Shown here: in pieces, positions 1-50,196 of the stretch | Layout of the letters: each line of letters opens with the position of its first letter | Position numbering within the stretch: the first letter of the stretch is position 1 | NCBI GenBank assembly: GCA_031256195.1 | Contig: JAIRRB010000142.1 | Location: 1-50,196, forward strand | Direction of reading: 5' to 3' | From: Treponema sp. | Lineage (GTDB): Bacteria; Spirochaetota; Spirochaetia; Treponematales; Breznakiellaceae | DNA: 50,196 nucleotides | Made by a program: the position numbers and the translations under genes | The notes under the pieces: model-generated | Database searches by the model: none | Told to the model about the DNA's origin: nothing | The model's input: only the letters and a program-made list of their open reading frames with translations

Positions 1-2739
1 TGGTACAAGACGGCAGTTGAAGCGGGCGATAAAATAACCGTTACGCCGATATATCAGAACTTGCATGTGAACGACCATATTATTACCTATGTGCGCCGGA
101 TTTTTGATGAAGAAGGGAATCCCCTGGCTGTGGTGGGTCTGAATATATCGCTTGACGGCATTAAAGAACATGCCTCCAATATGCGTGTTACCAAAAACAG
201 CTACGGGATTTTCATGGATACAAATCTGGATATATACTACCACCCCGATGCGGATATTGCCGGTAAAAACGCCCGTGAAATAGGAGGCAACCTTGCGATT
301 CTTGTGGATGAGGTTTTGGCGGGAAACAATAATTTTGGGCGCAAGGCCTGGAATTATAAAAATGAATTGACTATAGCCTTTATCACCAAACTTGATAACG
401 GGTGGGTGTTATGCATTGTAATGCCCCAGGCTGAGTATTACCGGGAATTATACGGAATGATGTTAATGCTCATTATTCTCGGTACGGTTATGGCGGCGGT
501 TCTGATTATCATTTTGATACAGGTTGACCGGACAAAAACAAAACTGGACAAAGAAAACCAGCATAAGAACATATTGCTGGCAACTATAGATGCGCAGCGT
601 GAGGCGGATATGATGACACAGCTTATGCTTGACACCACGCCGCTGTGCTGCAGTTTATGGGATGAGGACTGTAAGGTCATATCGTGCAATCAGGAAGCGG
701 TAAATCTGTTTCAATTATCCAGCAAGCAGGAATATGCCGCCAGGTTTTATGAACTTTCCCCGGAATACCAGCCGGACGGGAGTCCGTCCAAAGAAATGGC
801 AAGTGAATTAATTAATAAAGCATTTGTAACAGGCTATCATCGTTTTAACTGGGTACACCAAACCCTGAAAGGTGAAGTTATTCCGTCTGAAATAACACTG
901 GTACGCGTAAAACACCGGGATAAATACATCATTGCGGGATACACCAGAGACATGAGAAGGCTTAACACGATGCTTGATGAAATGCGCAAGGTTGAGGATG
1001 ATTTGCGTGTGGCGCGCGATGCCGCGGAAGCCGCAAACCTCGCCAAGAGCGCTTTTCTTGCCAATATGAGCCATGAGATACGAACGCCCATGAACAGCGT
1101 CATCGGATTCTCCGAATTGGCAATGGATGACAATATTCCTGTCAAAACAAGAGAATACCTCGAAAGAATCCTTGAAAGCGCGGAAGGGCTTTTGACGATT
1201 ATAAACGACATTCTTGACATATCCAAAGTTGAATCCGGAAAAATGGAACTGGAACATATTCCTTTTGACCTGCATGAAGTGCTTGCCTATTGCCAAATGG
1301 TCATCATTTCCCGGGCTGAAGAAAAAGGCATACAGGTACATTTTTACGCTGAACCGTCAGTCGGCAAAAAGCTGCTGGGAGACCCGACAAAGATGCGCCA
1401 AATATTGCTCAATTTCCTTTCCAACGCGGTAAAGTTTACGAATGTCGGTACTGTCAAACTTTCAACATCTATCACAGCTTCAACCGAAAACACCGTTACC
1501 ATGTATTTTGAAATAAGAGACAGCGGTATTGGCATGACGCCGGAACAGATGTCGAAAATCTATGAACCGTTTATACAGGCGGATTCCAGTATGACGCGAA
1601 AATACGGCGGCACCGGACTGGGAATTTCAATAGCAAAAAAATTAATAGAAATGATGGGCGGCAGCCTGATTGTGGAAAGCACTTTCGGGGTCGGCAGTAA
1701 ATTTGGTTTTACTCTTGTCTTCGATACGATAAGTGTACCGGTAGAAACAACGGCGCAAAAACTGCCCCTTCACAGGATTGAAAAACCGGCTTTTAAGGGG
1801 GATATTCTGGTCTGCGAAGATAATACCATGAATCAACGGGTTATATCCGATTATCTGGCGAGAGTTGGGCTTACATCCGTTGTAGCGGAGAACGGCAAGG
1901 AAGGCGTGGATATGGTTCGCAGGCGTATGGAAAAGGGCGAAAAACCTTTTGATTTGATTTTCATGGATGTACACATGCCGGTAATGGACGGGCTTGAAGC
2001 CGCATCAATAATAAATAAATTACAGACGGGAACGCCCATTGTCGCCATGACCGCGAATATTATGTCCACAGACAGGGGGCTTTACAAAATGAACGGCATG
2101 CTTGATTACGTGGGTAAACCTTTTACTTCCCAAATACTGTGGCAATGCCTGATAAAATATTTAACGCCCATAAAGAGGGAAAACGGGCGGCAGCAGGAAA
2201 ATATATGGAAAGAAGATGATAAGGAGCTGCGAAAGGTAGCCCGATTAAATTTTGTTAAATATAATCAAAACAAATTCGACGAGATTGCCGATGCCCTAAA
2301 AACAAGTGATGTAAAACTGGCGCATAGACTGGCGCATACCCTCAAGGGAAATGCGGGACAGATTGGCAGGCCCGCACTGCAATCCGCCGCCGCTGATGTG
2401 GAAAAGGCGCTTAAAAACGGAGACAATCTGGTTACCAAAGAACAAATTAAGATTCTCGAAACAGAATTAAGTATGACGCTGGATGAACTGGGCTCCCTGC
2501 CTGACGAATCTATCGTTCAGGATCAAGCCGTCTCTGCTGCCCTTGATTCAGCGCAGATACGGGAATTGATGGATAATCTGGAACCTCTGCTTAAAAGCGG
2601 TAATCCTGATTGCCTGCGTTTTATTGACGGGCTGAGGGCAATACCGGGGAATGAGCGGCTGATACAGCAGATGGAAGATTTTGATTTTGAATCGGCAGCC
2701 GCCATATTTGCCGAATCAAAAAAAGGATGGATAAAGTAA
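1..2739 (+). CDS. Hybrid sensor histidine kinase (Cache-type sensor, TM, PAS-like, HisKA/HATPase, REC, HPt), 5' truncated by the window edge
   Basis: The frame stays open to base 1 (WYKTAVEAGDKITVTPIYQNLHVND...), so the listed start at 61 is probably internal. Motifs: SAFLANMSHEIRTPMNSVIGFSEL (H-box), GGTGLGISIAKKLIEMMGG (G-box), DLIFMDVHMPVMDGLEA (REC), RLAHTLKGNAGQIG (HPt). Confidence 0.93.
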   Translation, partial: WYKTAVEAGDKITVTPIYQNLHVNDHIITYVRRIFDEEGNPLAVVGLNISLDGIKEHASNMRVTKNSYGIFMDTNLDIYYHPDADIAGKNAREIGGNLAILVDEVLAGNNNFGRKAWNYKNELTIAFITKLDNGWVLCIVMPQAEYYRELYGMMLMLIILGTVMAAVLIIILIQVDRTKTKLDKENQHKNILLATIDAQREADMMTQLMLDTTPLCCSLWDEDCKVISCNQEAVNLFQLSSKQEYAARFYELSPEYQPDGSPSKEMASELINKAFVTGYHRFNWVHQTLKGEVIPSEITLVRVKHRDKYIIAGYTRDMRRLNTMLDEMRKVEDDLRVARDAAEAANLAKSAFLANMSHEIRTPMNSVIGFSELAMDDNIPVKTREYLERILESAEGLLTIINDILDISKVESGKMELEHIPFDLHEVLAYCQMVIISRAEEKGIQVHFYAEPSVGKKLLGDPTKMRQILLNFLSNAVKFTNVGTVKLSTSITASTENTVTMYFEIRDSGIGMTPEQMSKIYEPFIQADSSMTRKYGGTGLGISIAKKLIEMMGGSLIVESTFGVGSKFGFTLVFDTISVPVETTAQKLPLHRIEKPAFKGDILVCEDNTMNQRVISDYLARVGLTSVVAENGKEGVDMVRRRMEKGEKPFDLIFMDVHMPVMDGLEAASIINKLQTGTPIVAMTANIMSTDRGLYKMNGMLDYVGKPFTSQILWQCLIKYLTPIKRENGRQQENIWKEDDKELRKVARLNFVKYNQNKFDEIADALKTSDVKLAHRLAHTLKGNAGQIGRPALQSAAADVEKALKNGDNLVTKEQIKILETELSMTLDELGSLPDESIVQDQAVSAALDSAQIRELMDNLEPLLKSGNPDCLRFIDGLRAIPGNERLIQQMEDFDFESAAAIFAESKKGWIK

Positions 2740-3644
2740 TGGACGACGTGCATAAAAACACATTGCTTCTCGTTGATGATGAAAAATCCAATCTCAAACT
2801 TTTAACCCTCATATTGGGGCCGGAATACACTATTTATACGGCTACCAACGGAGCAAACGCCATCGAAAAAGCCAAAGAGTATATGCCCGATCTCATTCTG
2901 CTGGATATCGTTATGCCCGGAATGGATGGGTATGAAACGCTTTCTGAACTGAGAAAATGCGACAAAACACAGAAAATACCGGTTGTTTTTATCACGGGCC
3001 TGAATAGCAGTGAAGATGAGGAAAAAGGCCTCTCTCTTGAAGCCGCGGATTATATCAGCAAGCCTTTCAGCGCCATGATTGTAAAATTAAGGGTACGGAA
3101 TCAGATTCAGATGGTTAATCAACTCCGTACCATAGAGCATCTGAGCAGGATCGATCAACTTACCAATATACCCAACCGGCGCAGTTTCGATGAACGTCTG
3201 CGCATTGAGTGGAACCATGCGTTAAGGGAACAAATGCCCATCAGCATACTGATTCTTGATGTAGACAAATTCAAAACTTTCAATGATACATACGGGCATC
3301 AAAACGGCGATATTGTGCTGCAAACAGTCGCCAAAGTTATTTCCCGTTTGCCCAGACGTTCAAGTGATTTTGCCGCCCGCTGGGGCGGTGAAGAATTTGT
3401 TGTATTGCTGCCCAATACCCGGTTAGCCGCCGCCATGGACATTGCCGAAAAGATACGCGCGGACATTGAGAAAGAAGAACTTCCCCGCATAGACAACACA
3501 ATCATCAGGGTAACGGTAAGCATTGGCGTACATACGCAAGTACCCGCACAGGCAGACTCAGTTAACGCTTTTATTTCCAGCGCGGACAAGGCGCTTTATG
3601 CCGCAAAAGAAACGGGCAGAAACAGGGTAATAGCCTCACGGTAA
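2727..3644 (+). CDS. Response regulator with GGDEF diguanylate cyclase domain
   Basis: N-terminal REC (LLVDDEKSNLKLL...DLILLDIVMPGMDGYE); C-terminal RSSDFAARWGGEEF with intact GGEEF and an RxxD I-site 5 aa upstream. Overlaps the kinase gene by 13 nt. Confidence 0.93.
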   Translation: MDKVMDDVHKNTLLLVDDEKSNLKLLTLILGPEYTIYTATNGANAIEKAKEYMPDLILLDIVMPGMDGYETLSELRKCDKTQKIPVVFITGLNSSEDEEKGLSLEAADYISKPFSAMIVKLRVRNQIQMVNQLRTIEHLSRIDQLTNIPNRRSFDERLRIEWNHALREQMPISILILDVDKFKTFNDTYGHQNGDIVLQTVAKVISRLPRRSSDFAARWGGEEFVVLLPNTRLAAAMDIAEKIRADIEKEELPRIDNTIIRVTVSIGVHTQVPAQADSVNAFISSADKALYAAKETGRNRVIASR

Positions 3645-3650
3645 AGTATG

Positions 3651-4370
3651 TTACGGTAAACCAATCGCTTCCAGAATTGCCTGTTTCTGCACAGGGGATG
3701 ATAGCGCGGGCGGCACCTCAAATGTATGGGTAATTTTTCCCGGCTGCCCGTTAAGGACATATACGGTATTTGAGAGGAGCAGGGCTTCTTCGACATCGTG
3801 GGTAATAAACAGGGTTGAAAGTTTCATGGCGGCGGCGATTTCACGATACCAGTCCTGCATTTGGCGGCGGGTAATCGCATCGAGGGCGGAAAAAGGTTCG
3901 TCCAGCAGAATTACCGGGCTGTGCGTCATACAGGTACGCAATAACGCGGCGCGCTGGCGCATACCGCCTGAAAGTTGATGAGGATATTTTTTCTCGTAAC
4001 CAGACAGTCCAAAACGGGGGAAAAAAACGGCTACCTTTTCGCGGGCGGGATTCTTCTTTTCGCCGCGTATCAACAGGGGGAGAATTACATTGTCCAGTAC
4101 GGTTCTATGTTCCAGCAGCAGGTCTTTTTGCGGCATATACCCTACCCTGCCGGGAATGCCGGTTATATCTTCACCGTCAAGGTACACATTTCCCCCGTCA
4201 GGCAGGTCAATGCCGGCAAGCGCATTGAACAATGTCGTTTTACCAACACCGGAAGGCCCCAGCAGGGAGATAAAGCCGCATTGCGGCAGATTCAGGCTGA
4301 TATTCCGGACTACCGGCGTTCCCTCATAATTTTTGGTAAGGCCCTTGCAGCAAAAAAACGCCTCTCTCAC
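3651..4370 (-). CDS. thiZ: ABC transporter ATP-binding protein (thiamine precursor/NitT-TauT type)
   Basis: Walker A LGPSGVGKTTLFNALAG, signature HQLSGGMRQRAALLRT, Walker B VILLDEPFSALD. Operonic with an SBP and a permease downstream of a TPP riboswitch. Confidence 0.85.
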   Translation of the reverse strand: MREAFFCCKGLTKNYEGTPVVRNISLNLPQCGFISLLGPSGVGKTTLFNALAGIDLPDGGNVYLDGEDITGIPGRVGYMPQKDLLLEHRTVLDNVILPLLIRGEKKNPAREKVAVFFPRFGLSGYEKKYPHQLSGGMRQRAALLRTCMTHSPVILLDEPFSALDAITRRQMQDWYREIAAAMKLSTLFITHDVEEALLLSNTVYVLNGQPGKITHTFEVPPALSSPVQKQAILEAIGLP

Positions 4371-5362
4371 TCTCCACTCCCCAAAGCAGGCAGATACTCA
4401 TTGGTAAAACCGCCCGCGCCGATGTCTTTTTCCAACAGGCCGCGCTCAAACATCCAGCGGTAAAAACGGCCCCATCGTTCAGGGTCGATTTCACCCCAGC
4501 GCGGCGAATCAGCGCGGTAACGGGAAGCAAGGTATTCCTGGCTGCGCATAACAAGCCTGCGGTCAAGCTCCGGCGCGCATTTCAGCAAGATTTCTCCCGC
4601 TTCATGGGGGTTTTCTATGGCGAAGGCATAGCCCCTGTCCAGCGCCCGCAGAAATTTTTGGGCTGTATCAGGATTTTTATTCAGCCAGTTGATGTTAGCC
4701 GCAATTACCGGCGTATAAAAATCAAAGCGGCGATCAAAAGACCCAAGGTCAATAAAATTAACTTCAAGGCCGTTGAGTTCGGCGGCAAGGCCTTCCCATG
4801 CGTAATAAACCCAGATTGCGTCAATGTCGGTTGTCAGGGCGGATAAGGGATCGGTGGCGTAATTGGGAATCATGATTACGCCGGCAAAATCGCCGCCGTC
4901 ATTTTCAACAATTTCCCGGATAAGGGCGGCAATCAGCGGGGTTTCCCATGATTCAAAGCGTTTCCCCGCCAAATCACGGGGACTGTTGATGTTATTCTGC
5001 GCCAGCGACATTATTCCCGAAGTGTTATGGCTGATGATTGCCGCCACCGCCGTCACCGGCAGGGCATCGCGGTCTTTGGCAATTGCCGGCCCCATGCTTT
5101 CCTGAAAGTCAATGCCGAATTCAGCGCTGCCCGCCCCCACCAGAGGCAGCGCCCCGTCTTCCGGCGGTTGTATTATCTCCACCGTTAAACCTTCTTCGGC
5201 AAACCAGCCTTTATCCAGAGCGGCGTACAGGCCGGTGTGGTTGGTGTTCGGCGTCCAGTCCAATACCACCCTGATATGATTCGGACTTTCTTTTTTACCG
5301 CATCCGACAGCCAACAATACGGTCATTATGAGCGCACACCAGCAAATGAATGTATATTTCAT
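4367..5362 (-). CDS. thiY: ABC transporter substrate-binding lipoprotein, ThiY/NMT1-like
   Basis: Lipoprotein signal MKYTFICWCALIMTVLLAVGC; VVLDWTPNTNHTGLYAALDKGWFAEEGL is typical of ThiY/NMT1-family proteins. Confidence 0.87.
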   Translation of the reverse strand: MKYTFICWCALIMTVLLAVGCGKKESPNHIRVVLDWTPNTNHTGLYAALDKGWFAEEGLTVEIIQPPEDGALPLVGAGSAEFGIDFQESMGPAIAKDRDALPVTAVAAIISHNTSGIMSLAQNNINSPRDLAGKRFESWETPLIAALIREIVENDGGDFAGVIMIPNYATDPLSALTTDIDAIWVYYAWEGLAAELNGLEVNFIDLGSFDRRFDFYTPVIAANINWLNKNPDTAQKFLRALDRGYAFAIENPHEAGEILLKCAPELDRRLVMRSQEYLASRYRADSPRWGEIDPERWGRFYRWMFERGLLEKDIGAGGFTNEYLPALGSGE

Positions 5363-6150
5363 ACTTTCTCCTTAACCCAGGGCATTGCCGCCCTTTCAGT
5401 CATTGTTATCAATTTTATTAACACTATACTTAACAATGATGTTAACAATATTGCCGCGAACATTTTATCAAACGAATACGACCGCCTGACACGAATCATA
5501 TATACCCCCAGCCCGGCATCGCCGCCCAGCCATTCGGCAATGACCGCCCCGATTATCGAATAGGAACCGGCGATTTTCAGGCCGGAAAAAAAGGCAGGCA
5601 AAGCCTGGGGAAGTTTAATATACCGGTAAATCTGCGGACGTGAAGCCCCCATTGATTGCAGCAGTTTAATGGCATCGTTATCCGCCCGCGCAAAGGCCCC
5701 CAACAGCCCAATGGTCATCGGAAAAAAACAAACGAGAAACACCAGAGTAATTTTGGGGGCGGAGCCGTAGCCCATCCACAGAATCAACAGGGGGGCAATG
5801 GCGATGGTAGGCATGGTCTGGGTCAGTAACAACAGCGGCGCAAGCGACCGTTTAAGAAAACGGTTTGAGTCCATGGTAATCGCCAGCGCAAACGAGGCCG
5901 CCGCCGCCAATACCAGACCGGTGATTGCCTCCAGCAGGGTATGCCGCAAGTGACGAATTAACAGGGAAAAATCCGCCGCAAAGGCCGCAGTCACCCGTAA
6001 AGGACTGGGCAACATATAACCCGGAATGATGCCGCTTACGCTTAACAACTGCCAGAGTACAATTATTACCACAATGGGAATGATACTTTGCAGGGCAAGC
6101 CTTGTCGCGCTTAAGCGCGTCGCACGTAAGTGCGTTGAAGATTGCTTCAT
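5359..6150 (-). CDS. thiX: ABC transporter permease, ThiX-like
   Basis: Multi-TM; EAA-like loop (LLQSMGASRPQIYRYIKLPQALPAFFSGLKIAGSYSIIGAVIAEWLGGDAGLGVYM); first gene after the TPP riboswitch. Confidence 0.85.
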   Translation of the reverse strand: MKQSSTHLRATRLSATRLALQSIIPIVVIIVLWQLLSVSGIIPGYMLPSPLRVTAAFAADFSLLIRHLRHTLLEAITGLVLAAAASFALAITMDSNRFLKRSLAPLLLLTQTMPTIAIAPLLILWMGYGSAPKITLVFLVCFFPMTIGLLGAFARADNDAIKLLQSMGASRPQIYRYIKLPQALPAFFSGLKIAGSYSIIGAVIAEWLGGDAGLGVYMIRVRRSYSFDKMFAAILLTSLLSIVLIKLITMTERAAMPWVKEKV

Positions 6151-6155
6151 GGTTT

Positions 6156-6264
6156 TCCTCCGCCGGTATTATCCGGATCAGGTATGGCATCCTTTGGATG
6201 CCAAGGGTTCCAGGCGTCAATTCGCCTGATCTCAGCCGGAAAGGCAATTGCCATCCAGCACCCC
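6156..6264 (-). promoter_or_regulatory. TPP riboswitch (THI element)
   Basis: Minus strand reads GGGGTGCTGGATGGCAATTGCCTTTCCGGCTGAGATCAGGCGAATTGACGCCTGGAACCCTTGGCATCCAAAGGATGCCATACCTGATCCGGATAATACCGGCGGAGG. It contains the conserved GGGGTGC, CTGAGA, GAACC, ACCTGATCCGGATAATACCGGC blocks. Confidence 0.95.
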
Positions 6265-6343
6265 ATTAATTATTTGTAATACTATTCACTGTTCAAAAAA
6301 AGGTCAATAGCCCTTTTAATCAATTTTAATTAAACGGTAACTT

Positions 6344-7195
6344 TTACGCCAGTTCTGCCGAGCGCCGCCATGCGGCTTTAACCGCCTGCATCACCGCAGA
6401 GCGGAATGAGCCGGCCTCAAGCGCGGCAAGACCGGCAATGGTTGTGCCGCCCGGAGACGCGACCCTATCTTTCAGTTCGCCGGGATGTATGCCGGTTTCC
6501 ATAACCATCGCCGCAGAACCCAAAACGGTTTGCGCGGCGTAATGCAGCGCCCTGTCGCGGGGCAGACCGGCAAGGACGCCGCCATCAGCAAGGGCTTCTA
6601 TGAACAGGTACACAAAAGCGGGGCCGGAACCGGAAAGTCCGGTAACCGCATTCAGGTAACTTTCATCTATGCGGTCAACCGCGCCGGCCCCTTTGAGCAT
6701 GGTTTCCAGTTCGGCGGCTTTTTCTTCGCCAAGCTGCGGCGAAGCGGCAAGGGCGATTAACCCTTTTGAAATGAGCGCCGGTGTGTTAGGCATAATGCGC
6801 GCCACCGGAACTTTTACCGTCGGCGCAGCCGCCGCGCCTTCCCCAACGATGGTCTGAATCTTTTCAATAGACCAGCCTGCCGCCATAGACACCAGTACCG
6901 GCGCATTACCCGCCGCCAGGCGCTGGTATATTACCGGAGCAATTTCCTTTAATACTCCTGCCAAAATCTGCGGCTTAACCGCCAGAAAAATATAATTGCC
7001 TTTTTCAGCAGCTTCGGTATTGGCATGGTATACCGCAGCCCCCATCTCAGCCGCCGCCGCCTGCGCTTTTTGTTCATCGGCATCAGCAAAACCAATATTC
7101 ACCCCGCCAACAGCCCCGGCCATAGCGGTAATACCCTTCATCAGGGCAAAGCCCATGTTTCCGCTGCCTATACAGGCAATAGTTATCGCACCCAT
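6344..7195 (-). CDS. proC: Pyrroline-5-carboxylate reductase
   Basis: IACIGSGNMGFALMKG (Rossmann); AVTGLSGSGPAFVYLFIEALADGGVLAGLPRDRAL; RVASPGGTTIAGL signature. Confidence 0.95.
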   Translation of the reverse strand: MGAITIACIGSGNMGFALMKGITAMAGAVGGVNIGFADADEQKAQAAAAEMGAAVYHANTEAAEKGNYIFLAVKPQILAGVLKEIAPVIYQRLAAGNAPVLVSMAAGWSIEKIQTIVGEGAAAAPTVKVPVARIMPNTPALISKGLIALAASPQLGEEKAAELETMLKGAGAVDRIDESYLNAVTGLSGSGPAFVYLFIEALADGGVLAGLPRDRALHYAAQTVLGSAAMVMETGIHPGELKDRVASPGGTTIAGLAALEAGSFRSAVMQAVKAAWRRSAELA

Positions 7196-7201
7196 GTTTT
7201 T

Positions 7202-7210
7202 ATTATACCA
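7202..7210 (-). promoter_or_regulatory. Extended -10 promoter (TGGTATAAT) of proC, possibly leaderless
   Basis: Minus strand TGGTATAAT-AAAAAC-ATG; the -10 ends 6 nt before the ATG and no SD is visible. Confidence 0.45.
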
Positions 7211-7255
7211 TACGGAGTACCTTTTTCATTAGTCCATAAACTGTTACACTGAAGT

Positions 7256-8845
7256 ATGGTCTGCCCGATTGAACGCCGCTTATCTTCATTTCTTGCCGGG
7301 GAAACCGCCTCCCATGCCGGTTTGACAGAACGTTCAGGCGATGCGGATCCACTGATCACCGCGCTGGAATATGACTCCCGAAAGGTACAGCCGGGGACGC
7401 TGTTCTTTGCCCTGCCCGGTCTGCACACGGATGGACATACATTTATCAATAACGCTATAACTCAAGGCGCCGTTGCGGTGGTGCATGAAGCGGAAATCGC
7501 TGAAAAAAAATCCGGCGTGGTGTACCTGAAAGTAAAAAGTTCCCGTTTTGCCATGTCGCCGATTGCGGCGGCCTTTTACGGCTTTCCTTCGCACCGGCTT
7601 TTGACTGTAGGCGTTACCGGAACCGAAGGCAAAAGCACCACCGTGTATCTGATTTGGCAGCTTCTGCGGCTTATGGGAAAAAAGGCGGGTTTTTTTTCTA
7701 CGGTGCAGTATTCTGACGGCGGCGAGGCGCAGTGGAATCCGGAACATCAGACGACGCCGGAGGCAACGGCGGTACAGCGGATGTTATACGAAATGGCGGA
7801 AAACGGCTGCGCCTATGCGGTGGTGGAGGCAAGTTCCCACGGCCTTTCAGCCCGGACCAACAGACTCGGTGACGTTGCATTTGATGCGGCGGTGTTCACC
7901 AATGTAACCCATGAACATCTGGAATTTCACGGTTCATGGGAACAGTACCGGGACGATAAGGCCAATTTGTTCCGCGCCCTGAATCGCGGATACGCAAAAA
8001 CAGACATTGGCGGCGTAACGCTGATTCCCGAACCGTTTGGCGTCATTAATGCCGATGACGCAAGCGCGTCCTATTTCGCCAATGTAACTGGGCGTACAAA
8101 ATTGAGTTTCAGCGTAAACGGAAAAGATGCGGATTTGACGATGAAGGCCATAGAGAGCGGCGCTTTTGGCAACTGGTACAATGTATTTGTCGGCGCTGAA
8201 AATACCGCTATCGACATACGCGACCGGCTGCCCGGCGCTTTCAACGCGGGAAATGTGCTGGCGGCGCTGCTGGCGGTATCCGCCCTGACCGGCGTTCCGG
8301 TACGGAAAATTGCTCCGCTTTGCCCCCGGCTGCTACCGGTGCGGGGGCGCATGACCGCCATAAACAAGGGTCAGCCTTTTGAGGTATTGGTGGATTATGC
8401 CCATACACCTTCGTCTTTTCAGGCGATTTTTCCGCCATTGCGGAAACGGCTTGACCGTTGCGGCGGCAGGATTATCAGCCTTTTTGGTTCCGCCGGCGAG
8501 CGGGATACCCAAAAACGCGCCGAGCAGGGAAAAATCGCAGCCGCATATTCGGACTGTATCGTACTCACCGATGAAGACCCGCGGGGCGAAACTCCTCCGG
8601 ACATACTGGACGAAATTGCCCGCGGAGTATATTCTGAAAGTTCGGCGTTATTCAAACAAGATGAAAATCTTTTTTTAATTCCCGACCGCCCTGCCGCCAT
8701 TCGCAAGGCGGTATCCCTTGCCCGCTCAGGCGATGTGGTATTGCTGTTGGGCAAGGGCCACGAGAATACGATTATATATCAGGATCATGTGATGCCTTTT
8801 GACGAAATCGCCGAGGCGGAAAAGGCTTTGGAGGAACAATTATGA
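7256..8845 (+). CDS. murE: UDP-N-acetylmuramoyl-tripeptide synthetase
   Basis: GVTGTEGKSTTVYLIWQLL (Mur ligase P-loop), DAAVFTNVTHEHLEFHGSWEQYRDDKANLF, VDYAHTPSSFQAIF, TDEDPRGE region. Confidence 0.93.
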   Translation: MVCPIERRLSSFLAGETASHAGLTERSGDADPLITALEYDSRKVQPGTLFFALPGLHTDGHTFINNAITQGAVAVVHEAEIAEKKSGVVYLKVKSSRFAMSPIAAAFYGFPSHRLLTVGVTGTEGKSTTVYLIWQLLRLMGKKAGFFSTVQYSDGGEAQWNPEHQTTPEATAVQRMLYEMAENGCAYAVVEASSHGLSARTNRLGDVAFDAAVFTNVTHEHLEFHGSWEQYRDDKANLFRALNRGYAKTDIGGVTLIPEPFGVINADDASASYFANVTGRTKLSFSVNGKDADLTMKAIESGAFGNWYNVFVGAENTAIDIRDRLPGAFNAGNVLAALLAVSALTGVPVRKIAPLCPRLLPVRGRMTAINKGQPFEVLVDYAHTPSSFQAIFPPLRKRLDRCGGRIISLFGSAGERDTQKRAEQGKIAAAYSDCIVLTDEDPRGETPPDILDEIARGVYSESSALFKQDENLFLIPDRPAAIRKAVSLARSGDVVLLLGKGHENTIIYQDHVMPFDEIAEAEKALEEQL

Positions 8846-10038
8846 ATGATGTGTTCATGCACAATTCCCACCGGCTTCCGGTAACATTTACCGGAGGGGA
8901 AGGCGTTTGGCTTTTCGACACCAACGGAAAAAAGTACCTGGACTTTAGTTCCGGCATCGCGGTAAATTGCCTGGGTCATAATTACCCGCCGCTGGTTAAA
9001 GCTATCGCCGGACAGGCGGCGAAGTGCAATCATGTGTGCAATTATTACCAGAACGACACTACAATAAACTTTGCGCAGCAACTTGTCGCGGCCTGCGCTC
9101 CCGGCGGCATGAAAAATTTGTTTCTTGCCAATTCCGGCGCGGAGGCAAACGAGGCGGCCTGCAAAATCGCCCGCAAATATTCATTGAAAAAATACGGCCC
9201 CGGCAGGCATACCATTGTTACCCTGCGGGGGAGTTTTCACGGCAGGACTATCACCATGCTGGCCGCCACGGGCCAGGACCAGTTTCATAAAAACTTTGGC
9301 CCCTTTACCGAAGGCTTTACCTATATTCCCGGCGGTGACATTGAGGCGCTGGAAAAAGCGCTGGATGCCAAAACCGTGGCGGGATTGCTCATTGAAGCCG
9401 TTCAGGGTGAAAGCGGTATCAGGCCCCAGTCCCCGGAATTTATTGAAACGGCGGCGCGGCTCTGCGCCGAGCGGGATATACTCCTCATGTTTGACGAAAT
9501 TCAGTGCGGCCTGGGCCGGACGGGAACCTTCCTCGCTTTTGAGCAGTACCGCTGCGGCGGCAAGCCCGTTAAAGCCGATGTGGTAACGCTGGCAAAAAGC
9601 CTGGCGGGCGGCATTCCCGCGGGGGCAGTGCTTGCCGGAGAAAAAGCCGCCGATGTTTTTGAGGTAGGGGATCACAACAGCACTTTTGGCGGCAACCCCA
9701 TTGCGGCGGCGGCGGGCCTGGTGGTTCTGGAAACGGTCAACAATCCCGCTTTTCTTGCGGAAATTTCCCGCAAAGGGGAAAAAATCATGGCGGCAATCAG
9801 GGACTGGCATCACCCCGCCGTGCGGGAAGTCCGGGGCCGCGGTCTGATGATCGGCATCGACATTGACCGCAGCGCCTGGCCGGTACTGGAAGCCGCCATT
9901 GCCCGCGCCGGTGAAAAAAACTGCGGCCTGCTGATTCTTTCCGCCAGTGAAAAAACCCTGCGCCTGCTGCCGCCCTACATTATCAGCGACAGCGAAATTG
10001 AACAGGGGCTGGAAATACTGAAAGAATTACTGGGATAA
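8842..10038 (+). CDS. argD: Acetylornithine/class-III aminotransferase
   Basis: GKKYLDFSSGIAVNCLGHNYPPL; NSGAEANEAACKIARKY; LMFDEIQCGLGRTGTFLAFEQ; VVTLAKSLAGGIPAGAVLA (PLP Lys); HNSTFGGNPIAAAA. Confidence 0.92.
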   Translation: MNDVFMHNSHRLPVTFTGGEGVWLFDTNGKKYLDFSSGIAVNCLGHNYPPLVKAIAGQAAKCNHVCNYYQNDTTINFAQQLVAACAPGGMKNLFLANSGAEANEAACKIARKYSLKKYGPGRHTIVTLRGSFHGRTITMLAATGQDQFHKNFGPFTEGFTYIPGGDIEALEKALDAKTVAGLLIEAVQGESGIRPQSPEFIETAARLCAERDILLMFDEIQCGLGRTGTFLAFEQYRCGGKPVKADVVTLAKSLAGGIPAGAVLAGEKAADVFEVGDHNSTFGGNPIAAAAGLVVLETVNNPAFLAEISRKGEKIMAAIRDWHHPAVREVRGRGLMIGIDIDRSAWPVLEAAIARAGEKNCGLLILSASEKTLRLLPPYIISDSEIEQGLEILKELLG

Positions 10039-10048
10039 AAACAACCGC

Positions 10049-10573
10049 ATGGCAAGTAAACTAACGCAAATCCAAAACATGATATATGAGATTCGCGGGC
10101 AGAAAGTCATGCTTGACAGCGACCTTGCGACTTTATATGGAGTTGAAACATCTAATTTAAATAAAGCCGTAAAACGCAATATTGAGCGTTTTCCCGGTGA
10201 TTTTATGTTTCAGCTTACCAAAGACGAGTGGGAAAACTTGATATTCCAAGATGGAATATCAAGTAAACAGCATGGCGGCAGACGCTTTATGCCGCATGCT
10301 TTTACCGAGCAAGGCGTTGCAATGTTGGCATCTGTCCTTAACAGCCCAAAAGCGGTAGAGGTAAACATCAACATCATGCGGGCATTTGTAAAATTAAGAC
10401 AATATGTATTTTCTCAAAGTACAACAAATGAGCAAATCGCCGAACTGCGAAAACTCCTTATGCTTTATATTGAGAAAAACGACAAGCGGGTAAATGAAAT
10501 CATCATCGCCTTAAATAATCTGATCGACCAGCCCCCAAAAACCAAAACAATCGGTTTTAACGCCAGAAATTAA
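10049..10573 (+). CDS. ORF6N domain-containing (phage antirepressor/KilA-N-like) DNA-binding protein
   Basis: IRGQKVMLDSDLATLYGVETSNLNKAVKRNIERFPGDFMFQLTKDEW...MPHAFTEQGVAMLASVLNSPKAVEVNINIMRAFVKLR is the classic ORF6N sequence. Confidence 0.92.
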   Translation: MASKLTQIQNMIYEIRGQKVMLDSDLATLYGVETSNLNKAVKRNIERFPGDFMFQLTKDEWENLIFQDGISSKQHGGRRFMPHAFTEQGVAMLASVLNSPKAVEVNINIMRAFVKLRQYVFSQSTTNEQIAELRKLLMLYIEKNDKRVNEIIIALNNLIDQPPKTKTIGFNARN

Positions 10574-10616
10574 ATGAGATGTTTGATCCCCGCATTACTA
10601 CGAAAAATTAACACTA

Positions 10617-10690
10617 TGCGCCCGACTGGATTCGAACCAGCTACCTACGGATTCGAAGTCCGTTACTCTATCCAGATGAGCTACGAGCGC
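10617..10690 (-). tRNA. tRNA-Arg (anticodon TCG), CCA not encoded
   Basis: Minus strand GCGCTCGTAGCTCATCTGGATAGAGTAACGGACTTCGAATCCGTAGGTAGCTGGTTCGAATCCAGTCGGGCGCA; folds as a cloverleaf with anticodon loop CTTCGAA. Confidence 0.95.
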
Positions 10691-10709
10691 AATAACACAC
10701 CCCGTTAAG

Positions 10710-10782
10710 GGTGGATGACGGGGTTCGAACCCGCGACGACCAGATCCACAATCTGGGACTCTACCACTGAGCTACACCCACC
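10710..10782 (-). tRNA. tRNA-His (anticodon GTG), CCA not encoded
   Basis: Minus strand GGTGGGTGTAGCTCAGTGGTAGAGTCCCAGATTGTGGATCTGGTCGTCGCGGGTTCGAACCCCGTCATCCACC; G-1:C73 present and anticodon loop TTGTGGA. Confidence 0.95.
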
Positions 10783-10850
10783 ATGTAGGCTAATACGCCT
10801 TAAATATGAGTTAAGCGGCGGCTTTTGTCAACCATGCGCATTACCTACAA

Positions 10851-11696
10851 TCAGGCATTAGCCGCCAGCAAAGCCGCTAATTTTGATTCTTCACCCGGGG
10901 AAAGAACGCCGGGCAGTATTACAGGTTGGGTTGAAACCGGCGGCAGGAGGAAACCGCTGTCGAGGAAACGGCGGAACAGCGCCGCCCAATTCTCCGGTGA
11001 AGGATTGTGCCGCAGTGTCAAATACAATCCCTGTCGCTGCCATTGGACGGCGTTTGCTGGGCTGTTTTTGAGCGCCTGCGCAATGCGGGGGTATGCGGGT
11101 TTTGCCCGTTCCGGCGCGACGGCGATAAGGTCGTATATGCCCCGCGCTGCAAGCGCCAGCAGAACCGGCGGAAGAAAATCGCCGGGAGGAAGGGATACCG
11201 TTTTCTCAAAGGTAGGGTCTATGGCAAGCACGCAGAGTCCATAAGGTAAACCATTACGCCAGCCCTGAATGCCCGGCACAACGGGAATTAAAACCGGCGG
11301 GGCGTTTTCCGGCACGGATAAGGGAGCGGCAGAATCGAGAAAGGGCCGCCAGAGTGCGGCAGCGGCAAGCGTGTGCAATTCCGGCGGAGGGGCGGCGTAC
11401 AGCCGAAAATGCCTGCCGGGAAAAATGCGGGACAGGGCTTTTATATAACGCCCTTCCAAAAAGTGGGGAAAGGAGGCATAGAGGCCCCGGCTGGCGGTAT
11501 TTTTCAATTCCCGCAGCAGAGAGGGGGGAGTATGGCCCAGCACCGCCGCGCCGCCGTTTTGCCACAGGTCAACCAAACGGCCGCTTTGGGCAGAAGAGCC
11601 GCCCGCGGTATACAATCGAAAATCGCGGGCGCGCAGTACCGTCGGCATCAGGCGCAGCAGGGAAAATTCATTGTCGTTCAATCGTTGTTCTGCCAT
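10851..11696 (-). CDS. Degenerate class-III aminotransferase-like protein of unknown function
   Basis: N-terminal half RLVDLWQNGGAAVLGHTPPSLLRELKNTASRGLYASFPHFLEGRYIKALSRIFPG resembles the start of class-III aminotransferases; no recognisable PLP-lysine motif. Confidence 0.6.
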   Translation of the reverse strand: MAEQRLNDNEFSLLRLMPTVLRARDFRLYTAGGSSAQSGRLVDLWQNGGAAVLGHTPPSLLRELKNTASRGLYASFPHFLEGRYIKALSRIFPGRHFRLYAAPPPELHTLAAAALWRPFLDSAAPLSVPENAPPVLIPVVPGIQGWRNGLPYGLCVLAIDPTFEKTVSLPPGDFLPPVLLALAARGIYDLIAVAPERAKPAYPRIAQALKNSPANAVQWQRQGLYLTLRHNPSPENWAALFRRFLDSGFLLPPVSTQPVILPGVLSPGEESKLAALLAANA

Positions 11697-13978
11697 TATT
11701 CATCATCACCTATTTTAACAAAAGCCGATCCCTGATGTTCGCTAAGAAACCGCAGTTCATTGCCGGTTTCAAACTGCACCCGCACTACCGGCCCATCGTC
11801 ACTGTCTCTCACTTCTGTTACCGCGCCATAGCCGTAATCGTCATGGAACAGCCGCTGGCCTTTGCGCCAGCCGCTGGTCTTTTCAATTTCACTTTCAATA
11901 TGCCTGTCCCAGGCATGAAGCTGGTTTGCCGTGCGGAAGCTATAGGGGGCGGTCCCGATAACCCGCAGGCAGCTTGTGTCTATTTCCCGCAAAAACATCG
12001 ACGGTTCAAACGGCATGGTTCTGCCGTACATCCGCCGCATGGCGCAGGAAGTTACATATAACTCATCCATCGCGCGGGTGGCCCCCACATAAAACAGCCG
12101 CCGTTCCTCCTCAAGTTCCTCATGTTTTTTATCTTCCCGGGGAAAGACCCCCTGTTCAAGTCCGGTCATGATTACCCGGTGAAATTCAAGGCCCTTGGTA
12201 TTATGAAAAGTGATAAGCGTCACCTTGTCTTCGCTTCCGGAATTTTTACTGTTGTCTTCCAGCGAGCGGTCCAGTTCGAAATGCTCAAGAAATTCCAGCA
12301 GACCTTCAAGGGTTCCGGCATAAAGGCTGGCCTTGTTAACCAGTTCCTGCAGATTGCTTAAACGCTGGTTTCCCATTATCTCATCCTGCTCAAAATGATA
12401 TTCGGCAATACCGGAATTTTTTATCATCTGCGTTACGCATACCGAAAGCCCTTCGCCCGCCACCAACTCCTCGCCATTGCTGCGCTGCTTTTTCTTTTTT
12501 ACAGCAGCGGCAGCATCGCCATCGGCGGCGATTGCGGCAGGCGTTTGTTCCAAAAGAGTCTTCCCCTCTTCTATCACCTTGATAAACGCTTTCAGCCCTT
12601 TTTCCGCCTTCGCCGATAATTCCTGCGCCATGCCCTGCGCCGTTTCAAACAGGCTGTTTTCCTGCGCCATATTGGCTTCGATTATACGTTCTACCGTTGC
12701 CGTCCCCAGCCCCCGCGCCGGCTTGTTCACCACACGGCGAAATGCGATTTCATCGCGCGGATTCACCAGAAACGACAGCAGGGCAAGGGCGTCTTTTATC
12801 TCCTCGCGTTCATAAAATTTCAGGGAACCTACCACCCGGTAGGGAATACTCCGGCGCAAAAATTCAGTTTCAAAACCCAGCGATTGGGCATTGGTCCGGT
12901 ACAGCACTGCCCAATCAGAATATTGAGCCGCCGCGTTATCTTTATTGTTAACGGAATTTTTTATAAGAGACGCGCAGAAATTAACCTCTTCATCCTGATT
13001 CGGCAGAAAGGCAAGTACCGGCAATTTTCCGTTTCCCCGCTCGGCGCGGAGGGTTTTTCCCAAACGGCCGTGATTGTGATCCACCACCGATGATGCCGCT
13101 TTCAGGATGGGCGCGGTGGAACGGTAGTTGCTTTCCAGCCGGATAATTTCCGTACCGGAAAAACGGTCGGGGAACTGCAGAATATTTTTTACCTCAGCGC
13201 CCCGGAAACGGTAAATTGACTGGTCATCATCACCCACTACGCAGACGTAGGTGTCCGGGCCGCACAGTTCCTTGAGAAGCTCAAACTGGGCGACATTCGC
13301 GTCCTGATATTCATCTACCATGATGACAGAAAACCGTTCCCGCAGACGCCGCGCCACCTGCGGTTCTTTGCGGAGAATCTCCACCGGCTTTTTAATCAAA
13401 TCGCCAAAATCAACATTGCCGGTATGGGCCAGCCGTTCTTCATAGTGCGCATACAGTTTGCGGAATTTTTTTGTGCCGTCAATGGCGGCAAGGGCGGGAT
13501 CATCGGGGGAAAGAAAAAAATCTTTGGCGCGGGAAATATTGTAAGCGGTATGTTTAACTTCCGGTTTGGGCGAACCCTGCATAATGGTTGAAAGCAGGGA
13601 AATCATATCATCGTCATCATAAATCACAAAATTGGAATCCAGTCCGGCGCAGCCGCCGTTGCGCCGGAGAAACCACGCTCCAAATGAGTGAAAAGTCCGC
13701 AGCATGGCGCCGGCGGCCCGTTCATCAATAATTTGAGCGCGCCCGGCCATCTCCCGCGCCGCCTTGTTGGTAAAAGTAACCGCCAGAATGGACTGCGGCG
13801 CAACACCCCGCTCGCGGATAAGCCAGGCGATTTTGGTGGTTATCACCCTGGTTTTCCCCGAGCCCGCTCCGGCCAAAATCAGCAGGGGCTTTCCCGTATG
13901 CAGTACCGCCCGCCGCTGTTCAGGATTCAGAAGTTCAAGGTAGGCCGGCCCCGGCGGGGACAGATTCTCGCCGCACAT
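11696..13978 (-). CDS. uvrD: UvrD/PcrA-type superfamily I DNA helicase
   Basis: LNPEQRRAVLHTGKPLLILAGAGSGKTRVITTKIAWLI; VDEYQDANVAQFELLKEL; VVGDDDQSIYRFRGA; VTLITFHNTKGLEFHRVIM; EERRLFYVGATRAMDELYV. Confidence 0.96.
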   Translation of the reverse strand: MCGENLSPPGPAYLELLNPEQRRAVLHTGKPLLILAGAGSGKTRVITTKIAWLIRERGVAPQSILAVTFTNKAAREMAGRAQIIDERAAGAMLRTFHSFGAWFLRRNGGCAGLDSNFVIYDDDDMISLLSTIMQGSPKPEVKHTAYNISRAKDFFLSPDDPALAAIDGTKKFRKLYAHYEERLAHTGNVDFGDLIKKPVEILRKEPQVARRLRERFSVIMVDEYQDANVAQFELLKELCGPDTYVCVVGDDDQSIYRFRGAEVKNILQFPDRFSGTEIIRLESNYRSTAPILKAASSVVDHNHGRLGKTLRAERGNGKLPVLAFLPNQDEEVNFCASLIKNSVNNKDNAAAQYSDWAVLYRTNAQSLGFETEFLRRSIPYRVVGSLKFYEREEIKDALALLSFLVNPRDEIAFRRVVNKPARGLGTATVERIIEANMAQENSLFETAQGMAQELSAKAEKGLKAFIKVIEEGKTLLEQTPAAIAADGDAAAAVKKKKQRSNGEELVAGEGLSVCVTQMIKNSGIAEYHFEQDEIMGNQRLSNLQELVNKASLYAGTLEGLLEFLEHFELDRSLEDNSKNSGSEDKVTLITFHNTKGLEFHRVIMTGLEQGVFPREDKKHEELEEERRLFYVGATRAMDELYVTSCAMRRMYGRTMPFEPSMFLREIDTSCLRVIGTAPYSFRTANQLHAWDRHIESEIEKTSGWRKGQRLFHDDYGYGAVTEVRDSDDGPVVRVQFETGNELRFLSEHQGSAFVKIGDDE

Positions 13979-13985
13979 GGCTTAT

Positions 13986-14210
13986 TTATATTCCAGCCCT
14001 ACATTCATGCAGTATTTCTACAATTTCCTGTGTTGTTATATCCAATTTTATACGTGGAATATCTTCAAAAGGTGATTTTTCTGTTTGTTTTATTGGAAGT
14101 AATTTATAGCTATTTCCATCATCATTGTGTATTATTACCTCATCAATTAATGCCGAATCAAAAACCTTTGTTGTATTTTGGGTAAATTCAAAAACATTAA
14201 ATACTAACAT
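13986..14210 (-). CDS. Small antitoxin-like protein (Phd-like), partner of the PIN toxin
   Basis: 74 aa; FNVFEFTQNTTKVFDSALIDEVIIHNDDGNSYKLLPIK; starts 2 nt after the PIN gene's end, with SD GGAGGA inside the toxin 3' end. Confidence 0.65.
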   Translation of the reverse strand: MLVFNVFEFTQNTTKVFDSALIDEVIIHNDDGNSYKLLPIKQTEKSPFEDIPRIKLDITTQEIVEILHECRAGI

Positions 14211-14212
14211 CT

Positions 14213-14608
14213 TTATCCTCCTAAAATAGTAATACCTATTTCTTTTCCAATTTTTCTCATTCCATTATCAAATGTCAATAACGGCAAATTCAATCTTTTG
14301 GCAATTTCTAAATAAAAAGCATCATAAGCATATATTTTATGATCCCATGCAATTTCCAAAGATTTTTCAAGATTGATTTCTATTGCTTTTATTGGAATTT
14401 TTTGAAAAATTTTAACAAGATCAATCATTTTCTCTTTATTACCAATAATTCTCTTCTTCATCATTCTGGTCAAAGCATTAGCAATTTCAGAAGATACTAT
14501 ACTGGGGGAAATTAATGTAGCGTTTTTGGTGCAATTTATAACTACATCACTTTCGGGTTCATCCGCAATAACGGCTATTATTGCACTGGCATCTAATACT
14601 ATTTCCAT
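14213..14608 (-). CDS. PIN-domain (VapC-like) ribonuclease toxin
   Basis: EIVLDASAIIAVIADEPES; conserved acidic residues in SSEIANAL, YAYDAFYLEIAKRLNLPLLTFD. Confidence 0.87.
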   Translation of the reverse strand: MEIVLDASAIIAVIADEPESDVVINCTKNATLISPSIVSSEIANALTRMMKKRIIGNKEKMIDLVKIFQKIPIKAIEINLEKSLEIAWDHKIYAYDAFYLEIAKRLNLPLLTFDNGMRKIGKEIGITILGG

Positions 14609-14617
14609 GTTATCGCC

Positions 14618-14713
14618 TTATTCCGATGGGTGTTTTCTCATGTGCCGTAACATAAAATAAGCGGTAAAACAAAGAATAGCGATAATGATCGAAGTTACAA
14701 ACTGAAATACCAT
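14618..14713 (-). CDS. Very small single-TM protein, hypothetical
   Basis: Track ORF 14618..14812 begins at TTG inside the terminator T-tract; an internal ATG gives MVFQFVTSIIIAILCFTAYFMLRHMRKHPSE. Confidence 0.3.
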   Translation of the reverse strand: MVFQFVTSIIIAILCFTAYFMLRHMRKHPSE

Positions 14714-14805
14714 ATTATCCTTCCATAATCCCGCATTCTCATTATACCATGCCTGTCCACCATTGTCTAATGTTTGCAGCCCCTCCGTGGTGTCAATTCC
14801 CCCCA

Positions 14806-14842
14806 AAAACAAAAAAAACTGTCCGGGTTGCCCCGGACAGTT
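14806..14842 (-). terminator. Intrinsic terminator of the giant-lipoprotein operon
   Basis: Minus strand AACTGTCCGGG-GCAA-CCCGGACAGTT followed by a T-rich tract; 11-bp perfect stem, ~27 nt past the stop codon. Confidence 0.9.
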
Positions 14843-14868
14843 GATGTCAGATAATGATGGTAATTTTT

Positions 14869-17800
14869 CTAGAACCCTGTTGGCATAGCGGCCGGCTTGT
14901 AGAAGTAAGCCAGGCGGAACAGGTCGCTGGCGTAACCGACTGCCGCGTCCCAGGCGTAAGCCGCCCCGGTATTACGAGCGACCACTGCTCCGCCGCGGTT
15001 AATGGGCGGCCAGGATTCGATGTTCAGGCGGTCATTGTTGACGGTGAAAGGCGCCGGCATGGTCAGGGCTTCCCAACCGGTTATAAGTTGGCCGGGAACA
15101 AATGGGTCATTTAACGCCCTGCCATTAAACTGGCCCCGGTACGCGATGCGCACGCCGTCACGTTCCCCGGTACGGGTGGAATCCGCATACACAATGTAGG
15201 GATTGCCGTTTGAATCAACTGAAATGTCCGTCCAGGCGCCGCCCTGTACAACACTGTCAATGGCATAGACGGTAAAGGCGGTGGTTTTGGTGCCTACCGC
15301 ATAGACGACGATGTTCTTATTGCTGTTAAAGAAGGCCAGATGGATGTTGTTATTCCCGTCAATCCTCATGCTGACATAAGCGCCGGAACCGCGGCGCAGG
15401 GCATGGTTTTCCGAAATTACATAACGCCGCGTCCATTGGTCATTAGTTCCCGGATTGGGATTATTTCTGTCGGCATACGCCAGACGGAGCGTGTCATTTG
15501 TTTCATCGTAATACGCGATAACCGGATAACCGTTGGTATCATAGTCAATGGCGCTGTATTTGCCGGCCCGTGTTGATGTAGAGTTGCCACGTGCTGTAGT
15601 TCCCACATTTCCCCAGGTATTAGTATTGGCAATATTAGCTCCGACACCGGTACCGGCTGTACCGCCGCCGTCAAGGAAGTATTGACCATCTCTGGCGCCG
15701 ACATATCTGGTATAGAACAACCGGGCATACACCGCATCATAGGCGGAAATAAAGGCGCTTCCGGCATTAGTAGCGCTACCTGATACGGCGTTTTTCCTGA
15801 TTCGCGCGTTCTGCCAGCGGTCGGTTGCGGAAGGATTAACAGCATCCCCCAACGTAGGATAGGTAGCGACCGGAGGCCCTAAAGTACCGGTAGCATCATT
15901 ACCAGCTGATACCTGTGTTTTTATCCTCAGGGTAGCCGCCCCGTCATCCTGAGACGCCGCTACCACACTGGCGTTGTTGTTAGCGAAAGCGGCGCCGTTC
16001 CAGTAGTCAATGTCGGTATGCGAGAACGGCTCGGCATATCTCCCCAACAAAGTTCTGGCAGGACTGCCGGTGCTGCCGCCGGCAGTACCGTAATAGAAAC
16101 CGGCCAGACCATAGGTTGACCATGCTCCGTGGAGCGTACCTGCCCCGCCTCCGCCGGTGTTATACTGTAGCGACATACCCGGACTGTCCAGACCGCCTGA
16201 ACCGGTAAAGGACAGCGTCGGGTTACCGGTACTGGTAACCGGATCGGAGCGCCAAATATGGACATAGGGCTTGTTGACCCACAGATCGGAACCGGGGGTG
16301 GAGGGATTGTATTCCCTGTTCCACGATCTGGCGGTAACGGGAACGGTAACACCGCGGTTGTAATCCTGATTCAACGCAACGCCGGTGCCGCCGGTGCCGT
16401 TAACCGCAACGTTTATAGCGCCGCTGGCCGCCGCCGCGGGTACGGTAAAGGTATAACGCCTTCTGTCGGGACTTGCGGCATCATGGACATACGTCGGGGC
16501 TGCGGTATTGGTTCCACCTATGTTCACCGTAATACCGGAACTTGCGTTACCTGCGGTATTTTTGTTAATGCCCAAATTATATCCCCTAACAGAAATTCCC
16601 GCTTCGCCCTGATAGAAACTGTACCAGCCCTGCAAGGAACGTTTGGTGGTAAAATCGGGCGTTTTCCGCTCAAAGCCGATGATGTAGGGTACTATGTCAA
16701 CGGTTACCGTGTTGTGGAATTTGGTGTCGTCATCCGGTAAAGGAGTGCCGGAATAACCGCTGGATTCGACGGGATTAAAAACTAAATAACCCTGAGTTGT
16801 GGTATCCGTGCCTGCCGCGTTCAATGTTTGGGTACTGGAAAGGCCCTTGGCGCCGGATGGCTGGCCGCCGCCACTTATCATCTGCCCATGTATGTCTACA
16901 ACCTCAACCTGAATAGCCACACCATTCACCGGCAGAGCAGTGGCGCGGCCAGTGGCGGGTCGAATCTCGGTGTCCCAGACATAGGCCCATTCAACCGTAT
17001 GGCCGGTCTGCCAGTGCATTTTTTCAGACGCGTAAGCCTGCGTAGTTCCGACCGGCTGCATACTGCGGGACTGACCGGCGGTAAGCGGCGTTGTTATGGG
17101 GGGTGTCAGTTTGAGTATGGGTATGGCAGCATCACCGCCTATCTTGATTCTAATCTCGTCAATCAACTGATCATCCCAGGCAAGACCGCGCAAAATAACC
17201 TTGCCGCTGACTTTATCATTAATGCCTGCCCCGCCGGCGTCATTGTTTTGATAATTGTCGGCGGTAACAGTCCGCTGCCATCGCGGATTCTTAAACCAGG
17301 GCCTCATGGCGGTGGTATCGGTGCGGGGATCAATGTAACCGGAACGGACCGGATTATCTTCCGTGCCGGTGTTGAACAGGCCGCCGCGCAGGATGTTTTG
17401 TTCTATCTCCTGATTTTGCGGATCGGCGGCATTACGGATGGTTGCCGCGAGATTGGCCGCGGTGACATTATTGTCCGTTACCGCAAGCTCGGTGTAGGGG
17501 TTCAAATCGTAGAGCCGCGCAATGGGCGGAGTATAATCGGACAGGAATACATTCATGCCGATTACCACCGCGTCGTACAGCATATCATACTCGTCATGAC
17601 CCGGTTGGCCATAGCTCGTGCCGTTTACCGTATCCCATACCTTAATCAGGAAGTATGCCGTGTCAGCGGGGTCATCATACACAGTGCCCTGCACCGGACT
17701 GGCAGGTTTCAGCGGTTCACCCGGCTGACTGCCCCGTTTCTGGAGTATTCTGCCGGTGCCAAAGAAGGGGCCGGTAACACCGGAAGGAGGCGTATCAGCG

Positions 17801-20800
17801 GCATTATCCGAGAAGAGCAAATCTGTCGGAGGAATGTCGTCGCCCTGGTTGTATATACCCCTGATCAAATTCGGATCGACCCGCGTATAGCGCCAGACTT
17901 CGGCGTTCAGGTAATTCATACCGACTATATCAGCCAACTTCGCGGTAAATACAAAGTTGGCGCCTGCCTCAATGTCGCCATGGACGACGCCCAAAGCGGC
18001 CCAGGTATAACTGTCTACCCCTTTGGTGGTTTTAATGGTGTAGACATTACCGGCAGCCGCATCGCCAAAGCCGCCGGGGTCTCCCCAGCGTTCATTTGCC
18101 ATCTTTGCCAGATTGGCAGCGGTCAGAGGAATAGCCTCCCGGTTAACATATTCCAAACGGTAATTCAGGGGCGCGTTGCCGGACACGGTGCTAATACCAA
18201 AGCCAATAACCGTATTTTTGGAGATAAAGCCTGAATTCAGGTAGCCTGAGGAATAGATTCCTATGGGATACGTCGTCTTCGCTTCATCGCCATCATGGGT
18301 GCTAAAGGCCGCGCCTTCGCCCTTATTGTCAGTGAGCAGGGTTACGGTATTAATCCACGGATTCTTGTTCATGATGACCGTTTTCTGCTGATAGAACGAG
18401 GCGTTGCCCACGCTGTCAATCACCAGGTAGTTCAGGTATATCCAGCCGTCCGGCAGCACCGTCGTATCGGTGATAAAGCTCCATAAAATGTCATGAGCGC
18501 CGGTGGGCTGCCATGTTACCCTGTTCGCCATTATACCGCCTGTTGCATCGCTCAGTTCCTTTACATAATCAGCGGCGGTAAGGGGATTGGGATAGGAAAT
18601 GGACTGCGATGTCCCTTCGGTGATACCCGCGGGATACACCGCACCACTGCCGATTTGCTCGATAGCATCAGGTTTACTGTCATCGGTGTACTTGACTTCC
18701 GCAGAACGTCCGACATAGGCGTTCATGGTCGCGGGAGCGCCGACAAGAGGACTCCCGTCTTTCATGCTCAGGTACTGGGTGTGGTTTTCATCTTTGGTAA
18801 ACCACGCGTAGACCTTGTCTATCGAGCGGTAGCCTTCCATGGTTGACTTATAGTCCGGCCGGGGTGTGTTCGGCGAATTGAAGTAGTCAAAAACCCTGCC
18901 AATAAAGGATACATTGGTACCGGCCGCTTTTTTCGGCGTTATCAGTTTTTCTGTATCCGCCAACGGCGCAAAGTTGTCTACGCCCAGTTCAAAGGTATAG
19001 GTGTCTTCCCCCGGCGGAGAGTTATTATCCCGTATGCGTACATCAACCGTAAATTTACCGCCGGTTTTCTCAAAAGTATCACTACCTACTTTTACCCAGT
19101 CAGAAGCCGCTCCGGCGCCGGGTTTCGCCGTCAGCAGGGAGTCAAACTGGTAGGTTATAGTACAATTCCGGTAATTGTCGGTCGAATTTAAGGTAATACC
19201 CGGCAGATTCCGGTTTGTTCCTCCCACATAGGCATCCTGCCAACTCAATCCGTCCTGCATTCTCACGCTGATTTGATTTATCGAGGTATTGGTATCGCCG
19301 CTGTCCAGGTGCGCCCGGAAGGCAAATTGTCCTCTGCGTACAAAGGGTCTCTTGTTGTCACTGTCGTAATAACCGGGATACGGGCCAAAACTGGTCGTAC
19401 TGCCATGATTGCTAATCTCTTTGGTGTCTATTTTCGGCGCGGTGTTCTTGAGATAGAAGGCGCGTACATAGGGTTTGGGTGCATTCAAATTGGTACTGTC
19501 ACCCAGACTTAACAGGTTGTTAGCCGCGTAAGCAGGCGGATTCGCCGGGGGTGCAGTGGGATCGCCGTCAAGGACAAATATTTCCACATACACGCGGATG
19601 GTGTCATAGGGGCCGGAACCGGATTGCGAGAAACCTCGAAGCGGTATAAGGTCTTTAATTTCATCTTCGGCATTAATCATAAAGCTCCAGCCAACGTTCG
19701 GCGGGCCCTCCAGGTCTTCCATGGTAGCCCGGTACCAGCCGTTAAAGCCGCCGGAACCCAGGTTGGTGTTGTAATCGGAATTGGTAAAGACCGCATACTC
19801 ATACGGGGCGGTGACACTGGTCAATGATGGTAATGCTGGTTTTCCCAGAGTAACCAGAGAAGCGATAACCGGGGGAGCCAGAGCCTGAGCTTCAGTACCA
19901 TGCGTACTATCCGCAAAAACGCGATAGATAACGCTGCGGACGCTCTTGTTGTCGCTTGCTACGCCTTCGATGCTGATTGCGCCGCCCCGCGGATTATCGG
20001 TGGGTTTAACCGTACTGGCGGAGGGGTTGGTAATAACCGCGCTCGGATTGTCGCCATGGGGGTATATCCACAGATCGCGGCAGGTAAAGAATACATTGCC
20101 CACGTTGTCTTCCACACGAATCCACAGGGGCATACTGTACAGACCGCTCTTCTGGTACGCCAGGGGTATCTTGCTTTCATCAATTTTTTGTACCAGCCAG
20201 CGGCCAGTGCCTGAGGATGGATTGTACGATGTTCCATACATGGAAAGCGGTCCTGTATAATCTTTTATATCAGAAGTATTGGCAATATGCTTTATTTCCA
20301 GTTCCCAGTTGCGCAGATTGACATCCGCTGGATTCGTCGGCATAGAAGTAAATCCATGGGGAACATCTTTGTTGGCCGCATATTCAAACCAGGCATTGGC
20401 GGCAGTAGCTGTCGCGTAGGAATCGCTTATCTGCGCCTCCGTGGGGAATGTCAAATTACTGTCGGTACCGGTGCCTAAATAACCCAGGTGGTACCACAGC
20501 GACTTAACGCCGCTGGCGCTGCCGTTATCGCCGGTATCGTCGGTTATTCCCTTTATGGTATAATCGTCGCCGCCATAAATGGTTTCACTCGCGTACTGAT
20601 AGGGACTGCCAGGATGATTAGCAATAGCGGCAATAAACCGCGGGTCATCAATTCTGCCCGCCGGGTCCTTATTATCCAGAATTATCGTGCGACTCACGGA
20701 TTTATAACTACCCGCCAAATCGTACACGGTAAAGATGATATTATACGTGCCGTCTTTGCAAGCAGCGGGGTTAAAGGTAATGTTAACCGACGGATTCCAT

Positions 20801-23800
20801 GTAGTGTTGTTAAAACCGGTGTTGACAGGCGGGGTACCTACTACCGGACTACTGCCGACGGTTCCGCCGGTGGGCGATACCGCCACTTCCAGCCGGTCAA
20901 AACTGTTGAGGCTGGCGGCTGCTACCGTAAAGGGCAGATTATAACCAGGCGCGTTCTTCTTTGAAGAAAAATACTGGTCTGTAGAACCCGCATTATTCAG
21001 AGTAATGTCATCAGCGGCATAGAAGAAGTACACATAGTTAGATACCGCGGGGTTGCCATCGTCAGCGTTTGTCCAGCCGGCGCCTCCGCCTATTGTCGAG
21101 GAATCTTTTGCCCGTAACTGAATACAGTAGTATCCGTCAGTCAGAAGCGGGGCTGTTAATAAGGCTTTCAGGTCCAAATTCAATGAATACTCAGGCGAAG
21201 CCGCCAACGGCGGTACGACATTGGCCCAGTCAGTTGGGGCGCCGTTCCAGCCCGGAGTACCAAAGTTATAATACTGCCAGTTTCTGCCGACATAATTATA
21301 CTTCCTTATCTGGTACTCTACCGCGGTCAAATTGCTTAACGCATCGGAGACACGGCCCTGAATACGCGGCTGTGCGTCCCTGATGACATTCCGGGCGTTA
21401 TCAGTCCTCCATGATTCGGGAAGACGGTCGGTAGTGTTGGCAGTGGTGTTCAGATTGAAATCAAATTCCGGCGATGCGGGATCTATGATGAATGACCACA
21501 CAAATTCATTGGATTCATTACCGTATAAGTCGGATGATTTGGCAATCAGTTCATAACTGCCCGGTGTGAGTTTGCTGGAATCAACCGCGGCCTGATAGAG
21601 CATACCCCGGGTAATGTTCAATGTCCAGGGAATAGTCTCTATTACCGGCGACGCACCGGCGAAAGTCCATGTGCCTTCGGAAACAGTACCGGTAATGGTC
21701 GGACTGCCTGCCTTATCGGTATACCTGATAGACACCTCAACGCCCTTAATATTGGCGCTCTTTGCCGAACCGGTAACGCTCAAGACTGTATCGGTCGGCA
21801 GGCTTCCCTTATTGCCAAACACCGCAACGGGTACGCTTACATCGACCGTGGGCAGCGCGGAATTGAGCCTGAAACCAAACTTGGGACGGCTGGGATCGGC
21901 ATAAAGCTGGTTGCCCACCGAATCTTTGATGGTGAATTCAAAAGTGTGTATGCCGTCCGCCAGAATAGTCCCGCCTTCCAGACCGGTATCGGTTATATAC
22001 ACTTTCCAGCTTACATTTTTGCCGCTTCCGGCGCCAAAGGCCGCCAGAGGGCCTATCATGCTGCCGTCGTCAAACGCAAAGTAGAAACTGTTGGTATCAA
22101 TATCAGAAACATCATCATCAAAGGTTCCCTGTATAAAGGGTACGTCTTCTCCGTATTGAATAACCGTCAATTTCTTATCCTTCAGATAATTCCAGTTAGT
22201 GGTATACCACCCTGCAGTCCCATCCGGAACCGTTGAAAGCTCTTCTTCTTCAATATTGGTAAAGGTAAAAGTCGGCGGAGTATTATCTTTAATGAACAGC
22301 AGCGAAGCGGAACCTTCTTTGCCGCTCTTATCCTTAACGGTCAGGAACAGGGTATGGGGGCCCTGATCAAGATCGCCAAAATCATAAGAATCTGCACCCC
22401 AAAGTGTCGCCGCCGGTATGGTAAAGTCTACCGTTGTTTCACCGGCATTTGGGGTATCGTCGTGAATATGACCACCGGCGGTATTATTCGTTATCTCAAA
22501 GGTCTTTATGTTTTGAATATCGCTGTCCAGCCAATATCTGACATAATAGAAGTCGGGATTAGAGAGTGCACTATCCAAATCTTTTTTTTGCGCAAGGTTG
22601 GCATCCATTATGGTGCCGCTGACCGCAAAGGCCGCACCCGCAGAATCACCCGATGCCGGAAGCGTTATCTTAATTTCCGGGTCTTTGGTATCATACATAA
22701 AGGAGTATGGATTGATCAGCAGCGGTGATTGCGATGATACACGGGTGCTGGTATCGGGTTCCCCCTGCGTTCCGGTAGTAACAACATATTTGCCATACCA
22801 ACTGTCCGTTACCTCAATTTGATAATATTTTTGACCATCACTGGCAAATATATTTGATGAATATGAAGTTGAGAAGTAGTCAATTAAGTTTATGCTCAGG
22901 ATAAGGTTATTCCCCTGCCGCCTGTAGTTGCGTGTACTTCCGTTGGTTTCGGGAATAGGCACCCATGTTGCGGTACCCAAATCGCCGCTCGTTGTACTCA
23001 TCCGCACCCGTACCGCACCGGCCATGATGCCTGTTCCGTCTCCGGCTCTAAAGCCGTCATCTTCCTCGATGGTGCCGCGCAGTATGGCGGTCGAAGCGCC
23101 TTCTGTCGTATTGTTAGGGGTAATGTCGGCGGAGAAATAAGGCTTGTCCTGGTCTTGCAGGACGTAAATCTTTTGCAGTATAAACGGAAAGCCTGTAGCT
23201 TCTCGACATACATTACCCGCGGTATCCATCGCCGCTACATAGAGGTGATACTCCTTATTATCCGTTAATGCGGCAGTGTCTATAAAAATGCGCGTTGACT
23301 GGAAACCGCTGTTTAATTTACCGTTTCTACCGATGCCAGTCAAGGTACCCGTCGGCTGATAATTATCGAAATCACTAGTCGCCATTTGTGCCGGGGTATA
23401 TTTATCCGGCAGACTAAAATTGAGGCCAGGACTTTCAGGGAGCAGCCACCAGCGCACGGTGTTAACCTTAAAGTTATCGGTCGCATTGATGGTAAAGTAG
23501 ATTACCCCATTGGTCAGGCGTAACTTGTTATTCGTAACGCCATCAAAATCCGTACCGGTGGGGGTGGTAAGATTTACATCACCATAATTGCGTTCAAAGG
23601 TGGGTATTTTTTCCCGCAAATCAACGGCGGGCGGCTCGTTATCTACCTGATAACTGCGCGTTATGACGCTGGAGCGGCCAAAGCGGTCCTGCAATTCCAG
23701 AACAAGAACATAGGTTCCGGAAACACCAGGCGTCAAATTCAACCGTGCGGTAAAGCCTACTAACCATACTTCAGGTGATAATGATACGGAATCCAAAAAG

Positions 23801-26800
23801 GTAAACGCCAGCAGCGTGACATTCGGGTCCGTAAGGCTGCCGTCAGAATTATGTATCTCTGTGCCAAATTCGTTCTCCACGCGGAAGGACTTTACCGTAA
23901 TGGGACCGTTACGGTCGGAGACCTGTCCGGTAATGGTTGCGTTACCGGATAAAAACCCACTGGGTGTGTCGGTGGCGGGGGGAATATTGATTTCCGGCGA
24001 AACGGAATCCACCGCTATCCAGAATGATACGCTGTTAGCCGCAACTTCCGCCGGATTCGGATCGGTACCCAGTATCAGCTTGGCATTAACATCGTCCTTA
24101 ATTTCAATGTGTATCCGGTAAATGCCGTCGGGAAGGCTCCGGTATTCCTTGCCTGTCTCGAACAGGTGAGCATAGTTTGGATTGATGCCCCCCAGGGACG
24201 GCGGCAGGAGCATTTCAAGCAAATCGGTCTGCCGTATGGTAATGGTCGCCTCTTTTGCCGGGGAAGTCCGGGTCTGCAGTTGATATTCGGTGACTTCCAT
24301 CTCATAGCCGGTACCGGTATAGGGCTGTATGCTTCCGGAGCCATCGGTATAGGAACCGGTAAACGTAATTTTGAGTTCATCCAGATCAAGGGCGTCATCA
24401 TCCGTTATCCTAATCCGGATATTGGTGTTCTGTCCCAATACATTCTGCCGAGTGTTTGCGTCTATTATAAAACCATTAGCCGAGTAATCAGAACTGATAT
24501 TCGGGTCGGTAACTTTTTCGCTGACCTGGCCTACGGAAAAGTCAAATTGCGGCCGGTCTGTTTCCTCTTGTACATCGAGCGTAAACCAGTTGTTTCCCAC
24601 ATTAAAGGCATTATCGCGGCAGAAAACATACAACTGATAGCTGCCGTCATCGAGTTTGTCCGTTTCCGCGGGGTCTTGATTTACGGCATTCCCGCTCCAG
24701 GTGTTGTAAACCCCCGAAGTTTTTACCTTTAAGGTACCGCCGGTAATCGGGCCGTCCGCGTAAACTTTAATAACGCTGCCGTTGGCGCTTATGCCGCCGG
24801 TTGTCAAGTCACCGGGCTTTGTCAGCGGCGTTATGGGCCACCATGTTCCGTCGGCGATTAATGCCTGCATCGCCGGGCCGCTGGTTTCATCAACCAGTAC
24901 ATAGAACCGGTCGTAATCATCGAAATAGTCCTCGGTGGCGATACGAACCAGCGAATCCTCGGGGCGTTCTTCCAGGAACAGGAAATAGGGCTGCACTACC
25001 CCGTTTACGGTAAACGCGGTCGGCCCTTCCTCGCTGAAAACGCCATCCATGCGGGTAAGTTCTATAACGGGCGCTTTTGTATCCAGATGTACCGAATAGC
25101 TTTTCGGCGTTGACATCGGCGTGCCATACAGACTGCGGACATATACTTCTATATTGTAAATTCCGTCCGGCAGCGGCCCATTTATGTCTTCCCACATTTC
25201 ATTGGCGGCACTGGGGGGTAAAGACGGCCACGTAGCGCCGGCCTTGCCGCTTTTCCAGGTATCGTCATTGGGGCCCTTGTATCGTTGTAGTTTTGAGCGG
25301 CCCCGCACCTGTTCATTATAGGCGGAATCATTGGGAATCCGGTTATTACTTTTTGAGTCATAGGTAAAGATAAAACTGCGGGTCGTGTAAAAAGTCCCCG
25401 TCCTTGAATGGGGGTCACGGTAACCCCAGTAACTGTAGGGAAGATTCGCCGGGACGCTGTTGGCGTCACTCCAGCCCGGGTAAGGCTCTTTCTGCGCATC
25501 ATCCCAGATAAAGCGTCCGCGATCATTGCCTCTTTCCCAATATATTTCGGCAGAGCTGATACCTTCCTGGTGAGACGTTTTTAACCGCAGGGTAAAGGCG
25601 CCGCTCTTTTTGACTGCCATACTGTTCACATAGGGATGGGGACTGTTGTCATTCAGTTCGCCTGGCAGGTCATTGTAGTAACCTCCGTCAGCGTCATTCC
25701 AGCCATTGGGGCCCAGAATATCCTGGAAGTTGTAAAGTTCCGCATCGGGTAAATTCCGGGGTGAGCGGAGATAAATAAGCACATAACGATTTTCTTTTTC
25801 AAAATCTCCCGCACTGGTGCTGTCCCAGTCTACATCGGGACCGTAAAAATCGCGGGGGTAGTGGAAATGCGAACGGCCGTCCTTGTTCTGCGCCCGAATT
25901 TCAAATCCGTAGTAATGGTTGGTTTCCAGCGGAAGATCATAGGTAAACTGATAGTTACCCAGATTCAATTCATACAAGGCGCCGGCCTCGCTCCCCGCGA
26001 AACTTTCCCAGGGAACTTGTTCTGTTGTCGGCAAATAGCCCGCCGGATAGCCGGCGCTCTCGCCAGTCCCCTCTCCCACCATCCAGAAACGTATCTGCGG
26101 CGGGTAGAGGTTTTTGTCCGGGTCTGCCGGGCCCCGGTAAATATCCTGGTCATGGCTGATAGTGCCCGACAAAAAAGTTCCCTTGTCCATTTTGCGGATG
26201 TAGTTTATGCCGGGAGACAGGGAATCCACGGTACCGAAATTCAAACGCGGCCCGCCGACTTCGCCTTCCTTGCCGTTATCCGCATCTTCCGAACGGAGAA
26301 TGAGCGGCGCCGCTACGGTTATTGCCGGCGGAGTGTTTTTTATAAAAAACGCTATTTCATCCGTTTCGGCGGTTTTGCCCATTGAATCTACCGCCATAAG
26401 CTGTATCTTTAAGTCGCCGTCCGGGAATTTGGTAGTATCTATGTCTATGTACCATGAATGGGTGTTTTTACCTTTGTTGTTTTTTGTCAGGGTAACTTTG
26501 GTGTAATCCCGTAAATGGGGAATATCGGGGTAATTGGTTACCTTGATTTGTACTTTATCCAGTTTGTAGTCGTCCTCGGCGGTTCCCGTAAACCGTTTGA
26601 CACCCCAAATATAGTCGGCGGCTTTGGGGCTGTCCAACTGGACAGTCGGGGGACGGGTATCCACCACGGGGCCCAGCCCCGCTTTGAAGGGCTGTTCGCA
26701 GGAAAGTATTGCCATAAACGCCATGAGGATGAGGCATATTCGACCGAAGAAATTTACCACAGAGGACACGGAGTAACACCGTGAATAACAAGATTCTGTT

Positions 26801-26892
26801 TTTTCCTTCCGTGAAACTCCGTTAAACCCTGTGAAACTCCGTGGTGAATTCTTCTTTACAATGTTTATATTCATGGCTTCATTCCTCTTCAT
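14869..26892 (-). CDS. Giant (~4007 aa) multidomain lipoprotein with many Ig-like repeats, an IPT/TIG-like segment and C-terminal propeller-like repeats
   Basis: Signal peptide FFGRICLILMAFMAILSC; repeated D-x-x-x-P-x-[IV] Ig-domain starts (DTRPPTVQL, VDNEPPAVDL, YDTKDPEIKI, KDNTPPTFTF, IDPASPEFDF...); C-terminal GYPVIAYYDETNDTLRLAY and SVDSNGNPYIVYADSTRTGERDGVRIAY repeats. Confidence 0.9.
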   Translation of the reverse strand: MKRNEAMNINIVKKNSPRSFTGFNGVSRKEKTESCYSRCYSVSSVVNFFGRICLILMAFMAILSCEQPFKAGLGPVVDTRPPTVQLDSPKAADYIWGVKRFTGTAEDDYKLDKVQIKVTNYPDIPHLRDYTKVTLTKNNKGKNTHSWYIDIDTTKFPDGDLKIQLMAVDSMGKTAETDEIAFFIKNTPPAITVAAPLILRSEDADNGKEGEVGGPRLNFGTVDSLSPGINYIRKMDKGTFLSGTISHDQDIYRGPADPDKNLYPPQIRFWMVGEGTGESAGYPAGYLPTTEQVPWESFAGSEAGALYELNLGNYQFTYDLPLETNHYYGFEIRAQNKDGRSHFHYPRDFYGPDVDWDSTSAGDFEKENRYVLIYLRSPRNLPDAELYNFQDILGPNGWNDADGGYYNDLPGELNDNSPHPYVNSMAVKKSGAFTLRLKTSHQEGISSAEIYWERGNDRGRFIWDDAQKEPYPGWSDANSVPANLPYSYWGYRDPHSRTGTFYTTRSFIFTYDSKSNNRIPNDSAYNEQVRGRSKLQRYKGPNDDTWKSGKAGATWPSLPPSAANEMWEDINGPLPDGIYNIEVYVRSLYGTPMSTPKSYSVHLDTKAPVIELTRMDGVFSEEGPTAFTVNGVVQPYFLFLEERPEDSLVRIATEDYFDDYDRFYVLVDETSGPAMQALIADGTWWPITPLTKPGDLTTGGISANGSVIKVYADGPITGGTLKVKTSGVYNTWSGNAVNQDPAETDKLDDGSYQLYVFCRDNAFNVGNNWFTLDVQEETDRPQFDFSVGQVSEKVTDPNISSDYSANGFIIDANTRQNVLGQNTNIRIRITDDDALDLDELKITFTGSYTDGSGSIQPYTGTGYEMEVTEYQLQTRTSPAKEATITIRQTDLLEMLLPPSLGGINPNYAHLFETGKEYRSLPDGIYRIHIEIKDDVNAKLILGTDPNPAEVAANSVSFWIAVDSVSPEINIPPATDTPSGFLSGNATITGQVSDRNGPITVKSFRVENEFGTEIHNSDGSLTDPNVTLLAFTFLDSVSLSPEVWLVGFTARLNLTPGVSGTYVLVLELQDRFGRSSVITRSYQVDNEPPAVDLREKIPTFERNYGDVNLTTPTGTDFDGVTNNKLRLTNGVIYFTINATDNFKVNTVRWWLLPESPGLNFSLPDKYTPAQMATSDFDNYQPTGTLTGIGRNGKLNSGFQSTRIFIDTAALTDNKEYHLYVAAMDTAGNVCREATGFPFILQKIYVLQDQDKPYFSADITPNNTTEGASTAILRGTIEEDDGFRAGDGTGIMAGAVRVRMSTTSGDLGTATWVPIPETNGSTRNYRRQGNNLILSINLIDYFSTSYSSNIFASDGQKYYQIEVTDSWYGKYVVTTGTQGEPDTSTRVSSQSPLLINPYSFMYDTKDPEIKITLPASGDSAGAAFAVSGTIMDANLAQKKDLDSALSNPDFYYVRYWLDSDIQNIKTFEITNNTAGGHIHDDTPNAGETTVDFTIPAATLWGADSYDFGDLDQGPHTLFLTVKDKSGKEGSASLLFIKDNTPPTFTFTNIEEEELSTVPDGTAGWYTTNWNYLKDKKLTVIQYGEDVPFIQGTFDDDVSDIDTNSFYFAFDDGSMIGPLAAFGAGSGKNVSWKVYITDTGLEGGTILADGIHTFEFTIKDSVGNQLYADPSRPKFGFRLNSALPTVDVSVPVAVFGNKGSLPTDTVLSVTGSAKSANIKGVEVSIRYTDKAGSPTITGTVSEGTWTFAGASPVIETIPWTLNITRGMLYQAAVDSSKLTPGSYELIAKSSDLYGNESNEFVWSFIIDPASPEFDFNLNTTANTTDRLPESWRTDNARNVIRDAQPRIQGRVSDALSNLTAVEYQIRKYNYVGRNWQYYNFGTPGWNGAPTDWANVVPPLAASPEYSLNLDLKALLTAPLLTDGYYCIQLRAKDSSTIGGGAGWTNADDGNPAVSNYVYFFYAADDITLNNAGSTDQYFSSKKNAPGYNLPFTVAAASLNSFDRLEVAVSPTGGTVGSSPVVGTPPVNTGFNNTTWNPSVNITFNPAACKDGTYNIIFTVYDLAGSYKSVSRTIILDNKDPAGRIDDPRFIAAIANHPGSPYQYASETIYGGDDYTIKGITDDTGDNGSASGVKSLWYHLGYLGTGTDSNLTFPTEAQISDSYATATAANAWFEYAANKDVPHGFTSMPTNPADVNLRNWELEIKHIANTSDIKDYTGPLSMYGTSYNPSSGTGRWLVQKIDESKIPLAYQKSGLYSMPLWIRVEDNVGNVFFTCRDLWIYPHGDNPSAVITNPSASTVKPTDNPRGGAISIEGVASDNKSVRSVIYRVFADSTHGTEAQALAPPVIASLVTLGKPALPSLTSVTAPYEYAVFTNSDYNTNLGSGGFNGWYRATMEDLEGPPNVGWSFMINAEDEIKDLIPLRGFSQSGSGPYDTIRVYVEIFVLDGDPTAPPANPPAYAANNLLSLGDSTNLNAPKPYVRAFYLKNTAPKIDTKEISNHGSTTSFGPYPGYYDSDNKRPFVRRGQFAFRAHLDSGDTNTSINQISVRMQDGLSWQDAYVGGTNRNLPGITLNSTDNYRNCTITYQFDSLLTAKPGAGAASDWVKVGSDTFEKTGGKFTVDVRIRDNNSPPGEDTYTFELGVDNFAPLADTEKLITPKKAAGTNVSFIGRVFDYFNSPNTPRPDYKSTMEGYRSIDKVYAWFTKDENHTQYLSMKDGSPLVGAPATMNAYVGRSAEVKYTDDSKPDAIEQIGSGAVYPAGITEGTSQSISYPNPLTAADYVKELSDATGGIMANRVTWQPTGAHDILWSFITDTTVLPDGWIYLNYLVIDSVGNASFYQQKTVIMNKNPWINTVTLLTDNKGEGAAFSTHDGDEAKTTYPIGIYSSGYLNSGFISKNTVIGFGISTVSGNAPLNYRLEYVNREAIPLTAANLAKMANERWGDPGGFGDAAAGNVYTIKTTKGVDSYTWAALGVVHGDIEAGANFVFTAKLADIVGMNYLNAEVWRYTRVDPNLIRGIYNQGDDIPPTDLLFSDNAADTPPSGVTGPFFGTGRILQKRGSQPGEPLKPASPVQGTVYDDPADTAYFLIKVWDTVNGTSYGQPGHDEYDMLYDAVVIGMNVFLSDYTPPIARLYDLNPYTELAVTDNNVTAANLAATIRNAADPQNQEIEQNILRGGLFNTGTEDNPVRSGYIDPRTDTTAMRPWFKNPRWQRTVTADNYQNNDAGGAGINDKVSGKVILRGLAWDDQLIDEIRIKIGGDAAIPILKLTPPITTPLTAGQSRSMQPVGTTQAYASEKMHWQTGHTVEWAYVWDTEIRPATGRATALPVNGVAIQVEVVDIHGQMISGGGQPSGAKGLSSTQTLNAAGTDTTTQGYLVFNPVESSGYSGTPLPDDDTKFHNTVTVDIVPYIIGFERKTPDFTTKRSLQGWYSFYQGEAGISVRGYNLGINKNTAGNASSGITVNIGGTNTAAPTYVHDAASPDRRRYTFTVPAAAASGAINVAVNGTGGTGVALNQDYNRGVTVPVTARSWNREYNPSTPGSDLWVNKPYVHIWRSDPVTSTGNPTLSFTGSGGLDSPGMSLQYNTGGGGAGTLHGAWSTYGLAGFYYGTAGGSTGSPARTLLGRYAEPFSHTDIDYWNGAAFANNNASVVAASQDDGAATLRIKTQVSAGNDATGTLGPPVATYPTLGDAVNPSATDRWQNARIRKNAVSGSATNAGSAFISAYDAVYARLFYTRYVGARDGQYFLDGGGTAGTGVGANIANTNTWGNVGTTARGNSTSTRAGKYSAIDYDTNGYPVIAYYDETNDTLRLAYADRNNPNPGTNDQWTRRYVISENHALRRGSGAYVSMRIDGNNNIHLAFFNSNKNIVVYAVGTKTTAFTVYAIDSVVQGGAWTDISVDSNGNPYIVYADSTRTGERDGVRIAYRGQFNGRALNDPFVPGQLITGWEALTMPAPFTVNNDRLNIESWPPINRGGAVVARNTGAAYAWDAAVGYASDLFRLAYFYKPAAMPTGF
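26754..26851. repeat. Palindromic repeat element (ACCACAGAGGACACGGAGT ... ACTCCGTGGTGAA)
   Basis: Left arm accacagaggacacggagt versus right arm ccctgtgaaactccgtggt, imperfect inverted copies; right side also holds a direct repeat (c[ct]gtgaaactccgt twice). Lies inside the N-terminal coding region of the 4007-aa ORF. Confidence 0.75.
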
Positions 26893-26907
26893 TTTTTTAC
26901 CCTCCCC

Positions 26908-29900
26908 CTACTTCACATAATAGGCTATGCGGTAATAATCCGGCGCAAGGTAGCCGACCGCTCCTGCCCAGAACTTGGTAGTCGGGTTAGGCGTTCCGGC
27001 ATAGTTCCGTGCCGGATAACATTCCATACCCAGACGGGTATTTACCGTAGCGGACGCGTCCTCTACCCGGCCATAGGTGGGAACATTCATCGCCTCCCAT
27101 CCGGTAATGGGCTGGCCCCATACATCAATGTCTTTACCGGTAAAGTAGGACGTACCGCCTTTATAGAAAACGGCGCTGTCCAGATACGCTACCTTTACCC
27201 CGTCCCGGGAACCGCGGAAGCTTTCATCCTTGTAGGCAATCCAGGGATTACCCTGGCTGTCCAGCGAAAGTTTACACCAACTGCCCACACTGCCCACGCT
27301 GTCCACCACCTGCACGGTAACGTTAATCAATACGTTGTTTGCGGCGGCGGTGGTATCATCCTGACTGGAAGTTCCCCTTACGGGATACAGTTCGCCTCTG
27401 ATGTAGACCATGTTCCGGTTCAGCGAGTTCAGGGCCGCGATGTGAATAATATCGTTTGCTCCCCGCGTGTCAATCATCATACTGACATACTGGCCGGTGC
27501 CGTTATAATTCAGATTGTCCCGCGGAATAACATTGTCCCGTATCTTCCAGCTTGCGGCGGCAACGGGCATTGTAGTGCCGTTACTGACCGCCAGTTTCAG
27601 TTTACCGTTGGTCTCGTCATAGTAAGCGATAACCGGATAGCCGTTTCTGTTCAGAGCAATCGCATTATGTTTGCCGGCATCAATGTTATACCCTCTCCCC
27701 TGAGTCTGGGTACGAGTGTTCCAATTTACTATCCGTCCGTTTGTCGCTATTGCGCCTATAAAATCATTGGCAGGCCTATTACCGCCACCGGCTCCGGTAG
27801 CCCAGTTGGTATTATTGGCGGCATTATACGCATTCTGGTCATCCACATCATAACCGCCGTCCAGGTTGGTCCATGCGTAAGGAGCGGTACTGTTGGCGGC
27901 GGTTGTGGCTGTACCGGCAGCGCTACCGGTTATCGTACCAGGACTGCCCCGCCGATTGTACCGATATTTCATTGAACCATCCTTGTCATCGTAGTAGCTG
28001 ACATGAATATGTTCATTGGTGCCATCGTAGTAGGTAATAATATGGGGGTTAAGGAACTGGTTCAAAGCAGGCGGATTAGACTGTGTTCCTGGCGCATTGG
28101 CATTGGCATTATAACTACAGCTTTCAGCCAGATATTGTGAATTAAACACCGTGTCACTGTTGGTAGTAGCAGCTAACCCGCTGGTAAGACCGGCATTACC
28201 GCCTCGCGGACCGCTGATAAAAATACCGCCTTTGCTCGCCCATCCTGTACCACCTCCCTGTTCGCCAATAATACTGTGAGCGGTCCAGACCGTTGTTAGA
28301 TTGGTACTGATAAATATATCGCTGGTAATAATGGGGTCGCAGAATTGCGCAACCCGCGTCATGCCGGTAGCGGCGTTCGTACTGTAATCAATACCGCCCT
28401 GATTACCCCCGGCCTGACTATGGCTTGAGTAGAGGGTTCCGTTGGCCGGGTTAATGGTCATGGCGGGGTCTTTGACAATCATGTTGGTAGTTTTATCAAA
28501 GCGGCCCCGGTCGGTCCCGGTGTTATGCGTATCATCCGACTGCCAGATATGCAGCATGGTAAAGTCGTCCCACAACTGCGAGCCGGCTATACCGGGGGAA
28601 CGTTCCGTATTCCAGGGTTGAATAACCGGTCTAACGCTGTTAGCCGCCAGCCTTTCAGTTCCGGTGTTAACCGCCATGTAGCCGCTTACCGTAAACGCTA
28701 CTTTGCCGTTGCCGGTTACGGCCCCCGCGGGTACCGTAAATTGCCGGTAACGGGATGCGCTGACCGCTGCCATGTCCACCTCATAGGGATTATTTGCCGC
28801 TGTAGCGGTTATATTACCAACATTGATTGCGTTAGTATAAGTACCGGCGTTCGCGGTCGGCAGACCAATAGTGGGCGTAACACCCGATGCGCCCAGGTTA
28901 AAGCCGCTTATCACGGCGACTTCACTCTGCGCGAACATATACCGGCCCTGGCGGGAACGGGTGTCGTGGGCGAAATCGTTCTTGTTCCGCTTAAATCCGG
29001 TTATGTAGGGCCGCAGGTTTATCCGCATGGAGTTGTAACGCCGGAATTTATAGTGGTTGTCGCCGCCCAGCGCAAACCGCGAATCGTAGAGGGGGAAGTC
29101 CGGATTGTAATAATCCCAGACGCCGTTATAGTTGGCCTGGGTATAGGTGGCGGGCGTGCCGTAAGCGTGGGAAATATGTGTATTGGAATCTTTCGAACCC
29201 TTAGGCGTGGCATTGTTTGCGTTATACGCAACAGCGCGGACGGTAATATCACCCACTACCGTACCCGTTGCACCCCCTAACGTAGTAGCGGGAAGCTGTT
29301 CCGTATCCCACAAATAGGCCCATTCCACGCGGTGGCGGTTCAGGTCGACCGTTTCGGTAAATTCAACATCGCCTCCCCTGAGCGCAGCGCCCTTTCTCAG
29401 GAAGGGGGCGGGGTTAGCGGTCGTATTATTGTTAAACTCCAGTATGGTAACAAAATCCGTCCGGTTGCCGGTATTCGCCGCGTTATAGAATTCCAGATCA
29501 ATCCGGTGTATACGCTGGTCGTCTTCGGCATAGCCGCGCAGGATAACCTTGCCGCTGACCGTGTCTATATTAAGGAAAGAGGCAATGGCGGCGTCATCAA
29601 CCAGCGGCTTCTGCATGGTAGCGGCAGTAGCGGTCGCCGCTCCGCCCATTTGACCGCTGGTCAGCGTATGAACATAGTTCGTACCGCCGATGGAATTTTT
29701 CCGCGGCTCAATGTGGCCGGACTTTTCAACAACCTGCACCGTGCCATTGTTATACAGGCCGCCTTTAATGCGGTTGCCGCCCATATTCATCTGCAGCGCG
29801 GCTGTTTGCGTCACGTTGGTATCCTGCCCCTCGGTTTTGGGGTTCAGGTCGTAGAGCTGGGCGTAGGGCCGTGTCTTGTCATCATTGTTCACCCTGATCG

Positions 29901-32900
29901 AAAGCAGGGCAAAGTCGCCGAATAATTCTTCTTCATCGCCGTCAAATACCTTGACGATAAAGAGCGAATGGGCTACCCAGGGATTCACGCCGGCGAGCGG
30001 GTACGGCAGGGGCCGGTCATCCGGGGCGAAGGCAGGAGCAAAGTCTGTAATTCTGGTTCCGGCTGCCGTGCCAAAGGCATTACTCCCGTACATAAATTCA
30101 GCGCTATACGCTCCGGTAGTATTACCGGGGGTGCCGCCTTTTAAGGCAACATCAGGAAGTCCCAGAGTTCCCGGATGTGTGCGGGCAAACGGATCGGCAG
30201 GGGTTTGGTAGTAACTGCCGTTGAGTTCCCATGCCGAAGGAGTCCCGTAAGCGCCGGCCTGTATCGTTACATTGGCGCCGTCTTCAACGGCCATAAACGC
30301 CATGCCTCTTCTGGCGGTATCGCCTTCCGCAACGCGCAGACCATAACTGCCCCAGGGGAAATTGGCGCCCGGATCGTTAATGATGTATATCCTGCCCGCC
30401 CTTACATTCAGCAATCTGGTGCCGGCATTATAGGTAATCGGTACCGCGCCGGAAACATATTCAACGCGGAAGGTTCGTTTGGTTTTACTCCATGTCTTCA
30501 GGTTTTCATCAACCGTATCAATTAAGTCTACCTTTACGGCCAGCAAATTATTACGCACGGTAAACGCTTCATCATATACCACGCCGTAAGCGTTGAGTCT
30601 TTCGGTATTGATGGGTATGGCCATGCTTATGCCCTTGTCGGTATCCGGATCAGCCGCTGTCAGGCCGAGTTTGCCCTGAACGGCAGTCCTGATCTGTGAA
30701 ACCGGGGCGGCGCCCATATGAGGAGTACCATCAGCGGTAACACCGCCGCCCGGCATTGCCACATACCTTCCGTTTCCGGCGCCCAGCGTCGCTCCCAGGC
30801 CGGTATCACCGCGAATGTCGGTCGCCAGGGTAATGCGGTTTATGCGCGGGACATTGTTCATAATGACCAGTTTCTGGGTATAGTATTTGGTATTGCCCGC
30901 TTTGTCGTACACAATATAGTGCGCGGTAACGCGGCCGGATTCCATTTTGGTGCTGTCCAGCGTTACATACCATGAGGTGCCCAATGAGCCGCCTGAAGCA
31001 AAGCCCATGCGCAGTCCATGTCCGTGGTGCGTTCTTTGACCCATCGGGTCGTTGCGGTCAATAACGATACAGTCGTTGCCACCGGTTAAGGCGGATTCGG
31101 CAGGTATAACGGGTACATTAACACCCGCAAGCGAACCGTCGGGCAGAGTTGTACCGCTGCCGTTAAAGGCGTCGGTGTCTCCATCCCACTTAAAGGATGT
31201 TTGCGTACCGTTGATCATGCGCGAGAACCAGAGTACCACACGAGACAGACCGTTTACCGCGCCGGTATCACCGGCTTCCCCGCCAAAGGTAGCGTCGGTA
31301 CCGGCGACAAAACCATTATGCGTATACATTCCTGTCGGCGGTAAATTGTCGATGGGGAGATTGAGCGTTTGTTCCTGTTTTAAGGGTATAACTTTGGACG
31401 TTTCCGTTGCCGTAAGTTCAACATCGTGGTAAGCCGCGCCGCCCAGGTATTTGCCGCCCTCAAGAATATTGGCGTTTATGTCAATAACAACTATCCATTC
31501 AAAGTAGCCGTCGACCATTTCCATAAGCTCTGTTACGCCGCCACTGGAGACATTAACGGTTCTGCCCTGTTCCAGAGTGAATGTGGTTAAACGTTTGTTG
31601 TCGTTTGTCGGCACCAGTATGGTCGAAGCCGAATCGGTGATGGCCGCCGCGCTGCTGGTAGTCCATATCATAAATGTTCTGGCCGCGGTGAGAGCGTCCA
31701 ATGCGGTTAAACCGGTGGTAATCAACGCTTTAGGCCCGGCCTTTGCCGCAATGCCGGGGTTAGTGTTCGCGTTATAGGTACCGCCGCTCATGGCGGTTAT
31801 GTGAGTGCCATAGGTGGTGGTAGTATACGGGTTCGCCGCAAGCAGGTCATAACCGTTCCAGGTTATGCTCCCGACGCCCTGAGTGTGTTTCACGGTAACG
31901 GCATAGGCGGAACGCCCTCTCATGTAGGTGGTTACATTGCTGCCCCACACGCCAGCACCCAGCGAGGAAGAAGAACCGTTGACTGCGGGATTCAGCACCA
32001 TGTCATCTTCAAAGCGCGGCGCACCGCTGACCACATAGGCATACACCGATGATTCAGAGGTTTTTTTGCTGTAAAGACCCATAGCCGGGTCCCAGCCGCC
32101 GTCGGGCGGTATGGAATCGACCCAGGTGGTATCTTCGGCCATTACTTCAATCGTTATTTTGGCGCTGTTGGAAAATATCGGGTCAAGTTCGCCTTCGGTA
32201 TTGATATAGGCCCACCATGACACCGAACTGCTGCCGCCGCCGTTGGCCTTATACCAGCCGATACCCAGAGATGTGTTTACTCCGGCTACATTATGAAAGA
32301 GTTCCTGAGACGTTTGATTTTGATTACCGGCTGGCTCCCATGTTTCCTCATTCCATTCCGGAATGCGGATGTCTGTCGCGTAGGTTTCGGTTTCAGCTTT
32401 TAACACCCGGAACCAGACACGCTTAACGCGGACGTTATCCACGGCGGTACCCGCAATACGGATTCTGCCGTTCAGCATCCGTTCAGACTCAGGCGCGTCC
32501 TGTTTGGGACTGTTGATTTTGTCAACTATCGGCCGGTCTCCTTCGGGATATATGTAGTACGTAAACGGCGTTACCTCGCGGTTACCCGCTTCATCAACGG
32601 CAAAGTAGTAAATGGTCAGCGGATAAATTTCCTCGCCATTGGGGATACTCGCACCGTTAAATGTAAGTGCTGGAATACCGAGAGTGATGGTAGTCATGGG
32701 TCCCAGATAGTTCGGGGATGAAGTCAAAAAGTCCCGGGTATTGGGCAGGGTAATAACGGCGGAAGAGGTGCCGGGGGCTATCTCTGCCAGTGTTTTACCA
32801 CCGACCACCAGATTCCAGGGATCGGCGCCGCCGCCGGTATTATAATGCCAGCCGCTGCCCACCGCTTTTACCTGTTCTACAGTGGGCATGGCAGGAGACG

Positions 32901-35900
32901 GAGCGGCAGACCCGGTTCCGATATAGAACGCCGCCATTTGAACGGGGCTATCGGTGAGTTTTGAGAAACTGCCGTTAATTATTACCCGTCCGGTTACGGC
33001 AGTATCGTTCGTCCTGAGGGGAACGTGGGGAGCGGTTATGGTCGGCGCGGTATTGTCCAGATTGAATTCGATTTTATCCTCGGCCGCCCGGCCCGCTCCA
33101 TCCGTTGCCGTGAGCGTCAGACTGTATTTATCGGATGGTGCGCCTCCCATACCGCTAATCGTTACCGTTACCGCGTATGTGAGAGTATTGGGATCATAGG
33201 CAGCAGGAGTCACGGTAACACTGCCCGCGGAGGGGCTCAGGTTCGCGCTGACACCTTTAATGCCGTTGGCATCTGTTACGGTATACTGAAATACAATGTT
33301 GCCGTCGGCGCCGCTATAGTAATCTTTGCGGGTAGTGAGCCCTGTTATATTCGGAAGAGTGCGGTCGATAAAGAACACCCGTCCATTGGGAGCATCAACC
33401 GTCTCATTCAAAATCAGCGCGTTCCCCGCCGCTTCCAGTTGATCATTGAGCGAGTAGTCGGTCGCATAGAGGTCCAGCCGGTACTTGCCTTCAGTGTTAA
33501 AGAGATTTGCCGGGTAACCGGTCAACGCGGCGTTATCCAGCGTCCATGACACTGAACTCTTTATGGTTTCGGGAGCAAGTAAATTGGGCCAGGAACTGTA
33601 ATTATTATTGGGTGTAGCCGTCCAGGTTGTACCGTTGTAATATTGCCATCCGGAATTTGTGCCCGCGTAATTCCACCGGGCAATACGGTACCGTATTTCC
33701 TTTACATTGGTGAAGTCTTCGACCATGCCCTGCAAGCTGATAGTCTGGTTCATCAGAGTCGAAGCCGCAGTCTCATTCAAATTATAGTATTTTACATCGG
33801 GCGGTGTACCGTCCAGAGAGAAACGCCAGCTTTCCCGGCTGGAATTCTTTCCCGCCAGGTCTGTCGCGACCACAACAATCTGGCGGCGTACGGCTTCTGA
33901 CGAGTCACTGACTAAAAGAGCCGCAAGATCGCCCTTGGTTACCTTGAGGGTCCATACATACACATTATTGGCATTGGCGGGCATCGCTCCTATGTTGCCA
34001 TACAAACCACCATCCTCTATTATCGCCTTTTTAAGGCTCAGGTTGCCGCCTTTATCGTACTCCGGAACAACATCAAAATCATTCTGGTCAATTTGGTCCA
34101 GCTTTTCCGAAACTTCGGCGTTTGTATCATTGGAGTTGGCGTAAATGCCGACGCTCAGGCTGGTCAGGTTATGCTCGTACACCAGGCCGCTCAGGAAAAA
34201 GGCGGGATTCGTGTCACCGGTAGTATAGCCGGAGGCGCTGAATACCCGTGTATATGCGTCTGCCATGACCAGTTGTTTGCTTCCGCTGCCCGCTGTTACT
34301 ACAAAGGCAGCCTCTTTGGACAGTTCGGGAGGAGCGCGGTCAACAAGAAAGACAACGAATTCTTCCCGCGTGTTGCCATAAGAGTCCGCCACCGTTATTG
34401 TCAGGGAATGTTCGCCGTCCGGAAAACCGGGATCATTGGGTATTTTAATTTCCCAGTTGGCGGTTTTGTCGGGCGTACCGCTATCGCCGAAGGTATTTAC
34501 GGTATTAATTAAGCCGCTATTGGGCAGACCTTTATCAAATTGATAGGTAAAGGTATTTGCTATATTGGAGTATTCATCGCGGAAATTACCCCTAACGGCA
34601 ACGGCGCTCGCTTCGCCCGAAATAATGCCGGTACTCATATTGGTAAAGGTAATAAGCGGCGGCGAGGTATCCTTATAGAAGGTATATTCAACACGGGTTT
34701 TTTGTCCCACCTGGTCAATCGCTTCAATGGCAATGCTCTGCATACCATCAGGCATGGATGAATGGCTAAAAGGCGCCAGCCAGGCGGAAACCAGATGCCA
34801 TCCGCCGGCGTAATTTTTGTCATATCTGTTGCCGACAGGAACATTATTCGGATTAACGGTTATCAGTTCCTGGTCTTTGACGGTCGTTCCGGTGTATGTC
34901 CCCGGAGTGTTATAGGTAAATTTAACGGATTCAAGGTATCCGTCCACCACATAAAGATCGTTAAGGTCTGCCAGCAGTTCCGCAGACGTTCCGTAGACCG
35001 GACGTTGAGAAGTATAGCCGTCATGACCCGGTTTAACGTCGTTTCTGGTAAAGTAGACCTCAGGCAGTTCTTTTTTAAGATAGAAACTATAATACCCGCT
35101 GGTGGGGAATTGCCGCTGAACCGGCCCAAGGGTGAGATTACCATCGGGGTTTTTTCCCGGGGGATCCGCGAATTTCAGGGGATTCGAGGGATTCAGATTC
35201 ACAGCGGCTACAGCCTCATCCGTTATGAGAATTTGGTAACGCTTTTCACCGTCTGTCGCAAAATAACCGCTAAAGTTATTGGTCTGCAAATTCAATACAA
35301 ACCTTATTTCCCCCATTGCGTCCGGCCCGGAAAGGGCAGCGCCGGAGAGGCCGGAGTTAATCGGTATCCAGTTACCCCAGGCGTTGTTGGTCCCGGACGC
35401 AAAACGAATCTGTATATAAGTACCGAGTTTGTCTTTGTCGAATCCGTCATCATCAAAAGCCTTACCCTCTATGACCAGACTCGTCGTTTCGCCGGATATG
35501 ACGGCGCCGTCATCGGGCTTTAAGGAGCCTTCGACCAGAACCGGCAAATCGCTGTTCTGATTAACGGTAAAGGTTCTCAGCGGCGGCGTCCCCGCCGTTA
35601 ACACGCTAAAGTTACCCGCTTTGTCCTGGGCGATTGCCCAGAGATTGTAGGTAGCATTATCGGCAAGATTGGTGGTGTTCAGAATAAACTGGTAATTTCC
35701 GCCGCCCTTGTTGTCGGTTGTTTTGAACCGGCCGCCCAGTCCGGCAGCGCCTCCGCCGGGGAATGGGTACGGCGTAACGGTAATTGTCCCGTCCGGGGCC
35801 ATAGTAGCGGTTGGGCGCGAAGCGGCTGAAGGCAGTATCCACCACCATACATTGGCATTAACGCCGTCATCCGCGATACCGTTCAAATCGGTCGCCATAA

Positions 35901-38900
35901 TGACGATGGGAACCTTGCCGTTTAAGATATATTGGTCTTCCTCGTTGGGAAGGCGGCCAAAGTTAAAAAACGATTCACTCAGTTCCACAGCGGGGGGCGT
36001 TGAGTCTACCTGTATGGTACGGTCGGCAATGCCGTGGGTGCCCAGGCTGTCGTAGGCTACCAGGTTAAAGGTCCGCCATTCAAATACGGTTGCTCCTGAC
36101 GCAAAAACAAGGTCATTGCCGAAATTGACGGCAGCGGGAACCGCCCAATCATAGACCCAATAGTTATCTTCGTCCAAGTCTAATCTGCGTACCATTGTCA
36201 GCGTAGGAGTAGCACCCCATGTCTGTAAAGAACTCGTGGTAACAACACCTGTGGAAGAAACAGAAGGCCATGCGCCCGAATCCATGCCGGGGCTAAAGGT
36301 AATCTCCAGTTTTGTAATTTCAAGCCGGCTCTTGACCGTTCCTTTAACTTCAATCGCTTCTTTATTTCTGGAGGAATTGTTTTCAATGCCAATAACATCT
36401 ATAACCGGCGCCTGGGACTGTACGGCAAAATAGAAGGTTTCTTCTTTTGACACTACCGTCGGCACATCGCCCGGCCGGCTGCTCTGGGGATATCGGCTTA
36501 TCCCTACCTTTACATCAATATTGTCCGTAATTTTAATCGTTAATACATAAAAACCGTCATACAGGTTTTTGGGCAGCGGGTCCTGCCCCTCATACATGGC
36601 CTCCGCCATAATTGCCTGGGTCAATGTACCGGACAATTCCAGACTGCTGCCGCTCTCCAAATAATCTTTGCCGTTCAGCGCCTTTTTTAAGAGGGCCAAA
36701 TTCTCGTCTTGTTTCAGATATACTTCTTTACCGCTGTTCAGGTCTTTCAGCGTTATTTCCACGCCGCCCTTGTTCATGCTAATCCCATCATCATCGGTAA
36801 AGGTCAATTCTATGCCCTGATCACTATCAAGGATATTTTGTTTAGTGGTATTGCCGCCTGTCGGGGCGCCTGTCAAATTATCATAGGTAATCAGCAGGTC
36901 ATCTTTGCCGGTTATTATCCCGTCGTTCTTAAAATCACCCCCCGCTACAACCATGCCGGGAATATCGGTTGAGTCATCCACACTGAGTTTCTGTACGATG
37001 TAGCCCAGATTATAGACCTTGTCCTGGGCGATTATATACAGCCACAGGTCTTCCCCATCCCATTCGTTGCTGTTTTTGAGAAGAGGTCCGCCGGAATCTT
37101 TCCAGGCGTTAAACTTAAAGTTGTGGGTCGTTTCCGGCCTTACCCAGCCGGATATCGGCGTCTCGCCGATATCGTTAAAAAATTGCAGGTTGTCCGCCGT
37201 GGGGTTCGCGCGGAAGGTTTCGAGTTTACTGATTATGTTACTGTTGTCAGCCGCATTGGGGGGCGCTTCCTGCACTATCCATTTGACTACCGGGATATTA
37301 TCATCCTCTGACGCTCTAATGCCCAATAAAGCGCCGCGGTCTACCGAAACCTGTATATTGCCGTTGACTATGTACGGATCATTATTAATCCAGGCGCCCG
37401 CACTCCCCGTGTTGCCTCCCGCCGGGTCCTCCGCCTGCCCTATCATGGAGCGTATGGTCGCTTCGGGGCCGGCTCCGTCTATATACAGAAGGTAATTCGC
37501 CACACCCACAATGCCGCTGACAGAATACGCCCGTACTTCCAGCGTGTAAGGATCGGAACTGCTGGTAAAAATCTTTCTATTAGTCACAGTGCCGTCATCG
37601 TACTCTTTGCTGTTGTCTCCGGTATAAACAAAAACATTGCCTATGCCCGTAAAATCGCCGGCGCTCCCGTTGTCCCAGTTCAGATTGCCGGAACGTCTCG
37701 CCAGCCCGGCCCCATGACTCCATGACAAGGTAGCATTGGCAATCCCGTCGGAATGCGCCGCCAGTATACGCAAGCGGAATTCATTTATTTTCATTGCCGT
37801 CGGCGCGTTTATGTAGATATTGGGATGCCTATCCAGTTCTGCCGGGGTTTTGTCGCTGTTATCCAGTTCAATTTCGGGAGGCTCGCCGGAACTGACCACC
37901 TGGAGGGAATAAAAGGGGCCCCTGTCCAGGGGTTCGGTGTCCGTATCGCGTAACACGGGATGCCAGCCGACCGCTTCCACTTCATCGCCTTCGGGCTCAC
38001 GGGGGAACATAAATGTATCCGAAGCGGGATCGTCATCAAAGAAGGTATCGGAGGTTTGTATTCTAAAACGGTACACTCCGGTCTCAAGGGGTTCGAAATC
38101 CCCGCTGGAAAGATCATACCGAATCTGTCGTGTGTCCGGGTCTATCGTGAATTTGGACAGTCTGAAAACAAAATTGGCGGCGCGCTCAACCGTCTGACTG
38201 TTACGATCTTTATAACTCCAGTTTTTGGCTTCATCATCAGTGGTGTCAACGCCGGAAAGGAACAGGACGGCCCAGCCCCATTCGGGGTCATCGCCTGCGG
38301 GTTCAGGCCACTCTTCCGGCCAAATTTTAATGCGGGGGTATCCGGGCTTAATGCCCCGGCGGTCGATTATTTGTCCCCGGACTTCCGTATTGGTCCCGAG
38401 TCTCGGCGGTTCAATATCACCTTCCAGTTTGGAACTGTCCGGCGCAGTCATTTTAACGATTGAAGGGTTGTTTTTAATGATATAGACCAGCTCTGCGGTC
38501 TTTCCCATATTGCTGGTGCGATTCGAGTCATATACCCGGAACTGTATTTTCAGGAAGCCGTCATCCAGAATCTGCCCGTTGAAATCCAGAGTGTTCAGGT
38601 CAAAGGTCCATGTTTTTTGCTTGGGATCGTCGCCTGTCATTTTTAGTTCGGGATGAGTCCCGTCATGCAGCGGCGGTAATGAATCATCTTCCTGGTTAAA
38701 TATTTTTACTTCTACCCGTCTCAGTTCACGGTAAGCGTTGACCGTTCCGCTGAAATGGACAACTCCTTTCAGATAGGAGCCTACGGACGGGTCGCCCAAT
38801 GTTATAGTCGGCGGTTCTATGTCAACCTTTCTCCCCAGATTGTTGCTAAAGGGATTTTCGCATGAGACGAATACCGCAAAAACCGCAATGGCGACCGCCG

Positions 38901-38937
38901 AAAAAAACAATGTGTTTTTCAGATACCTGGACAACAT
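26908..38937 (-). CDS. Giant (~4009 aa) Ig-like-repeat lipoprotein, tandem paralog of 14869..26892
   Basis: MLSRYLKNTLFFSAVAIAVFAVFVSCENPFSNNLGRKVDIEPPTITL (lipobox); serial Ig-like starts (VDSTPPAVEL, KDTSPPLITF, LDNTAPTITA...); shares collinear anchor motifs with the neighbouring giant gene. Confidence 0.9.
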   Translation of the reverse strand: MLSRYLKNTLFFSAVAIAVFAVFVSCENPFSNNLGRKVDIEPPTITLGDPSVGSYLKGVVHFSGTVNAYRELRRVEVKIFNQEDDSLPPLHDGTHPELKMTGDDPKQKTWTFDLNTLDFNGQILDDGFLKIQFRVYDSNRTSNMGKTAELVYIIKNNPSIVKMTAPDSSKLEGDIEPPRLGTNTEVRGQIIDRRGIKPGYPRIKIWPEEWPEPAGDDPEWGWAVLFLSGVDTTDDEAKNWSYKDRNSQTVERAANFVFRLSKFTIDPDTRQIRYDLSSGDFEPLETGVYRFRIQTSDTFFDDDPASDTFMFPREPEGDEVEAVGWHPVLRDTDTEPLDRGPFYSLQVVSSGEPPEIELDNSDKTPAELDRHPNIYINAPTAMKINEFRLRILAAHSDGIANATLSWSHGAGLARRSGNLNWDNGSAGDFTGIGNVFVYTGDNSKEYDDGTVTNRKIFTSSSDPYTLEVRAYSVSGIVGVANYLLYIDGAGPEATIRSMIGQAEDPAGGNTGSAGAWINNDPYIVNGNIQVSVDRGALLGIRASEDDNIPVVKWIVQEAPPNAADNSNIISKLETFRANPTADNLQFFNDIGETPISGWVRPETTHNFKFNAWKDSGGPLLKNSNEWDGEDLWLYIIAQDKVYNLGYIVQKLSVDDSTDIPGMVVAGGDFKNDGIITGKDDLLITYDNLTGAPTGGNTTKQNILDSDQGIELTFTDDDGISMNKGGVEITLKDLNSGKEVYLKQDENLALLKKALNGKDYLESGSSLELSGTLTQAIMAEAMYEGQDPLPKNLYDGFYVLTIKITDNIDVKVGISRYPQSSRPGDVPTVVSKEETFYFAVQSQAPVIDVIGIENNSSRNKEAIEVKGTVKSRLEITKLEITFSPGMDSGAWPSVSSTGVVTTSSLQTWGATPTLTMVRRLDLDEDNYWVYDWAVPAAVNFGNDLVFASGATVFEWRTFNLVAYDSLGTHGIADRTIQVDSTPPAVELSESFFNFGRLPNEEDQYILNGKVPIVIMATDLNGIADDGVNANVWWWILPSAASRPTATMAPDGTITVTPYPFPGGGAAGLGGRFKTTDNKGGGNYQFILNTTNLADNATYNLWAIAQDKAGNFSVLTAGTPPLRTFTVNQNSDLPVLVEGSLKPDDGAVISGETTSLVIEGKAFDDDGFDKDKLGTYIQIRFASGTNNAWGNWIPINSGLSGAALSGPDAMGEIRFVLNLQTNNFSGYFATDGEKRYQILITDEAVAAVNLNPSNPLKFADPPGKNPDGNLTLGPVQRQFPTSGYYSFYLKKELPEVYFTRNDVKPGHDGYTSQRPVYGTSAELLADLNDLYVVDGYLESVKFTYNTPGTYTGTTVKDQELITVNPNNVPVGNRYDKNYAGGWHLVSAWLAPFSHSSMPDGMQSIAIEAIDQVGQKTRVEYTFYKDTSPPLITFTNMSTGIISGEASAVAVRGNFRDEYSNIANTFTYQFDKGLPNSGLINTVNTFGDSGTPDKTANWEIKIPNDPGFPDGEHSLTITVADSYGNTREEFVVFLVDRAPPELSKEAAFVVTAGSGSKQLVMADAYTRVFSASGYTTGDTNPAFFLSGLVYEHNLTSLSVGIYANSNDTNAEVSEKLDQIDQNDFDVVPEYDKGGNLSLKKAIIEDGGLYGNIGAMPANANNVYVWTLKVTKGDLAALLVSDSSEAVRRQIVVVATDLAGKNSSRESWRFSLDGTPPDVKYYNLNETAASTLMNQTISLQGMVEDFTNVKEIRYRIARWNYAGTNSGWQYYNGTTWTATPNNNYSSWPNLLAPETIKSSVSWTLDNAALTGYPANLFNTEGKYRLDLYATDYSLNDQLEAAGNALILNETVDAPNGRVFFIDRTLPNITGLTTRKDYYSGADGNIVFQYTVTDANGIKGVSANLSPSAGSVTVTPAAYDPNTLTYAVTVTISGMGGAPSDKYSLTLTATDGAGRAAEDKIEFNLDNTAPTITAPHVPLRTNDTAVTGRVIINGSFSKLTDSPVQMAAFYIGTGSAAPSPAMPTVEQVKAVGSGWHYNTGGGADPWNLVVGGKTLAEIAPGTSSAVITLPNTRDFLTSSPNYLGPMTTITLGIPALTFNGASIPNGEEIYPLTIYYFAVDEAGNREVTPFTYYIYPEGDRPIVDKINSPKQDAPESERMLNGRIRIAGTAVDNVRVKRVWFRVLKAETETYATDIRIPEWNEETWEPAGNQNQTSQELFHNVAGVNTSLGIGWYKANGGGSSSVSWWAYINTEGELDPIFSNSAKITIEVMAEDTTWVDSIPPDGGWDPAMGLYSKKTSESSVYAYVVSGAPRFEDDMVLNPAVNGSSSSLGAGVWGSNVTTYMRGRSAYAVTVKHTQGVGSITWNGYDLLAANPYTTTTYGTHITAMSGGTYNANTNPGIAAKAGPKALITTGLTALDALTAARTFMIWTTSSAAAITDSASTILVPTNDNKRLTTFTLEQGRTVNVSSGGVTELMEMVDGYFEWIVVIDINANILEGGKYLGGAAYHDVELTATETSKVIPLKQEQTLNLPIDNLPPTGMYTHNGFVAGTDATFGGEAGDTGAVNGLSRVVLWFSRMINGTQTSFKWDGDTDAFNGSGTTLPDGSLAGVNVPVIPAESALTGGNDCIVIDRNDPMGQRTHHGHGLRMGFASGGSLGTSWYVTLDSTKMESGRVTAHYIVYDKAGNTKYYTQKLVIMNNVPRINRITLATDIRGDTGLGATLGAGNGRYVAMPGGGVTADGTPHMGAAPVSQIRTAVQGKLGLTAADPDTDKGISMAIPINTERLNAYGVVYDEAFTVRNNLLAVKVDLIDTVDENLKTWSKTKRTFRVEYVSGAVPITYNAGTRLLNVRAGRIYIINDPGANFPWGSYGLRVAEGDTARRGMAFMAVEDGANVTIQAGAYGTPSAWELNGSYYQTPADPFARTHPGTLGLPDVALKGGTPGNTTGAYSAEFMYGSNAFGTAAGTRITDFAPAFAPDDRPLPYPLAGVNPWVAHSLFIVKVFDGDEEELFGDFALLSIRVNNDDKTRPYAQLYDLNPKTEGQDTNVTQTAALQMNMGGNRIKGGLYNNGTVQVVEKSGHIEPRKNSIGGTNYVHTLTSGQMGGAATATAATMQKPLVDDAAIASFLNIDTVSGKVILRGYAEDDQRIHRIDLEFYNAANTGNRTDFVTILEFNNNTTANPAPFLRKGAALRGGDVEFTETVDLNRHRVEWAYLWDTEQLPATTLGGATGTVVGDITVRAVAYNANNATPKGSKDSNTHISHAYGTPATYTQANYNGVWDYYNPDFPLYDSRFALGGDNHYKFRRYNSMRINLRPYITGFKRNKNDFAHDTRSRQGRYMFAQSEVAVISGFNLGASGVTPTIGLPTANAGTYTNAINVGNITATAANNPYEVDMAAVSASRYRQFTVPAGAVTGNGKVAFTVSGYMAVNTGTERLAANSVRPVIQPWNTERSPGIAGSQLWDDFTMLHIWQSDDTHNTGTDRGRFDKTTNMIVKDPAMTINPANGTLYSSHSQAGGNQGGIDYSTNAATGMTRVAQFCDPIITSDIFISTNLTTVWTAHSIIGEQGGGTGWASKGGIFISGPRGGNAGLTSGLAATTNSDTVFNSQYLAESCSYNANANAPGTQSNPPALNQFLNPHIITYYDGTNEHIHVSYYDDKDGSMKYRYNRRGSPGTITGSAAGTATTAANSTAPYAWTNLDGGYDVDDQNAYNAANNTNWATGAGGGNRPANDFIGAIATNGRIVNWNTRTQTQGRGYNIDAGKHNAIALNRNGYPVIAYYDETNGKLKLAVSNGTTMPVAAASWKIRDNVIPRDNLNYNGTGQYVSMMIDTRGANDIIHIAALNSLNRNMVYIRGELYPVRGTSSQDDTTAAANNVLINVTVQVVDSVGSVGSWCKLSLDSQGNPWIAYKDESFRGSRDGVKVAYLDSAVFYKGGTSYFTGKDIDVWGQPITGWEAMNVPTYGRVEDASATVNTRLGMECYPARNYAGTPNPTTKFWAGAVGYLAPDYYRIAYYVK

Positions 38938-38997
38938 ATACTACCTCCGGGAGAAAATGGAGACACACCTCTTGCAATATACAACTATCCCATTATC

Positions 38998-39027
38998 ATT
39001 ATATAATAAGACATATTCAAAAATCAA
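38998..39027 (-). promoter_or_regulatory. Candidate sigma-70-type promoter for the giant-lipoprotein operon
   Basis: Minus strand TTGATT-N18-TATAAT, ~60 nt upstream of the ATG at 38937, with SD CCGGAGG near the start codon. Confidence 0.4.
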
Positions 39028-39059
39028 CATATATTTGCAAAAAAACCGAGGGTTTGGCT

Positions 39060-42000
39060 ATGAAAAAGACATTATGCTGCGTGGCGGCGTTTTTCTGCCT
39101 GGTAACGGCATTACCGGCAATGGATGCGCCGGCTTCCCCGGCCTGGGGCGCGGATGCCGTGCCGGACCTGTATGCCCCCAATCTGGCGGGGCCGGGAGCC
39201 TTTAGTACCAGTACCGGCGGGGCGCCAACAAGCGCGATTAACCCCGCTCAGGGGGGTGAAGCCCAGCGGATTGTCTTTGATATTGGCTATTTAGCCCTGG
39301 TGGGACTGGGTAATGAGGACAAATTCGGCAATGTGATGGAGGCGGGAGCCCTGTTTCCCACCCGTTACGGGGTTTTTGGCGGCGCTTTGCGGCTCATTCA
39401 AAGTCCTTTTAACGAATCTTTCCCGGTTCAAACGGTTCTTTCGGGAAATTTAAGCGCCGCAAAAGAGATTTACCCCCGTATGTCCCTGGGAGCGGGGTTA
39501 AATTTTGGCATTGGCAGCGCATGGATGTGGAGTCTTTCCGGCGATTTGGGTATTTTTTACCGTGTCGGCAGGGTTGGCCCCCTGGAAAACTTTACCTGGG
39601 CGGCGGTTCTGCGGGGCATGGGAAAAAGCTGGACACCCAGTTGGTTTACCCCGATGGGGGGGGTATCTTTCGATGTGCTGCGGATTCACGGCAAAGAAGG
39701 CAAAAAAGACCCCTTTGCGGTGAATACCGCGGTAGATATGAGCCTTCCTTCGATTATTTATTACCCCAACGCCGGTCTTATCCTGAAACTGGGTTTACGG
39801 GCGGAAATAGCGGAAACGGTCAAATTGTCTCTGTCCTGGCCGGGGGGTTCAGGGCTGAATACGCGCGAACTGCTAAACGGACAGGCGTTTAATCCCCTGC
39901 CCTCGGTGGGTTTGGGGGTTAATATTAATCTGCCGTCAGGCGGAAAACGTATCGCCGGCGGCAGATTGCCCACGGATGGGGAATTGGCCGTTGATACGGC
40001 CTATAAGCCCCTGTATGAAGGGGTTACCGCCCTGGGAGGAGGGGCCACCTGGACGGTGGGCATTGCCGATAAAAGGCCGCCGGTCATAAAAACAGGGTAT
40101 CCTGACCCGGCGGATGCCGCGTACCCGGTCTATTTTTCGCCCAATAATGACGGAAAAGCCGATTATTTGGAATTTCCCCTGAGTATTACCGATGAGCGCT
40201 ATGTGGAAAGCTGGGTATGGGAGATTCGTGACGGGGAAGGTAACATTGTCCGCACTTACCGGAACAAGGAACTGCGGCCTGAAACCCACGGCGTGCGGAA
40301 CTTTTTTGGCCGCTTGTTTGCCGTGAAAACCCAGGTTGATGTGCCGCCTGCGCTCCGCTGGGACGGAATTGGCGATTCGGGGGAACTGGTCCCGGACGGC
40401 AGGTACTTTTTCACGATTACCGCGGCGGATGATTCGGGCAATACGGGCAGTACCCCGGTGTATGAGGCGGTACTGAAAAACGCCCCGCCGGAAATCGCCG
40501 TTACGCCGCTCGATGACGCCCAGCGGGTATTCAGTCCGGGCGGGGGCGGCAGCAAGAACACGATTACCTTTGTCCCGAAAGGCACGGCTGAAGACGCCTG
40601 GGAAAGCGGCATATATACGACTGCCGGTGAAAAAGTGCGGACTTTCGCCGTTGAAAGCGGGAATCCCCAATCACGGGTCTGGGACGGCAAAGACGATTCG
40701 GGGGCCATTGTCGGCGACGGCGTGTATACCTACCGGATTGAGGCGACTGACCGGGCGCAGAATTACGCCGGGGCCTCTATGGAAAATATTATTGTCAATA
40801 CAATACGGCCGGTAATCAGCGTCTTTATCGCCGATCCCTGGTTCAGCCCCAACGGAGACGGCATTAAGGATACGGTTGCCATGAATCTGACCGTGCCGGT
40901 AAAGGAAGAAGTGACCGGCTGGACGATGCAGATAAAAGACCGCCAAAGCGTCACCGTTAAAACAATCCGCAGCGGGGAGGAAGGTTTTGCCAAAGCGACG
41001 CCTGAACTGCTGGCCTACAACGGCATGAATGACAGCGGGGCGCTTTTGGCGGAGGGCATATATTCAGGCGTATTGTCCGTAAATTATCTGAACGGCTATA
41101 CGGCAACGGCGCTTTCGCCTCCCTTTAACCTGAAAGTAACGCCGCCTTCGGCAAAAATTACCATGGACTTTGCCGCCTTCTCTCCCAACAACGGCGGCGT
41201 TCAAAGCGAAATGATTATCCGGCAGGAAGGTACCAAAGAAGAACTGTGGACCGGTGAAATAAAACGGGCCAACGCTCCCGCCGCTGAAAGGCCGGTGCGG
41301 AGTTTCCGGTTTAACGGAACGCCCCTGCGGGAACTGCGCTGGGACGGCTCAGGCGAATCGGGAACTTTTGCCGCAGACGGCGAATATACCTATGAGTTAT
41401 ACGCCATTGATCAGGCGGGCAACGCGGGCCGTTCCAACACCCTGCGCTTCCGCATGAGTACCGTTGACACGCCGGTTATGATTACTACCGATCTGCGGGC
41501 TTTTTCGCCTAACGGAGACGGGGTAAAAGACGCGATAAATTTAAATCCGCAGATACAGGTAAAGGAAGGCATTGTCAGTTACCGGGTTGAAGTGCAGGAC
41601 AACGCGGGGCGGGCGGTTCGTACTTTTGAAGGACAGGGAATGCCCCCCGCGGCAATAAGCTGGAACGGCAGAACCACGGCGAATACTCCCGCCCCGGAAG
41701 GCCAGTACAAGGCCCGTCTGGAACTGCGGTATGAACAGGGGAATCAGCCCAGCGCGGTCTCGCTTCCCTTTGAACTGGACATTACCCCGCCGAAGGGTTC
41801 GGTTTCGGCGCCGTACACCGCTTTTTCGCCTAACGGCAAACGCGCGGTCATTCCCTTTAATGTTAAAACCGAAGCCGATGATGAGTGGGAGGCGGTGATA
41901 ACCGGGGCAGGCGGCAGGCGGGTAAAGACCTGGAACTGGAAAGGCGCCGCGCCGGAAATTGTCTGGGACGGCAAGGACGCCGCGGGCAATGCCGCGCCGG

Positions 42001-43133
42001 ACGGAACGTATCAGTTGAGCCTGGAATCTACCGATTTGGCGGGTAACAGCGCCCGGTATAATGTACCCGGCCTCAGCCTGGACGCGCGGATTCCCCGGCT
42101 GATACTGACATCATCATCAACGGGCATAGCCCCGCGGGCGAACCAAAACACCGATCTGGTGCGTTTCGGCGTTATCTGCTCGTTGCAGGAAGGCATAGAA
42201 AGCTGGTCGCTTGAACTGAAAGACGACAAAGGCTCGGTGATGAGACGTTTTGCTTCACCGCCCCTGACCGTGCCGTCCAGTATCGGCTGGAACGGGCTGT
42301 CTGAAGGCGGCGGCATACGCGAAGGGCGCTTTACCCCCACCCTGACGGTTAACTACCTCAAGGGGGATGTGGCCACCGCCGAGACCGCCTCGATTCTGGT
42401 GCATGTGAGCGGGCCGGAACTTTCGATTAACTACCGCCCGCAATACTTCAGTCCCGACAATGACGGCGTAGACGATGAACTGTTTATCAGACTGGGCGCG
42501 AAAAGCCCCGCCCCTGTCGCTTCATGGTATCTGGAAATCCGCGAGCCGGTGCCGCCCCATCTTTTGTTCTACCGCATAGAAGGCAAGGGCAGCCCCGCCG
42601 AAACGGTCATCTGGGACGGCAGAAGCAACAAGGGCGAACTGGTACAGGCCGCCACCGATTATCCGGTGAAGTATTCGGCAACGGATATTCTCGGCAATTC
42701 CAGCGTTATGGATTCACAGATTGGCGTGGACGTACTGGTTATCCGTGACGGCAACCGCCTGAAAATACAGGTTCCCTCCATCGTGTTCAGGGAGAACGCC
42801 GCCGACTTTAACGGCATACCCACTGACCGTTCGGACAACAATGTCCGCGTCCTGCGCCGTATCGCCGACATTCTCAACAAATTCCGCGATTACAAGGTTC
42901 AGGTGGAAGGACACGCCAATCCGGTACAGCGAACCGAGCGGGAAGAACGCAGCGAATTGCAGCCCTTAAGCGAATCGCGGGCGCAAACCGTTGTTAATAT
43001 GCTGATAGAATTCGGCGTTGCCCGCGGACGGCTTTCCGCGACAGGCATGGGCGGCTCCAAACCGGTAGTACAATACGAAGACCGCGACAACTGGTGGAAG
43101 AACCGGCGGGTGGAATTTATTTTGATTAAGTAG
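39060..43133 (+). CDS. Outer-membrane barrel-like N-terminus + FSPNGDG/FlgD-Ig-like repeats + C-terminal OmpA peptidoglycan-binding domain
   Basis: Track ORF 38862; likely start ATG at 39060 (MKKTLCCVAAFFCLVTALPAM signal peptide). Repeats YFSPNNDGKADYLEF, WFSPNGDGIKDTVAM, AFSPNGDGVKDAINL, YFSPDNDGVDDELFI, each followed by WDG...DGxYxY. C-terminal YKVQVEGHANP...LSESRAQTVVNMLIEFGVARGRLSATGMGGSKPV...NRRVEFIL. Confidence 0.9.
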   Translation: MKKTLCCVAAFFCLVTALPAMDAPASPAWGADAVPDLYAPNLAGPGAFSTSTGGAPTSAINPAQGGEAQRIVFDIGYLALVGLGNEDKFGNVMEAGALFPTRYGVFGGALRLIQSPFNESFPVQTVLSGNLSAAKEIYPRMSLGAGLNFGIGSAWMWSLSGDLGIFYRVGRVGPLENFTWAAVLRGMGKSWTPSWFTPMGGVSFDVLRIHGKEGKKDPFAVNTAVDMSLPSIIYYPNAGLILKLGLRAEIAETVKLSLSWPGGSGLNTRELLNGQAFNPLPSVGLGVNINLPSGGKRIAGGRLPTDGELAVDTAYKPLYEGVTALGGGATWTVGIADKRPPVIKTGYPDPADAAYPVYFSPNNDGKADYLEFPLSITDERYVESWVWEIRDGEGNIVRTYRNKELRPETHGVRNFFGRLFAVKTQVDVPPALRWDGIGDSGELVPDGRYFFTITAADDSGNTGSTPVYEAVLKNAPPEIAVTPLDDAQRVFSPGGGGSKNTITFVPKGTAEDAWESGIYTTAGEKVRTFAVESGNPQSRVWDGKDDSGAIVGDGVYTYRIEATDRAQNYAGASMENIIVNTIRPVISVFIADPWFSPNGDGIKDTVAMNLTVPVKEEVTGWTMQIKDRQSVTVKTIRSGEEGFAKATPELLAYNGMNDSGALLAEGIYSGVLSVNYLNGYTATALSPPFNLKVTPPSAKITMDFAAFSPNNGGVQSEMIIRQEGTKEELWTGEIKRANAPAAERPVRSFRFNGTPLRELRWDGSGESGTFAADGEYTYELYAIDQAGNAGRSNTLRFRMSTVDTPVMITTDLRAFSPNGDGVKDAINLNPQIQVKEGIVSYRVEVQDNAGRAVRTFEGQGMPPAAISWNGRTTANTPAPEGQYKARLELRYEQGNQPSAVSLPFELDITPPKGSVSAPYTAFSPNGKRAVIPFNVKTEADDEWEAVITGAGGRRVKTWNWKGAAPEIVWDGKDAAGNAAPDGTYQLSLESTDLAGNSARYNVPGLSLDARIPRLILTSSSTGIAPRANQNTDLVRFGVICSLQEGIESWSLELKDDKGSVMRRFASPPLTVPSSIGWNGLSEGGGIREGRFTPTLTVNYLKGDVATAETASILVHVSGPELSINYRPQYFSPDNDGVDDELFIRLGAKSPAPVASWYLEIREPVPPHLLFYRIEGKGSPAETVIWDGRSNKGELVQAATDYPVKYSATDILGNSSVMDSQIGVDVLVIRDGNRLKIQVPSIVFRENAADFNGIPTDRSDNNVRVLRRIADILNKFRDYKVQVEGHANPVQRTEREERSELQPLSESRAQTVVNMLIEFGVARGRLSATGMGGSKPVVQYEDRDNWWKNRRVEFILIK

Positions 43134-43139
43134 GGGAGT

Positions 43140-43179
43140 TGCACGGAGAGAAAAAATTAAACTCCGTGCACTCCGTGGT
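43140..43179. repeat. Inverted-repeat hairpin sharing the ACTCCGTGGTGAA core with the 26.8 kb element; possibly terminator-like
   Basis: TGCACGGAG (43140-43148) / CTCCGTGCA (43162-43170) form a 9-bp stem, followed by CTCCGTGGTGAA; between convergent genes. Confidence 0.65.
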
Positions 43180-43193
43180 GAAAGTTTATGGTT

Positions 43194-44036
43194 TTATACG
43201 TTAAACGCGGCGCGAAAATTTTTTTCAATAATCTTTTTTGTTTCCGCCGCGTTTAAATCCACGGTTTCTCGAACCGAGGCTTCGCGAACTGCGGCTTCGC
43301 GGCGCAGGGCGCTCATTGTTTCAAGGATACGCTGCAAATCGGCATAACCGGATTTTTTTTCTCCCCGCGGGGGCTGAAAGGGAGCGTCGGTTTCGGTAAG
43401 CAGGCGGTCGGCGGGGAAAACGGCGCAGCAGCGCATCGCCTCGCGGTGATTAAGCATGATAACGTTACCAAATGAAAAAAAGGCGTTTATTCCCCGCCTG
43501 AGCAGGGCCTCCCCCTCCCCCGCCGTACCCGGCCACGAATGAAAAATCACTGCCCGGCATTTTTTTAACAAGTCTGAATACGCGAAAATTTTGTGCATGG
43601 CCCGGCGCGCGTGAATTACCAGCGGCAGATCGTGGCGCAGGGCGGTTTCAAGATGATTGACGAATAAGGCATCCTGAATGTGTTCCGTTTCCCTGAACGC
43701 GGCATTGTACAAATCAAAGCCGGTTTCTCCTACCGCGGCAATCCGCTTCTGCACAGCCAGCGTTTCCAGCATTGCCAACTGGTCATTGAACAACGATAAT
43801 TCCGGCACAGACATTACCGCGGGCATTTGCGGATGTACAGCATAACAGGGCAGCAGGGCGGCATAATCCGGCTGCGCCTGCCGGGAAAGCTGTTCGCAGT
43901 AGGTAAATTCTTCCGCGGTGGCCGCACTGGCGGCGCAGATTACTCCCAGCCGCCGCCGTTCGTCTTCGGCGGCAGGAAAATGGCGTACAAGGTCAAAAGG
44001 GTGGCAATGGGCATCGGTAAACTGGGCCTCCGACAT
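43194..44036 (-). CDS. TatD-family metal-dependent hydrolase/DNase
   Basis: FTDAHCHPFDL; AAVGETGFDLYNAAF; LPLVIHARRAMHKIF; VIFHSWPGTAGEGEALL; LLTETDAPFQPPRGE. Confidence 0.88.
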   Translation of the reverse strand: MSEAQFTDAHCHPFDLVRHFPAAEDERRRLGVICAASAATAEEFTYCEQLSRQAQPDYAALLPCYAVHPQMPAVMSVPELSLFNDQLAMLETLAVQKRIAAVGETGFDLYNAAFRETEHIQDALFVNHLETALRHDLPLVIHARRAMHKIFAYSDLLKKCRAVIFHSWPGTAGEGEALLRRGINAFFSFGNVIMLNHREAMRCCAVFPADRLLTETDAPFQPPRGEKKSGYADLQRILETMSALRREAAVREASVRETVDLNAAETKKIIEKNFRAAFNV

Positions 44037-44037
44037 A

Positions 44038-45741
44038 TTAAGGCTGCCTTACCGTCACCAGATGTACCCTGCCGGCGGCAAGCCCCCAGCGGCTGCCAAC
44101 ATAGGCGGAAAAGGCCTCCGCCTCGCGGGTAAAGGCCGACGCAAGGGCGGGCCACGAACCGGAAGCCTTATCCTTCGCGGGGAGATCCGCCCGCCGCCAG
44201 CCATCCTCAATACGGGAAGGCAGGGTTTGGCCAAAGTAGCGCCCTGCCTGCGAGACCGGCTGCTGCATAACATGGGCCATAAACTCATTAATCAACAGGT
44301 ATTCATCGGCGGTGGCGTAATGCTGGAAATTAAAATACGAAACGATAAAACGCTTTGCCTCCGCCGGAAGCTGCTGCCAGCGCCGGCGGCTGAAATCACG
44401 GAAATCTTCATCAATAAAAAACAATCCGTGGAATCCCTCGTGGGCCATAAAAAGGGAACGCAGGTAAACTTCCGATTCCCGTGAAATCGAAATGACCCCC
44501 CCTCCCCCCCCCTGTATTCCTGTGCCGGATTCTTTAATTATACCCGCGGCCAACAGTATGCTCTCCAGTTCGCGTTCCTCGGCAAGCAGGAGAAAATTTA
44601 CCGTGCGGGCAATTTGAAAAAAACGGGCAAGGTCTTCCGCACGGTAATCGTGGGCATTCCAGCCGTGCAGTTCCGCTATTTCCTCATCGGAAGCCAGCCG
44701 CCCCTGAAAGCCGGCCTTTTCAACAAAAAAAGCCAGGCGCTTGAACATCCGGTCCTGTACCACGTAATCGGCGGTGTCAAAAATCAGCAATGAGGGGAAT
44801 CTATCCCAGCTAAAAACTTCGTAGCGGCTGTTACGCCAGCGTTCCGGCGGCCATGCGAGAATCATGCCGGGGTCAGCCGCAATCGGCGCGGGGAAAGAAG
44901 GCACCGGCGCATAAACAAGGCGGAAAGCATCAATACGATCCCCCGGCAGGACCAGCGGCCCCGGCGCAATCATACCCGCAGGAAAATTAATCTGCTGCGG
45001 ATACGGAAAAATTATAAAACGGCGGCCTCCCGTATCAATGACGGTTTCTTTTCCCGATGGCAGACTGACCGACAATACCGGAAAAAAGCCCGCCGGAATG
45101 CCCGCTGCCACAGGCATCGCCGTTGGCGCCGCCATTGGCAGATCAATCAGCCACGCGGAATCCTCCGGCCTTTGGGACACAAAAGGACTGACATATACGC
45201 GCTCGCTGAAAGCGCCGCCAGAAGCGGAAACGCCGCCAGAAACGCCGCTCTCGGCGTTTTTCAAGCGGTAAAAACCATACCAGCGTTCCGTGAAACTAAC
45301 GGAATGAATTTGCAGGCGGCTGTCTTTTTCGGCCCGGTTTTTATCTTCACTGTCCGCCGGAACAATGCTGAAATGTTCAGGGAAAGAATCATCCGCGGGA
45401 ACGGCGTAATGCACTATACCGTCAAAGGCGCTGCCGCCTACCTTGTTCCCCGGCGGCAAAACCCAGGAATGAACCCCCGCTTCCAGAACAAGCCGCCGTT
45501 CCCCCGTGAATGAATATTCTATCTCAAGGGATGCCGGCGTATTTGAGGGGGCAAGCGGAGCGGATGCAAACCGGTACTCCAGTTTTTTTGGCCGTGAAAA
45601 ATCCAGCAATCCTTCGGCGGCATCGGGACTTAAACCAAACAGGGCCTGATTGGTCCCCCGTACCGGAAACAGCGCCGGCCGGAGCTTCGGCCCGCATGAA
45701 GACAGAACTATCGTTAATATTATTAACAATAATTTTATCAT
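44038..45741 (-). CDS. Lipoprotein with HExxH zinc-metallopeptidase-like motif
   Basis: MIKLLLIILTIVLSSC lipobox; LFMAHEGFHGLFFIDEDF (HExxH), then LLINEFMAHVMQQ as a candidate downstream Glu ligand. Confidence 0.75.
   Translation of the reverse strand: MIKLLLIILTIVLSSCGPKLRPALFPVRGTNQALFGLSPDAAEGLLDFSRPKKLEYRFASAPLAPSNTPASLEIEYSFTGERRLVLEAGVHSWVLPPGNKVGGSAFDGIVHYAVPADDSFPEHFSIVPADSEDKNRAEKDSRLQIHSVSFTERWYGFYRLKNAESGVSGGVSASGGAFSERVYVSPFVSQRPEDSAWLIDLPMAAPTAMPVAAGIPAGFFPVLSVSLPSGKETVIDTGGRRFIIFPYPQQINFPAGMIAPGPLVLPGDRIDAFRLVYAPVPSFPAPIAADPGMILAWPPERWRNSRYEVFSWDRFPSLLIFDTADYVVQDRMFKRLAFFVEKAGFQGRLASDEEIAELHGWNAHDYRAEDLARFFQIARTVNFLLLAEERELESILLAAGIIKESGTGIQGGGGGVISISRESEVYLRSLFMAHEGFHGLFFIDEDFRDFSRRRWQQLPAEAKRFIVSYFNFQHYATADEYLLINEFMAHVMQQPVSQAGRYFGQTLPSRIEDGWRRADLPAKDKASGSWPALASAFTREAEAFSAYVGSRWGLAAGRVHLVTVRQP
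44496..44512. repeat. Poly-C/poly-G homopolymer tract (C7-T-C9; coding strand G9-A-G7)
   Basis: Plus strand gaccccccctccccccccctg inside the coding region of the HExxH lipoprotein, encoding GGGGG. Confidence 0.9.
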
Positions 45742-46520
45742 TAAAGCGCAACAATGCCTTTGGCTATCAATTTGGCCAGGGTGAATCTTCGTTCCATGAC
45801 CGCCCCCGCCGCGGTATCCAGAAAATTTTCAAGTTCAGCGGAAAAGGATACAGGCAGTACCGGCAATTCCAGAACCTGCCGGTAATAGGCCCGGTGCGAA
45901 GGCTCAAAACGGCGGTTAATGCAAAACAAAACAAGGCAGGCGGTCTTGATGAAACCGGCTGACGCTATCAGGTAGTGGAACTCGTCGCCCTGAAAAGAAG
46001 CCGCCCCCAAATCGGAAAGAAAATGTTCCATTTTCGACTGGGCCGCCCCGCGCATGTTTTTCCAGAATGTGTCCCCGATATGCGCGAGACGTTTTCGTAT
46101 ATCGTGTATCCAGTTACTGCGGGAAAAAACAATCTCCCCGTTGGCCAGCCGGTAAAAACCATAGGTCCCCGAATCTTTAATCAGCCACAGGGAATCCAGT
46201 TTGGTATCGGCAATGGATACCAGTTCTTCTATTTTTTCAATAAATTTATATTCCAGCCGCACCGGAATATCGCCGATGAGAAACCGGTCCTTTTCGTTTT
46301 GGCCGGAACTTTCAAAAGCCGCCGCATCGCTGCCGTAAATCTGGCACCGTTCCTGAGCATGGGGAATGGGGCCGGAACAAAAGACATCGAGGATCAGGGC
46401 AAAGTACGGGTCTAAAATATCCGGCATAGCCGCCTCGTTCAGGGTAATGCACTCGACGCCGGGCCATTGGGAAAGAATGCCGGCAAAACGCTCAACCATG
46501 ACACCTGTTTGGTATTTCAT
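45741..46520 (-). CDS. Conserved-looking hypothetical, possibly nucleotidyltransferase-like
   Basis: Full-length ORF coupled to the downstream lipoprotein gene; DPYFALILDVFCSGPIPHAQER is suggestive but not decisive. Confidence 0.6.
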   Translation of the reverse strand: MKYQTGVMVERFAGILSQWPGVECITLNEAAMPDILDPYFALILDVFCSGPIPHAQERCQIYGSDAAAFESSGQNEKDRFLIGDIPVRLEYKFIEKIEELVSIADTKLDSLWLIKDSGTYGFYRLANGEIVFSRSNWIHDIRKRLAHIGDTFWKNMRGAAQSKMEHFLSDLGAASFQGDEFHYLIASAGFIKTACLVLFCINRRFEPSHRAYYRQVLELPVLPVSFSAELENFLDTAAGAVMERRFTLAKLIAKGIVAL

Positions 46521-46693
46521 TATATCCTCCCACTATACATACTAGCACCGGATTCCAATTATGAAAACCGGTAAATGGCTGCCGTAGCATCTATTCTGCC
46601 GCAGTACAAAACAGCCGGAGGGGGCGCTGCGACTGACCTCTACCAGTACAGAGCAACGGCATCTACCGTGACAATAGGCAATGGAGGCTGCCG

Positions 46694-47569
46694 CTACAGT
46701 GTTCCGTCAAGCCAGCGGCCGATAAGGTAGCGCGATACCGAGCCGGGGCCGGGCAGTAAGGGCAGATTATCGCGGCTGAACCACTGGGCGTCTTCAATTT
46801 CAACGCCGTCGGGCCGGATGGTTCCGGCGGTATAACGGGCCGAAAAGCCTATCATAAGGGAATGGGGGAAGGGCCAGGGCTGCGAGGCAATGTACCGTAT
46901 ATCGCCTATTTCAATGCCGGTTTCTTCACGGGTTTCACGGGCCGCAGCCGCCTCAAGATTCTCCCCCGCCTCGACAAAACCGGCGATAAGGCTGTATACG
47001 CCGGGAGCGAATTTCCTGTTGTGGGCAAGCAGGGTTTTTCCTTCGTCATTGGTTATGAGCGTGATAACCGCCGGGGCGATACGGGGGAATTCCATGCGTC
47101 CGCAGGCGGGGCAGAGGCGGGCCACTTCAGCAGGATGGCCGCCGCCATTGGCGGCGCTGGCGTCGGTATTTTTGGCCCCGCAGCTTCCGCAAAAAAGGGA
47201 TTCCCGCCGCCACTGGGCAATGTGGAAGGCCCGCAACAGCCGGGATACCGGCGACAGAGTATCTGCCGGCCCGGTTTCCTCCGTCAAACTGCCGGAAAAT
47301 GCGGAAAGCGCCTGACGTACCGGAATTGCCTGCCAAAATGGGGGCAAAGGGGCTTCGGCGGGGACAGAAACGCAGGAAATAACGCCGCATGAGATGTCGC
47401 CCTGAGCCGCATCTGAAACTCCCGCAGGAATGGTAAAAATGTCTGAAAAAGGGAATTGTTCGGCATGGGACAGCGGTATGTCCGGGTAAACGGTATCGGC
47501 AGATACCCCCTGGGGCGCTAAAAGTGAGGCTCCCTGAAAGAAAAATGTACAATTACCCAAAAGAATCAC
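46694..47569 (-). CDS. nudC: NADH pyrophosphatase (Nudix, zinc ribbon)
   Basis: FCGSCGAKN...LCPACGRMEFPRIAPAVI zinc ribbon; GFVEAGENLEAAAARETREETGIEIG Nudix box; SQPWPFPHSLMIGF is typical of NudC. Confidence 0.94.
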   Translation of the reverse strand: MILLGNCTFFFQGASLLAPQGVSADTVYPDIPLSHAEQFPFSDIFTIPAGVSDAAQGDISCGVISCVSVPAEAPLPPFWQAIPVRQALSAFSGSLTEETGPADTLSPVSRLLRAFHIAQWRRESLFCGSCGAKNTDASAANGGGHPAEVARLCPACGRMEFPRIAPAVITLITNDEGKTLLAHNRKFAPGVYSLIAGFVEAGENLEAAAARETREETGIEIGDIRYIASQPWPFPHSLMIGFSARYTAGTIRPDGVEIEDAQWFSRDNLPLLPGPGSVSRYLIGRWLDGTL

Positions 47570-47578
47570 CCTGTATGG

Positions 47579-47605
47579 TTGACTTTTTTCCTCAAAAAAT
47601 ATAAT
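47579..47605 (+). promoter_or_regulatory. Candidate promoter of the TPR-mreB-mreC operon
   Basis: TTGACT-N15-TATAAT immediately upstream of the ATG at 47620; near-consensus hexamers but short spacer. Confidence 0.4.
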
Positions 47606-47619
47606 ACAATAGTGGAATA

Positions 47620-48630
47620 ATGTATAGTAAAAGAACCAGGTACAATTACCGAAGCTATATTCGCCGCAAACGGCTCATATTTTCCGTTATAGCGCTGGCT
47701 GTTATCGGCTTGCTGAGCGCGGCGGTAATTCAATTTGCCGGGAAAATAACGGGCGCAGCACGGGGAGAGCGCAGGGAGCTTGTCCAGTTCTGGGAAGCGG
47801 GTTCTTACAACGAGGTATACAACCGGAGTCAGGCCGCTCTTGCCGCCCGCCCGCTGGATTATTTTTTGCTGACCATGCACGGATTTTCCGCTTATCAGTT
47901 GGGTATTTCCCAAATAAACAGCCTGAACGCGGAACGTTATTTTGATGATTGTGTACGGTCGCTGCGCAAGGCGCTCCTGTTGAAAAATTCGCTGAATGAC
48001 GGGCGGCTGTACTATGTTTTGGGAAAAGCCTACAATTACCGGGACGAGAATTATGCCGACCTTGCGGTGAAATATCTTGAGAAGGCCGGGGGATTGTCGT
48101 ATAACGCGGCGGATATTCCCGAATATCTGGGTTTGGCTTATGCCGCGGTCGGAGATTACCGGAACAGCGTAACGGCTTTTGCCGAAGCGCTGGTAATACA
48201 AAACCGGGGGAACAACGGGCCGCCGGATGAATGGTCGTCAGGTGAAAGGCCGTCGGACGAAAGACCGTCAGGTGAAAGGCCTTCAGGCCTCCTGCTCCTT
48301 TCCATCGCGCGGTCCTATTTCGCCCTTGATGAGTTTGAACAGGCGCGGGCGTATTTACAGCGCTGCGTAGAAGTTTCTCCGGATTCCCGGATTGTCTTTT
48401 CGGCGCGCCTGTTGTTATCGGATGTGCTGCAAAAGACCGGCGACAATAATGGGGCGAAACAGCAGCTTTTGGATATACTGGGGGAGGCAGGTGAAAATGC
48501 CGAGGCCCATTATCAGTTGGGGGAACTTTATGCCCTTCAGGGGGAAGCAACCCGCGCCCGCGCCGAATGGCGGCTGGCGCTCAGGGCGGACCCGGCGCAC
48601 CTCAAAGCGAGAACACGGCTTTCAATGTGA
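47620..48630 (+). CDS. Membrane-anchored TPR protein
   Basis: Single N-terminal TM (LIFSVIALAVIGLLSAAVIQFAG) followed by TPR-like helical repeats (AEAHYQLGELYALQGEATRARAEWRLALRADPAHLKAR). Confidence 0.85.
   Translation: MYSKRTRYNYRSYIRRKRLIFSVIALAVIGLLSAAVIQFAGKITGAARGERRELVQFWEAGSYNEVYNRSQAALAARPLDYFLLTMHGFSAYQLGISQINSLNAERYFDDCVRSLRKALLLKNSLNDGRLYYVLGKAYNYRDENYADLAVKYLEKAGGLSYNAADIPEYLGLAYAAVGDYRNSVTAFAEALVIQNRGNNGPPDEWSSGERPSDERPSGERPSGLLLLSIARSYFALDEFEQARAYLQRCVEVSPDSRIVFSARLLLSDVLQKTGDNNGAKQQLLDILGEAGENAEAHYQLGELYALQGEATRARAEWRLALRADPAHLKARTRLSM
48236..48289 (+). repeat. In-frame 15-bp tandem repeat (cgtcaggtgaaaggc) within the TPR gene
   Basis: cgtcaggtgaaaggc / cgtcggacgaaagac / cgtcaggtgaaaggc / cttcaggcc; encodes SGERP-SDERP-SGERP-SG. 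Confidence 0.85.
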
Positions 48631-48658
48631 ATTTTTATATACGGAGGAATGAGGAATT

Positions 48659-49687
48659 ATGTTTGGCAGTACTTCATCTGATCTGGGTATTGATTTAGGA
48701 ACCTGTAATACCATTATTTATATTCGGAACAAAGGCATTGTGTTGAACGAACCGTCCGTGGTGGCGGTTGAACTGGGAACGAAAAAAATTGTCGCGGTAG
48801 GGACGGACGCAAAACGTATGCTCTGCAAAACACCGGGACATATCCGCACCATCAGGCCCCTGCGGGACGGCGTTATCGCCGACCTTGAATCCACCGAAAA
48901 AATGATCCGCTATTTTATTTCCCGCGTTCTGCCCCGCTACCGGTTTATAAAACCCCGGATGGTGGTAGGCATTCCGTCCTGCATAACCGAGGTTGAACGC
49001 AGGGCGGTAGAGGAAAGCGCCTATAAAGCCGGCGCGCGGGAAGTAATTGTCATCGAGGAAAGTCTGGCGGCAGCCATTGGCGCCGATATTCCCATCAATG
49101 AACCGGCGGGCCACATGGTTTGCGACATTGGCGGCGGAACCACGGAAATATCGGTTATTTCGCTGGGAGGAATGGTGGTTACCAACGCCATACGGCTGGG
49201 CGGCGATGAATTTGATGAGGCAATCATCAAGTATGTCAGGATGGTTAACAACCTCATTATCGGGCAGCAGATGGCGGAACACCTCAAAATCGAGATTGGC
49301 AATGCCGTTCCCGACAAAAATATCGAAGAAATCGAAGTAAAGGGAACCAATGCGGCCAACGGCCTGCCCCAGCGTTTCAAAATCGGCTCTGATCAGATCA
49401 GGGAAGCCCTGCGGGACCCCATTAACCAGATTATTGACAACATCAAATCAACTTTGGGACAGACGCCGCCTGAACTTGCCGCCGACATTGTTGAACGGGG
49501 TATAGTGATGACCGGCGGCGGTTCGCTGTTGAAGGGCCTGGATAAACTCATTGCATCTGAAACCGGCGTTCCGGTGTTTATCGCCGAACGTCCGCTGGAC
49601 TGCGTAGCGCTGGGGGCGGGCAAGTATTTTGATTATACCAGAGGCGTTGACAGCTCAAAGAATGTTTATGACAGCCTGAACGGGTAA
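48659..49687 (+). CDS. mreB: Rod shape-determining protein MreB
   Basis: [69 protein letters not shown]. Confidence 0.97.
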
Positions 49688-49690
49688 GGT

Positions 49691-50196
49691 ATGAAAAAAA
49701 AGAGGTGGACGCCCAAAAACCGTTTGCCAATAGAATTATATGTTTTTTCGGCGCTCACGGTAATTTCATTTTCAATGCTTCTTTTTTCTACACGCAGCCT
49801 GATTATGCAGTTTCGTGACGCGGGCCTGTCAGTTTTTTCCGGCGTACGCGGCAGGGTGGACGATATTTCTTCCGTGGTTTCCCGGACGATTCTTTCCGTG
49901 CAGGAACTGGCAAAACTCAGGACAGAGTACAGCGAACTGCTGGAGCGTGTCGCCCGCTATGAACGGCTTGAGCGGAGCGCGGCGGAGATAAATCAGGAAA
50001 ATACCCGTTTGAAAGAACAACTCGCCTTTTCGCAGGGCTTAAATTACCGCCATATACCTGCCAAACTTATTGGCAGAGACCCGGATAATCTCTATTCCGC
50101 TCTGGTGATTAACAAGGGCAGCCATGCGGGAGTTGCGCGGGATATGGCGGTTATTGCCTGGCAGGGAGGCAGTCAGGCGCTGGTGGGCAAGGTTAT
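49691..50196 (+). CDS. mreC: Rod shape-determining protein MreC, 3' truncated by window edge
   Basis: Own translation: MKKKRWTPKNRLPIELYVFSALTVISF... then a coiled coil (LRTEYSELLERVARYERLERSAAEINQENTRLKEQLAFSQGLNYRHIPAKLIGRDPDNLYSALVINKGSHAGV); follows mreB. Absent from the supplied ORF track. Confidence 0.92.
   Translation, partial: MKKKRWTPKNRLPIELYVFSALTVISFSMLLFSTRSLIMQFRDAGLSVFSGVRGRVDDISSVVSRTILSVQELAKLRTEYSELLERVARYERLERSAAEINQENTRLKEQLAFSQGLNYRHIPAKLIGRDPDNLYSALVINKGSHAGVARDMAVIAWQGGSQALVGKV

Follow-up and report, generated by a model that had tools for sequence, protein, structure and literature searches.

Giant adhesins of the SiiE/BapA/LapA type are secreted by type I systems and have C-terminal secretion signals, often together with RTX repeats. 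In spirochaetes, the leptospiral Lig proteins are Ig-like repeat proteins of about 1200-1900 aa. Spirochaete lipoproteins can face the periplasm too. Here we analyze a window of 50,196 nucleotides, i.e., the whole stretch of DNA presented above, from a MAG (81% complete, in 249 contigs) of what is probably a termite-gut treponeme. It contains a tandem pair of genes for giant Ig-repeat lipoproteins. These giants resemble the SiiE/BapA/LapA-type adhesins in having a very long tandem Ig-like shaft, a distinct end domain and an acidic, cysteine-poor composition, but they differ in having a lipobox and no RTX motif. Like the Lig proteins and OmpL47, with which they are compared by description only, they are spirochaete Ig-like repeat proteins, though they differ from the Lig proteins in length. 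The best fold matches of their C-terminal head are the beta-propeller lectins PLL/PHL and CV39L (E 3.8e-5 to 1e-3), at 6-11% identity and with no sequence match. Those lectins are free proteins of ~340-360 aa, whereas the head caps a 4000-aa chain with a predicted lipid anchor. TDE2508, an adhesion-related membrane protein of T. denticola, was considered as a candidate and rejected, as it has 455 aa (PMC3931704). A literature search on giant or Ig-like treponeme proteins found no description of the family, and it is apparently undescribed.

Results

Gene 1, the upstream gene (26908-38937, minus strand), encodes an Ig-repeat lipoprotein of 4009 aa and 434 kDa, and gene 2, the downstream gene (14869-26892, minus strand), encodes one of 4007 aa and 436 kDa. 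The 15-nt gap between them (26893-26907, minus strand) carries a strong Shine-Dalgarno-like GGGGAGGG directly before the ATG of gene 2, and ~27 nt past the gene 2 stop there is a terminator-like hairpin with 11 pairs and a T run behind it (14817-14842, minus strand). Between gene 1 and a divergent OmpA-type gene, the intergenic region (38938-39059) has promoter-like sites on both strands, five being found where 0.6 were expected. We read the two genes as a putative single transcription unit. The initial annotation had described two adjacent minus-strand ORFs, 15 nt apart and with one terminator, and we confirm the coordinates, the gap and the hairpin. It had also named evidence against translation of either ORF as one polypeptide as a reason for doubt; both ORFs are uninterrupted and have an ATG start. 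Just beyond the terminator lies a PIN-domain (VapC-like) ORF (14213-14608).

Both products were described as lipoproteins, and by sequence reading each has a spirochaetal-type lipobox whose cysteine, C26 in the upstream and C65 in the downstream product, is conserved in relatives; lipidation is thus a prediction. The gene 1 signal peptide ends in the lipobox FVS-C26 (38863-38937, minus strand). Family alignment and an order-wide search place an N-terminal signature and the first Ig-like domain after the lipid cysteine, at 38443-38862 in gene 1 and, after C65, at 26281-26700 in gene 2 (both minus strand). The signature consensus is C-E-x-P-x3-G-L-G-x2-V-D-x2-P-P, with NLG in the gene 1 product where the family has GLG. 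In gene 2, a repeat search showed that a copy of a repeat dispersed through the genome sits in frame within the n-region of the signal peptide (26755-26850, minus strand). This repeat is palindromic, and its core, TTACTCCGTGTCCTCTGTGGT, occurs within 3 mismatches at 60 places in the MAG, where the same search with a reversed control pattern gave no match. The same-genus orthologues of gene 2 are without it, and a GTG just past the insert could be a new start for gene 2. One further match, with 3 mismatches, lies at 43164-43178, between the OmpA-type and a TatD-type gene.

The estimate of ~15-17 Ig-like domains per protein agrees with a self-trained repeat model, which gives 17 and 16 units, sitting at largely matching places in the two giants. 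Pfam Big_13 scores above cut-off in both products (2e-11), as do Big_3_3 (1e-9) and Y_Y_Y (1e-9) in the gene 2 product. Both giants are acidic (pI 4.8) and have very few cysteines after the lipid cysteine, in which they resemble extracellular repeat proteins. The RTX nonapeptide GGxGxDxxx is absent from both, and so is a C-terminal LPxTG with hydrophobic tail, the gene 1 product having only an internal LPPTG at 2532. A type I/RTX secretion route was rejected, since there is a lipobox, there are no RTX repeats and the C-terminus is a conserved head module. Sortase anchoring was rejected because neither giant has the C-terminal LPxTG. No dedicated export system was identified for the giants.

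The two products align end to end and in register. BLASTP of the gene 2 against the gene 1 product gives five collinear segments, namely residues 729-2331/609-2184 (E 2e-41), 3079-3628/2991-3541 (E 7e-37), 3762-3999/3740-4009 (E 3e-33), 48-473/11-431 (E 8e-27) and 2791-2859/2643-2711 (E 3e-9). Globally, 3478 columns align at 30% identity. When profiles were made for each protein from same-genus homologues and compared, they gave one alignment of residues 5-4009 of the gene 1 product with 41-3999 of the gene 2 product (E 1e-244; score 2214 over 3421 columns at 26% identity). No off-register alignment scores above 195. Because the in-register score is 11 times higher, the similarity is more than that of generic Ig repeats. 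All six anchor pairs listed in the initial annotation are present, in the same order in both proteins.

The same tandem pair is found in three related genomes, in one of them twice; genome G026 acquired additional copies of the pair later. When the C-terminal modules of four genomes are placed in a tree, the upstream copies group together and the downstream copies group together (support 93/91 and 100/99), and single giants fall apart from both clades. The separate clades mean that the duplication is older than the split of these species. Relatives of gene 2 have 30-43% identity to the window copy and those of gene 1 have 31-56%. Single giants of other families align to both products, in most cases across at least the C-terminal half. 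The in-register profile alignment and the separate clades thus bear out the proposal of an ancient full-length duplication rather than convergent repeats. The sequences point to one such duplication inside a large giant-protein family that is spread over treponemes.

This family consists of lipoproteins of 1,650-7,564 aa with a C..GLGxxVDxxPP N-terminus and a conserved C-terminal head, and both window giants match its N-terminal and head alignments. The head profile matched 126 of 294 genomes of the order (106 of the 180 high-quality ones), on ORFs of up to 6,617 aa, and the N-terminal profile adds the ORF of 7,564 aa. Weak single matches per genome to the N-terminal profile are probably generic Ig domains. 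Beyond the order, strong head-profile matches occur in a few families of the class, and no match was found in the genomes taken as Borrelia or in the genome taken as T. pallidum. The giant family includes a genome that we take to be T. denticola ATCC 35405 (G094). The window genome belongs to the same family as two others, presumably T. primitia ZAS-2 (G062) and T. azotonutricia ZAS-9 (G078). Presumed T. primitia has several giants of 2,000-6,200 aa, one of which seems to be divided between an N-terminal ORF of 771 aa and another of 5955 aa; an intact 5065-aa copy adjoins it. In two other genomes (G141 and G258), three to four giant genes stand in tandem over 30-40 kb.

The head lies at 26911-28575 in gene 1 and at 14872-16275 in gene 2 (both minus strand); it was delimited in gene 1 by family alignments, and the fold work was done on the gene 2 copy. 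Alongside the N-terminus and a few anchors, it is among the most conserved stretches, and the profile search shows it to be conserved order-wide. AlphaFold gave a pLDDT of 31 for the 610-aa C-terminus with two alignment rows, and adding two outside relatives to the alignment improved the blades only. The resulting partial model of the gene 2 head has a mean pLDDT of 38 and a pTM of 0.43. Its meander strands, which amount to 2-3 blades, reach pLDDT 58-80 over most of residues 241-380 (numbered within the stretch that was modelled). Foldseek against the PDB returned 18 matches at E<=1e-3, most of which are propeller lectins (PLL, PLL2, PLL3, PLL5, PHL, CV39L and a Kordia fucose lectin), with TM-scores of 0.2-0.3 on the query. 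As the model is poor overall, these fold matches rest on the 2-3 blades.

The head profile matches some proteins of 500-700 aa repeatedly and at short spacing, as expected of blades, although internal blade-like repeats come out weakly in profile self-comparison. A scan of named genomes with the head alignment found only one Myxococcota and one Anaerolineaceae propeller-like protein; a head relative in Myxococcota has a weak BNR_4 match (7.5e-6, below cut-off). A PDB sequence search with the head alignment gave no credible match to a solved structure, and a Pfam scan of the window heads gave no credible family; no Pfam family covers the head. From the modelled blades, the head is a probable propeller with a lectin-like fold and probably binds sugar.

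Two proteins recur beside the giants, an Ig-barrel protein and a membrane-anchored protein resembling solute-binding proteins. The Ig-barrel protein has Ig repeats and weak OmpL47 matches; its conserved C-terminal domain has Phe as the last residue and, by sequence pattern, reads as an outer-membrane barrel. It is present in 160 of the 294 genomes, i.e., in 123 of 126 with giants and 37 of 168 others (Fisher p 2e-44, a value that ignores kinship and is inflated by phylogenetic non-independence). Where giant positions were listed (105 genomes), a giant head and a barrel partner are <=20 kb apart in at least 46 genomes. The solute-binding-like protein (309-456 aa) is found in 21 of 294 genomes, and among its listed matches 18 of 24 are <=20 kb from a giant. 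In two other lineages, the counterparts of this protein are recognised by SBP_bac_1 (3e-16 in G095, 2.8e-6 in G222). When the PDB was searched by sequence with the solute-binding-like and barrel alignments, no credible match came up.

A same-genus genome (G035) has all of these in one run, giant 1, giant 2, solute-binding-like gene and two barrel genes, and in presumed T. denticola a barrel gene and then a giant of 2178 aa stand side by side. In G042 and G045, a PF10023 (Aminopep)-like lipoprotein fills the slot beside the giant. In the window genome, the solute-binding-like gene and two barrel genes are on another contig (C25), apart from the pair. On a third contig (C34, 1-10635), two smaller lipoprotein genes come after an Ig-barrel gene; their products carry the N-terminal signature of the family, and no head is detectable in them. 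Given the incomplete and fragmented MAG, the separation of pair and partners may partly reflect assembly.

The divergent neighbour (39060-43133, plus strand; 1357 aa if counted from the ATG at position 39060) has a barrel-like N-terminus, FlgD_ig repeats and a C-terminal OmpA domain. It resembles Lsa66, a leptospiral OmpA-type adhesin, over the FlgD_ig and OmpA parts (E 2e-70), but scores 238 against the Lsa66 family cut-off of 700; this likeness is the neighbour's and not the giants'. As a component of the system it was rejected, since as many as 220 of 294 genomes have it and, in presumed T. denticola, its gene is well away from the giant. Two ORFs upstream of the TatD-type gene (567 and 259 aa, 44038-46520) have no Pfam match.

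Discussion

With moderate confidence, we favor the giants being lipid-anchored surface adhesion fibres with a glycan-binding tip, aided by partners in assembly or uptake. The suggestion of a surface fibre or adhesin made in the initial annotation is strengthened by the lectin-like head and the linked outer-membrane barrel partner. The lipidated N-terminus would anchor the giant in the outer membrane, and the shaft, with some 16-17 Ig-like domains or more, would point outward, reaching at least 65 nm at roughly 4 nm per domain. The beta-propeller at the free C-terminal end could then bind a glycan on a protist, plant fibre, mucus or neighbouring cell, and we propose that the cell adheres to surfaces because the tip is bound. 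The Ig-barrel protein, with its Ig arms, and in some lineages the solute-binding-like protein, which may be anchored in the inner membrane, would be the usual partners and probably help in export, docking or handling of bound sugar. One ancestral giant would have duplicated before the related species split, with the copies diverging afterwards. Two diverged tips suggest two ligands, and the copies thus probably bind different ones.

The same parts could instead serve nutrition, with the giants as a lectin net that traps polysaccharide and the barrel and solute-binding-like proteins passing on oligosaccharides, in spirit a spirochaete analogue of Sus-type systems. We regard this as possible but rather unlikely. 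By eye, three tandem giants in G141 are followed by ABC permease-, substrate-binding- and GH2-like hydrolase genes, and in G035 genes that look like glycosidases and permeases are found some 12-20 kb away from the giants; the SBP_bac_1-like character of the partner in some lineages also fits. However, that partner is found in so few genomes, no ABC permease stands beside its gene in the core cluster, the window neighbours are not glycosidases, and fibres measuring tens of nm are uncommon in uptake systems.

A chain of Ig domains might also link the envelope layers as a periplasmic or envelope-spanning tether and support a cell that is bent by its periplasmic flagella. Co-occurrence with an outer-membrane Ig-barrel protein and the peptidoglycan-binding OmpA domain of the divergent neighbour would suit such a role, which we nonetheless consider unlikely: lengths of 1,650-7,564 aa and tandem arrays are ill-suited to a fixed periplasmic gap, a lectin-like head fits outside ligands, and the OmpA-type neighbour is common where giants are absent. 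We judge it very improbable that the tandem copies are antigenic paralogues, shaped by diversifying selection or recombination and serving mainly for variation. Though multi-copy tandem arrays occur in several genomes and the copies are strongly diverged, the head is more conserved between species than most of the shaft, and the clades have been kept separate with no sign of homogenisation.

For the adhesion fibres that we favor, a bolder form can be drawn. The giants, the Ig-barrel protein and the solute-binding-like protein would make up one trans-envelope machine that exports lectin-tipped fibres and returns glycan, and the fibres would be the tip fibrils of T. primitia; we consider this a long shot. 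Fibrils that extend from the cell tip of T. primitia in cryo-tomography are mentioned in the part of PMC7554043 that cites Murphy et al. 2008, and their link to the giants is speculation.

Gene deletion is established in T. denticola (PMC3931704), where a giant appears to stand beside a barrel gene, and the idea is therefore directly testable. In our genome sample, these very long genes make up an envelope gene family that is both large and common among treponemes. If the giants are glycan-binding fibres, they would be candidates for the tip fibrils of T. primitia and would help to explain the attachment of termite-gut, rumen and oral treponemes.

Follow-up and report, generated by a model that had tools for sequence, protein, structure and literature searches.

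In E. coli and Acinetobacter the outer membrane is connected to the cell wall by OmpA, in which an eight-stranded outer-membrane barrel and a wall-binding OmpA-C domain lie on one chain. SlpA of Deinococcus has a C-terminal, 30-stranded outer-membrane barrel and, bridging a wide periplasm, a long coiled-coil spacer that leads to a wall-binding SLH domain (PMC9388160). For Braun lipoprotein Lpp, a small, covalently attached coiled coil, the length of the link between outer membrane and wall has been shown to set the width of the periplasm (PMC5736177). OmpA-C domains are also present in Tp0624 and TP0292 of T. pallidum, with an altered DAP site in Tp0624; neither protein has a barrel or an Ig array (PMC5104382, PMC8407342). 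Barrels of the FadL and PorV type have an N-terminal hatch and an NPA motif, described for the FadL family in PMC8407342. Finally, LigA and LigB of Leptospira are surface lipoproteins with arrays of Ig domains (PMC7821625).

The window, a stretch of 50,196 nucleotides (GenBank assembly GCA_031256195.1, contig JAIRRB010000142.1, positions 1 to 50,196, forward strand), comes from a Treponema sp. (GTDB Bacteria; Spirochaetota; Spirochaetia; Treponematales; Breznakiellaceae), a termite-gut-type spirochaete. Class, order and genus refer below to those of this organism unless stated otherwise. The region studied, 14869-43133, contains real open reading frames for two giant lipoproteins, P0001 and P0002, divergent from a gene for a barrel-Ig-OmpA protein, P0003 (Table 1), as a sequence-only reading of the window had described. 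The longest open reading frame of the P0003 gene begins at 38862, and the plausible start is at 39060, giving a signal peptide (MKKTLCCVAAFFCLVTALPAMDA) and a protein of 1357 residues. The start codons of the head-to-head genes are then 122 bp apart. Five sigma-70-like sites were found in this gap, on both strands, versus 0.7 expected, in agreement with the shared divergent promoter region of ~120 bp proposed earlier. Export signals had also been assigned to all three proteins, and we located lipobox cysteines at C65 of P0001 and C26 of P0002, and the signal peptide on P0003. On balance, we favour the view that the locus consists of two different envelope modules, a ruler-type tether between outer membrane and wall and a pair of giant, likely surface, lipoproteins.

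Table 1. Features of the giant lipoprotein and tether locus (positions in the window)
Feature	Position	Strand	Remarks
Giant 1 (P0001)	14869..26892	-	lipoprotein, 4007 aa; Ig-type array, C-terminal IPT-like domain and beta-propeller
Giant 1, predicted beta-propeller tip	14902..16278	-	lectin/sialidase-like fold
Giant 1, IPT-like domain preceding propeller	16375..16686	-	weak match, E 0.11
Giant 2 (P0002)	26908..38937	-	lipoprotein, 4009 aa; giant 1 paralogue; 15 bp separate the two, giant 2 lying upstream
Giant 2, C-terminal tip	26911..28809	-	homologous to giant 1 tip
Divergent intergenic region, 122 bp	38938..39059	.	promoter-like sites: - 39027..38998; + 38978..39007
Tether (P0003)	39060..43133	+	1357 aa; signal peptide, FadL-like barrel, 8 Ig repeats, OmpA-C
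Tether, helical hatch before barrel			invariant NP(A) motif, aa 61-63
Tether, predicted 14-strand FadL/PorV-like outer-membrane barrel	39270..40058	+	aa 71-333
Tether, FlgD_ig/CHU_C-type Ig repeats, n=8	40113..42752	+	aa 352-1231; positions 0-7 each conserved
Tether, OmpA-C domain	42846..43091	+	GHAN...LSESRA motif; Asp-to-Asn at DAP-coordinating position

P0003 gave Pfam matches to FlgD_ig (six), CHU_C and OmpA. The AlphaFold model of its barrel has 14 long strands (mean pLDDT 86), and comparison of the model with known structures by Foldseek gave FadL as the best match (E 9e-7), together with chain 8gl6_F of a T9SS complex (TM 0.51); no useful match came from searching PDB sequences with a profile of the barrel. 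The outer-membrane barrel and cell-wall-binding type of OmpA-C domain noted by the sequence-only reading are thus both supported, as predictions. The FlgD_ig and CHU_C matches are internal repeats and the protein ends in OmpA-C, so that P0003 has no C-terminal type IX sorting domain, and SLH was not among its Pfam matches. Since the Ig repeats separate the barrel from OmpA-C, they must be periplasmic. Pfam Ig-type domains are indeed present in all three proteins, but those of P0003 face the periplasm and are not of the extracellular kind previously supposed; for the same reason the three proteins do not form the single ~28 kb surface structure that had been proposed.

The OmpA-C domain (PF00691, E 2e-12) has LSxxRA and NRRV motifs that are conserved in the aligned orthologues. 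The canonical DAP-coordinating Asp, in the TD of GHTD, is absent from P0003, which has GHAN instead. The same motif is present in the 18 aligned class members, as GHSN in one of them; across the whole family, most copies from outside the class that could be read carry GHTD, and GHAN is found nearly throughout the class. Ornithine replaces DAP in the peptidoglycan of most spirochaetes (PMC5104382), and the GHAN motif of the class appears compatible with a wall of that type; the likeness to OmpA would then be one of working, not of identical ligand. P0003 is, on its predicted architecture, probably a fixed-length tether from outer membrane to cell wall. The FadL/PorV-type barrel would anchor it in the outer membrane, the eight Ig repeats would bridge the periplasm, forming a rod some 30-35 nm long if extended, and the OmpA-C domain, adapted to ornithine-type peptidoglycan, would grip the wall. 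Such a protein differs from OmpA in its larger barrel, in the eight repeats between barrel and OmpA-C and in GHAN for the DAP-coordinating TD; from SlpA in having Ig repeats and OmpA-C where SlpA has a coiled coil and SLH; from Lpp in being a giant, non-covalent Ig rod; and from FadL and PorV in the fusion of the barrel to an Ig array and OmpA-C.

The tether family occurs phylum-wide: of 230 good genomes 145 have it, with eight repeats as the norm. Thirty-nine orthologues have eight repeats, also where barrel and Ig-OmpA parts are encoded by separate genes, and in leave-one-out tests on 13 proteins every repeat matched its own position (104/104). These results bear on the possibility that P0003 serves mainly as a FadL-like transporter, in which case the Ig-OmpA part would do no more than hold the pore on the wall and its length would not matter as a ruler. 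P0003 does have the 14-strand barrel, N-terminal hatch and NPA motif of the FadL family, and several FadL-like proteins exist in treponemes (PMC8407342). A passive linker, however, needs neither a repeat number of eight held across the class nor position-specific conservation, even where the barrel is encoded separately, and we regard this explanation as unlikely.

In the class, each of the 70 uncut copies has 4, 8, 12, 16 or 20 repeats. Both ends are retained when the length changes, and inner blocks are gained or lost: the 4-repeat form consists of positions 0, 1, 6 and 7, and the 16- and 20-repeat forms multiply inner pairs. About six independent changes in repeat number could be placed on the class tree, all of them multiples of four. 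A stricter rule of only 4, 8 or 16 repeats everywhere was rejected, as homologues with 5, 6 and 7 repeats occur outside the class and 12 and 20 had to be added inside it; the multiples-of-four rule is claimed for the class only. It may be that steps of four are a by-product of array recombination through inner-block duplication, with no functional constraint, although we lean against this. The repeats alternate in type, so that unequal exchange yields even steps, the number of changes is small, and other classes have 5, 6 and 7 repeats. Even steps alone, on the other hand, should make 6, 10 and 14 repeats roughly as frequent as 4, 8 and 12, and none of the former was seen in the 70 uncut class copies; moreover, eight repeats have been retained over 38-40% identity.

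The 16- and 20-repeat tethers are confined to part of one family, a sub-clade without the flagellar gene flhA. FlhA was found in 0 of 18 genomes in this sub-clade versus 11 of 11 in the rest of the same family, and no sampled member of the sub-clade has a spacer that is less than doubled. The long form and the loss of flagella were probably one evolutionary event. The tether is absent from Borrelia-type and from T. pallidum-sized flagellated genomes, the latter also setting it apart from Tp0624 and TP0292, and is therefore not required for periplasmic flagella. The new part of this analysis is a proposal, drawn from sequence comparison, that the number of repeats serves as a ruler setting the width of the gap between outer membrane and wall that houses the periplasmic flagella. 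In its fullest form, which we rate as rather less probable than not, repeat number would change in the class only in blocks of four, the constraint would shift on flagellar loss, with the rod at least doubled or the protein lost, and in the genus of the window a second, 8-repeat ruler would work with the giant surface lipoprotein pair. What has been shown for Lpp is thus only proposed for P0003.

Synteny, which the sequence-only reading had suggested as a check, gave a divided answer. The head-to-head arrangement is kept in three species of the genus (G000, G026 and G011), even though identity between their giants has fallen to about 33%, and a looser case outside the genus (G082) has a giant two genes from the tether. 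One co-conserved three-gene system is not supported, however: of 80 relatives, 77 had the tether, which was searched for separately, and 12 had giant C-termini. Most tethers have no giants with them, and G035 and G013 have giants but no long tether. Within the genus, the 8-repeat tether adjoins the giants in all three genomes whose contigs reach far enough, and the 4-repeat paralogue never does; the second copy in G000, of the 4-type, lies elsewhere in the genome. One surface complex, with the barrel-Ig-OmpA protein as dedicated anchor or exporter of both giants, would account for a gene order that survives such strong divergence, for the G082 case and for the placing of the 8-repeat copy. The separate distributions rule out one obligate three-gene system of 28 kb, giants usually adjoin other genes, and the tether-adjacent pairs, considered as a possible lineage of their own, form no group in the giants' tree; we therefore consider one complex improbable. 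Separation of the locus into two modules replaces the one-machine reading, which was plausible but wrong. In the genus of the window the giant pair was either placed or retained head-to-head with the 8-repeat tether paralogue, probably for shared expression.

Like LigA and LigB, the giants are lipoproteins with Ig arrays and a lipobox; their Ig domains are of another family, their length is far greater and they end in a propeller tip. In one relative the two giants reach about 6174 and 5717 residues. Lig repeats are of the Big_2 type. Pfam matches of P0001 and P0002 were to Big_13 / Big_3_3 and also Y_Y_Y, with Big_2 not among them. The lipobox is followed by a short stretch and then by GLG-x-x-VD-x-x-P or close variants, common to relatives across the order. 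Motif counts gave 24-36 boundary-like sites, which are not reliable as numbers of Ig repeats. The predicted propeller at the tip of giant 1 is similar to Photorhabdus lectins and to sialidases (E down to 2e-8), a match of fold class (TM 0.6 on target) and not proof of sugar binding. The N-terminal lipid anchors would most likely sit in the outer membrane, with the long Ig rod reaching outward to a possibly glycan-binding tip. This location is uncertain because treponemal lipoproteins are often, and according to PMC7521688 mostly, periplasmic. The giants might accordingly be structural rods within the periplasm, such as an inner coat or filament of a widened periplasm, and not surface adhesins. 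Coats do lie under the outer membrane in termite spirochaetes (PMC13067680), and the Ig arrays of one usual neighbour (partner B, below), N-terminal to a putative C-terminal barrel, would face the periplasm. Thousands of residues and a lectin/sialidase-fold propeller tip are typical of outward-facing proteins, and we think a periplasmic location rather unlikely.

The giants have a conserved module of their own, found across the order in many families: a giant lipoprotein, a protein of ~340 residues (partner A) and a large Ig protein of ~1000-2400 residues (partner B). In the source genome partners A and B lie on contig C25, which is why the sequence-only reading did not see them. In most relatives the giants are encoded together with partner A, taken to be a membrane protein, and partner B, whose end may be an outer-membrane barrel. 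A C-terminal aromatic residue and a conserved 165-residue end suggest such a barrel in partner B; a PDB profile search for it gave no match. As for partner A being a solute-binding protein, only two of 12 members matched SBP_bac_8, and those weakly (E 0.005). A join of contigs C71 and C8 of G011, in the order tether-giants-A-B-B, is not claimed, as the ends are compatible but do not overlap.

Natural variants in the length of this phylum-wide tether (4, 8, 12, 16 and 20 repeats), some of them tied to flagellar loss, would let cryo-ET address, without genetic tools, how spirochaetes keep an even spacing of the outer membrane above their rotating periplasmic flagella. A cryo-ET study of T. primitia reportedly described surface bowls, arcades of hooks and tufts of fibrils. 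Termite-gut spirochaetes bear as yet unexplained coats, fibrils and arcades on their surface, for which the giant module offers candidate genes.

Two giant lipoproteins divergent from a barrel-Ig-OmpA protein, the arrangement described in a sequence-only reading of this contig, were confirmed by the ORFs, their domains and a 122-bp intergenic gap. The longest ORF for P0003 begins at 38862; a start at 39060 instead provides both a signal peptide and the divergent gap, where five promoter-like sites were found on both strands against 0.7 expected, bearing out the proposed shared promoter region of about 120 bp. Export signals are likewise present on all three proteins, as a lipobox in P0001 and P0002 and the signal peptide of P0003. 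The window takes up the entire contig C112 of a draft genome (G000) of 2.47 Mb, 81% complete and 4.6% contaminated. To the right of P0003 lie two genes without Pfam matches, whose homologues (55% and 77% identity) are adjacent in genome G011 too, but distant from its tether gene.

Features of the window and of related loci
Feature	Position or locus	Strand	Description
P0001 (giant 1)	14869-26892	-	large ORF
P0002 (giant 2)	26908-38937	-	large ORF
P0003 (proposed tether)	39060-43133	+	large ORF; start chosen for signal peptide
Left-hand neighbours			ordinary genes: UvrD-type helicase, PIN-domain protein, tRNAs, murE
Right-hand neighbours			ordinary genes: TatD, NUDIX, TPR, MreB
Gene pair	44038-46520		567 and 259 aa
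Second tether copy	L079 (G000 C182:2453-4202)		cut by contig end
Ig lipoproteins and B	L171:1-8691 (G000 C34)		1258+ and 1634 aa, then B protein
Giant-B pairs	L182:2220-13346 (G050), L183:1586-12589 (G053)		2100-aa lipoprotein beside 1556-aa B
Tether length variants	L280 (G051), L287 (G550), L288 (G193), L267 (G147)		12, 12, 12 and 20 repeats; inner-block duplication
Tether homologues	L300, L301, L302, L291, L290		5, 6 or 7 repeats; other classes

Pfam assigned to P0003 six FlgD_ig domains, two stretches of CHU_C and a C-terminal OmpA domain. Residues 1-381, modelled by AlphaFold with 34 orthologues (mean pLDDT 86), form a predicted barrel of 14 strands, preceded by a helical hatch at the N-terminus. 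Foldseek gave FadL as the top match of the barrel (E 9e-7), and a TM of 0.51 with 8gl6_F, a chain of a T9SS assembly that we take to be PorV. At residues 61-63 Asn-Pro is invariant among orthologues and is followed by Ala in more than 90%, which is the Asn-Pro-Ala of the FadL hatch motif of treponemes (PMC8407342). The barrel, Ig and OmpA-C make-up read from the sequence stands. The Ig array, taken to be of extracellular type, must on the predicted topology be periplasmic, because it follows a barrel with an even number of strands and precedes a wall-binding domain. On these models P0003 is probably a tether from an outer-membrane barrel to the cell wall through the Ig array and OmpA domain. 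An Ig repeat is about 4 nm long, and the eight repeats would span roughly 30-35 nm.

A repeat model built from P0003 found exactly eight repeats in 39 orthologues, split forms included, and per-position models assigned each repeat to its own place in 104 of 104 cases (leave-one-out, 13 proteins). One clade of the window's genus has four repeats, corresponding to positions 0, 1, 6 and 7 of the eight (numbered 0-7); three genomes have 12; and in family f4 the copies of one sub-clade have 16 (20 in a single case), with the ends unchanged and inner pairs multiplied. In a tree of 103 copies, all 70 uncut copies from the window's class were multiples of four, and six independent changes were placed (three from 8 to 12, and one each from 8 to 4, 8 to 16 and 16 to 20). 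As a rough argument, the chance that all six would be multiples of four is near 1 in 64 if steps were simply even. A deliberate search for exceptions turned up, in other classes, homologues that have 5, 6 and 7 repeats, which rules out a phylum-wide rule. Two tether genes are split by frameshift or assembly error, with 4+4 repeats making 8 (L282, G110) and 11+5 making 16 (L285, G114).

With a more specific query, the tether was found across the order in 158 of 180 good genomes and across the phylum in 145 of 230; it was not found in the T. pallidum-sized G058, the Borrelia-sized family f7 or family f13. One family often encodes the barrel and the Ig-OmpA part in separate genes. No description of the family was found in the literature searched, coverage of which was partial. 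Canonical OmpA-C domains hold DAP through TD(x)7NxxLSxxRA, while treponemal walls contain ornithine and Tp0624 lacks the DAP-holding Asp (PMC5104382). Among 18 aligned class members the tether motif reads GHAN in all but one, which has GHSN; outside the class most readable copies have GHTD, and one, from family f18, has GHAN. This pattern would be expected if the OmpA-C domain still reads the wall.

In P0001 and P0002 the lipobox is followed, after a short stretch, by GLG-x-x-VD-x-x-P or close variants, a combination also seen in giants of 2100-6200 aa throughout the order. For P0001, the last 630 residues were modelled as an IPT-like domain and a beta-propeller, with a pLDDT of 75 for the whole model and above 90 over most of its last third. 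The closest structural matches are Photorhabdus lectins and sialidases, with E values from 2e-8 upwards. The tips of the giants split into a P0001-like and a P0002-like group, indicating that the pair is an old duplication. Propeller inserts resembling biotinyl/lipoyl-type barrel-sandwich motifs (GDVI...AP.DGTI) occur in the giant C-termini of L074, L141, L145, L065, L062 and L069; P0001 has none. Elsewhere giants adjoin protein A (about 340 aa) and Ig protein B (1000-2400 aa), which occurs in 29 of 41 good relatives and whose conserved C-terminal domain has an aromatic last residue. G000 itself carries A-B-B without giants on contig C25 and a second lipoprotein-B cluster on C34. Giant-B pairs also occur in oral-type treponemes (T. 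denticola-like, species inferred). In G082, presumed to be T. primitia ZAS-2, giants of 6174 and 5717 aa (L130/L129 and L131), one with A and B and the other near a tether gene, are candidates for that species' surface structures.

The three genes had been proposed to form a single surface-structure locus of about 28 kb. G000, G026 and G011 share the head-to-head arrangement, with giants only about 33% identical, and G082 has a giant two genes from the tether, in another orientation. The genes are, however, not co-distributed, the tether occurring in 77 of 80 relatives (full-length search; some matched through the OmpA-C part only) and homologous giant tips in 34 of 180 good genomes, and 19 of 83 genera, across the order. 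Because these distributions differ, and the giants' usual partners are A and B, a single machine is disfavoured, and the proposal is partly supported. Within the window's genus, each of the three genomes with enough sequence has giants next to its eight-repeat tether, and four-repeat copies never have them as neighbours; the two modules may therefore have a local functional tie. The second tether copy of G000 groups (100/100) with the four-repeat clade, and so is four-type by grouping and not by count; it shares ABC-454aa neighbours with that clade, and contamination is possible.

FlhA (PF00771) was found in none of the 18 genomes in the long-form sub-clade of f4, whose tether copies are either complete or truncated at a contig end; the 11 further f4 genomes tested all have it. 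By inference, f4 is probably Rectinemataceae; Rectinema strains are rod-shaped, non-motile and without flagella (PMC6052044). In f13 neither FlhA nor the tether was found, and Borrelia-type genomes are flagellated yet lack the tether. The correlation of tether change or loss with flagellar loss is only suggestive, because it covers about two events. What stands out most is how constrained the tether is in length, a result that the sequence-only reading did not see. Since periplasm width in E. coli is set by Lpp length (PMC5736177), it is plausible by analogy that the tether acts as a ruler.
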